The position numbers were made by a program, and so were the translations under genes. Below the pieces are notes generated by a model, which was not told where the DNA came from, made no database searches, and worked only from the letters and a program-made list of their open reading frames with translations. Below are positions 1 to 31,243 of a stretch of 31,243 bases of DNA, one piece after another. Position 1 is the stretch's first letter, and each line of letters opens with the position of its first letter. Origin of the DNA: a virus; IMG/VR virus record IMGVR_UViG_3300003323_000399, positions 1-31,243 of that record; one strand, written 5' to 3'.

Positions 1-1
1 C

Positions 2-97
2 GGGGGCGGTGGTGGCGCTTGCATCGGCTCGGGCGCATCTGGAGCCGGAGGCGCAGGCGCACGGGGCTGCGTGATCGTTACGACGCATCGGAGTTGA
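2..97 (+). CDS. C-terminal end of a glycine-rich tail fibre-like protein (partial)
   Basis: The frame is open from the left edge to a TGA at 95-97, leaving 31 residues. The visible tail is a run of glycine and alanine (GGGGGACIGSG...GAGGAGARG) followed by a short beta-like end, CVIVTTHRS. Gly-rich C-termini closing with a 'G-x-(V/I)-V-T' strand are common in phage tail fibre or tail tip proteins. It lies 4 bp before another tail fibre gene in the same direction, which supports this. Only the end is visible, so the call rests on composition and context. Confidence 0.5.
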   Translation, partial: GGGGGACIGSGASGAGGAGARGCVIVTTHRS

Positions 98-101
98 TGA
101 A

Positions 102-905
102 GTGACAGCAAACATTTTCTATAACCCGGTTTCTCAGCCTCTCGACAACCTGGGCGCAGTGATGCCCGGTTGCAAATATAAGTTCTTCGAGAGCGGAACG
201 ACGACGCCCACGCCGGTGTACTCCGACGCAAATCTAACGTCGTCGCTCGGGACCGAGGTTGAGTCCGATACAGCGGGCCGCTTCCCGGTGATCTATCTCG
301 ATTCGACGGTCGTGTATCGAGTGCAGCTCTACGGAGCGGACGGAACGCTTCTCGGAGATTACGACCCGATCCACCCGCACGTTGCTTTCCCGACCGGAAC
401 CGTCGTCATGTTCGATGGCGATCCAACGGCACGCGATGCCGCGTATCCGCCGCAGCTTTGGCAGGTGTGCGACGGCTCGAACGGCACGAAGGACTCGCGT
501 GACCGAACGCCGATGGGCGTCTCGAACACGAAGCCGATCAGCGGAGCGGGTTCGACGGGTGGAACTGTCGGGACGGTGCTGACAACCGCGAGTGGCGGTC
601 ACGGGCACACCTCGAACACCCCGAGCCACACGCTTACGACGAATGAGATTCCCTCGCACGGGCATCGTGCGTACATGAACGATACAAGCTGCAGCGGCAG
701 CGGAAAAAACCTATGGGCGCTCGATAACGCGCCGAGTTACAAGACGGCAGCAGGCAACAGCGGCGGCAATGCGTTGATCGAGCCAACCGGCGGCGGTCAA
801 GGACATGATCATCCGAGCGCTAGCACCAGCACCGTTCCCGATCACCAGCACAGCGTAACCATTGATCCGCCTTACTTCACAGTTTGGTTTCTGAGACGAA
901 AGTAG
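102..905 (+). CDS. Tail fibre / tail collar-like protein with HxH metal-binding motifs
   Basis: The GTG start at 102 follows the previous stop by 4 bp. The N-terminal ~95 residues fit the widespread phage fibre head pattern (N-P-V-S-Q-P-L-D, then KYKFFESGTTTPTPVYSD, a 'D-T-A-G-R-F' turn and YRVQLYGADG...D). Residues ~95-140 resemble a tail collar/short fibre segment (P-x-G-T-V-V-M-F-D-G, W-x-V-C-D-G). The C-terminal half is low-complexity Gly/Ser/Thr with several H-x-H pairs (GHGHT, SHGHR, GHDHP, DHQHS). In T4-type fibres HxH motifs hold iron ions along the trimer axis. It ends PPYFTVWFLRRK, the usual closing strand of collar-domain proteins. Probable role: host receptor contact. It is clustered with lysis genes, as is common. 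Confidence 0.8.
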   Translation: MTANIFYNPVSQPLDNLGAVMPGCKYKFFESGTTTPTPVYSDANLTSSLGTEVESDTAGRFPVIYLDSTVVYRVQLYGADGTLLGDYDPIHPHVAFPTGTVVMFDGDPTARDAAYPPQLWQVCDGSNGTKDSRDRTPMGVSNTKPISGAGSTGGTVGTVLTTASGGHGHTSNTPSHTLTTNEIPSHGHRAYMNDTSCSGSGKNLWALDNAPSYKTAAGNSGGNALIEPTGGGQGHDHPSASTSTVPDHQHSVTIDPPYFTVWFLRRK

Positions 906-927
906 AGCATTACAAAGACGAGGGACG

Positions 928-1308
928 ATGGACGCAGACGAGGGGCTAGGGTTGATTCGTACCGGCTTCGGGCTCAGCAGCCGGGAGACGCGAAAGGTTC
1001 TTCAAATTGGATGGGTTGTCGGCATGACATTGCACGCAGCATGGGCATTCGGCGCCTTCGCGTTCCTCGGGTTGTCGGGGTACGCGCGGGCCATCGATGT
1101 GGAAAAGCTGCAAAAGACGGTGAGCGCATCGGCTCGCGTGACACTCTCTCAAGAAATCCGCGCGCAGGTTCGAGTGAGATGCGTCACCAACGACGAACGA
1201 GTGAAGGAAGCGCTAACGCGTTACATCGACTCCCTACAGTCGGAATATGAATCGATCGCGGGAGTCAGGGCGCCGGAGCCCGCATGCGATCCACCGGAGC
1301 GAGGTTAA
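928..1308 (+). CDS. Small single-span membrane protein of the lysis region
   Basis: 126 residues, ATG at 928 preceded by GAGGGAC. One clear hydrophobic segment lies at about residues 28-52 (WVVGMTLHAAWAFGAFAFLG). The C-terminal ~70 residues are charged and probably helical, with cysteines near residues 65 and 119. It sits directly upstream of two holin-like genes and the endolysin, so a role in lysis or membrane disturbance is plausible, but I do not recognise the family. The charged helical C-terminal part would be periplasmic or cytoplasmic depending on topology, which I cannot settle. Confidence 0.65.
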   Translation: MDADEGLGLIRTGFGLSSRETRKVLQIGWVVGMTLHAAWAFGAFAFLGLSGYARAIDVEKLQKTVSASARVTLSQEIRAQVRVRCVTNDERVKEALTRYIDSLQSEYESIAGVRAPEPACDPPERG

Positions 1309-1312
1309 AGCT

Positions 1313-1780
1313 ATGTGGTCGGCGTTGTTCTCATTCCTGGGCGGCTCAGCATTTCGCATGATCTGGGGCGAAGTGTCCGCCTACTTCACCGCGAAGCAGT
1401 CGCACCGATACGAACTCGACCGCATGAATGCGCAAGCTGCGATCGACGATCGAGCGCATGCCCGTAACCTCGAATCGCTTCGGTTGCAATCTGAACTCGG
1501 CGTGAAGACGATCGAAGTTCAGCGCGACGCCGATCTAGCGCGTATCGAGGCGGAAGCATGGCGTCTCGGTGTTGCCGCGATCGGTGCGCCAACGGGCATT
1601 AAGTGGGTCGATGCATGGAACGCAACGATTCGCCCGTTGCTGGCGACGGCGGCGATCTTCGTGCTCGCACAAGAAATCATCGCCAACAGCGGCACGCCAA
1701 CGCCGCACGTTCTTTTGATCTGCGATGCGATCCTCGGGATGTATGTTGCCGACCGATCGCTCGCCAAGCGGGGGAAGTAA
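1313..1780 (+). CDS. Putative holin, 3TM gene-transfer-release type
   Basis: 155 residues from the ATG at 1313, 4 bp after the previous stop. Layout: an N-terminal amphipathic/hydrophobic stretch (ALFSFLGGSAFRMIWG, ~4-19), a long charged helix (~27-85, coiled-coil-like), and two hydrophobic segments near the end: ATIRPLLATAAIFVLAQEII (~104-123) and PHVLLICDAILGMYVADR (~131-148). The short motif 'W-V-D-A-W-N-A-T-I-R-P-L-L' resembles the signature before the membrane spans of the '3TM holin' family (GTA_holin_3TM). A longer start at 1247 is possible but would overlap the upstream gene by 62 bp. The place just before the endolysin supports a lysis role. The family call is from memory of the pattern. 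Confidence 0.6.
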   Translation: MWSALFSFLGGSAFRMIWGEVSAYFTAKQSHRYELDRMNAQAAIDDRAHARNLESLRLQSELGVKTIEVQRDADLARIEAEAWRLGVAAIGAPTGIKWVDAWNATIRPLLATAAIFVLAQEIIANSGTPTPHVLLICDAILGMYVADRSLAKRGK

Positions 1781-1781
1781 T

Positions 1782-1973
1782 ATGCAGGAAAAACAGGTTT
1801 GGAAGAATCACGGAACGAAGATCATCGGCGTCGCGCAAGGTACGATCGCGGCGCTCGCAGGCGTGGCAGGGATCATCCCTGAGTCACATCTGAAATACTG
1901 GCTCGCAGCTTCGGCGGTGTTGACCGTCTGGCGAGGTTTTATCAACTCTCTAAACGAGGAAACATCGACGTGA
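1782..1973 (+). CDS. Small two-span holin-like protein
   Basis: 63 residues, ATG at 1782, one base after the TAA of the preceding gene, whose last codons (GGGGAAG) supply the ribosome site. Two hydrophobic segments are seen: about 14-33 (IIGVAQGTIAALAGVAGIIP) and 37-54 (LKYWLAASAVLTVWRGFI), with a basic N-terminus. This size and topology fit a class II holin or a holin partner. It overlaps the next gene by 4 bp (GTGA), so all are translated from one lysis transcript. A longer in-frame start at 1725 would lie inside the upstream gene and is less likely. Confidence 0.6.
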   Translation: MQEKQVWKNHGTKIIGVAQGTIAALAGVAGIIPESHLKYWLAASAVLTVWRGFINSLNEETST

Positions 1974-2395
1974 AGAAATTGAAAGCGTGGCTCAACAAGG
2001 CGCAGGCCAAAATCGCAGCGCTCATTGCGGCGGTCGGCGTGGCGCTTGGCGTCATTCACGGTGTACCGGCCCAGACGCTCACCGACTCTGTGACATGGAC
2101 GAATCCGACGACCTACACCGACGGATCGGCGATTGTATCGGCCGATATGAAGGAACTTCGGGTGCAATGGGGCACGAGCGCGAGTGGCCCATTCAGCGGT
2201 GGCCAATCAATCGTCGCGTGGCCGGGAACGTCAGCGATCTTCACTCGCGCGGGCGATGGCGTCGGAACGCGCTGTTACACGGTGATCGCAGTGACGAAGG
2301 CAGGGGCCGAGTCCGACCCCGGAACGCCAGCGTGCAAGACGATCAACCCTCCGCCGCCTCGCCCGAACAAGGCGACGAACACGAAGGTTGAGTGA
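1970..2395 (+). CDS. Secreted or membrane-anchored protein with fibronectin type III-like domain
   Basis: 141 residues, GTG start overlapping the previous gene by 4 bp. The N-terminus is lysine-rich (MKKLKAWLNK), followed by a hydrophobic stretch (~17-33) and VPAQT, which together look like a signal peptide or signal anchor. Residues ~40-125 read as a fibronectin III-like beta sandwich (VTWTNPTTYTDGSAI, RVQWG, CYTVIAVTKAGAES). The end is proline-rich (PPPPRPNK). It lies between holin-like genes and the endolysin. Roles could include envelope attachment during lysis or a surface protein. It does not show the lipobox plus C-terminal span of a unimolecular spanin, so I do not call it one. Confidence 0.6.
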   Translation: MKKLKAWLNKAQAKIAALIAAVGVALGVIHGVPAQTLTDSVTWTNPTTYTDGSAIVSADMKELRVQWGTSASGPFSGGQSIVAWPGTSAIFTRAGDGVGTRCYTVIAVTKAGAESDPGTPACKTINPPPPRPNKATNTKVE

Positions 2396-2832
2396 GCGCC
2401 GAAGTAGAAAGCGCCATGCTCGTGCGGAAGTGGGAAGGCTTCCGCGCGAGCCCTTATCTGTGCCCCGCTGGTGTGCCGACGATCGGGTATGGGTTCACGT
2501 TCTACCCCGACGGCCGAAGGGTCATGCTCACCGATCCGCCGCTCGATCGAGCGATGGCCGACAAAATTCTCGCCTGGCTGATCCGTACGCGTTATGAGCC
2601 GGCAGCCCGCGCGCTGTGCCCCACCGCCGAGGGGCCGATCCTTGTCGCCGTAGTTGACTTCCTATACAACCTCGGTGAATCGAACTTCCGCGCTTCGACG
2701 CTACGGCGCAAGCTGATCGCTCGCGACTGGCCAGCCGCTCGGGTTGAATTTCTGCGATGGGTTCGAGCCGGGGGCAAGGTGTTGCGAGGGCTCGTGCTGC
2801 GTCGAACGGAAGAGGCGTCGCTGCTTCCGTAG
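2392..2832 (+). CDS. Endolysin, phage lysozyme (GH24, T4-lysozyme type)
   Basis: 146 residues, GTG start overlapping the previous stop (GTGA). GH24 lysozymes cut the N-acetylmuramate-N-acetylglucosamine bond of peptidoglycan. The catalytic pattern E-8aa-(D/C)-5aa-T is present as E15, C24, T30, in the context W-E-G-F-R...PAGVPTIGYG. Later pieces also fit: FLYNLGESNFRASTLRRKL and LRGLVLRRTEEASL. The length is near the usual ~145-165 residues. There is no signal peptide or SAR anchor, so release would depend on the holins encoded just upstream. The Cys variant at the second catalytic position is a known GH24 variant. Confidence 0.93.
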   Translation: MSAEVESAMLVRKWEGFRASPYLCPAGVPTIGYGFTFYPDGRRVMLTDPPLDRAMADKILAWLIRTRYEPAARALCPTAEGPILVAVVDFLYNLGESNFRASTLRRKLIARDWPAARVEFLRWVRAGGKVLRGLVLRRTEEASLLP

Positions 2833-2834
2833 TT

Positions 2835-2924
2835 GATAGCCGGGCGGGCGGATTCGCTTTGATGGCACTGCGCGAGGGGGTCGCGGGCGTACGAATCGAG
2901 GCGGCTACAACCCGCCCGGCTATC
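2835..2924. repeat. 14-bp perfect inverted repeat at the convergent gene junction
   Basis: GATAGCCGGGCGGG at 2835-2848 is exactly matched in reverse complement at 2911-2924, separated by 62 bp. It starts 2 bp after the endolysin stop and its right arm covers the stop codon of the leftward gene at 2920-2922. It could end or process transcripts converging from both sides, but the long loop and lack of a T-run make it unlike a standard intrinsic terminator. Confidence 0.55.
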
Positions 2925-3090
2925 TCGACCGATCCGTGAACGTGGCAAGTCTACGCAAACACTCCGCGCAAATCCAGATCGACAGGAACGGAAGGCGCCC
3001 GCCATCTTCGGCAGTCACTTCGATCCGCACACATTTGCGCTTCTGATCGCAGTGATCACACGTCCAATATGTGACGTTCGTTGTAAGCAT
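2920..3090 (-). CDS. Small zinc-ribbon-like protein, function unknown
   Basis: 56 residues starting at ATG 3090, with GGAGG about 10 bases upstream of the start. Two CxxC pairs, C11/C14 (T-C-D-H-C) and C41/C44 (I-C-A-E-C), suggest one bound zinc ion. It is the last gene of the leftward small-gene cluster and overlaps the gene before it by one base (TAATG). The frame stays open further upstream to 3345, but that part overlaps two other well-placed genes and is arginine/proline-rich shadow. Such small ribbons are frequent among phage early genes; no specific target can be named. Confidence 0.65.
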   Translation of the reverse strand: MLTTNVTYWTCDHCDQKRKCVRIEVTAEDGGRLPFLSIWICAECLRRLATFTDRSR

Positions 3091-3221
3091 TACGGCGCAG
3101 CCTCCGGCCCGTTCCGCCGACACGCGACCGACGCAGCGGGCAGCACTCGTGCGCGGCGCCTGCGTCGTTTCCGTACGATGTAGAGCGCCACAACGAGCGC
3201 CCCGAGGGCTAGCAACTTCAC
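3090..3221 (-). CDS. 43-residue membrane protein with an arginine-rich juxtamembrane patch
   Basis: Reading from GTG at 3221 gives MKLLALGALVVALYIV followed by RKRRRRRAR and a short tail, ending TAA at 3090-3092. The first 16 residues form one hydrophobic segment, and the Arg patch would hold the C-terminus in the cytoplasm. The gene fits perfectly between neighbours: GTGA overlap with the gene upstream and TAATG overlap with the one downstream. That spacing makes it credible despite its size. Function unknown; small phage membrane proteins may act in lysis timing, superinfection exclusion or host inhibition. Confidence 0.6.
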   Translation of the reverse strand: MKLLALGALVVALYIVRKRRRRRARVLPAASVACRRNGPEAAP

Positions 3222-3505
3222 GGCTTGAACTCTTTGCGATCGGTTTCGGTCCAGTACGCCCCGTGCGCGGCTTCAGCGATGGCGCTCGGGCCGGTCGGGT
3301 AGTGCGCATGAGGGGCGACCCCCACTTCCCGCCGGATGTCTTCATCGGCGATCGACAGCACCGCTTCGTCGGCGAGGAACTCTAGAAGATCCTGCCCGAA
3401 CAGCGTCGCGCGGTGCGTCGGCCTGTTGCTCGGGCGTGTCGTGTCGTACGGGTCGTGACCGGGCTCGAAGCCCTGCGACAGCGCGCGATAGCGACCGGTG
3501 TTCAC
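3218..3505 (-). CDS. Hypothetical small phage protein
   Basis: 95 residues from GTG 3505, overlapping the upstream stop by 4 bp (GTGA), with AAGGA in the upstream gene's last codons as ribosome site. The N-terminal part is polar (NTGRYRALSQGFEPGHDPYDTTRPSN). The middle (HRATLFGQDLLEFLADEAVLSIADEDIRRE, shown here only as two helical pieces LFGQDLLEFLADEAVL and SIADEDIRREVG) is helical and acidic. I do not recognise a family. A longer start at 3601 would overlap the upstream gene deeply and is rejected. Confidence 0.6.
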   Translation of the reverse strand: MNTGRYRALSQGFEPGHDPYDTTRPSNRPTHRATLFGQDLLEFLADEAVLSIADEDIRREVGVAPHAHYPTGPSAIAEAAHGAYWTETDRKEFKP

Positions 3506-3795
3506 GACTGCTTTTCCTTCGCGACGATTTCTTCGAGAAACTTGTAACCGCGCGATGCGACCATGAACGCGAGCAATTCGAGCCGCTTGTAATCCGGGCA
3601 AGCATCGCCATCCGGGTGAGCGGCTGACACTCCAGCGGCGGCGCCGATCACGAAGCTCAGCGCATCCCGATCGCGCTTCACGCCTTTGCGCATGTCGAGA
3701 TTCGTTGCGCGAGCGATGAACGTGCGCGCCACTTTCACCGCAAGGTTGTCGCCGCTCGTTGGCGCGGTCGTCGGCTCGGTCGTTGCGCGGTTCAT
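3502..3795 (-). CDS. Hypothetical small phage protein
   Basis: 97 residues from ATG 3795; GGTGA lies 5 bases before the start. The N-terminus is Thr/Pro-rich (MNRATTEPTTAPTSGDNL), followed by helical stretches (AVKVARTFIARATNLDMRKG, LSFVIGAAAGVSAAH, LELLAFMVASRGYKFLEEIV). Moderately hydrophobic helices suggest a compact helical bundle rather than a membrane protein. It overlaps the gene upstream by 4 bp (ATGA) and the one downstream by 4 bp (GTGA). Family not recognised. Confidence 0.6.
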   Translation of the reverse strand: MNRATTEPTTAPTSGDNLAVKVARTFIARATNLDMRKGVKRDRDALSFVIGAAAGVSAAHPDGDACPDYKRLELLAFMVASRGYKFLEEIVAKEKQS

Positions 3796-3914
3796 TTCGT
3801 CACCATAGAAATCTGTTCGGCGCGCGACGCCTTGGCGTGCTGAACGAACTCGGTGCACCGATGCGCGACCGCCAGAACCCCCAGGATGAACAGCAACACG
3901 AGAAACGCTCGCAT
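3792..3914 (-). CDS. 40-residue single-span membrane protein
   Basis: ATG at 3914 gives MRAFLVLLFILGVLAVAHRC followed by a 20-residue polar, basic tail ending VTK. One hydrophobic span fills residues 3-17. Its stop overlaps the next gene's start (ATGA, 3792-3795) and it begins 11 bp after the previous gene ends, which supports translation as part of the leftward operon. It is one of two very small membrane proteins in this cluster (the other at 3090-3221). Function unknown. Confidence 0.6.
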   Translation of the reverse strand: MRAFLVLLFILGVLAVAHRCTEFVQHAKASRAEQISMVTK

Positions 3915-3925
3915 GATTGACTCCC

Positions 3926-4153
3926 TCAACCTTTGGCACAGTTGCAAATTCGGAAATTCGCTTTGACCGTCGCGCCCGCTTTAGCACTCTCGTCAGCGTC
4001 GGCGAACGCCCGTGCGGCATCGATCGAATCGAAGCTCTCGGGGATCAGCGACTGAGAGTTCTTCACGAAAAACTTATCGGCCGCGTTGGCGCACGTCGTA
4101 GCGTGAACGCGATATCCGCAGGTTTTGTGCACGAAGGTGAGCGCGTATTTCAT
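3926..4153 (-). CDS. Hypothetical small cysteine-containing protein
   Basis: 75 residues from ATG 4153. Cysteines at ~11 and 20 (K-T-C-G-Y...T-T-C) and at the end (R-I-C-N-C) could bind zinc. The centre (SFDSIDAARAFADADESAKAG) is helical. The start has no good ribosome site (TTTCCC upstream); a start 39 bases earlier, at 4192, would put the initiation codon inside the palindrome at 4177-4192. It is the first gene after the strong leftward promoter at 4231-4258 and the two palindromic sites, so it heads the small-gene operon running down to 2920. Family unknown. Confidence 0.6.
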   Translation of the reverse strand: MKYALTFVHKTCGYRVHATTCANAADKFFVKNSQSLIPESFDSIDAARAFADADESAKAGATVKANFRICNCAKG

Positions 4154-4176
4154 GGGAAAGGAGTCTAACCCCAAAA

Positions 4177-4192
4177 TTGACGGCGCCGTCAA
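4177..4192. promoter_or_regulatory. Palindromic operator-like site (copy 1)
   Basis: TTGACGGCGCCGTCAA, a perfect 16-bp palindrome, 24 bp upstream of the leftward start at 4153. It lies 32 bp (about three helical turns) from the second copy at 4209. Both would be in the 5' leader of a transcript from the promoter at 4231-4258. See the first finding for the whole family. Confidence 0.75.
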
Positions 4193-4208
4193 AACTGCGT
4201 CACAGTTC

Positions 4209-4224
4209 TTGACGATGCCGTCAA
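4209..4224. promoter_or_regulatory. Palindromic operator-like site (copy 2, variant)
   Basis: TTGACGATGCCGTCAA; both outer half-sites are intact and only the centre differs. It begins at the predicted start point of the leftward promoter at 4231-4258, a position where a bound protein would block transcription. Confidence 0.7.
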
Positions 4225-4230
4225 CTTCCT

Positions 4231-4258
4231 ATTATGTCTATTTAACTTTTTCTTGCAA
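4231..4258 (-). promoter_or_regulatory. Sigma-70-like leftward promoter
   Basis: On the minus strand, TTGCAA (4258-4253, 4/6 match to the -35 consensus), a 16-bp spacer and CATAAT (4236-4231, 5/6 match to the -10 consensus). The surrounding DNA is markedly AT-rich for this genome. The predicted start is near 4224, at the edge of a palindromic site. It would drive 4153 down to 2920. Confidence 0.55.
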
Positions 4259-4259
4259 G

Positions 4260-4736
4260 TTACGTTTTGGAATCGATCACCTTCAAAAGTGCCCGTAAGG
4301 ATTCGGCCAGATCTTTGGAGGACGAAATCCGCGAGCCCTCGTCGTATCGCTCTAGCGCGGATCGAGCGTCGTTCACCGGATCGAACAGCGGCGTTTTGGG
4401 GTTCATGAGAACCCGTCGCGTAAACTCCGCGAGCGCTTCGCCATGCAGGCAGATGTTACCGTGCATGCGCCGAGAGTTCGCGCCGGAGGAATAACGCTGT
4501 GTTATTTCCATCGTTATCTGTAGCTCGGGGCCTGCGATGCGCGGGTGAATGACTCTTCGCACCGAAAGTTCAGTCGTACACGGCCCCGGATCGCGAGGCC
4601 CCGTGAATGTGCTCGCGAACGTCATGCCGTAGTCGCCAGGGGTCGATCCCCACTCAACTTTGGCCGAGCTGCCTAACGAGCTTTGAACTCCGAGCCGTTC
4701 CATAAAAGGAACAGTCACCATTTTGTATTCGGGCAT
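4260..4736 (-). CDS. Hypothetical phage protein
   Basis: 158 residues from ATG 4736. The first ~100 residues look beta-rich (MPEYKMVTVPFM, TPGDYGMTFASTFTGP, ELQITMEITQRYSS) and the last ~55 helical (DARSALERYDEG, SSKDLAESLRALLKVI). No family is recognised. It is set apart: a good leftward terminator lies 23 bp upstream (4759-4786) and the next operon's promoter directly downstream, so it may be a single-gene unit. No ribosome site is visible before the start and there is little room for a promoter, which is odd. It could be leaderless or served by read-through. Confidence 0.6.
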   Translation of the reverse strand: MPEYKMVTVPFMERLGVQSSLGSSAKVEWGSTPGDYGMTFASTFTGPRDPGPCTTELSVRRVIHPRIAGPELQITMEITQRYSSGANSRRMHGNICLHGEALAEFTRRVLMNPKTPLFDPVNDARSALERYDEGSRISSSKDLAESLRALLKVIDSKT

Positions 4737-4758
4737 GAGGAAGTATCCAGACGGCTAT

Positions 4759-4786
4759 AAAAAGACGGGGCCGCGAGCGCCCCGCC
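4759..4786 (-). terminator. Rho-independent terminator, leftward
   Basis: Minus-strand reading: GGCGGGGC (4786-4779), loop of 7, GCCCCGTC (4771-4764), then TTTTT. The 8-bp stem has a single G-T pair. It follows the stop of the gene at 4800 by 13 bp, so it ends the leftward transcript covering 5787-4800 and possibly longer ones. Confidence 0.75.
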
Positions 4787-4799
4787 AAGGGGTCATCGG

Positions 4800-5231
4800 T
4801 TACGCAAAGACGTTCGGAAGGCGAGGCGGCCAGTTGCGGATTTCAACTTTGCCCGCCGCGTAGGCGACGACTTCGACATCCGGGTGAGCAGCGGCGTAGT
4901 CTTCGCGCCGCGCGTCTGTCCAGACCACCGTTTCGTGTCGCTCGTTGGTGCCGCGAATCGTGTAGCGATAGAGCAAGTAATTTTGCCCAGGCCGCCCCGA
5001 CCGACTACGCTGCGACACCTTCGTGTTGCTTCCGAGTAACGTTGCGGTCGCGACCCATTCGACCGGCTTCGGCACCTCCACGACTTTGAGCGGGTGAGAC
5101 TTGCCCGGCGGCTTCACCGAGAATTGGCCGCGCGCGTTCGCTGATTGCGGAGGCACGGCGCGGATCGTAGTGCGCTGTGCGATCGGCTCGCCGGATCTGT
5201 CGATCGCCACGAAATATCGTTCGAGTGTCAT
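4800..5231 (-). CDS. Hypothetical phage protein
   Basis: 143 residues from ATG 5231, overlapping the upstream stop by 4 bp (ATGA). The first third is polar and basic (ERYFVAIDRSGEPIAQRTTI...), the rest alternates beta-like strands (NYLLYRYTIRG, HETVVWTDARRED, VEVVAYAAGKVEIRNW). The pattern suggests a small mixed alpha/beta protein. No family recognised. It is the last gene before the terminator at 4759-4786. Confidence 0.6.
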   Translation of the reverse strand: MTLERYFVAIDRSGEPIAQRTTIRAVPPQSANARGQFSVKPPGKSHPLKVVEVPKPVEWVATATLLGSNTKVSQRSRSGRPGQNYLLYRYTIRGTNERHETVVWTDARREDYAAAHPDVEVVAYAAGKVEIRNWPPRLPNVFA

Positions 5232-5464
5232 ATGCGTTTGAACTCCCTGACCCGTGTTGCAGTGACCGTGATCGCGCCTCCGAGCAGCAGCGCACGGCCG
5301 GATTTGTTCTTGACGGCGCGCGACCCGAGAATGCGGATCAGCGTCACCACATCGACCGACACTTTAATGTCGGCAACTTTGTCTCCGAAAACCTCGTTAT
5401 CGGTTTCGATCAGCCGCTGAGGCTTGTCTAGCGGCTTTGCGGGGGCTCGCGGATTGGCGCGCAT
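5228..5464 (-). CDS. Hypothetical small phage protein
   Basis: 78 residues from ATG 5464, one base overlapping the upstream stop (TAATG). N-terminus MRANPRAPAKPLDKPQRLIE is basic and Pro-rich; the rest (NEVFGDKVADIKVSVDVVTL, RALLLGGAITVTATRVREFK) alternates strands and short helices and is basic at the end. No family recognised. The upstream extension to 5539 is Arg-rich shadow over another gene. Confidence 0.55.
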   Translation of the reverse strand: MRANPRAPAKPLDKPQRLIETDNEVFGDKVADIKVSVDVVTLIRILGSRAVKNKSGRALLLGGAITVTATRVREFKRI

Positions 5465-5787
5465 TACTCGCGTTCCGGCAGTTCGTCCACCAACCGCTCG
5501 AACTCGTCGTCGCGCGCCTCGATCCATTCTTCGGCGCAAATCCGCTCGACTTCGTCTTCGGAGTCGGGGTTATACGGGCACGTCGCGTCAGCGTTGCAAA
5601 CCGATTCGCAACCTTCCTGGCGAGCCTTGCGAACCTTCGCGGCGTTCTCGTTGAGGTGATTCATAGCCGCGTCGCGCAACGTGTCCGAAAACCACACGTC
5701 GTCGTGGATCACGTTACGACGGGTGTCAACGATCAAGTGAACCTTGATCCCATCGCGGATCTGTTCGGCGGGCTGGTAGCGATTCAT
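5464..5787 (-). CDS. Hypothetical acidic phage protein
   Basis: 107 residues from ATG 5787, the first gene after the palindrome pair at 5833-5891. N-terminal part MNRYQPAEQIRDGIKVHLIV and a middle helix (LRDAAMNHLNENAAKVRKAR), then a cysteine cluster (C-E-S-V-C-N-A-D-A-T-C) and a strongly acidic C-terminal third (PDSEDEVERICAEEWIEARD...DELPERE). The acidic tail is reminiscent of DNA-mimic or partner-binding tails, but this is only a composition remark. Family unknown. Confidence 0.6.
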   Translation of the reverse strand: MNRYQPAEQIRDGIKVHLIVDTRRNVIHDDVWFSDTLRDAAMNHLNENAAKVRKARQEGCESVCNADATCPYNPDSEDEVERICAEEWIEARDDEFERLVDELPERE

Positions 5788-5832
5788 GGCAAGCTCCGAT
5801 CGGTTTGTCGATGGGCGAAGAATGCCGCAAAG

Positions 5833-5848
5833 TTGACGGCGCCGTCAA
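5833..5848. promoter_or_regulatory. Palindromic operator-like site (copy 3)
   Basis: TTGACGGCGCCGTCAA; the palindrome here extends to 20 bp (AGTTGACGGCGCCGTCAACT, 5831-5850). It is 45 bp upstream of the leftward start at 5787 and 43 bp (about four helical turns) from copy 4. Confidence 0.75.
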
Positions 5849-5875
5849 CTTTTTATTGTGAACTGCTTTGCAGAA

Positions 5876-5891
5876 TTGACGGGGCCGTCAA
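5876..5891. promoter_or_regulatory. Palindromic operator-like site (copy 4, variant)
   Basis: TTGACGGGGCCGTCAA. On the minus strand its TGA is the stop codon of the gene 5888-6106, so site and gene end share bases. Confidence 0.7.
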
Positions 5892-6106
5892 CTATCGGCG
5901 GCAGCCAACGCCAAAAACAGATCCCGCGCGATCTTCGCCGCATCAGCCGGAACTGCTGTTTGCATCTGGGATCGGCTGTAAACCCCGCTAGCTGCGATGC
6001 CTGCCGCGATATGAACCGCAGCGTATTCGAGCTTCGTTAGCCCGGCGTGTTCGACGGCATCGTTTCGAGGGTGCGCAGGCATATCGAGGTTTCGAGGCAT
6101 GTTCAT
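5888..6106 (-). CDS. Small conserved-type phage protein
   Basis: 72 residues from ATG 6106 (ATGA overlap with upstream gene). The pattern GLTKLEYAAVHIAAGIAASGVYS followed by a C-terminal helix (AKIARDLFLALAA) resembles a common small phage protein built on 'L-T-x-x-E-Y-A-A-x-x-x-x-A-G', frequently found near replication or early genes; its job is not known. Shown in pieces: GLTKLEYAAVHIA and ADAAKIARDLFLAL. The stop lies in palindrome copy 4. Confidence 0.65.
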   Translation of the reverse strand: MNMPRNLDMPAHPRNDAVEHAGLTKLEYAAVHIAAGIAASGVYSRSQMQTAVPADAAKIARDLFLALAAADS

Positions 6107-6315
6107 TGCTCCGCTGATGGGCCAAATTTCAAAATGACTATATCGCCCGCCGTGATTCGATCGACCACTCTCACGCGCGGGAAAAGTTCCTGCATCCGTT
6201 TAACGTAGAGTTCTACCTTTTCGCGCCGGCTCATTGCTAGGGCGATGATCTTCCCCGACTCGACGACGCGACCGATAACCGAGATGCGAACATCGTCGGC
6301 AATGTCCAGATTCAT
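6103..6315 (-). CDS. Hypothetical small phage protein
   Basis: 70 residues from ATG 6315, with GGGGG 7 bases upstream; the start is 11 bp after the polymerase stop. Sequence MNLDIADDVRISVIGRVVES, then IIALAMSRREKVELYVKRMQ and RVRVVDRITAGDIVILKFG. It looks like a small alpha/beta fold with one charged helix. No family recognised. Longer start at 6411 would lie inside the polymerase gene. Confidence 0.6.
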   Translation of the reverse strand: MNLDIADDVRISVIGRVVESGKIIALAMSRREKVELYVKRMQELFPRVRVVDRITAGDIVILKFGPSAEQ

Positions 6316-6325
6316 GTGACCCCCT

Positions 6326-8665
6326 TCAAAACTCCCACTTGCCAAAGCGGAACGCTTCCCACGCATCAGGGACGTTGATCGGCCACGGTCTGCCGTCTGG
6401 TGTTCGCGCAAAGTCGGGGAGGATGCGCATCAGCGCTGTGTATTCTTCCTTCGAGCCCTGGCCGATCGGAACCTCGGTCACGTTTTCGTCGTGCGTGTGC
6501 ATGACGACAGGGTATCCGTGAGCTTCGAGTCGCAGCAGCGCGTGTGCCTGAACTTCACGAGCGAGATGCGACACAACGTTCTGCGTCAGAACCCCGCCGT
6601 ATAGCTTCATCCGCTGCCAACCTTCCTTGCCTTTGGTGGCGTTGCTGTTCCATCCCTCGTAACTGAGTTCCACTTCCCAAGGGCTCGCGTAATCTCGGCG
6701 CGACTGTTCGAGGCGAGGCGAGTGATAGCGGATGCATCCGCCGCTCGGAGGCAGGCAATACAGACAATCGCCAATCATCTGATAGACGACGCCGCGATAT
6801 TGGAACGCTTGCCCGTACCCCGTGCGATCGTGATCGGCACCGGGAAAGCGTACAGCGCTAATCGCTGCGCCTTCGAGCCCGTAGAGTTCGGCGCGTTCTT
6901 CGGCATAGTTGCCGCGTGCGTCGCGGTTAAACTTGTTCCGCGTCTGGCCGCCCCACAGCTCGACGGTGTTCGGGTTCTCGCGTCGCTGAGCTAGCGCCAC
7001 CTTTTTTATTTCGTCGTCGTCACCGATCAGCTTGTCGGCACCAAAGCGTTTCCAACCGCCAATCCATGCGCCGAAACCTCCGGCGAGAACAGGTAGCTTC
7101 CCCCATTTTTGCCGATCCTCGTGATGCTTGCGATGTTCCTTTTTATAATCGATGTAAAATTGAAGCGGCTTCCCGGTGAGTTTCGACGCCATCGCTTCAT
7201 AGATCATCCCGTGCGTGCGAAACACATCTAAGACCCACTCTTCACCTGCTAGAGCTGCGGTAACGACGGCTTGAATCGCAGTGAAGTCGGCACTTATGAG
7301 CCGCGTTCCTGGGCGAGCGATGATCATCGACCGCAGACAATTTGCGATCAGTTCGAGCGCGTCGCCGTATGCTGCTTCAACTGCTTCGAGCCGACGCGTT
7401 GCGACGATCGAGAGGGCGAGTTCGACTTGCGCGGGGTGATTGAAGTTGCCTTTATAGAGGTTCGCCACCTGCACCGCGCGTCCGTTCCAAAGCGAGGTGT
7501 GCGCGCCGTAATACACGTATTGATCGTACAAGCGCCCTTCGGCAGTTGAATGCGAGCGCATCGCGTACAGCTTTCTCACCGAGCCGAACGCGAGAATCTG
7601 GCGGATCTTCAACGCACGGAGCACGTTCAACGGGTATGGCCGCGTGAGCGCGTCGGCGACTGTTTCTTCGTCTAGGTCGGGGAGGAAGATTCCTTGCGCC
7701 GCCATCCATGCGAGCAATTGTGCTGCCTTGCTCGCTTCGGCAACTCCAGTCAACCGGAACAACTCGGCGTTGTATTTCGCGTAAGCCTGCTCGACGATGC
7801 AGATGCAGTCTTCGACCGCCTTCCGATCGATCTGCATCCCGCGAGCGTTGATGCGGAAATCCATCTGCCAGACCGCAAGCTCGTGCGGCGATAGATCAGC
7901 GATCTTTGTCGATGCCTCAGCTTCGGCAGCAATGTCTGTTTCGTTGTAGCTATAAAGGCGCTCGAACTCCGCCGGCTTCGTCTCGGGCGTCCACCTTATG
8001 TCGGGATCTTTCGCGGTTGGATTCTTCGGCTTCGTCAGCGTGCGCATGATCGCCGCGCCTTCGACATCTTTCGGTGTCACCAGGCGCAGCACATTGCCGG
8101 CGTCTTCCATCGCACCGGGGTATGCGCTCGCGCGAGCCTTCGCCATACAGCAGCGCAATTGCTCGATCTTCAGCTCGGGCCATCCGAACTTTGGCACGCA
8201 ATGAAGATTCCAGACGCGCCACTCGAACATCGTGTTCCACGCTTCGAGGATGCCGCCGCCGGCCACGTGAGCGATTAGATCGTGCGGGGGCGGCTCGCCT
8301 GGCTTCCATCGGCGGCGCCCTTTGCCGTCCTTCAGATCGTACGCGTAGCAGAGCACGCGGAACGACGGATGCAGCACATAGTTAACTGTGCCGACCGCTT
8401 TCAATCCTCGGTTTTGATCGGATAGGCCCGGCAGTGACTCCCACCAGCCGAACGCAGGTTTCCAAATCCACTCGCCGGCTTTGCGCTTCGTCGGCGCCTT
8501 CCACTTCCACTCGCCGGGCTGCGGCGGATCGACCCATCGATAGCCCGCCTCGGAATAAGTTTCGTAGTCGTGTTCGGGCAGAACAGTTGCGATGAACGGC
8601 CCGAGTTCGATTATTTGTCCGTTGAGCATGTGACCCAAAATCAAGGCCGGTCGCGCGCTCCCCAT
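6326..8665 (-). CDS. Phage family A DNA polymerase with 3'-5' exonuclease domain
   Basis: 779 residues (767 if ATG 8629 is used; neither start has a strong ribosome site). Copies phage DNA. Exonuclease domain at ~30-250: D33/E35 (H-D-Y-E-T-Y-S), W143-N144 (W-N-T-M-F-E-W) and Y240...D244 (Y-N-E-T-D). Polymerase domain ~450-730: motif A SADFTAIQAVV with D460, motif B GKLPVLAGGFG with K523, motif C V-M-H-T-H-D-E with D726/E727. Family members usually read D-(F/Y)-S-x-I-E in motif A; here Q465 replaces the Glu (codon CAA, checked). The arginine normally 4 residues before the motif B lysine is shifted by one. It works with the ssDNA-binding protein upstream and the primase/helicase genes. Confidence 0.93.
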   Translation of the reverse strand: MGSARPALILGHMLNGQIIELGPFIATVLPEHDYETYSEAGYRWVDPPQPGEWKWKAPTKRKAGEWIWKPAFGWWESLPGLSDQNRGLKAVGTVNYVLHPSFRVLCYAYDLKDGKGRRRWKPGEPPPHDLIAHVAGGGILEAWNTMFEWRVWNLHCVPKFGWPELKIEQLRCCMAKARASAYPGAMEDAGNVLRLVTPKDVEGAAIMRTLTKPKNPTAKDPDIRWTPETKPAEFERLYSYNETDIAAEAEASTKIADLSPHELAVWQMDFRINARGMQIDRKAVEDCICIVEQAYAKYNAELFRLTGVAEASKAAQLLAWMAAQGIFLPDLDEETVADALTRPYPLNVLRALKIRQILAFGSVRKLYAMRSHSTAEGRLYDQYVYYGAHTSLWNGRAVQVANLYKGNFNHPAQVELALSIVATRRLEAVEAAYGDALELIANCLRSMIIARPGTRLISADFTAIQAVVTAALAGEEWVLDVFRTHGMIYEAMASKLTGKPLQFYIDYKKEHRKHHEDRQKWGKLPVLAGGFGAWIGGWKRFGADKLIGDDDEIKKVALAQRRENPNTVELWGGQTRNKFNRDARGNYAEERAELYGLEGAAISAVRFPGADHDRTGYGQAFQYRGVVYQMIGDCLYCLPPSGGCIRYHSPRLEQSRRDYASPWEVELSYEGWNSNATKGKEGWQRMKLYGGVLTQNVVSHLAREVQAHALLRLEAHGYPVVMHTHDENVTEVPIGQGSKEEYTALMRILPDFARTPDGRPWPINVPDAWEAFRFGKWEF

Positions 8666-8706
8666 GACTCGGGGGAATGATCGGCGCCGGGCGTTGTTGC
8701 CGCTTT

Positions 8707-8895
8707 CTACGTAGGGCGCGGATTAGGCGCCTCGCTCGTCACGCTAGATGCAGCTTCGACACCCGTCACCGACGGCCCCATAGAACGCCACCGGCTCACG
8801 GAGTTTTTTCGATCGCCGGTTAACGACCCGTGGAAAACCGGCTCGGAGTCCATCAGCTCCGAATTCATCTCTGCTCTAGCTTCAGCGTATATCAC
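8707..8895 (-). CDS. Possible 62-residue protein between ssDNA-binding protein and polymerase
   Basis: GTG at 8895 is preceded by GGTGAAG at a good distance. Residues MIYAEARAEMNSELMD, then PVFHGSLTGDRKNSVSRW and a Ser/Thr/Pro-rich end. Third codon positions are about two-thirds G or C, in line with neighbours. No family. The ribosome site lies inside a long inverted repeat (8897-8961). The 307-bp gap between the flanking genes otherwise holds only repeats, so this may be real or chance. Confidence 0.35.
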   Translation of the reverse strand: MIYAEARAEMNSELMDSEPVFHGSLTGDRKNSVSRWRSMGPSVTGVEAASSVTSEAPNPRPT

Positions 8896-8896
8896 G

Positions 8897-8961
8897 ACTT
8901 CACCGCCTGCGGTTGGCCGCGTGGCATTCGCGGGGATTTAACGACCCGCAGACGGTGAAGT
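8897..8961. repeat. 16-bp inverted repeat covering a ribosome site
   Basis: ACTTCACCGCCTGCGG (8897-8912) and CCGCAGACGGTGAAGT (8946-8961) pair at 15 of 16 positions with a 33-bp loop. It begins just past the stop of the ssDNA-binding protein gene. On the leftward RNA the stem would include GGTGAAG before GTG 8895. An 11-bp direct repeat, TTAACGACCCG, also occurs at 8820-8830 and 8938-8948. Confidence 0.5.
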
Positions 8962-8971
8962 GTGAATCACG

Positions 8972-9949
8972 TCACACGATCATCCCGTGCGCTCGTGCCG
9001 TTGCTTCGTCCCACCCGGCCGCCTGAAGCGCGGCCCACGTCACGCCGGGACCGGCTTTCGCCGTAACCTGCGGACCAGCGGGAGGCGGCGGAGGCGGCGG
9101 GGGTGGCGTCGCAGCCGCCATAGGAGCCACGGGCGCGGGCGGTGAGCCGGGCGGGCGCAGAATGCCAGGGTGCGGAGCGACACCCGTTGGCGGCGCCGTG
9201 GGAGGCAATACGGGCGCACCCGGCGGGGGTGCTGCAACTCCCCCAGGAACGCCAGGCATCGCGGGCGCCGAGGGAGGGCCAGGCGGCTGGCTTGCATTCG
9301 GCGCGAGCGCACCGGCCGGAACACGCTGCATGTTCGCTGGTGCCGCGCCCTGCCCGAATCCCGCTTGGCGAGGATCGGCGCCCGCGCTCTTTATTTCGCC
9401 ATCGGGGTGATACCCCGCGAGCGCGACCATCGCGTGATTGACGTAGATCCCCGGCTTCCCCATGTCGCCGTTAGAGTCGATCGAGCCCGCCACCTGCACG
9501 AACATACCGGGCCGAATCTCGCTCGGGTCGATCGCCTTCGTGCCGTCAGCGTTCCACGTCGTCGGAGGGAACGACGACTTGAAGAACACGACCCAATGGC
9601 CCGGCCATCCTTCGTTATCGCAAGGCTTGTTGCCTTCGTCGTTCGGGATCTGCGAATCGCCGTCTACGATCTTCCACGAAAACCGTTTCGTCGTAGTGCC
9701 GTCCTGATTGAACAAGCCGGGGAATCCTGCGGTGCCGACACCCCAGGCAATCGCGCCCCACTCGGTCTGCGCCCAGTGAGCGGTTCCCGCCTTTTCGTAA
9801 CCGACGCCAAACGTCCATTCCTGGCGCGGGCGCTGATCCTTCGTCAGCAACGGTTTGCCCGCTTTGTCTTTGTCGCGGGCTTTCGAGACTGATCCCGTCA
9901 GCATGCGGCCGACCGGGAACGTGAGATATTTGATCAACGGAGTAGGCAT
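8972..9949 (-). CDS. Phage single-stranded DNA-binding protein (DUF2815-like) with long Pro/Gly tail
   Basis: 325 residues from ATG 9949 with GAGGA upstream. Residues ~1-185 match the DUF2815 / phage ssDNA-binding pattern: FPVGRMLTGSVSKARDKD, WAQTEWGAIAWG, FSWKIVDGDS, GHWVVFFKSSFPP, R-P-G-M-F-V-Q-V-A-G and GIYVNHAMVALAGY. Residues ~200-295 are a Pro/Gly/Ala linker with a run of nine prolines. The end, TWAALQAAGWDEATARAHGM, resembles the short helical 'LxxAGW-(T/D)-(D/E)...HGM' tail seen in phage ssDNA-binding proteins, likely a partner-binding tip. It lies directly upstream of the polymerase, its likely partner. Confidence 0.82.
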   Translation of the reverse strand: MPTPLIKYLTFPVGRMLTGSVSKARDKDKAGKPLLTKDQRPRQEWTFGVGYEKAGTAHWAQTEWGAIAWGVGTAGFPGLFNQDGTTTKRFSWKIVDGDSQIPNDEGNKPCDNEGWPGHWVVFFKSSFPPTTWNADGTKAIDPSEIRPGMFVQVAGSIDSNGDMGKPGIYVNHAMVALAGYHPDGEIKSAGADPRQAGFGQGAAPANMQRVPAGALAPNASQPPGPPSAPAMPGVPGGVAAPPPGAPVLPPTAPPTGVAPHPGILRPPGSPPAPVAPMAAATPPPPPPPPPAGPQVTAKAGPGVTWAALQAAGWDEATARAHGMIV

Positions 9950-9981
9950 AGAATCCTCGTTTGATGTGGGAAGCTAGAAGG

Positions 9982-9997
9982 TTGACGGCGCCGTCAA
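9982..9997. promoter_or_regulatory. Palindromic operator-like site (copy 5)
   Basis: TTGACGGCGCCGTCAA, 32 bp upstream of the leftward start at 9949. On the minus strand its TGA is the stop codon of the gene 9994-10284. Confidence 0.75.
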
Positions 9998-10284
9998 ATG
10001 TTGTCAATCCATGCGTAGTATTCGCGTGAAGCCGGGCACCGGTGCGCCTCGATCGTCTCCAGATGCGCCCGCGTGAACGGCGGACTGTCGCCGAGATTGC
10101 GCCCCGGATAGTGCCGATTGACAACTTGCCGCCACAAGATCGGCCCGACGCCGAGCATATGAAGGCGCGGCCATCGGATCACATCCGTAGCGCAAGGATG
10201 ATTGTGATTCTCGTGATCCCCCTCGTGTTGAGCTTCGAGCGTGCATTGAACGAGCCCGCTTGCGGTTCGGTTGGCGCATCTCAT
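9994..10284 (-). CDS. Small protein with Cys/His zinc-binding-like motif
   Basis: 96 residues from ATG 10284, overlapping the upstream stop (ATGA). The N-terminus has C3 and C14 followed by H20 and H24 in the form C-T-L-E-A-Q-H-E-G-D-H, a C-x5-H-x3-H motif common in small phage proteins and likely to hold zinc; more His and a Cys follow (NHNHPCATD). The C-terminal half is polar with helices (TRAHLETIEAHR). Function unknown. It ends inside palindrome copy 5, just before the ssDNA-binding protein gene. Confidence 0.65.
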   Translation of the reverse strand: MRCANRTASGLVQCTLEAQHEGDHENHNHPCATDVIRWPRLHMLGVGPILWRQVVNRHYPGRNLGDSPPFTRAHLETIEAHRCPASREYYAWIDNI

Positions 10285-10565
10285 TTTAGCCGCCGGTCGA
10301 TCACTTCGACCCCGAGAATGCGTGCGAGCGATTCGCCATGCATGGCGCCCTTCGCGTGCCGCTGAACCTCGTCAGCGTCGTCGAAGGTATAGACGCTAAT
10401 CGCGCCTCTTCGGCTCACTGCGCCTACGCCCACCTTTGGCCGCGTCGTCATCTGCGCATATTCGTCGATCACGATGCAGCCGAGCGACACGCGTTCCATG
10501 TGCCGCCCGAGAAAGTAGCATGCAATCCCGAACGCAATCGCACCGATGATTGCGAGCGCCGTCAC
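10281..10565 (-). CDS. Small membrane-anchored protein, function unknown
   Basis: 94 residues from GTG 10565 (GTGA overlap with the nuclease gene). Residues 2-20 (TALAIIGAIAFGIACYFLG) form one membrane span. The rest is soluble and cytoplasmic or periplasmic: GAVSRRGAISVYTFDDADEV, QRHAKGAMHGESLARILGVE. Its place between replication genes is curious for a membrane protein. It might tether a replication factor to the membrane, but there is no direct evidence. Confidence 0.6.
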   Translation of the reverse strand: MTALAIIGAIAFGIACYFLGRHMERVSLGCIVIDEYAQMTTRPKVGVGAVSRRGAISVYTFDDADEVQRHAKGAMHGESLARILGVEVIDRRLK

Positions 10566-11743
10566 CCTGGCGTCGCGCCGAACGCCTTGCGCGCCTCCGT
10601 GCCGTCGTCGGGAACTAGCTTCATCGCAGACGGCGTCGGTTCGGCGTAAACCTTCACCAACGATTCATCCGCGCCTGCCTTGATCGCCTGCGTGGGCGTG
10701 ACGACTTGGCATTTGCGAGAATTCGGATCGGTGTTCACCGCGCGGAAGTCTTTAGCCGGTGCCTGCATCCTTCCGAGCCCGAGCACGTCTTCGATCGTCA
10801 CGCCGGGTTTCCACTTCAACGGCGCACCGCCGCTTTCCATCTTCGCACCCGGCACCCGCTCGCCCTTGCGGAGCAACGATTCGATTTGCGTCTCTAAGCC
10901 TTCCTTGCGCGCTCTCAACACCTCGAAGGCGTTGCGCAGGATCGTCCACTCGGTTCCCATCGCCTCGGGCGTGAGTTCGAGCGGCGATTCTGCTTTACGC
11001 GTCCACTCGGATATATGCCCCGCCGCGAGCTGCAACGTCGGGCACACGTGGCGAGCGGGGCAATGATGAGTCATGCAGTGAGGGCCAGCGACCGCCTCTA
11101 GCGATTTGTTCCACATCAGCTCGCCGGGCTTGCGAAGCGCGCTCATTGCAGCGTTGTGAGCGATCGTCGCGAACGCGCGAAGGTCGGCGCCGTTCACGAT
11201 CCATTCGCGGATCGGCCCCGCGCGGTGGAACGCGCGAGGTTGAACGATCGTCATTTTTACGGTCGTCTCTTCATCGTTCAGCCCGAGCGTGTCGAGAAGC
11301 CCGATCGCGTAGGCCATCACCTGCCAATTCTCGAACACCTCCACCAGATCGAAGCCGTATTTGTAGTCCGGCACGTGCAACACTTGCTCGATACCGTCAT
11401 ACGACGCGCCGTCAGGCTCGCCCCAACACGCCGTCGGATGTATCCGAGTGATGACAACCGGGACGCCGGAGTAATGCCCGTACCGCAGCGTGCGCGCCCA
11501 CATCTTCGCGCCGTGGATCATGTCGTAATCGACCTTAATCCCCTTCACCGGCGTTTCGGTTCCGTAGGCGACTTCGTTCCCCTTCGCGTACTGTTTGGCG
11601 ACCCAATCGGCCGCGTTGCCTTCGAGCGATTCGGGCGTGTCAGGCTCGGGCGGAAGATCCCGAGACATCTGAACCCACGCATTGCAAGCTACCGTTAGCG
11701 CCAGGCTCGAAGGCGCGATCGGTGCGTGATAGCCGGCCATCAC
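10562..11743 (-). CDS. PD-(D/E)XK nuclease, DUF2800 type, with Cas4-like iron-sulfur cysteines
   Basis: 393 residues from ATG 11743 (ATGA overlap). The core nuclease motif is G-E-P-D-G (D111), then HVPDYKYG (D126 and K128) and a downstream Q141...Y145 helix (ENWQVMAYAIGLLD), as in RecB-family nucleases. C20 lies in an N-terminal helix (SSLALTVACNAW) and C223, C228 and C234 in CMTHHCPARHVCP; one early plus three late cysteines is how AddB/Cas4-type nucleases bind a 4Fe-4S cluster. The ~130-residue C-terminal part has long helices and a basic, Gly-rich stretch. Probable role: DNA end processing in phage recombination or replication. It lies next to the ssDNA-binding protein and a proline-rich protein. 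Confidence 0.82.
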   Translation of the reverse strand: MMAGYHAPIAPSSLALTVACNAWVQMSRDLPPEPDTPESLEGNAADWVAKQYAKGNEVAYGTETPVKGIKVDYDMIHGAKMWARTLRYGHYSGVPVVITRIHPTACWGEPDGASYDGIEQVLHVPDYKYGFDLVEVFENWQVMAYAIGLLDTLGLNDEETTVKMTIVQPRAFHRAGPIREWIVNGADLRAFATIAHNAAMSALRKPGELMWNKSLEAVAGPHCMTHHCPARHVCPTLQLAAGHISEWTRKAESPLELTPEAMGTEWTILRNAFEVLRARKEGLETQIESLLRKGERVPGAKMESGGAPLKWKPGVTIEDVLGLGRMQAPAKDFRAVNTDPNSRKCQVVTPTQAIKAGADESLVKVYAEPTPSAMKLVPDDGTEARKAFGATPG

Positions 11744-12822
11744 TTCACCCCGAATAGCTTGCGATCGACTTCGCCAACGAGATGCGCATTCTCCGGTGCA
11801 GACAACGCCCCGACGCCTTCGAGGCCCAGTTCGGAACAGACCGTTTCCATGTCGGTTTGCGTGATCTGATTCGCAGTCAACGCCTTGTTGAGCTTCACCA
11901 CCAGTTCAGGGAATGAAATAGCCGCAACAGATCCACCGGCAGTCGCCGAAGATGGCGCCGGGGGCGCGACAGTAGGGTTTACAGGTGCCACCGGTGCCAC
12001 GCTGGGAGTCGCATTCGGCGGCGCTTGGGGAGTCACCGGGGGCTGCGGCACCATGACCGGCTGACCGGCGTTGGACACTCCGTCATTTGGAGGCGGCATC
12101 GGCACACTCGCGGCACCGTTCGCAGAAAGACTCACCGGCGGGGCGGGCGGTGGCGGGGTAGGCACAGCAAAGGAAGGCGGCGGCGGAGGGGGCGGCACGG
12201 CTGCGTTTGGGGGCTGCCCCACAGCGGGTGCGGCCGCATTGGTAACGACGGAAAGTTCCGCTTCCACGGCTTTTTTGACGGCGTCGTCAAGTTTTCTTTT
12301 GTACCTCCACGAACCGTCGTTGTTCTTCGTCCGTGCCTCGGAATGGATGCGGGCATCCCAGGGGACGCCTTTTGAGTCGCGGTCAGGTACAGATGGGGCA
12401 GCCGGGGCAACTGGTGCAGGCGAGGCAGTGTTCGGTGTCGTCGAAGGCGCCGGGGCAGCAGACGGAGCCGCCGAGACGGGTGAACCGCTCGCAGTCGGGA
12501 AAGGGAGAACGGTAGCGCCACCTCCGAACGCCTGGCGGGCTGCATTGGCGTCGTTGTCGATTTCGCCGGTATCTTCACGGACGCCGATCAGCGCGGGCGT
12601 TTTCACGCCGGAGCCAGCCGGCAAGCCCTTCGCGAAGGCCGCTCGCGCCGCTGCGCTCACTGCATCGTCGTTCGCCTGTTGAGCGTTACCCTGCCGGGCC
12701 GCTTCGCTCGCCGCGTAACGCGCTTCACGCTCCGCGTTCGCGTTGATCGTCCCTTCACATATCGCAATGATCCACCGAAGGGTCGCGCTGTCTTCTCGAT
12801 CAGGATGGAACTCAATACGCAT
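11740..12822 (-). CDS. Proline/alanine-rich phage protein with WDxRIH-DGxWR motif
   Basis: 360 residues from ATG 12822, GGAGG 9 bases upstream. N-terminal ~60 residues are helical and charged. Residues ~150-185 hold the motif VPWDARIHSEARTKNNDGSW-RYKRK, well known as a small conserved module in phage and proteobacterial proteins of the recombination neighbourhood, of unclear function. The region ~190-300 is a very Pro/Ala-rich linker. The C-terminal ~60 residues (FPELVVKLNKALTANQITQT...GVGALSAPENAHLVGEVDRK) form a helical module. First gene of the leftward replication operon, divergent from the helicase. Confidence 0.65.
   Translation of the reverse strand: MRIEFHPDREDSATLRWIIAICEGTINANAEREARYAASEAARQGNAQQANDDAVSAAARAAFAKGLPAGSGVKTPALIGVREDTGEIDNDANAARQAFGGGATVLPFPTASGSPVSAAPSAAPAPSTTPNTASPAPVAPAAPSVPDRDSKGVPWDARIHSEARTKNNDGSWRYKRKLDDAVKKAVEAELSVVTNAAAPAVGQPPNAAVPPPPPPPSFAVPTPPPPAPPVSLSANGAASVPMPPPNDGVSNAGQPVMVPQPPVTPQAPPNATPSVAPVAPVNPTVAPPAPSSATAGGSVAAISFPELVVKLNKALTANQITQTDMETVCSELGLEGVGALSAPENAHLVGEVDRKLFGVK
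12275..12290. promoter_or_regulatory. Copy of the palindromic site inside a coding region
   Basis: TTGACGGCGTCGTCAA; read on the minus strand it is TTGACGACGCCGTCAA, identical to the site at 16881. It falls within the codons for L-D-D-A-V-K of the gene 11740-12822. It could be a real internal site or chance use of common codons. Confidence 0.35.
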
Positions 12823-12841
12823 TTTCTAATGCCTCCGCCGG

Positions 12842-12871
12842 TTGAGATGGCGGGCGATATTGATGTATGTT
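12842..12871 (+). promoter_or_regulatory. Possible rightward promoter overlapping a palindromic site
   Basis: TTGAGA (12842-12847), 18-bp spacer, TATGTT (12866-12871, 4/6). The predicted start near 12878 lies inside the palindrome at 12870-12885, leaving a leader of about 23 bases before ATG 12901. Confidence 0.4.
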
Positions 12872-12885
12872 GACGGCGCCGTCAA
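12870..12885. promoter_or_regulatory. Palindromic operator-like site (copy 6) in the divergent intergenic region
   Basis: TTGACGGCGCCGTCAA, the only full copy between the divergent starts at 12822 (leftward) and 12901 (rightward), and so able to control both. Leftward it can also serve as -35 (TTGACG, 17 bp, CAATAT). The rightward start is only 15 bp away, with no clear ribosome site. Confidence 0.75.
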
Positions 12886-12900
12886 ACTGTACGAACCGCA

Positions 12901-14679
12901 ATGCTTCGAGACTATCAACACGACTTAAAACAGCGCATATACGAGGCTTGGCACGCTGGCCACCGCAACGTCATTGCTACGATGGCGACCGGCGGTGGAA
13001 AAGCCGTATTGAACGGCGCCATTCTTCAAGAGTTCGACGGCCCGGCAGCCGTGACCGTTCATCGATCGCCGCTCGTGTCGCAGCTCGCATTGACTCTCAA
13101 CCGCGAACACGTGCCGCATTCGATCATCGCTCCAAAGCAGTTGATCCGCGAAATCATCCGGCTAGAAGTCGATACGCACGGCAAGTCGTTTTATCGAGCG
13201 ACGGCGCCGATCCGCGTCGCCAGCACGAAGACGCTAGCGAATCGCGACGGCAAAGATCGTTGGTTCGACCAATGCAAGCTCGCGCTAGTAGACGAGGGGC
13301 ATCACGTTTTAGCGGATAGCGAAGTCGCGCGAGCGCTGCATCTGCTGCCGAATGCCTGGGGGCTTTTCGTCACGGCCCACGCGTGCCGCGCGGATGGGCT
13401 CGGGTTGGGGCGGGCGACGAAAGAAAACCCCGAGCGCGACGGACTCGCCGATGCGTTGGTCGTCGGCCCGCACGCACGGTATTTGATCGATCGCGGGTTT
13501 TTGTGCGATTGGGACATACGTTGCCCGCCGTTGGATATTGACATCTCCGACATTCCGATCGGTGCGTCGGGCGACCTTGTTCAGAAGACACTGCGCGAAC
13601 GTGTGCACGCCTCGAAAGTTCTCGTTGGCTCGATCGTCAAAGAGTACAAGCGCCGATGCGAGAAGGAAGGGCGCGCGTTACTCGGGCTGACGTTCGTCGT
13701 CGATAAGGAAGAGGCTGACAAAACCTGCAAGGCATTCCGCGAAGCAGGCGTGCCGACGGAAATCGTCACCGACGACACGAGCATCGCCGCTCGCGCAATC
13801 ATCATGAAACAGTTCGCCGCCGGGAAGCTGCGGCAGCTCGTGTCCGTCGATGTGCTGGGCGAAGGGGTTGACGTGCCGGCCGTCGAGATAATCTCGCTCG
13901 GGCGTCACACCGAGTCATGGCAGGTGTTCTGTCAACAGATGGGGCGAGGCACACGACCGCTAATCACTGACGCTGCAATCTGGGAACAATGGGGCAATCT
14001 CTCGAACGATCAGCGCATCGCCGCGATTGCACGAAGCCCGAAGCCCCGCTTTTACGTCCACGATCACGTGGGCAACGTGATGCGCCACTACCTGCGGCGC
14101 GGGTCGTTCGACTCGCAGCAGGAATACACTCTCGATCGCCGCTCCGGCCGCGAGAAGCGCGACCCGAACGCAATCAAACTGCGCACGTGCCAGAACGAAG
14201 AATGCTTCAAGCCGTATAGCGCGATCCTTTTGCGGTGCCCGTACTGCCAGACGATGAAGCCGCCACCGGATCGACGCGGAGCGCCCGAACAGGTGGAGGG
14301 CGACTTAGAAGAACTCGACTTCGCCATCCTCAAAGCGATGCGCGGGGAAATCGAGCGCATCGACGGAGCGCCAACGATTCCTCACAACGTCACGGGCATC
14401 GTGGCCGAATCGATCCGCAAGAACCATTATCTGCGACAAGTCGCTCAGGCACCGCTGCGTGAGGCAATCGCGCTTTGGTCCGGGTGGCAGCGCGATGTGA
14501 TGCATCTGCAGGATCGCGAGATTTACCGCTTATTCTGGCATCGCTTCGGAATCGATATTGCCTCCGCGCAAGTTCTCGGCGCGCGTGAGGCGGGTGAGCT
14601 TCAATCGAAGATCCGCGCCGAGTTAGAACGTAACAATATAGTGAGGTTGGACCATGGCACCGCCGCTGCTGTCGCTTGA
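12901..14679 (+). CDS. SF2 DEAD/DEAH-like helicase with altered Walker A and C-terminal zinc ribbon
   Basis: 592 residues. Superfamily 2 layout: Q-like N-terminus (MLRDYQHDLKQRIYEAW), motif I M-A-T-G-G-G-K-A at 28-35, motif II L-V-D-E-G-H (D131, E132), motif III F-V-T-A-H (158-160), R-A-D-G-x-G-L, motif V VDVLGEGVDVP (~317-326) and motif VI Q-Q-M-G-R-G-T-R (345-352). Zinc ribbon C430, C435, C446, C449. Two departures: motif I ends K-A rather than K-T/S (codon GCC, checked) and T-A-H replaces T-A-T-P. It resembles RadD/ComFA-like helicases used in phage replication or recombination. The short leader has no obvious ribosome site. Confidence 0.87.
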   Translation: MLRDYQHDLKQRIYEAWHAGHRNVIATMATGGGKAVLNGAILQEFDGPAAVTVHRSPLVSQLALTLNREHVPHSIIAPKQLIREIIRLEVDTHGKSFYRATAPIRVASTKTLANRDGKDRWFDQCKLALVDEGHHVLADSEVARALHLLPNAWGLFVTAHACRADGLGLGRATKENPERDGLADALVVGPHARYLIDRGFLCDWDIRCPPLDIDISDIPIGASGDLVQKTLRERVHASKVLVGSIVKEYKRRCEKEGRALLGLTFVVDKEEADKTCKAFREAGVPTEIVTDDTSIAARAIIMKQFAAGKLRQLVSVDVLGEGVDVPAVEIISLGRHTESWQVFCQQMGRGTRPLITDAAIWEQWGNLSNDQRIAAIARSPKPRFYVHDHVGNVMRHYLRRGSFDSQQEYTLDRRSGREKRDPNAIKLRTCQNEECFKPYSAILLRCPYCQTMKPPPDRRGAPEQVEGDLEELDFAILKAMRGEIERIDGAPTIPHNVTGIVAESIRKNHYLRQVAQAPLREAIALWSGWQRDVMHLQDREIYRLFWHRFGIDIASAQVLGAREAGELQSKIRAELERNNIVRLDHGTAAAVA

Positions 14680-15271
14680 AGAACGTTCCCAGTTGGAGAA
14701 GTTGTTGGAGGAACACGCCTCGACCGGCGTGCGTCTGCGTCAGGCGCAGCAAAATGCGCACGATTCGTTGCATGCGGTTCTTAACTTCGTGCACTCGCGC
14801 ATCTCGGATCGCGTATATGCCGAACGGATCACCGTCAGAGATACGACCTACGCGGCGCGGGAACAAATCAATTTGGCGATTTCGGATGCGCTCAACCCAG
14901 GGCTGTCAGCGGCGGCGGTTCTGCCCCGCATTCGCGAGACGCTTAGCGTAGCGCTCAACCTGCTGGACATTGCATCCGCGTTCAAGGGGCTGCCGCCTCC
15001 GACGCCAGGGAATACCGCGACCCTGATCAACGCCGCGCGAGACGCGATCCGAATTCGCGATGCTCAGCGCGTGCTAGGGACACCGTTTATTCCTGACTCC
15101 GCCGATAACTTCAAGCTGGCGTGCGCCGCTGAAGATCAGTTCAGGGCTGATGCGGCGGGACTCGTGAGTGGCGAAGCGATCATGCGTCAGCGCGTGCAGA
15201 AGGACGCCGCGCGAGACGCTTGCTGCGCCAATCATGCAATGGGCGGCACGGGAGTTTGCAGCGATGCCTAA
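14654..15271 (+). CDS. Hypothetical helical phage protein
   Basis: 205 residues from ATG 14654, overlapping the helicase end by 26 bp; GAGG lies 12 bases upstream. Residues ~5-60 form a charged coiled-coil-like helix (LEERSQLEKLLEEHAS, RLRQAQQNAHDSLHAVLNFV). The middle (LNPGLSAAAVLPRIRETLSV) and following parts are also helical. The C-terminus has a Cys pair (DACCANHAM) and a lone Cys. No family recognised. Translational overlap suggests linked production with the helicase. Confidence 0.65.
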   Translation: MAPPLLSLEERSQLEKLLEEHASTGVRLRQAQQNAHDSLHAVLNFVHSRISDRVYAERITVRDTTYAAREQINLAISDALNPGLSAAAVLPRIRETLSVALNLLDIASAFKGLPPPTPGNTATLINAARDAIRIRDAQRVLGTPFIPDSADNFKLACAAEDQFRADAAGLVSGEAIMRQRVQKDAARDACCANHAMGGTGVCSDA

Positions 15272-15536
15272 TCGCAGGAAGGTGAAGCGCCTGCAGATGC
15301 AGACGGGGAACGAGCTTCGGCAGAACGTTCAAGTGATCGCAGGCGAGTCGATCCGATTCGTCACCCCTGACGGGCGCACAATGTTCTCGATTGAGGCGCG
15401 CGAAGACGGTCGGTCAATCTCGATTCGCGCCGTCGATACGTGCAAGGTCGGCGGCAAGCTCTACCGAACGGCGCTAGCAATCGAACCCGTGGTCGGAAAC
15501 GTCGTCTGCATCCGAACATTGGAGTACAACCGGTGA
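15264..15536 (+). CDS. Hypothetical small phage protein
   Basis: 90 residues from ATG 15264 (GGAG 10 bases upstream), overlapping the previous gene by 8 bp. N-terminus is basic (MPNRRKVKRLQMQ). The rest reads as a run of beta strands: ELRQNVQVIAGESIRFVTPD, GRTMFSIEAREDGRSISIRA, LYRTALAIEPVVGNVVCIRT. It looks like a small beta barrel or sandwich. Family unknown. It couples to the VRR-NUC gene by GTGA overlap. Confidence 0.6.
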   Translation: MPNRRKVKRLQMQTGNELRQNVQVIAGESIRFVTPDGRTMFSIEAREDGRSISIRAVDTCKVGGKLYRTALAIEPVVGNVVCIRTLEYNR

Positions 15537-16006
15537 CGCTTGACGAGTGGGCGGATAAGTGGGGCATCCCCGACGGCGCTATTTACGACATGGCGCTGAT
15601 CGGGGAGGGCGCCCCCGAAACCCCCGAGGAAGCGCGCAACGAGGCTGACGTGCAACAGATCGTGCGCCTCGAAGCAGCCGAGGCGGGGTGGCATCTGTGG
15701 CGAAATAACCGGGGCGCTTTTCAGGACAAAACCGGTCGCTGGATACGCTACGGGCTCGCCAACGACTCGAAGAAACTCGGCGACGTGCTGAAGTCGCACG
15801 ATCTGATCGGGTGGGGGCCGCGACGAATCGAAGTTGACGACGTGGGCAAGATTATTGCTCAATTCAAGTCTAGAGAGATTAAGCCGCCAGGGTGGGCCTA
15901 CACCGGCACCGATCGCGAGAAAGCGCAATTGCGGTGGCATAACCTCGTTATCGCTTCAGGTGGAGATTCAGCAATTGTTAACGGAAAAGGGTCGATCCGT
16001 GCGTGA
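15533..16006 (+). CDS. VRR-NUC domain endonuclease
   Basis: 157 residues, GTG start overlapping the previous stop by 4 bp. After a ~35-residue N-terminal extension the VRR-NUC pattern follows: E37 in N-E-A-D-V-Q-Q-I-V, G-W-x-L-W-R-N-N-R-G-A-F, a phage-type G-R-W-I-R-Y-G, S-H-D-L-I-G-W with D90, R-E-I-K with E115 and K117, and A-Q-L-R-W with Q132, then S-G-G-D. These are the metal-binding and catalytic positions of the PD-(D/E)XK fold. Phage VRR-NUC proteins are often found near SF2 helicases and may act as structure-selective nucleases in replication or recombination. Confidence 0.85.
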   Translation: MTLDEWADKWGIPDGAIYDMALIGEGAPETPEEARNEADVQQIVRLEAAEAGWHLWRNNRGAFQDKTGRWIRYGLANDSKKLGDVLKSHDLIGWGPRRIEVDDVGKIIAQFKSREIKPPGWAYTGTDREKAQLRWHNLVIASGGDSAIVNGKGSIRA

Positions 16007-16292
16007 CGTGATCTTACAGGCGGCGCTGGAGATGTCAGCGAAGCCCGGCGGGTTCAAGTCGCTCACGCGGGACGGGGTTGCCGCGCATGCCCACGTGGCG
16101 ACGGGCCTTGTCACCTACTATTTTAAGAGCATGAAAAAACTGCGCGACGCTGTCGTGACGACTGCAATCGCAGGGGAAAACCTTGCGGTGTTGTCGGAGG
16201 CGATCGGCTATCGCCACGCGAAGGCGTTGAACGCACCCCATGCGTTGCGCGTCCGTGCTCTAAAGTCTTTCATTGCGCAACAGGGAGCGTAA
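15999..16292 (+). CDS. Minimal TetR-type DNA-binding protein
   Basis: 97 residues from GTG 15999 (GGAAAAGGG upstream), overlapping the VRR-NUC gene by 8 bp. Residues 1-55 match the TetR N-terminal helix-turn-helix: DVILQAALEMSAKPGGFKSL, T-R-D-G-V-A-A-H-A-H-V-A-T-G-L-V-T-Y-Y-F-K-S-M-K-K-L-R-D-A-V (helices 2-3 then the typical Y-Y-F-K-S start of helix 4). TetR proteins bind palindromes of about 15 bp as dimers. The ligand-binding domain (~140 residues in normal TetR proteins) is missing; only ~40 residues follow, enough for a short dimer helix. It is the one regulator-like gene in the window and a candidate for binding the TTGACGGCGCCGTCAA sites. That link is inference. Confidence 0.7.
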   Translation: MRDVILQAALEMSAKPGGFKSLTRDGVAAHAHVATGLVTYYFKSMKKLRDAVVTTAIAGENLAVLSEAIGYRHAKALNAPHALRVRALKSFIAQQGA

Positions 16293-16295
16293 GCG

Positions 16296-16490
16296 ATGCC
16301 CGACGAACTTCTCGACGTGCTGTTGAAGACCAGCCAGGCGCCGCAAGGCTTCGGAGAATTCCGCGTGTGCCTGCGCTTCAACGGCTCGGAGTATTTCACG
16401 ACGGTACGCGAAGGCGCGTCCCGCGCGGAAATCGTCTCGGCGCTGATGGCGTTGGCGCAGTTGATTGACGAGGATCGGCCGCGAAAGTGA
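16296..16490 (+). CDS. Hypothetical small phage protein
   Basis: 64 residues from ATG 16296 with GGGAG upstream, 3 bp after the TetR-like gene. A helix (DELLDVLLKTSQ), beta-like strands (EFRVCLRFNGSEYFTTVREG) and a C-terminal helix (RAEIVSALMALAQLIDED). Compact alpha/beta protein; family unknown. It overlaps the next small zinc-ribbon gene by 4 bp (GTGA). Confidence 0.6.
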   Translation: MPDELLDVLLKTSQAPQGFGEFRVCLRFNGSEYFTTVREGASRAEIVSALMALAQLIDEDRPRK

Positions 16491-16660
16491 AGAGACAGCG
16501 CGAGAAGCCGAAGCCCGCCCCGCTGCCCGTCGGGTGGGCGTGGCAGTGTAAGGGATGCGGCGTGAGCTGTTCGTGCGAATGGCCGCAGCCGCCGCCCGAC
16601 TTCTGCGTGTTCTGCGGATGGCTTGGCTTCATCAATCTCGCACCGACGAGGCTGCACTAG
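16487..16660 (+). CDS. Small zinc-ribbon protein
   Basis: 57 residues from GTG 16487 (GTGA overlap) to TAG 16658-16660. Basic start (MKRQREKPKPAPLP), then C21/C24 (Q-C-K-G-C) and C40/C43 (F-C-V-F-C) as a CxxC...CxxC ribbon, with two more cysteines between (S-C-S-C, 28 and 30). Tight fit between neighbours (GTGA before, TAGTG after) supports it. Function unknown; small ribbons often contact nucleic acid or a polymerase. Confidence 0.6.
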   Translation: MKRQREKPKPAPLPVGWAWQCKGCGVSCSCEWPQPPPDFCVFCGWLGFINLAPTRLH

Positions 16661-16884
16661 TGAGCTACTTCGAGTCGAATTGGCGTCTGCAGTCGCACGC
16701 TCGGTTGATCCACCTCACGATCGCCAACGACGCAGACGTGCGCGCTCAACTGGCGAAAGCGAAGATCCACCAAATGTCGCTCGACGCCGTGACGGCGATC
16801 ACACGCGCCACTATCAAGGCGCATTTGCTGATGACTGTCGATCGCTTCGTGAACAACATACAAGTAGGCCGCCCGCCGATTTGA
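16660..16884 (+). CDS. Hypothetical small phage protein
   Basis: 74 residues from GTG 16660, overlapping the preceding stop by one base. Helical throughout: SYFESNWRLQSHARLIHLTI, DVRAQLAKAKIHQMSLDAVT, ITRATIKAHLLMTVDRFVNN. Its TGA stop (16882-16884) is part of the palindromic site at 16881-16896. Family unknown. Last gene of the rightward operon before a new promoter. Confidence 0.6.
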   Translation: MSYFESNWRLQSHARLIHLTIANDADVRAQLAKAKIHQMSLDAVTAITRATIKAHLLMTVDRFVNNIQVGRPPI

Positions 16885-16908
16885 CGACGCCGTCAACAGC
16901 GTTGTAAT
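16881..16908 (+). promoter_or_regulatory. Rightward promoter built on palindromic site (copy 7)
   Basis: TTGACGACGCCGTCAA (16881-16896). Its left half TTGACG is a 5/6 -35 box; 16 bp on, TGTAAT (16903-16908) is a 5/6 -10 box. Predicted start ~16915, about 29 bases before ATG 16944. Best case in the window for the palindrome carrying a -35. A bound regulator would block RNA polymerase. Confidence 0.65.
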
Positions 16909-16943
16909 TTCCGGCACTCGACCTTCACCGCTTTACGAGAACG

Positions 16944-19199
16944 ATGCGAATTACATACGGGGCGCGTGCCGACGAACTGGGCGTCGGTGCGTTGTACGAC
17001 TTGACGTGGCCCCAGTTTGTTGAATGGCTCGCCCAGCACCCGCGACCGCAATCGCATATATCCCTCGCCGAATATCCCGCGCTCGCCGCAGCACCGTCCG
17101 CCAGTCCCGAGGGGCAACGGCTCGCAGCGGCGAAGATGGGCGCTTGGATCTGCTTTGCGCAGTTCGACGGGAATCGCCGCCACCTCGCACACAACCCACG
17201 CGGGTGCGCTGTAACGCTCGATCTAGATTACAGCGGGCTTGACGCCCAGGGGATCTGCGACCGGCTCAAGGGCTACACGTTCGTAGCGTATACAACCTTT
17301 GGCCACACGAATGAGCGTCCGCGCTGGCGCGTGATCGTACCGTTAGCAGGCGAGACCAACGCGGCCACGCACCGGGCCACCTGGGCGGCGCTCAATCATC
17401 TGTTCGGCGGAGCGGCCGACGTATCGGCGAAGGACATCACGCGCCTTAACTATCTGCCGGGGCCGTGCGTCGCTCCGAGCAACACGCAGATGTGTCAAGG
17501 CGAAGGCGTTTTATTTTCGGTAGTGCCCGCTCCACCTGAGACACCCGCCGCGCTGAGTGAAGGCAGCGACGGCCCGGTGGAAGGGTGGAGCGGGCCAGAC
17601 GACGACGATGAACTCGTGCGTAAGATCTGCGCGATCATCATGCGCCCCGAAGAACGACTCGGGTCGGGCAAGTCGCTGTTTCAAGCGCTATGGGAAGGCG
17701 ACGCCGATGCGCTCGCCGATCGCTATCCGCCGAAAGATCCGAGCCAGCGTTGGGAATACACGCGCGCCGATCTGGCGTTGATGAACGAACTTCTATATTT
17801 CACCGGCCGCGATGAAGAACGGTCGATGCGGATCGCGCTGCAGGCCGGCTGCGTGACTGTACGCGGCGAGCCGCACGAGGCGGAACGTAAACTCAAATAC
17901 GCATTGAAGGTCGCGCAGAAGGGCGCACCGCGCGTCTACAACTGGCCATCGCTGCCGGTGCTGTCTGCCCCAGGTGCCGAGCCCGACACCGTCACCGCGA
18001 TGGGCACGCTCGACTTAACCCGCAAGCCGAACGGCCAGTTCGCTCCGACGTTGCTCAACATCACGCAGGTACTAGCGCTGCCTCAGATGCCGCGCCTTGC
18101 GTTCGACGTGTTCCGGGGCGAGGTGATGATCGCGCCCACCGGCACCGAGGAATGGCGACCCATCGACGACGTGGTAACGACGCGCATCATGATGGATTTC
18201 GAGCGCCTGGGATTCGCGACGATCGCTGTCGAGTATATGCGTCGTGCGATCGATGAAGTCGGCAACCGCCAGACGTTCGACAGCGCGATTAAATGGCTCG
18301 ACTCGCTGGAGTGGGACGGAACGCCGCGCATCGATCGATTCTTCGCAGCGTACGCCGGCACGGAAGACGACAACTACACGCGCGCCGTCTCAGCGTACAC
18401 ATGGACCGCGCTTGCCGGCCGCGCGCTCGTGCCGGGCATCAAGGCAGACATGGTGCCGGTGTTGATCGGCGGGCAGGGCGCACGCAAGACGTGGAGTCTG
18501 CAAGCGCTCGTGCCGCACCCCGATCACTATGCGGAGCTGTCGTTGATGGATCGCGACACCGACACCGCGAGACTGATGCGCGGCAAGCTCGTGTGCGAAA
18601 TCGGCGAGCTACGCGGACTGTCGAAGCGCGACCTTGAGTCCGTTAAATCGTTCATCACCCGCACGCACGAACAATGGATTCCCAAATATCGGGAGTTCGC
18701 TATCACCTTCCCGCGTCGATGCCTGATGCTGGGCACGACGAACCAACACCAATTCTTAGAAGACGATACGGGGAACCGCCGCTGGCTGCCGATCGTCGTC
18801 TCGAACCTGCAGCGTGAAGCGATCGAACGTGATCGGCTGCAGCTATGGGCGGAGGGCGCCGCGCGCTTCCGGCAGTCGGGCATCGCCTGGCGTGACGCCG
18901 AGTCGCTGGCCGCCACTCGCCATGCGCTCCACATGGTCGTCGATTCATGGGAGACCGCAATCGAGCGCTGGCTGATCGAGATACCGATTCCGATGCTCGG
19001 GGAGACTCAGCCGCCGATGCCGCCGTGCGAGCGCCCGTTCCACATCGCCGACGTACTGCGCGGGGCGCTCAACATCCCACCCGAGCGCATGAACAGGGCG
19101 AGCGAAATGCGGGTCGCGCGGGTGCTGCGAGCGCTCGGATACGAGGTGAAACCGGTCTGGATCAACGGAAAAACGATCCGTCGATGGGTCAAGAACTGA
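16944..19199 (+). CDS. Primase-helicase: PrimPol-like N-terminus with VirE-type SF3-like ATPase
   Basis: 751 residues. N-terminal ~190 residues carry a primase-like pattern: T-L-D-L-D (D93, D95), Y-T-T-F-G-H-T (H121) and RPRWRVIVPL (125-134). Residues ~225-300 resemble the linker region of such primase-polymerases (SLFQALWEGDADALADRYPP, ADLALMNELLYFTGRD). The ATPase is of virulence-associated E type: Walker A IGGQGARKT (508-516), C-E-I-G-E-L (551-556), GTTN (597-600), F-L-E-D-D-T-G-N-R-R-W (604-614). A C-terminal winged-helix-like part follows. It likely opens and primes the phage origin. The non-coding region directly downstream has origin-like repeats. Confidence 0.87.
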   Translation: MRITYGARADELGVGALYDLTWPQFVEWLAQHPRPQSHISLAEYPALAAAPSASPEGQRLAAAKMGAWICFAQFDGNRRHLAHNPRGCAVTLDLDYSGLDAQGICDRLKGYTFVAYTTFGHTNERPRWRVIVPLAGETNAATHRATWAALNHLFGGAADVSAKDITRLNYLPGPCVAPSNTQMCQGEGVLFSVVPAPPETPAALSEGSDGPVEGWSGPDDDDELVRKICAIIMRPEERLGSGKSLFQALWEGDADALADRYPPKDPSQRWEYTRADLALMNELLYFTGRDEERSMRIALQAGCVTVRGEPHEAERKLKYALKVAQKGAPRVYNWPSLPVLSAPGAEPDTVTAMGTLDLTRKPNGQFAPTLLNITQVLALPQMPRLAFDVFRGEVMIAPTGTEEWRPIDDVVTTRIMMDFERLGFATIAVEYMRRAIDEVGNRQTFDSAIKWLDSLEWDGTPRIDRFFAAYAGTEDDNYTRAVSAYTWTALAGRALVPGIKADMVPVLIGGQGARKTWSLQALVPHPDHYAELSLMDRDTDTARLMRGKLVCEIGELRGLSKRDLESVKSFITRTHEQWIPKYREFAITFPRRCLMLGTTNQHQFLEDDTGNRRWLPIVVSNLQREAIERDRLQLWAEGAARFRQSGIAWRDAESLAATRHALHMVVDSWETAIERWLIEIPIPMLGETQPPMPPCERPFHIADVLRGALNIPPERMNRASEMRVARVLRALGYEVKPVWINGKTIRRWVKN

Positions 19200-19474
19200 T
19201 CCGATCGGCGGTTCGCCTTACGACCTTACGACCCTTACGACCTTTTCTTTAACCTTTCCTGAAAAAACTACTGTTAAATAGAGGGGAATATGGGGCGTTG
19301 GGGAAAGGTTGAAGCAAGGTCGTAAGGTCGTTAGGTCGTAAGGCGGGATCGGCGATTGATCGGCGCGCAATGATCCGATCCGATCGATCGGCGATCCAAC
19401 AATCAACGGGTTATCCATTGTTGCGCGGCTCGGGCTCGCGCGTGTAGCGTGGCAGGAAAACGGAGGGTCGATCG
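19200..19474. other. Candidate replication origin (non-coding, repeat-rich)
   Basis: A 275-bp gap after the primase-helicase gene. It holds the long inverted repeat 19214-19345, an AT-rich stretch at ~19243-19290, seven GATC sites in 50 bp (19347-19396), an inverted repeat CAACAAT/ATTGTTG (19397-19403 and 19417-19423), and TTATCCATT (19411-19419, 7/9 match to the E. coli DnaA box). Iterated sites, an easily melted stretch and an adjacent initiator-type gene are the usual parts of a phage origin. Function is inferred. Confidence 0.55.
19214..19345. repeat. Long imperfect inverted repeat made of TTACGACC iterons
   Basis: Left arm 19214-19259 and right arm 19302-19345 pair at roughly 40 of 44 positions, separated by 42 bp. 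Each arm has three 8-bp units: TTACGACC at 19218, 19226 and 19235, and the reverse complement at 19318, 19326 (one change) and 19334. The outer ends (CGCCTTACGACCT / AGGTCGTAAGGCG) pair perfectly except for the junction unit. Confidence 0.85.
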
Positions 19475-19819
19475 ATGATTGATGCGATTTTGTTCAGTTC
19501 GGTGAGCGACACGATCGACGAAGCGTCCGCGCTCTCGATCACCGCGAAGTTCCGCGACACAAAGGCGCGAGCTGATGGCACGCCGACCACGGTCGAGTGG
19601 GCGTTGCGTGAGCCGGCTTGTAACCGACAGATTCAGTCGTTCACGCCGCTCACCCCTGGAACGACGGTAACGCTCGCCACGACCGCCGCGCAGAACACCT
19701 GTCTGCATTACAACGATTCCGAGCAACGTGAGGTGACGATCCTGATAGATCGGGGCCTCGCGACTCAGTTCACTGCGACGTACCGTTACACGGTCAACAA
19801 CATAGGAGCGATCTGTTAA
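19475..19819 (+). CDS. Conserved-type phage protein with beta-sandwich look
   Basis: 114 residues from ATG 19475, GGAGGG 9 bases upstream. Beta-rich sequence: ALSITAKFRDTKARADGTPT, T-T-V-E-W-A-L-R, PLTPGTTVTLATTAAQN, EVTILIDRG, QFTATYRYTVNNIG. This order (strand, 'TPTTVEW', a 'TPG-T-V-T-L' strand, then Y-R-Y-x-V-x-N) recalls small Ig-like proteins coded near phage packaging genes, possibly virion-associated. No exact family named. First gene after the candidate origin; overlaps the next by one base (TAATG). Confidence 0.55.
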   Translation: MIDAILFSSVSDTIDEASALSITAKFRDTKARADGTPTTVEWALREPACNRQIQSFTPLTPGTTVTLATTAAQNTCLHYNDSEQREVTILIDRGLATQFTATYRYTVNNIGAIC

Positions 19820-20325
19820 TGAACGAAGCAACACTCGAACAGCGGTTGAAGGAAAAGGGCCTCACCGCGCCACGCATCACGCCCGAGCGAGTCGCGGCGG
19901 TGATCAAGGACACGACCTATTTCGTCCATGGCACGCTGACGATCTGCGTGATCACGTTGGCGAACGGCTTCACGGTGACGGGCGAGAGTGCGTGCGCCTC
20001 GCCGGAGAACTTCGACGAGAAGATCGGCGAAGAACTGGCGTTCGCCCAGGCCCGAAACAAAATCTGGCAGCTCGAAGGCTACCTGTTGAAGCAGTTCATG
20101 TCGGGGCGCGGCTTCGACGTGCCTGCAACGTCGTCGCCCTACATGCGCGCGATCCTCGAACTCAACGAGCTGACGTTGCGGATCGATGGCGCCGAGCGGT
20201 TCATCGGCGGGGAGAAATACAAGGACCTTGACGCGACTCAGCGTTCGCTGTTGGCGTCTCAACTTCAATACATGCAGGGGTATCACGCCGCGTTGAAACA
20301 GCGGCTCGATAACTGGCGCGACTGA
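19819..20325 (+). CDS. Phage gp49-like protein fused to a helical crAss001_48-like region
   Basis: 168 residues from ATG 19819. Residues ~1-98 match the Gp49-like family: ITPERVAAVIKDTTYFVHGT, LTICVITLANGFTVTGESAC, F-D-E-K-I-G and K-I-W-Q-L-E-G-Y-L-L. Residues ~115-166 match another common small phage module: L-x-x-R-I-D-G-A-E-R-F, F/Y-K-D-L...LLASQLQYMQGYHAALKQRL. The two are often separate or joined in phages. Function of both is unknown. It lies between the origin region and the late genes. Confidence 0.7.
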   Translation: MNEATLEQRLKEKGLTAPRITPERVAAVIKDTTYFVHGTLTICVITLANGFTVTGESACASPENFDEKIGEELAFAQARNKIWQLEGYLLKQFMSGRGFDVPATSSPYMRAILELNELTLRIDGAERFIGGEKYKDLDATQRSLLASQLQYMQGYHAALKQRLDNWRD

Positions 20326-20333
20326 TCCAAAAG

Positions 20334-20349
20334 TTGACGGAGCCGGCAA
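20334..20349. promoter_or_regulatory. Degenerate palindromic site with possible -35
   Basis: TTGACGGAGCCGGCAA; left half perfect, right half with one change (CCGGCAA for CCGTCAA). TTGACG, 18 bp, GATCAT (4/6) would make a promoter for the gene at 20400. Confidence 0.45.
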
Positions 20350-20399
20350 GGGGCGGCGATCATGTCGCCCCTTTCCACGCAACTAGCGAGGCTCCGACG

Positions 20400-20723
20400 A
20401 TGGCACAGAAAACCGAAACAGCAGCGACGCGCGATCCGCTCACCGATACGCCGGTCGCCCCTTCCGCCCCCGAAGCTCCCCCGAAGATCGTCCGCACCGA
20501 AGCGCCCCAGGCTGCGGAGCGTCCGGCCGTGTCGATCGGTCGAATTGTCCACGTGACCGATGCCGAAACGGGCAAGGTGCACCCGGCGATCGTCACGCAC
20601 GCGAATGATGACCAGTCGGTTGTCGCGACGATCTTCAAACCCAATGAGACGGTGGCCGGCGTGGGGTTCGCCCAGGCGCTCGGCAATCTGGCTCAGCGGG
20701 GGCATTGGCACTGGCCGATGTAA
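20400..20723 (+). CDS. Small conserved-type phage protein
   Basis: 107 residues from ATG 20400 with GAGG 8 bases upstream. N-terminal ~45 residues are a Thr/Pro/Ala-rich spacer. The C-terminal ~60 residues form a compact module: SIGRIVHVTDAETGKVHPAI, VTHANDDQSVVATIFKP and a closing H-W-H-W-P-M. This 'G-x-I-V-H-V...H-P-A-I-V...H-W-P' form is a frequent small phage protein coded just ahead of terminase genes, function unknown. It ends 8 bp before a degenerate palindromic site. Confidence 0.6.
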   Translation: MAQKTETAATRDPLTDTPVAPSAPEAPPKIVRTEAPQAAERPAVSIGRIVHVTDAETGKVHPAIVTHANDDQSVVATIFKPNETVAGVGFAQALGNLAQRGHWHWPM

Positions 20724-20731
20724 TTGCGTAG

Positions 20732-20747
20732 TTGACGGCGGCGGCAA
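20732..20747. promoter_or_regulatory. Degenerate palindromic site upstream of the late operon
   Basis: TTGACGGCGGCGGCAA; left half TTGACGGC intact, right half changed at two places. It is the last member of the family before the packaging genes, and none was seen in the structural region beyond. Confidence 0.4.
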
Positions 20748-20779
20748 CCTCGGGCACATTCCCTGCCCGTGCCGAACGC

Positions 20780-20788
20780 TGGTAAAAT
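20780..20788 (+). promoter_or_regulatory. Possible extended -10 promoter ahead of the terminase operon
   Basis: TGGTAAAAT gives TG, one base, then TAAAAT (5/6), the extended -10 form that can work without a good -35. Predicted start near 20795. The terminator at 20805-20836 lies only ~10 bp further on. Confidence 0.4.
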
Positions 20789-20804
20789 TTGCATCGGGGA
20801 CTGA

Positions 20805-20836
20805 AGCGCCGCCGGCCCACACCGGTGGCGCTTTTT
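20805..20836 (+). terminator. Rho-independent terminator before the terminase operon
   Basis: AGCGCCGCCGG (20805-20815), loop CCCACA, CCGGTGGCGCT (20822-20832), then TTTTT ending at 20836. The 11-bp stem has one G-T pair. It separates the early/middle rightward transcript from the packaging genes. Confidence 0.85.
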
Positions 20837-20853
20837 CGTTTCAGGGGGTCGGT

Positions 20854-21108
20854 TTGAACAGGCATACAAGGCTCGCGGCTTGTGTCATTTGCGACAAGGC
20901 CCGAGCGGGAACAGCGCTTGATGAAGATGGCTTCTGTTTCGACTGTGCGGAAGAATTTACAAGGGTTATGGCCAAGGTTAGGTGCGCTCTGCAGGGCGGC
21001 TGTAACACGAAAGTCACGTGTCTCAGCTCTAGAACGTGCGTTCAAACAGCGGCAGCGGTGCGGCTGGTGACGGACGGAGCCGCCCTAGATGGCCCGCCCA
21101 ACGATTGA
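20854..21108 (+). CDS. Probable small zinc-ribbon protein upstream of terminase
   Basis: 84 residues if read from TTG 20854, preceded by GGGGG. Residues 10-31 hold C10/C13 (A-C-V-I-C-D) and C28/C31 (F-C-F-D-C), a CxxC...CxxC ribbon. Further cysteines follow (G-G-C-N, V-T-C-L, T-C-V). The start is just past the terminator, consistent with a gene of the late operon. No ATG or GTG is available in the right place, so the start is uncertain. It overlaps the next gene by 20 bp. Family unknown. Confidence 0.5.
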   Translation: MNRHTRLAACVICDKARAGTALDEDGFCFDCAEEFTRVMAKVRCALQGGCNTKVTCLSSRTCVQTAAAVRLVTDGAALDGPPND

Positions 21109-21262
21109 GTACGCATGCGGCTGCGTCGTCACCGAGACCCACGTCGTCGCGATGTGCCTCGAACACGATCGGCAGTTGCGGGCGAAGGCGCAGGGCGAAC
21201 GGGTCAAGCTCGATACAACTAAACGCGAGCTGTTGAAGGCGATCGAGGAATTGGGGAAGTGA
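21089..21262 (+). CDS. Small Cys/His-containing phage protein
   Basis: 57 residues from ATG 21089: MARPTIEYACGCVVTETHVV, then A-M-C-L-E-H-D and a charged helix (KLDTTKRELLKAIEELGK). C10, C12, C23 with H18 and H26 could bind zinc. It overlaps the terminase small subunit gene by 4 bp (GTGA), so the two are translationally linked. Function unknown. Confidence 0.6.
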   Translation: MARPTIEYACGCVVTETHVVAMCLEHDRQLRAKAQGERVKLDTTKRELLKAIEELGK

Positions 21263-21609
21263 GCAAGGCGGGCGCACCGATCGGGAATCAGAACGCCGCA
21301 CGACGGCGGTTCCGCGACGCGCTGAACAAGGCGCTTGCGCAGTACACGAACGCGCACGTTGAAGCGCGACCGGAGTACATCTGCCAGCAGGGCGAAGCGC
21401 TCGACAAAATCGCGATGAACCTCGTACACCGCGCCGTGTACAACGACAGTGATGCGATCGAGGAAGTCGCCGACCGACTCGACGGACGGCCCGCCCAGGC
21501 CATCACAGGCGGCGAAGAGGGCGACAACCCCATCTCGGTGCTGCAGAAGATCGTTCGCGTCGTAGTGGACTCCCCAAACGCCCACGCGCCCAAGCCTGGC
21601 GCAACCTGA
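21259..21609 (+). CDS. Probable terminase small subunit
   Basis: 116 residues, GTG start overlapping the preceding stop. The N-terminus SKAGAPIGNQNAARRRFRDA is the 'G-A-P-x-G-N-x-N-A' opening seen in phage terminase small subunits and related DNA-binding proteins. The middle (ALDKIAMNLVHRAV) is helical and E-V-A-D-R-L-D-G-R-P-A-Q-A-I is another recurrent small-terminase phrase. The gene lies just before the large subunit, the normal place. It would recognise the packaging start site and recruit the large subunit. Length is short but within range. Confidence 0.72.
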   Translation: MSKAGAPIGNQNAARRRFRDALNKALAQYTNAHVEARPEYICQQGEALDKIAMNLVHRAVYNDSDAIEEVADRLDGRPAQAITGGEEGDNPISVLQKIVRVVVDSPNAHAPKPGAT

Positions 21610-21610
21610 C

Positions 21611-21739
21611 GTGAAGACGCGTCGGCATCACAACAACGACGGGCGCCGCCAGATTCGCACCGGGGGCACGCGTAAGTTCGTCAAGCGACTCGCTCGATCG
21701 CTTCGAGTGCCGATCGGCGCGAAAGACGCACGGAAGTGA
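21611..21739 (+). CDS. 42-residue basic protein between terminase subunits
   Basis: GTG 21611 to TGA 21739, overlapping the large terminase start by 4 bp (GTGA). Sequence MKTRRHHNNDGRRQIRTGGT then RKFVKRLARSLRVPIG. The pattern R-R-H-H-N-N-x-G-x-R-Q-I-x-x-G-x-T recurs in many phage genomes as a tiny gene near terminase genes, as far as I recall; role unknown. Very basic, so DNA or RNA binding is plausible. Easily missed because of its size. Confidence 0.65.
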   Translation: MKTRRHHNNDGRRQIRTGGTRKFVKRLARSLRVPIGAKDARK

Positions 21740-23127
21740 GCGCTGTCGCATCGGCGGTCGCCCGATCGCTCACCCTCGCGACCCCCCGAGTGTTCCTCCC
21801 TGCGCTGAACGGCATTCCGCCGTACCTGTACATCTTTGGCGGTCGCGGCTCGGGCAAATCCCACTTCGTCGCCGAGAAGCTGATCGAGGATTCATGCGCC
21901 GAGCCGGGCGATCAGGCAGGCGCCGGGCTGCTGACGGTGTGCATGCGCGAGGTACAGAAGGATCTAGCGCAATCAAGCAAACGACTGATCGAGGCGAAGT
22001 TGCGGCAACTCGGGCTCGGGGAGCGTGACGGGTTCAAGGTGTACGTAGATCGCATCAGAACGCCGGGCGACGGGCTGATGATCTTCAAGGGAATGAACGA
22101 CTACAACGCCGACTCGATCAAGTCGCTCGAAGGCTTCAAGCGCGGTTGGTGGGAAGAGGCACAGAGCGCCACCGCCACGTCGATGAATCAATTTAACCCG
22201 ACGCTCCGCACCGCTGGCGCACAGCGAATCTATACGTGGAACCCCACGCGCAAGGGCGCACCGATCGAGCGTTTCGGACGCGGCGAGCTGATGCAGACGG
22301 GCGCTGTGTCGATCGAGGCAAATTGGCGCGACAATCCATTCTTCCCCGACGAACTCGAACGCGAACGACTCGATTGCCTGCGCACGCAGCCCGAGATGTA
22401 CGACCACATTTGGGAAGGTGGGTACGTGCGCGTGTTGGAGGGCGCCTATTACGCGCTGTCGATCGCGCTAGCGAAGCAACAAGGGCGCATCGGGTTCGTC
22501 GCTGCCGATCCGCTGTTGAGCAAACATGCGTTCGTCGATATTGGCGGCACAGGCGCCCGAGCCGACGCGTTCGTTATTTGGGTTTGGCAGTTTGTGGGGC
22601 GAGAAATTCGCGTGCTGGATTACTACGAAGCCGTAGGCCAGCCGGTCGAAGCGCATTTGAACTGGCTGCGCAGTCGATCGTACAACCCCAATAACACGCA
22701 GATCTGGCTGCCCCATGACGGCGACACGCAAGACAAGGTCCACGATACCTCGTATGCGAAGGCGCTCGGGAAGGGCGACGGCGCGGGATACAACGTAACG
22801 GTTGTACCGAATCAGGGACGGGGCGCCGCGAAGCTGCGAATCGAGGCGGGGCGGCGACATTTCGGATCGATGCGCTTCAACTCGCCGACAGTCGCGGTCG
22901 ATTGGGAGACGACGCCGACGTGTGCCGGCGGCATGGAAGCGCTCGGCTGGTATCACGAGAAGAAAGACGAAGTGAGAGGGATCGGGCTCGGTCCCGAACA
23001 CGACTGGGCATCACACGGCGCCGACGCGTTCGGCTTAGGTGCGGTGTGCGCCGATCGAATCTTTGCGGAACAAACTAACGCGCGCCCGAGCGAATCAACC
23101 GAGGAATATAGTAATGGCTGGCGCTAG
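21736..23127 (+). CDS. terL: Terminase large subunit
   Basis: 463 residues from GTG 21736. The packaging motor: ATPase plus nuclease. Walker A GGRGSGKS (35-42); Walker B region R-G-W-W-E-E-A (136-142) with acidic E140/E141. The C-terminal nuclease domain has F-V-D-I-G-G-T (D268), then W-L-P-H-D-G-D (D328/D330) and H-D-W-A-S-H-G-A-D-A-F (D423, D430), the usual RNase H-like acidic cluster. Length is typical for P22-like and related phages. It overlaps the portal gene by 14 bp. Confidence 0.93.
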   Translation: MSAVASAVARSLTLATPRVFLPALNGIPPYLYIFGGRGSGKSHFVAEKLIEDSCAEPGDQAGAGLLTVCMREVQKDLAQSSKRLIEAKLRQLGLGERDGFKVYVDRIRTPGDGLMIFKGMNDYNADSIKSLEGFKRGWWEEAQSATATSMNQFNPTLRTAGAQRIYTWNPTRKGAPIERFGRGELMQTGAVSIEANWRDNPFFPDELERERLDCLRTQPEMYDHIWEGGYVRVLEGAYYALSIALAKQQGRIGFVAADPLLSKHAFVDIGGTGARADAFVIWVWQFVGREIRVLDYYEAVGQPVEAHLNWLRSRSYNPNNTQIWLPHDGDTQDKVHDTSYAKALGKGDGAGYNVTVVPNQGRGAAKLRIEAGRRHFGSMRFNSPTVAVDWETTPTCAGGMEALGWYHEKKDEVRGIGLGPEHDWASHGADAFGLGAVCADRIFAEQTNARPSESTEEYSNGWR

Positions 23128-25492
23128 AAACGAAATAAATCCGGTCGGCGTAGGCGACCCCTACAACAAAAAAGTGAAGCCCGAGCGCACCGAGGGCGAG
23201 AAGAACGATGCGGAACTAGTCGCGCGTGTCCGTCGTCGCAAATGCGTGATGTTCGAGCATGATCACGATAACCGCGAAGAGGCGTTGCGCGACATCAAGT
23301 TTTTGCACGTTCCTGGCTCGCAATGGGATGAACACGCGAAGGAAGCGCGTGGCGATCGACCGTGTTACGAGTTCAACGAGCTGCGGGTGAAGGCGCTGCG
23401 GGTGATCAACGACATGCGCGCCAATCGCCCGCAAGGCAAGGTGCGAGCCGTCGAAGATGGCGACGTGTCCACCGCCGAGACGCGAGAGGGGATCATTCGC
23501 AACATTTGGGCCGTGTCGAAGGGCGACACGATCACCGATTACGCGGCTGATTATCAGGTGTCGGGCGGCATGGGCGCCTGGCGCGTCGATACCGAGTGGA
23601 ACGACGACACGTCATGGAATCAGACGGTGCGGCTGCTGCCGTTCAAAAACCCATTCGTGGTGTGGGCCGATCCGGCTGCGACTGATCAGCTCAAAACCGA
23701 CGCGAATGACTGGCTGATTTCGGAGCGCATCACCAAAAAGAGCTTCGAGGAACGTTGGCCCGATCGCACGCCGGTGAGCTTCGATGAAGATCAGGAATTC
23801 GACGACAACGACGATGATTGGTACGACGCGGAAATGGTCCGCGTTTGCGAGTATTGGTGGAAGGAACCGACGCGCAAGGTTCTCGCGATGCTGTCGGACG
23901 GCGCAACGGTCGAAATCAAAGAGCAACGCGCGGGCGATACCAACGGCGTGACCATGGCGAACGGTGATCCGCTGCCCCCAGGCGTGAAGATCATGCGCCG
24001 CCGAGTCGTGAAGTCGCACAAAATTCGCATGTGCATCGTTTCGGGCAACTCGGTGCTGGAGCCGCCGACCGATTGGGCGGGCAAGTTCTTCCCGTTCGTG
24101 CAGGTGTTCGGCGAATGGCGCGTGATCGATGGCAAGGTTACTTGGCACGGGCTGACGCGCTTCAGCAAGGACGCACAGCGCCTGCAGAACTCCACCATGA
24201 CCGCAATCGCCGAGACGGTTTACACGGCGCCCCTGTCTCATTTCTGGGCCACAGAGAAGCAGGCGAAGGGCCACGTGCAGAAGTGGAAGGAAGCGCATAA
24301 AAAACTGATCCCGTATTTGCCGTACAACCCAGACCCCGAAGCCGCCGGGCCGCCCACGCGCATGGGCGCTGCCGATGTGCCGGTCGCATTGATGGAAATG
24401 CGCGGCATCTCGGCGGATCTGATGAAGGGAACAAGCGGCATCTTCGACGCGTCGATCGGTCGGCAGTCGAATGAAACGAGCGGCATCGCGATCACGCAGC
24501 GAACCCGTCAGGGCGAGATTGCCACATTCAACTACGGCGACAACATGAGCGCCGCAGTGTGCCGCACGTGGGAAATCATCGACGACCTTGTGGGGAAGAT
24601 CTACACCGCCGAGCAATCGATGCGCGTTCTCGGTGTTGATGGCGCCGAGAAATACATCGTCGCGAATCGGGTGTTCCAAAAGCCCGATGGCTCGTACGGC
24701 AAGGAAAACGATCTGTCGAAGGGTCGTTACGATGTGACGGTGACGAGTGGCCCGAGCTTTAGCACGCAACGTCAGGAAGCGGCGCAGATGTACTCCCAGA
24801 TGGGGCAGGCACTGCCGCAGGTGTGGAGCGTCGCGGGCGATCTAATCTTCAAATCGTTCGATCTGCCGTACGCGGAACAGATCGCCGAGCGCATGCGGTT
24901 GTTGCTGCCTCCGCCGATTCAGAAGCAGCTACAGGAAGGCGCGAAGTTGCCGCCGGAAGTTGCATCGGCAATGGCCCAGGCGGAACAGGCGATGCAGGCG
25001 GTTCAGCAGATGCAGGGCCAGGTGAACGACGCCATGATGAAGGCGAAGGACGAAGAGACCAGCGCCAAACAGGCAACCGCAGAATTGAAGGTGCAGCAGG
25101 CGAATTTGAAGGCTGCCGAAGCGAAGCTCGCCGAAGACGTGGCGAAATTCCAGGCGGCACAGGCCGAAGCCGCGCTCACCGCTGCGACCGCTGGAATGTC
25201 CGACGAATTCCGTCAGCAGCAGCAAGACGCGCTTGCATCGATTCAGGAACGCGCCACCGAGCTGTTCGTGCAGTACGCGGAACAACTCGCCCAGGTAAAC
25301 GCGCAGTCGGTGGCAAGCATCGCCGCGAAGCCTCGCAAGCGTGGGTTGAAGCTCACTCGCCAGGGCGATGGATCGTTCGTCGGCGAGGTGATCGATGCGC
25401 CCGAGGGCGAGGAAGAGACGCCGCCGCCCGCTGGCCCACCGCCGAGCGCTCCACCTCCGAGCGGGCCGCCGCCTGAAGCGATGGCAGCGTGA
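23114..25492 (+). CDS. Portal protein, P22-like
   Basis: 792 residues from ATG 23114 with GAGGA 9 bases before. Forms the dodecameric DNA entry ring and head-tail junction. P22-type features: N-terminal DHDNREEALRDIKFLHVPGS-QW, 'Y-E-F-N-E-L-R-V-K...V-I-N-D-M-R-A-N-R-P', VWADPAATDQ, and SIGRQSNETSGIAITQRTRQ with G-E-I-A-T-F-N-Y-G-D-N. Residues ~625-725 are a long coiled coil rich in Gln and Ala (the P22 barrel helix region). The C-terminus is Pro-rich (PPPAGPPPSAPPPSGPPPEA). It is followed by a small overlapping gene. Confidence 0.9.
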   Translation: MAGARNEINPVGVGDPYNKKVKPERTEGEKNDAELVARVRRRKCVMFEHDHDNREEALRDIKFLHVPGSQWDEHAKEARGDRPCYEFNELRVKALRVINDMRANRPQGKVRAVEDGDVSTAETREGIIRNIWAVSKGDTITDYAADYQVSGGMGAWRVDTEWNDDTSWNQTVRLLPFKNPFVVWADPAATDQLKTDANDWLISERITKKSFEERWPDRTPVSFDEDQEFDDNDDDWYDAEMVRVCEYWWKEPTRKVLAMLSDGATVEIKEQRAGDTNGVTMANGDPLPPGVKIMRRRVVKSHKIRMCIVSGNSVLEPPTDWAGKFFPFVQVFGEWRVIDGKVTWHGLTRFSKDAQRLQNSTMTAIAETVYTAPLSHFWATEKQAKGHVQKWKEAHKKLIPYLPYNPDPEAAGPPTRMGAADVPVALMEMRGISADLMKGTSGIFDASIGRQSNETSGIAITQRTRQGEIATFNYGDNMSAAVCRTWEIIDDLVGKIYTAEQSMRVLGVDGAEKYIVANRVFQKPDGSYGKENDLSKGRYDVTVTSGPSFSTQRQEAAQMYSQMGQALPQVWSVAGDLIFKSFDLPYAEQIAERMRLLLPPPIQKQLQEGAKLPPEVASAMAQAEQAMQAVQQMQGQVNDAMMKAKDEETSAKQATAELKVQQANLKAAEAKLAEDVAKFQAAQAEAALTAATAGMSDEFRQQQQDALASIQERATELFVQYAEQLAQVNAQSVASIAAKPRKRGLKLTRQGDGSFVGEVIDAPEGEEETPPPAGPPPSAPPPSGPPPEAMAA

Positions 25493-25641
25493 ACGAGCAA
25501 CGGGAAACCCTCCGGTTGAAGCGTCGAACGCTGACGCCGGAGGAAGACGAGGCGATTGCGGCGGAAATCCGCGAGTTGATGAAGCGCCAGGACGATGAAT
25601 CGGAGGCGATAGCCGCCGCTCTGTCGTCGCTGGATTTGTGA
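25489..25641 (+). CDS. Small charged helical protein after portal
   Basis: 50 residues from GTG 25489, overlapping the portal stop by 4 bp. MNEQRETLRLKRRTLTPEED then EAIAAEIRELMKRQDDESEA. A single charged helix is predicted by eye, basic at the start and acidic in the middle. No family known. The overlap and operon position support translation. It may help assembly or be a small scaffold-like partner; this is only a guess. Confidence 0.55.
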   Translation: MNEQRETLRLKRRTLTPEEDEAIAAEIRELMKRQDDESEAIAAALSSLDL

Positions 25642-25711
25642 ACCAATCGAGGCTCGCGATCGTGGCTCAACGAAGCCTCTTCCCTAACGCCACGCTTTTG
25701 GAGTACGTTAC

Positions 25712-26530
25712 ATGCCCGAGACAGTAGAAGACGGCTCGTCACCGTCAACAGGTGTAACCCCGCCGCCCGGTGGGGATGCCGCTAACCCTGGCGCGGCAGC
25801 CGCGAATCCCAATCCGAATGAAAGCGACGCCGACCGCAATTGGCGTCGGCTCCGTGAGGATGCGGATTACTGGCGCGATCGTGCTCAGCAGCTCGAAGCC
25901 GACCGCAATCGGTCCGCCTCGCAGCCCTCTAACACGACCCCGCCTGCGGCACGTGAAGAATCGACAGCGGTAAAAACGTTGGCCGATTTCAAGTTCGACG
26001 AAGTGGCATACGGCGCTTACTTGCGCGAATCGCTTCAGACCGAGACACGGGAAACCGTGCGCAAGGAACTCGAAGCCGAACGCGCAAGGCTCGCAGACAC
26101 TGCCACCCGCGCGACCTTCGAGTCACGAGCCACCGAGTTTGCCAAGTCGAACCCGGACTATGCATCCGCCGTCAGCAATCCGCGCTTTACGCAAAGCCCG
26201 ACGCTGGCCCGCGAGATCATGCGACGGGAGATGGGGCCGGCTGTAGCGTTCTACCTTTCGCAGAACTTGGGGGAGACGGCGAAGCTCAATCAGATGGCCG
26301 ATAAGGCCGATGTGCGAGAAGCGTTGATCGAAATCGAAGGGAAGTTGAAGGCGAACAAAGCAGCGGCGACGACAAACCAATTGCCGGGCGTGACTGTGCC
26401 GCCGAATCCCCCGCCGAAAATTGGCGGTGATGGCGAGTCAGGCACGAGCGGCGCGAAGGCCCCCGAGAAGATGACCGACGACGAGTGGTGGAACGCTCGG
26501 AAGCGGGCAGAACGACGGGCCAAAAAGTAA
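25712..26530 (+). CDS. Scaffolding protein
   Basis: 272 residues from ATG 25712. Highly charged, low in hydrophobics: Pro/Asn/Ala-rich first 40 residues, NWRRLREDADYWRDRAQQLE coiled coil, ESLQTETRETVRKELEAERA, and helices through ~215. C-terminal end M-T-D-D-E-W-W-N-A-R-K-R-A-E-R-R-A-K-K is a basic helix of the kind that docks scaffold to coat. Position between portal and coat is the scaffold place in P22-like phages. No sequence family is claimed. Confidence 0.75.
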   Translation: MPETVEDGSSPSTGVTPPPGGDAANPGAAAANPNPNESDADRNWRRLREDADYWRDRAQQLEADRNRSASQPSNTTPPAAREESTAVKTLADFKFDEVAYGAYLRESLQTETRETVRKELEAERARLADTATRATFESRATEFAKSNPDYASAVSNPRFTQSPTLAREIMRREMGPAVAFYLSQNLGETAKLNQMADKADVREALIEIEGKLKANKAAATTNQLPGVTVPPNPPPKIGGDGESGTSGAKAPEKMTDDEWWNARKRAERRAKK

Positions 26531-26544
26531 GAGGGTTGTAGACG

Positions 26545-27738
26545 ATGGGCACACAGGCACTCACTCACCAGATGATCGCGCGCGAAGCTGCGGCCATGCT
26601 GGTGGAAGAAAACACGGTCGTGTCGAATATCAACACCGACCGCGAGGAAGAGTTCGGCGAAGCCGTCAACGGTTACAAGAAAGGCGACTCAGTCAAGATC
26701 AAAGTTCCGCCGGTGCCCGTCGTCTATGACGGCGCAACGTTCGCGGCTGGTGGCGCTGCGCCGTCGCTGCAGGAAGGTTCGGTAACTCTGCAGCTCACGA
26801 CGCAGAAGCACGTTGCGCTCACCTTCACCGCGAAGGAAAAGAAACTCGATTTGACCGACTTCAAGGAACGCTATCTGCGCCCTGCGATGAACTCACTCGG
26901 CGCGGTGGTCAATGCGGATCTGTTGACGCAGTTCAAGAACCTGACGCCGAACGCGATTCAGCTCACCGCCACGCCGCGCACCGACTGGCGCAACGCATGC
27001 TCGGTGCTGAATCGTTTCCTCGCTCCGCCCGATCAGCGCTCGGCGCACATCACGTCGAACGTCAACTCGGCGATGGGCGAGCAGAACGCTACGCTGTTTC
27101 ACGACAGCAAAGAGATTCGCGGCGAGTTCAACGACAACGCCGTCGGCCGCTTCGCCGGGTTCGACTTCTACGAACAGCAGTCGAACCCGGTGCATGTGAA
27201 CGGCGCGGGCGCCGGTTACGTGATGAACGGTGCGGGTGTCGATGGCGCTTCGCAGCTCGCGGTGACGACCGGCACGGGAGCGATCAACAAAGGAACGATC
27301 ATCACCGTTGCGAACGTCTTCGCGGTGCATCCGCTGACGGGCGTCACGAACGGGCAGCTTCGACAGTTCGTCGTTACGGCGGACTATGCAGGCGGCGCCG
27401 GCAACATCCAGATCTACCCGGCGTTGAATCTGACGACTGCGAACAAGGTCGGCAACATCAACGCATTGCCGGCGAACGGTGCGAACGTGACGCTGTTGGC
27501 GAACGCGGCGGGCAAGGCGACGAACCTCGGGTTCCATCGCAATGCGTACGCTGCGGCATTCGCGCCGCTGCCGGTCCTGGCATCGTGCGAAGGCTATACG
27601 GCGACGGTGAAGGGCGTTTCGGTTCGCGTGATGACCTTCGGCGACGGCAAGAGCGATACAGAGTCCACCCGCGTGGACGTGCTGTATGGCTATTGCGCGC
27701 CGCGCCCGGATCACGCAGTACGCGGGATCGAGGCGTAA
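26545..27738 (+). CDS. Major coat protein, P22-like
   Basis: 397 residues from ATG 26545. Forms the icosahedral shell (HK97 fold). N-terminal ALTHQMIAREAAAMLVEENT, VVSNINTDREEEFG, then K-G-D-S-V-K-I-K-V-P-P, T-L-Q-L-T-T-Q-K-H-V-A-L-T-F-T, 'LRPAMNSLGAVVNADLL' and F-A-G-F-D-F-Y-E-Q-Q-S-N-P. These are typical of the P22 coat family. Residues ~225-320 (VTTGTGAINKGTIITVANVF...AGGAGNIQIYPALN) correspond in place to the extra beta-barrel insertion domain of P22 coat. A hairpin follows the gene. Confidence 0.9.
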   Translation: MGTQALTHQMIAREAAAMLVEENTVVSNINTDREEEFGEAVNGYKKGDSVKIKVPPVPVVYDGATFAAGGAAPSLQEGSVTLQLTTQKHVALTFTAKEKKLDLTDFKERYLRPAMNSLGAVVNADLLTQFKNLTPNAIQLTATPRTDWRNACSVLNRFLAPPDQRSAHITSNVNSAMGEQNATLFHDSKEIRGEFNDNAVGRFAGFDFYEQQSNPVHVNGAGAGYVMNGAGVDGASQLAVTTGTGAINKGTIITVANVFAVHPLTGVTNGQLRQFVVTADYAGGAGNIQIYPALNLTTANKVGNINALPANGANVTLLANAAGKATNLGFHRNAYAAAFAPLPVLASCEGYTATVKGVSVRVMTFGDGKSDTESTRVDVLYGYCAPRPDHAVRGIEA

Positions 27739-27753
27739 CGCTTCGGCGTACAT

Positions 27754-27784
27754 GGCGCGCGGCGCTTCACCGTCGCGCGCCTTT
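27754..27784 (+). terminator. Hairpin after coat gene, possible partial terminator
   Basis: GGCGCGCG (27754-27761) and CGCGCGCC (27774-27781) form a perfect 8-bp stem with a 12-base loop, followed by only TTT. Weak T-run suggests partial termination or RNA stabilisation, which would lower expression of the genes after coat. Confidence 0.55.
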
Positions 27785-27810
27785 CCTCTCACCGCTGGAG
27801 CCTGTATCGC

Positions 27811-28209
27811 ATGAAATACATTGAGCTGATTACCGACGCTTACAGGCTCCGCAACGTTATCGACGAATACGAGACGCCTTCGCCCGAGCAAGGCTTGTTC
27901 GCGCTGCGCAAGCTGAATCAGATGTGCGCGGTGTGGAAGGCGACCGGCGTCGATGTGCAGTATTTCCCCACCGACAACGTGCAAGACACGCTCACGATCC
28001 CCGATTGGGCGGAAATGGGCGTAACGGCGTCGCTCGCTATCGCCATCGCTGCGGGCGCGGCGATCACACCCGAGCTTGAAAAGATGCACGAAGACGGCAT
28101 GCGCGCGATCAATAACAAGACGATCGGCGCCGAACTCGGCGAGGAAGTCTCGACGGCGCTCCCGTGCGCTGAGGGCCAGCGGCCGAAGGGCGATTTCCGC
28201 TATGGGTAA
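27811..28209 (+). CDS. Head-tail connector, P22 gp4-like
   Basis: 132 residues from ATG 27811. Helical opening MKYIELITDAYRLRNVIDEY, then ALRKLNQMCAVWKATGVDV and D-T-L-T-I-P-D-W-A-E-M-G-V, A-S-L-A-I-A-I-A-A-G. The form and location match tail accessory factors of the gp4 type, which bind below the portal and close the DNA channel. Overlaps the next gene by 8 bp. Length is a little shorter than P22 gp4. Confidence 0.75.
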   Translation: MKYIELITDAYRLRNVIDEYETPSPEQGLFALRKLNQMCAVWKATGVDVQYFPTDNVQDTLTIPDWAEMGVTASLAIAIAAGAAITPELEKMHEDGMRAINNKTIGAELGEEVSTALPCAEGQRPKGDFRYG

Positions 28210-29632
28210 TAACATCCCGCTGCCGATGGGAAGCTATCGCCTGCCGGTGCCCGAGGCATCGTGCCGGCGGCTGGTGAATGTCTTTCCGATCGCATCGCCG
28301 CCCGACAAGCCGAGCCGCGATCCGGTGACGCTCGTGCGTGCCCCCGGCATCCGCGCTTGGGGTGACACCTCGCAGCCCGAAGTTCGAGGCGGCGTCGTGA
28401 TGAACGGGACGCTATACGTCGTCGCCGGTGCGAAGGTTTACAGCGTCGCGTCCAACGGCACGGTGACTGCGCTCTCGGGCGCGAATGTCTCGGGCAACGG
28501 CGTGTGCCGAGTTCAGACGAACGGAACGTCGATCGTTATCACGCCAGGCGACGGCACGATGTACACGACCGACGGCACGTTGGTTTCGCAAAGCGCCGAT
28601 CCGGTGATCGTCTCCGGTGCCGGCGTGGCCGATGTTGATTTCCTCGATCAATACTTCGTGCTCCGTCGTCGCAACACGGCGCAGTTGATCAACAGCGGGC
28701 TGAACGCGCTCACCTTCAACGCACTCGACGTGACGACGATCGACGGCGCACCCGATAAGCTCACCGGGTTGCTAGTCAACAATCGCGAAATCATCCTGCC
28801 CGGCGAGAGTTCGACGGAACGGTGGTACAACGCCGCGAACCCGACGGGCTCGCCGTTCTCGCGCTCACCACAGGGCTTTTATCAGAACCTCGGATGCGCG
28901 GCGGGCGCCTCGATCGCGAATCAGGACAACGCGCCGTCGATGCTCGCGAACGATCGCACGATCCGGCGTCTCGGGTCGGTGTGGCAAAAAATCTCCCATG
29001 ACGGCATCGACGGCGAAGTGGCTCGCTTCGGCGTCGTAAGCGACTGCATCGCGATCCCGTTCACTCACGAGGGCCACCTCTTTACGGCATGGACGTTCCC
29101 CAATGCGGGTCGAACGTTCGTCATGGATTTCAACACCGGTGAGTGGCATGAGCGCGAATCGCGCATCAACACTGCCTCGATCGGCCGGTGGCGTCCGTCG
29201 ATGATTATCGAAGCGTACGGCATGCAGATCGTCGGCGATTCCATGTCCGGCAAGCTCGGCATTCTCGACCCCGATACGCACGAGGAATGGGGCGAGCCGC
29301 AAACGGTGCGGTGGACCTATCAGCCGCTGTATTCGGAGCGCGAGCGCGCTTCGTTCCGCCGCCTCGAACTCGGCATCGGCGCGGGGCGCGGCACGGCGAC
29401 GGGGCAGGGCTCGAACCCGCTTCTAACGCTGTTCATCAGCAACGACGGCGGAAATACGTTCCCGCTTGTGCGCCCGGTGAAGGAACTCGGGAAGCTCGGG
29501 GAATACCGCCGCCGCGTGCAGTATCACAACCTGGGCGAATCACGAGCGCGCGTCTTCGCGTGCGAGGTGTCCGATCCGATTCGTCTATTCGCAATCGATA
29601 CGCTCTACGACGCTGACGGGGTTCGTCCATGA
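28202..29632 (+). CDS. Packaged DNA stabilization protein, P22 gp10-like
   Basis: 476 residues from ATG 28202. In P22 this protein is the tail hub between gp4 and the needle. N-terminal MGNNIPLPMGSYRLPVPEAS, C-R-R-L-V-N-V-F-P is typical ('...S-C-x-R-L-V-N-x-Y'). There follows a beta-propeller-like run (GGVVMNGTLYVVAGAKVYSV, VVDFLDQYFVLRR-type strands, N-R-E-I-I-L-P-G-E-S-S-T-E-R-W-Y-N). Late parts: FVMDFNTGEWHERES, DPDTHEEWG, RRRVQYHNLGESRARVFACE. It overlaps the oxygenase gene by 4 bp. Confidence 0.85.
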   Translation: MGNNIPLPMGSYRLPVPEASCRRLVNVFPIASPPDKPSRDPVTLVRAPGIRAWGDTSQPEVRGGVVMNGTLYVVAGAKVYSVASNGTVTALSGANVSGNGVCRVQTNGTSIVITPGDGTMYTTDGTLVSQSADPVIVSGAGVADVDFLDQYFVLRRRNTAQLINSGLNALTFNALDVTTIDGAPDKLTGLLVNNREIILPGESSTERWYNAANPTGSPFSRSPQGFYQNLGCAAGASIANQDNAPSMLANDRTIRRLGSVWQKISHDGIDGEVARFGVVSDCIAIPFTHEGHLFTAWTFPNAGRTFVMDFNTGEWHERESRINTASIGRWRPSMIIEAYGMQIVGDSMSGKLGILDPDTHEEWGEPQTVRWTYQPLYSERERASFRRLELGIGAGRGTATGQGSNPLLTLFISNDGGNTFPLVRPVKELGKLGEYRRRVQYHNLGESRARVFACEVSDPIRLFAIDTLYDADGVRP

Positions 29633-30285
29633 CCGCTCTAGTTGATGCCAACGGCAATGCATTCGTCGAACGCCCGCAACCCGGCGTGCTCGTGATCGAT
29701 GATTTTTCGCAGTACGCCCACGCCGCGCGACAGTCCGCGCTCGAAGCAGGGTTCGGCACGTGGCGCCCGAGCAAAGGCGAAGTCGGATCGTCGGTGTACG
29801 ACGGCATGGGATTCTGGGGTGATCACGCCATGCTGCTGTTGCCGCTCAATTGGCACATGGGCGTCGGGATCATCCCGAACTCTATGTTTTTCCGTGTCAC
29901 CAACGCCGACACCGAAGCGGCTTACGTGCACTCCGATCGCGAGATGGGCGCATATACCGCGATCGTGTATCTCAGCGATCACGACGACGAACGGTTCGGC
30001 ACCGGGTTCTATCGCAACAAGCGCACCGGCGAGACGCGCATGCGTTCGTTCGCTGAGCTGCGCACGGTGCCGGAAGAGTTCGAGCGGCTGAAAGCGGAAA
30101 TGACCGGCGGATCTGCCGATGACTGGGAAGAAACTTCGTTCGTGCGAGGGAAGTTCAACCGCGCCGTCATATTCGAGGCGCCACTTTTCCACGCTCGATC
30201 GCCGAAGCATGGCTACGCGTCTACGCCCGAAGACGGTCGCCTCGTGTGGGCGTGTCACTTCACCTTTATGCGAGGGCCACAGTAA
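29629..30285 (+). CDS. 2OG-Fe(II) oxygenase-like protein (DUF6445-like) in the virion operon
   Basis: 218 residues from ATG 29629 (ATGA overlap). Such enzymes use iron and 2-oxoglutarate to hydroxylate substrates. Iron ligands appear as H101 and D103 (Y-V-H-S-D-R-E) and H188 (L-F-H-A-R-S-P); R204 in G-R-L-V-W-A could bind 2-oxoglutarate. Strand A-Y-T-A-I-V-Y-L-S-D after HxD and T-G-F-Y-R-N match the double-stranded beta helix. Placed between tail hub and DNA-transfer-like genes with tight overlaps. Substrate unknown: virion protein, DNA or host protein are open options. Confidence 0.75.
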   Translation: MTALVDANGNAFVERPQPGVLVIDDFSQYAHAARQSALEAGFGTWRPSKGEVGSSVYDGMGFWGDHAMLLLPLNWHMGVGIIPNSMFFRVTNADTEAAYVHSDREMGAYTAIVYLSDHDDERFGTGFYRNKRTGETRMRSFAELRTVPEEFERLKAEMTGGSADDWEETSFVRGKFNRAVIFEAPLFHARSPKHGYASTPEDGRLVWACHFTFMRGPQ

Positions 30286-31243
30286 TGGCTGAGATTTGGG
30301 GCGCAGCGATCGTCGTCGGCGGAACGTTGCTCGGGACCGCGTACCAAGCCGACCAAGCGAAGAAAGCGGGCAAGACTGCCGCAGCAGGCACCGACGCAGC
30401 CATCGCCGAGCAGCGACGACAGTTCGATCTGACGCGCCTCGATAACGCGCCGTATCTGAACATCGGTCGCGGTGCGCTCGCGTTGCTCGGTGCGCCCTAC
30501 GGGCTTTCGACGGGCGGCGGATCGAATCTGATCGGAGGCCCGAACGCTGAGACGTTCGCCGGTGCGGCTCCGGTGAACCAGTTCGCACCCGTGACCGGTG
30601 ACGTTCTCGGCGGCAAATGGAACGTAGGCGGATCGCTCGTCAACTCCGGCAAGCTCGGTAGCCTCGGGAAGTTGCTCGATCCTGCGGCGGCGATCTTCGG
30701 CTCGAAGCATGGCGACGAAAATCGCAACCTGAAGGCGTTCGCCGCTGAGTCTGGCGTGATGCAGCTCCCCGACGGTCGGCTCGCGCTGCCTGACGGAACG
30801 ATTTTCAATGAAGATCAACTGCGAGACGTTGCCGGCACGTGGTACGGAGCTGTGCACGCGCCCGACGGCAATCAAGCCGACTGGCAGCAGAAGTGGGATT
30901 CGCTGCGCACGTCGCTCGGGGGCGGTAGTGCGGGCAACACGATCGACATGCAGAAGGACGCTAGCGGCGCGTGGGTTCCCACCGCTGGCGGGGGTGTATC
31001 GCCAACGATGCAGGTTGGGCCGGGTACGGGCGGCGCGAATGGTTCGACACCTGGCGGAGTATCGGGCACGCCGGACTACTCGAATTTCTTCGCGTCGCCC
31101 GACTTTAAGTTCCGCCAGCAACAGGGTGAGCAGGCGATCACTCGAAACCAAGCCGCGCTCGGCGGGCTCGCGAGCGGAAACACGGGAACGGCGTTGGTCG
31201 ATTACAGCTCGAAGCTCGCGGCGGGGGAGTATGGGAATTACTT
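30285..31243 (+). CDS. Virion DNA-transfer-like protein (5' part; runs off the window)
   Basis: ATG 30285 overlaps the previous stop by one base (TAATG); the frame stays open for 319 codons to the right edge. N-terminus MAEIWGAAIVVGGTLLGTAY is a short hydrophobic segment, then charged helix (QAKKAGKTAAAGTDAAIAEQ). A Gly-rich middle follows. The last ~50 visible residues (YSNFFASPDFKFRQQQGEQA, I-T-R-N-Q-A-A-L-G-G-L-A-S-G, then VDYSSKLAAGEYGNY) are a familiar module in phage ejected/DNA-transfer or minor tail proteins: 'F..SP.Y.FR...G..A'. It probably enters the host with the DNA. The end is not visible. Confidence 0.7.
   Translation, partial: MAEIWGAAIVVGGTLLGTAYQADQAKKAGKTAAAGTDAAIAEQRRQFDLTRLDNAPYLNIGRGALALLGAPYGLSTGGGSNLIGGPNAETFAGAAPVNQFAPVTGDVLGGKWNVGGSLVNSGKLGSLGKLLDPAAAIFGSKHGDENRNLKAFAAESGVMQLPDGRLALPDGTIFNEDQLRDVAGTWYGAVHAPDGNQADWQQKWDSLRTSLGGGSAGNTIDMQKDASGAWVPTAGGGVSPTMQVGPGTGGANGSTPGGVSGTPDYSNFFASPDFKFRQQQGEQAITRNQAALGGLASGNTGTALVDYSSKLAAGEYGNY

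Follow-up and report, generated by a model that had tools for sequence, protein, structure and literature searches.

Copies of a 16-bp palindrome dispersed across a phage genome from IMG/VR are likely, judging from their sequence context, to be operators built into sigma70-type promoters, the second arm of each being a mirror image of the −35 box placed in the spacer. We consider it probable that they are the operators of a repressor encoded by the phage itself, here named mini-TetR, and that they are used as a genome-wide regulon. The window, i.e. the whole stretch of DNA analysed, is the entire IMG/VR record of 31,243 bp. A preliminary description of this DNA had proposed one regulon of operator/promoter sites across the early operons. 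That proposal is supported here and withstood the two tests applied to it, namely the frequency of the palindrome in unrelated GC-rich phage contigs and its conservation in relatives; the −35/−10 architecture and the probable regulator are additions to it.

Palindromic sites and genes of the window

Nine sites of the TTGACGNNNNCGTCAA type were confirmed in the window, and the scan bore out both their positions and their degree of match: there are no mismatches at 4177, 5833, 9982 and 12870, one at 5876 and 16881, and two at 4209, 20334 and 20732. The window scan returned 11 matches with three or fewer mismatches where 0.43 were expected, and 0 of 100 shuffles reached 11. Eight matches to TTGACGNNNNCGTCAA were exact (0.00 expected) and two had one mismatch (0.05 expected), while the reversed TTGACGNNNNCGTCAA pattern gave 0 matches in the window. 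A 3-mismatch match at 24636, within a portal-size gene, is at chance level. CRP/FNR-type sites were considered and rejected, as FNR boxes have the spacing TTGA-N6-TCAA and the spacing here is N8. The observation that TTGAC is kept in every copy was correct, and is explained by this half being the −35 box. All nine sites listed earlier are real, but the claim that every copy is intergenic needs a small correction, as an exact copy inside ORF 11740–12822(−) had been overlooked. The sites and their associated promoter elements are:

4177..4192, minus strand: putative operator, exact consensus, overlapping the −35 in the gene 3926–4153(−) promoter, 24 bp from the start of this gene
4162–4167, minus strand: candidate −10 TAGACT for the 4177 operator, 19-nt spacer
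4209..4224: putative second operator of a tandem pair with 4177, 32 bp (~3 helical turns) from the first
5833..5848, minus strand: putative operator, exact consensus, 46 bp upstream of gene 5464–5787(−)
5876..5891: putative operator in tandem with 5833, the second of the pair, at 43 bp (~4 helical turns)
9982..9997, minus strand: putative operator, exact consensus, 33 bp upstream of gene 8972–9949(−)
12275..12290: exact-consensus copy within the Pro-rich gene, not followed by any gene start; probably coincidental or without function
12842..12871, plus strand: sigma70-like promoter TTGAGA-18-TATGTT of the helicase operon, consensus match only
12870..12885: putative operator between divergent operons, Pro-rich/DUF2800 (minus strand, 48 bp) and helicase (plus strand, 16 bp)
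16881..16896, plus strand: putative operator, 48 bp upstream of the VapE-like primase gene 16944–19199(+)
20334..20349, plus strand: degenerate copy, weak, 51 bp upstream of gene 20400–20723(+)
20732..20747, plus strand: degenerate copy, weak, no gene start within range

The replication module of the window encodes a family A DNA polymerase, a DUF2800/PD-(D/E)XK nuclease, a ResIII helicase, a VRR-nuclease-like protein and a VapE-like primase, and is followed by the packaging and virion genes. The genes most relevant to the sites are:

6326..8665, minus strand: family A DNA polymerase, downstream of the gene putatively controlled by 9982
10562..11743, minus strand: DUF2800/PD-(D/E)XK nuclease, in the operon of the Pro-rich gene
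11740..12822, minus strand: Pro-rich protein, phrog_11133, presumed operator-controlled; site conserved in 7 phages
12901..14679, plus strand: ResIII/Helicase_C helicase, first gene of the operon with mini-TetR
15999..16292, plus strand: mini-TetR gene, 97 aa; candidate regulator of all sites
16944..19199, plus strand: VapE-like primase/helicase, presumed operator-controlled

The site at 12870 forms the −35 of a minus-strand promoter with the −10 CAATAT at 12857–12862(−), and also overlaps the end of the −10 of the plus-strand helicase-operon promoter. A single operator here could serve both divergent promoters and, because the −10 of the plus-strand promoter runs into it, could also autoregulate the mini-TetR gene. 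The 20334 copy overlaps a terminator-like hairpin (GGGGCG...CGCCCCTTT), and a −10-like hexamer that matches TAnnnT in full is missing both here and at 20732; these two copies are therefore considered weak.

Promoter architecture of the sites

When sites were oriented and aligned by their downstream gene, the gene-distal arm, TTGAC, was found to be nearly invariant. In three sets of phages taken together, 45 mismatches fell in the gene-proximal arm and only 3 in the distal −35 arm. Among the motif-selected phages, TAnnnT peaks sharply at a spacer of 17, with 22 of 41 sites at 16–18 compared with 0 of 41 on the opposite strand, and the named phages gave a similar figure (TAnnnT at 22/38 sites vs 3/38). 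The held-out set consisted of 21 contigs fetched solely by mini-TetR sequence; in it, TAnnnT is present at exactly 17 nt in 23/23 sites lying 30–60 bp from a start, though the loci are mutually related and the 23 sites are not independent. The 10-kb loci of this set contain 33 motif sites, vs 6 for the reversed pattern. The median distance from palindrome to start codon is 45–49 bp.

The sigma70-type layout (−35 TTGACa, −10 TAtaaT, ~17 nt) is found in relatives and, in the window, at one strict site. This is the 16881 operator (−10 TAATTT, 18-nt spacer), the window's only composite site, defined as the palindrome plus −10, under strict matching. The remaining −10 elements of the window are weaker than those of relatives, being partial and at 15–19 nt, for example TATTAT at 15 nt on the plus strand for 4209 and CATTCT with an 18-nt spacer for 5833. 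Orthologous positions are conserved: the Pro-rich gene has a site 46–50 bp from its start in all seven phages with the gene, and sites orthologous to 9982 are present in G001, G004 and G028. From the TTGAC arm, its mirror image in the spacer, TAnnnT at 17 nt and the distance to the start codon, we conclude that the palindrome is likely to be an operator set in a promoter.

The weak −10 elements of the window would also suit a mini-TetR that acts as an activator or promoter-specificity factor, recruiting RNA polymerase to the same site. We regard this as unlikely, as the site lies on the −35 hexamer and spacer, and a dimer there would stand in the way of sigma region 4. Moreover, in most relatives the combination of −35 TTGACG and TAnnnT at 17 nt, the optimal spacing, should let sigma70 work unaided.

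The mini-TetR protein and its co-occurrence with the palindrome

The mini-TetR of the window has a TetR_N HTH at residues 5–52, followed by a short all-helical C-terminus (~45 residues). It matched Pfam TetR_N (PF00440) with 27.8 bits (E 2.2e-6; gathering cut-off 24) and phrog_8723, annotated as 'unknown function', with an E value of 8e-24; seven relatives match both profiles as well, with values of up to 38.8 bits and down to 1e-35, respectively. NCBIfam TetR models matched only the first 50–60 residues and scored far below cut-off. The AlphaFold2 model is all-helical and confident (pLDDT 92.7) and ends after a 16-residue helix, and its best Foldseek matches were TetR-family structures, none with E below 0.001. 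As the protein is 97 aa, vs about 190–230 aa in the TetR family, and lacks the C-terminal ligand-binding/dimerisation domain, it is a 'mini-TetR' and not a classical TetR.

In a scan of 2.9 million viral contigs, 31 stretches with the perfect palindrome were recovered, and relaxed copies (TTGACGNNNNCGTCAA, ≤1 mismatch) were then counted across the whole records. Nine (G001, G003, G004, G006, G007, G018, G023, G025 and G028) contain 5–18 copies each, and the other examined records 1–3. The nine have gene families, chiefly those of the replication module, in common with the window phage or among themselves; the unrelated records share almost none. Four unrelated GC-rich phage contigs (G026, G013, G009 and G017) have one exact copy each, which is the copy by which the contig was selected, and 1–2 one-mismatch copies. 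When the primase and mini-TetR of the window were used as queries, only one relative was found in IMG/VR. Gene calls in unannotated contigs were made with a simple script; mini-TetR homologues were detected in seven of the nine motif-bearing relatives, six by BLAST and that of G003 by profile. The motif precedes the mini-TetR gene in G003, G004, G006, G007, G018 (2 mismatches) and G025, and in the sequenced phage JD001 (43 bp), as expected of an autoregulator.

Mini-TetR is encoded by 93–106 sequenced phages, mostly Klebsiella phages. In JD001, MSW-3, PEAT2, AAM22, phiPLPE and CP-T1, de novo palindrome discovery, run without the motif as input, ranked TTGAC-N6-GTCAA, or the inward-shifted form TGACG-N4-CGTCA, first; a palindrome of the same type came second in MR14 and third in Scuro. 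In JD001, sites precede the mini-TetR gene, the gene for a single-stranded-DNA-binding protein and other early genes, as well as small genes inserted against virion operons; no sites were found upstream of the annotated virion genes in their own orientation.

Possession of the motif follows the recognition helix of mini-TetR, in comparisons that are uncorrected for phylogeny. Where the helix is VxxG[LSTI][VI], eight of the ten named phages reach four or more composite sites (SppYZU01 4, JD001 8, MSW-3 9, PEAT2 10, AAM22 9, phiPLPE 4, CP-T1 10, Scuro 7). MR14 has the palindrome and only one strict composite site, and Psp6, with a G-type helix containing an insertion, has none. Phages whose mini-TetR has P, Q or A in place of the glycine (PD0307, 97.13, SFCi1, PY6, R9Y1, EVC2013 and AeroV_348) have 0–1 composite sites, and 9NA has 0. 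G048, with serine at this position, has no TTGAC-N6-GTCAA match in 46 kb; G003, with alanine, is an exception and has the motif. PY6 (helix ISPPAVQHHF) contains six exact copies of a different palindrome, TAGCG-N6-CGCTA, five of which are between a −35 TTGAC and a −10-like element, 38–40 bp from a start codon. For the diverged helices of PD0307, 97.13, SFCi1, R9Y1 and EVC2013, de novo discovery found no cognate palindrome. On the basis of co-occurrence and the covariation of helix and operator, mini-TetR is likely to be the protein that binds the palindromes.

Motif sites without a detectable mini-TetR are found in G023 and G028, which are possibly incomplete contigs, and in the complete vsMR. 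Such cases would be expected if a host regulator bound the palindrome and was exploited by the phages, with mini-TetR a bystander. We think this very improbable, as the motif is found in phages of Klebsiella, Edwardsiella, Pectobacterium, Pantoea, Vibrio, Acinetobacter and Iodobacter and follows the mini-TetR helix, and as Carvaje lacks it although its host, like that of JD001, is Klebsiella. That the palindromes are only strong promoters, or hairpins such as transcription terminators, is less credible still: some copies with T-rich DNA after them were called terminator-like (5829–5852, 12274–12291), but such calls are at shuffle level (18 vs 18.8), the sites precede genes instead of following them, at a constant distance from the start codon and with a −10 at 17 nt, and the second arm is conserved though sigma70 does not read it.

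Predicted regulation and comparison with known systems

As far as the sequences indicate, mini-TetR most likely represses early and accessory genes in a coordinated way and regulates its own gene as well. At phage entry, host polymerase would fire the early promoters, in which the distal TTGAC arm would serve as the −35, with the second arm in the spacer and the −10 at 17 nt. Mini-TetR would itself be the product of an early gene, one that has its own operator ahead of it in several relatives. As it accumulated, dimers bound to the 16-bp sites would mask the −35 and the spacer and keep RNA polymerase off, so that early, replication and small-gene promoters would be shut off together. We infer the direct binding, the dimerisation, the repressive sign and the timing from this arrangement. 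Close relatives of mini-TetR were not found in bacterial genome contigs, and plasmids gave only weak TetR matches. As the phages that encode it are, in addition, mostly described as lytic, a role as a classical lysogeny repressor is improbable for mini-TetR.

An exception among these phages is CP-T1, which has been described as temperate although its genome is without known lysogeny genes (PMC3391216). Tentatively, and with more doubt than confidence, we suggest that in virulent phages a regulon of a one-domain TetR repressor might constitute a stand-alone immunity or early-shut-off circuit that operates without lysogeny genes. If so, the circuit could shut down superinfecting siblings or contribute to the temperate behaviour of CP-T1, and would bear on how this phage acts as temperate without recognised lysogeny genes. 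The recognition helix and the −35-embedded operator would then co-evolve, setting immunity groups. More generally, phages without lysogeny genes may run repressor-based, genome-wide control of early genes. The family phrog_8723 gains a testable function, and the about 100 sequenced phages that have it include many lytic Klebsiella phages of therapeutic interest; operator positions are predicted for their genomes, and a natural helix/operator code is offered.

The pairing of this repressor with its presumed operator recurs in dozens of known phages of very different bacteria and has apparently gone undescribed. Literature searches for the motif, in several spellings, found nothing, and no paper connecting phage TetR genes with operators was found. 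The 'putative TetR regulator' genes of phiPLPE, CP-T1, 138 and JD001 belong to the mini-TetR family. The tetR genes of the first three have been noted and an osmotic-stress-type role guessed, in a text in which neither 'promoter' nor 'operator' occurs (PMC3391216). The GC-rich repeats reported for the same three phages (PMC3391216) are direct-repeat arrays, and were rejected as copies of these palindromes.

Several known systems share features with the one described here. As proposed here, phiC31 has many dispersed operators served by one phage repressor; unlike here, it is a temperate phage of Streptomyces, and its large repressor comes in three isoforms. The phiC31 repressor sites are palindromes (conserved inverted repeats) at early promoters, and we know of no TetR-type protein in this phage. 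The stoperators of L5 and cluster A are likewise genome-wide sites for one repressor (PMC9283540, PMC4557955), and the phiC31 and L5 systems have 18–30 dispersed sites (PMC4557955). However, stoperators are asymmetric and monomer-bound, can also lie outside promoters, and stop elongation, whereas the sites here are symmetric, in promoters and at a fixed distance from starts. The ESAS/SAS repeats of Cluster K mycobacteriophages also have inverted-repeat arms ahead of a subset of genes and are conserved by orthologous gene (PMC3203893), but these repeats are linked to translation starts and have 17-bp arms, a variable spacer and no regulator known. With TetR-family repressors whose operators overlap promoters, such as Tn10 TetR/tetO, mini-TetR shares the TetR_N domain and, putatively, a palindromic operator in a promoter, with likely autoregulation. 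Unlike Tn10 TetR, it has no C-terminal ligand-binding domain (97 aa vs about 200), and while TetR/tetO controls one divergent promoter pair, mini-TetR would govern a multi-operon phage regulon.

Spacing of the predicted operators

The paired operators in the window lie 32 bp (4177/4209) and 43 bp (5833/5876) apart. As both spacings are close to whole numbers of helical turns, cooperative binding at these predicted sites is suggested. A palindrome with the exact consensus is also found at 12275-12290, within the proline-rich gene (11740-12822, minus strand), and no gene start lies downstream of it. The environmental phage contigs G001, G018, G025, G003 and G023 include sites with only 20-24 bp between the operator and the start codon. 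With the predicted transcription start at or adjoining the ATG, these several operator promoters would be expected to produce leaderless mRNAs.

Mini-TetR fusions and sites without mini-TetR

In SppYZU01 and Scuro (OR348818.1, 21427-21927), mini-TetR, the candidate regulator, has an additional N-terminal segment fused to it, which looks like a degenerate second HTH. Despite the presence of composite promoter-palindrome sites in phage vsMR (OR687460.1; three sites) and contigs G023 and G028 (four each), mini-TetR was not detectable in them. These sites may serve a different regulator or, for G023 and G028, the contig may be incomplete.

Palindromes of other phages

The mini-TetR of phage PY6 has another recognition helix, and the PY6 palindrome is located as follows:

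PP806536.1, 7108, 8015, 12383, 19993 and 28189: TAGCG-N6-CGCTA, with TTGAC on one side and a -10-like element on the other

Most copies have an outer GTCAA 10 bp beyond, giving a second, wider inverted repeat.

Throughout the Salmonella phage 9NA record (KJ802832.1), there are 11 copies of TAATT-N7-AATTA upstream of genes (0.1 expected) and 10 of AGAAT-N1-ATTCT. 9NA lacks mini-TetR, and its distributed palindrome, which differs from the mini-TetR type, may represent another dispersed operator.

Follow-up and report, generated by a model that had tools for sequence, protein, structure and literature searches.

The vapE gene and the repeats behind it

The IMG/VR record IMGVR_UViG_3300003323_000399, whose 31,243 bases make up the window analysed here, belongs to a tailed phage whose genes include those for portal, major head protein, scaffold and terminase. 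It also has a replication set of its own, consisting of a family-A type DNA polymerase, a gp2.5-like SSB, an exonuclease, an SF2-type helicase, a VRR-type endonuclease and a VapE primase-helicase. VapE is a common and poorly explained replication protein of phages, prophages and satellites. The gene and the features that follow it are:

16944..19199, + strand: VapE-type primase-helicase, proposed initiator (751 aa; PF05272, PHROGs, AlphaFold, Foldseek, phmmer)
19216..19242, + strand: left iteron array, three copies of CCTTACGACC, spacing 8 and 9 bp
19243..19317, no strand: AT-rich spacer, proposed opening site, with a purine-rich + strand and ~60% AT
19318..19343, - strand: right iteron array, three inverted copies spaced 8 and 8 bp apart, with CCTAACGACC as the middle copy
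19346..19397, no strand: hairpin rich in GATC (7 sites within 50 bp), not an origin-class feature
19397..19423, no strand: CAACAAT/ATTGTTG, a short inverted repeat that overlaps TTATCCATT and is probably incidental

The VapE protein consists of a primase-like N-terminal part with a DxD motif (D93, D95), a VapE helicase domain at residues 452-653 (PF05272, E 4.8e-58), and a C-terminal domain at ~695-751 which is winged-helix-like in the AlphaFold model (helix-helix-beta hairpin, pLDDT near 90). Its PHROGs matches are to DNA helicase/primase families. The top Foldseek match, and the best in the PDB, is PriRep1 with dsDNA (7pds; E 2e-22, ~20% identity), which is also matched with phmmer (E 3e-30) and which is itself annotated as 'similar to D. 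nodosus vapE'. The proposed initiator belongs with the self-loading helicases of PriRep1/VapE type.

The left array starts 17 bp past the vapE stop codon, with CCTTACGACC units at 19216, 19224, and 19233 on the + strand facing inverted units at 19318, 19326 (one mismatch), and 19334 on the - strand. With up to one mismatch allowed, these six are the only matches to CCTTACGACC in the 31 kb, a number reached in 0 of 100 shuffles. A 330-bp sliding scan for paired inverted iterons scores the array at 14.6, against a maximum of 9.4 elsewhere in the window. The six-unit array is unique in the window and above chance. The initial annotation had described arms of ~45 bp with ~40 pairs and three units each, which agrees well with the ~42 pairs formed by 19214-19259 and 19302-19345 in a single-strand fold (z -8.1 as DNA, -8.2 as RNA; 0 of 200 shuffles equally good). 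An AT-rich region at the loop had also been noted, and AT content between the arms is 58-61% vs 39% window-wide. The spacer further contains an imperfect inverted pair, TTTAACCTTTCC / GGAAAGGTTGAA. Scans for Rfam families, tRNAs and terminators returned no matches.

Recurrence of the layout in VapE relatives

Most VapE relatives drawn from IMG/VR and from annotated phages carry the same arrangement. Facing 8-mer iterons, with one mismatch allowed, lie directly 3' of vapE in 69 of 88 loci vs 2 of 1185 control windows, where the locus set includes close relatives and the control windows include coding DNA. A strict version, with a minimum of two exact 7-mers on one side and two inverted copies opposite, finds the layout in 62 of 89 loci vs 4 of 1749 other windows from these loci and none (0) of 445 dinucleotide shuffles. 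It is also present in 10 of 24 further chromosomal loci, a non-redundant set thinned for similarity, vs 1 of 311 control windows; hosts in this set include Xenorhabdus, Providencia, Arsenophonus, Burkholderia-group, and Nitrosospira-group bacteria. These counts bear out the earlier placing of a candidate origin directly 3' of the primase-helicase gene. They also answer the proposed search for such arms in other phages: the layout recurs behind vapE, with different words.

Typically, three units at 9-bp intervals are followed by a spacer (median 62 bp) and by three inverted units at intervals of 9-10 bp. Spacer AT is above that of its locus in 69 of 69 cases, by a mean of 0.19. The top strand of the spacer is purine-rich in 66 of the 69 loci (mean 0.58), possibly as a priming or strand-opening signal, and GGGGA-like tracts are frequent near the right arm.

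The remaining 19 of the 88 loci score under the array threshold, and no array is present 3' of the distant VapE genes in Phocaeicola and Ruegeria phages. The closest relative found (L001, 60% identity) does not keep the exact word and has a weaker array, with a score of 9.4. An exact search for the doubled word matched 103 stretches in IMG/VR, none of which has an inverted arm nearby, and by inspection the recurrent matches resemble coding repeats (GGTCGTAAAGGTCGTAA, Gly-Arg-Lys). Because these matches lack inverted arms and are coding-like, the word itself is no family marker. A search of open-access literature found no account of such arrays as a general feature of VapE phages. Within that scope, the class is apparently widespread and little described among proteobacterial phages.

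Some relatives, L187, L188, L192, and L193 among others, have extra iteron copies within the last vapE codons, upstream of the main left array, at -22 and -12 from the stop codon. The Streptococcus satellite phages Javan312 and Javan4 (L113, L114) carry repeated words in both orientations 3' of distant VapE genes; these words (GGTTGGAA/TTCCAACC; ACTA-rich words) are more loosely spaced.

The repeated word and the stem

The iteron word varies by lineage, being TTACGACC here and AGACAACC, GTACCAAC, GGAACCAC, TGTTCCC, and others elsewhere. A further example from another lineage is CTGTACCAAC. Words of different lineages tend to end in CC or ACC. Once helicase-domain similarity is removed, word similarity correlates with similarity in the last ~60 VapE residues (partial r 0.42, 0 of 500 permutations), a figure in which shared ancestry partly remains. 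Helicase-domain similarity itself has no positive residual correlation with the word (-0.17). This co-variation is as would be expected if the winged-helix domain reads the iterons, and it supports the initial suggestion that the arms could serve as iterons for the primase-helicase. A precedent is SaPI Rep, whose C-terminal domain recognises iterons and whose origin lies directly downstream of the rep gene (PMC7581432).

The main alternative puts origin recognition in an extruded stem-loop, either a hairpin or a cruciform, as in the archaeal plasmid pRN1 and as suggested for Bordetella phage BIP-1 and its primase-helicase. This reading is serious because pRN1 requires an intact 100-bp stem-loop at the same place, downstream of its replication gene (PMC4234260). 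The array fold in the window is strong (z -8), and cross-arm pairing is possible in the 69 relatives, with a median of 26 pairs and a median z of -5.2. Inverted iterons, however, pair automatically. Arm spacing is identical in only 11 of the 69 loci, and stems are bulged because left spacing is mostly 9 bp and right spacing 10 bp. The difference in spacing failed as an exclusion of pairing in most relatives, whose arms can still pair when one-base bulges are tolerated, and a compensation test was therefore used. In this test, facing and non-facing copies across the stem were compared in 28 non-redundant loci with 3+3 copies.

Facing copies differ at 0.65 positions per 8 bp vs 0.64 for non-facing copies, and 3238 of 5000 permutations are at least as low. 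As facing copies are no more alike than non-facing ones, cross-arm mismatches are uncompensated; the mismatch in the middle right unit of the window likewise has no compensating change. A weak facing-copy tendency appears once 2-bp flanks are included (194 of 5000 permutations), which array edges could also produce. With mismatches uncompensated and arm spacings usually different (9 vs 10 bp), arm pairing is probably a side effect of the iterons being inverted. A pRN1-type stem-loop origin would conserve the integrity of the stem instead of a repeated word; in these loci, words are repeated and are conserved within each array. Judged from the loci compared, the repeated word, rather than the stem, is what relatives keep. 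The hairpin or cruciform, put forward initially as a possible working part, is therefore an improbable origin signal.

Bordetella phage BPP-1, near-identical to BIP-1, was inspected by eye and shows no comparable iteron array 3' of its primase, and the gene that follows is convergent. For both reasons BPP-1 is neutral on the origin reading.

A probable iteron-type origin and its surroundings

The six-iteron array is very probably the replication origin of this phage, of the iteron type, which the adjacent VapE protein would bind, open and prime. The C-terminal winged-helix domain of the VapE-type primase-helicase would bind the six iterons, and the facing arrays would position two helicase assemblies so that they flank the AT-rich spacer, for a putative bidirectional start. 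The helicase would then open the spacer, and its primase-like part, or the replisome of the phage, would begin DNA synthesis. Continued synthesis would fall to the family-A polymerase, gp2.5-like SSB and helicase that the phage encodes.

By analogy, the best reading is that the array and VapE would work like a SaPI Rep/ori replicator. In the SaPI ori, iterons flank an AT-rich region on both sides. As in that system, the array lies directly 3' of the initiator gene and its short iterons face each other around an AT-rich region. The SaPI replicator (Rep or PriRep1) also has a self-loading initiator helicase with a C-terminal DNA-binding domain (PMC7581432) and multiple short iterons in an ori directly 3' of rep (Ubeda et al. 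2007, 2012, as described in PMC7581432). It differs in that the element here is a phage, not a satellite, with its own polymerase and SSB, different words, and ~20% identity to PriRep1.

Other systems share parts of this design. In phage P4, the gene arrangement differs from the order of vapE and array. The P4 alpha protein is similarly a primase-helicase whose C-terminal winged helix binds origin repeats, but its primase is of the Toprim type (PMC4234260). In the SCCmec Cch2 origin, the C-terminal domain of the initiator helicase also binds direct repeats just downstream of its own gene; however, these are 5-nt iterons in direct repeats within 23 bp, and the helicase is of another family (PMC7581432). 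ORF904 of pRN1 combines primase, helicase and winged helix with a ~100-bp stem-loop just downstream of the gene, but is described as lacking iterons and requires the structure (PMC4234260), whereas the arms here consist of iterons and show no cross-arm compensation.

Two further explanations concern the position of the array. A regulatory operator array or a transcription terminator would fit the intergenic location between vapE and the genes that follow, and phages often have tandem operators. No promoter-like or terminator-like site was found in the array region, however, and the AT-rich spacer in 69 of 69 loci, together with the constant place behind vapE, favours an origin, which makes this explanation very unlikely. 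Least probable of all is a pac site, where the small terminase would bind and packaging would start: terminase genes do come after the array in this phage (large terminase at 21736) and in some relatives, with the small subunit two genes past vapE in Caulobacter phages Jess A and BL94, but APSE-1 and YeP5 keep the array behind vapE although the next genes are not terminase, and the iteron word tracks the VapE C-terminus.

The origin reading may extend beyond this phage. It is rather likely that proteobacterial phages and prophages hold a large class of VapE origins of one fixed layout (~3 iterons 9 bp apart, a ~60 bp AT-rich spacer, and ~3 inverted iterons 9-10 bp apart), with words that would be set by the C-terminal winged helix and change fast between lineages, giving a natural set of mutually specific initiator/origin pairs. 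If the array is the VapE origin, the replication start could be read from sequence in such phages, and a role of vapE as initiator, beyond that of helicase, becomes testable. Dozens of natural initiator/word pairs would then be at hand for learning how word recognition shifts in a small winged helix, and stem-loops behind such genes could be re-read as inverted iterons instead of structure.

Of the neighbouring details in the initial annotation, the cluster of seven GATC sites in 50 bp is real (19347-19396; 0 of 200 shuffles match), while its assignment to the origin class is not supported. GATC is ~3-fold over-represented window-wide (319 vs 110 expected from base composition). The cluster belongs to this phage and not to the origin class, because relatives carry fewer GATC 3' of vapE than predicted from their loci (43 vs 113). 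It folds as a second hairpin right behind the iteron array.

The inverted repeat reported around a DnaA-like box is likewise present, as CAACAAT (19397-19403) and ATTGTTG (19417-19423), 7 bp each. The box itself, TTATCCATT (19411-19419), differs from TTATNCACA at two positions, and sites with two such mismatches number 97 in the window vs 111 in shuffles. As these stand at chance level, TTATCCATT is no evidence for DnaA. A DnaA-dependent origin was rejected, this single two-mismatch site being all that was found for it.

Cumulative GC skew, proposed initially as a check, has no turn at the 19.3 kb array. It tracks gene orientation, with its minimum near 11.5 kb where orientation turns, and is uninformative on origin position. 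The replication genes lie on both strands in this part of the genome (region 6326-15271), with the polymerase, SSB, and exonuclease running leftward (6.3-12.8 kb), the helicase, endonuclease, and VapE rightward (12.9-19.2 kb), and the skew minimum at their divergence.
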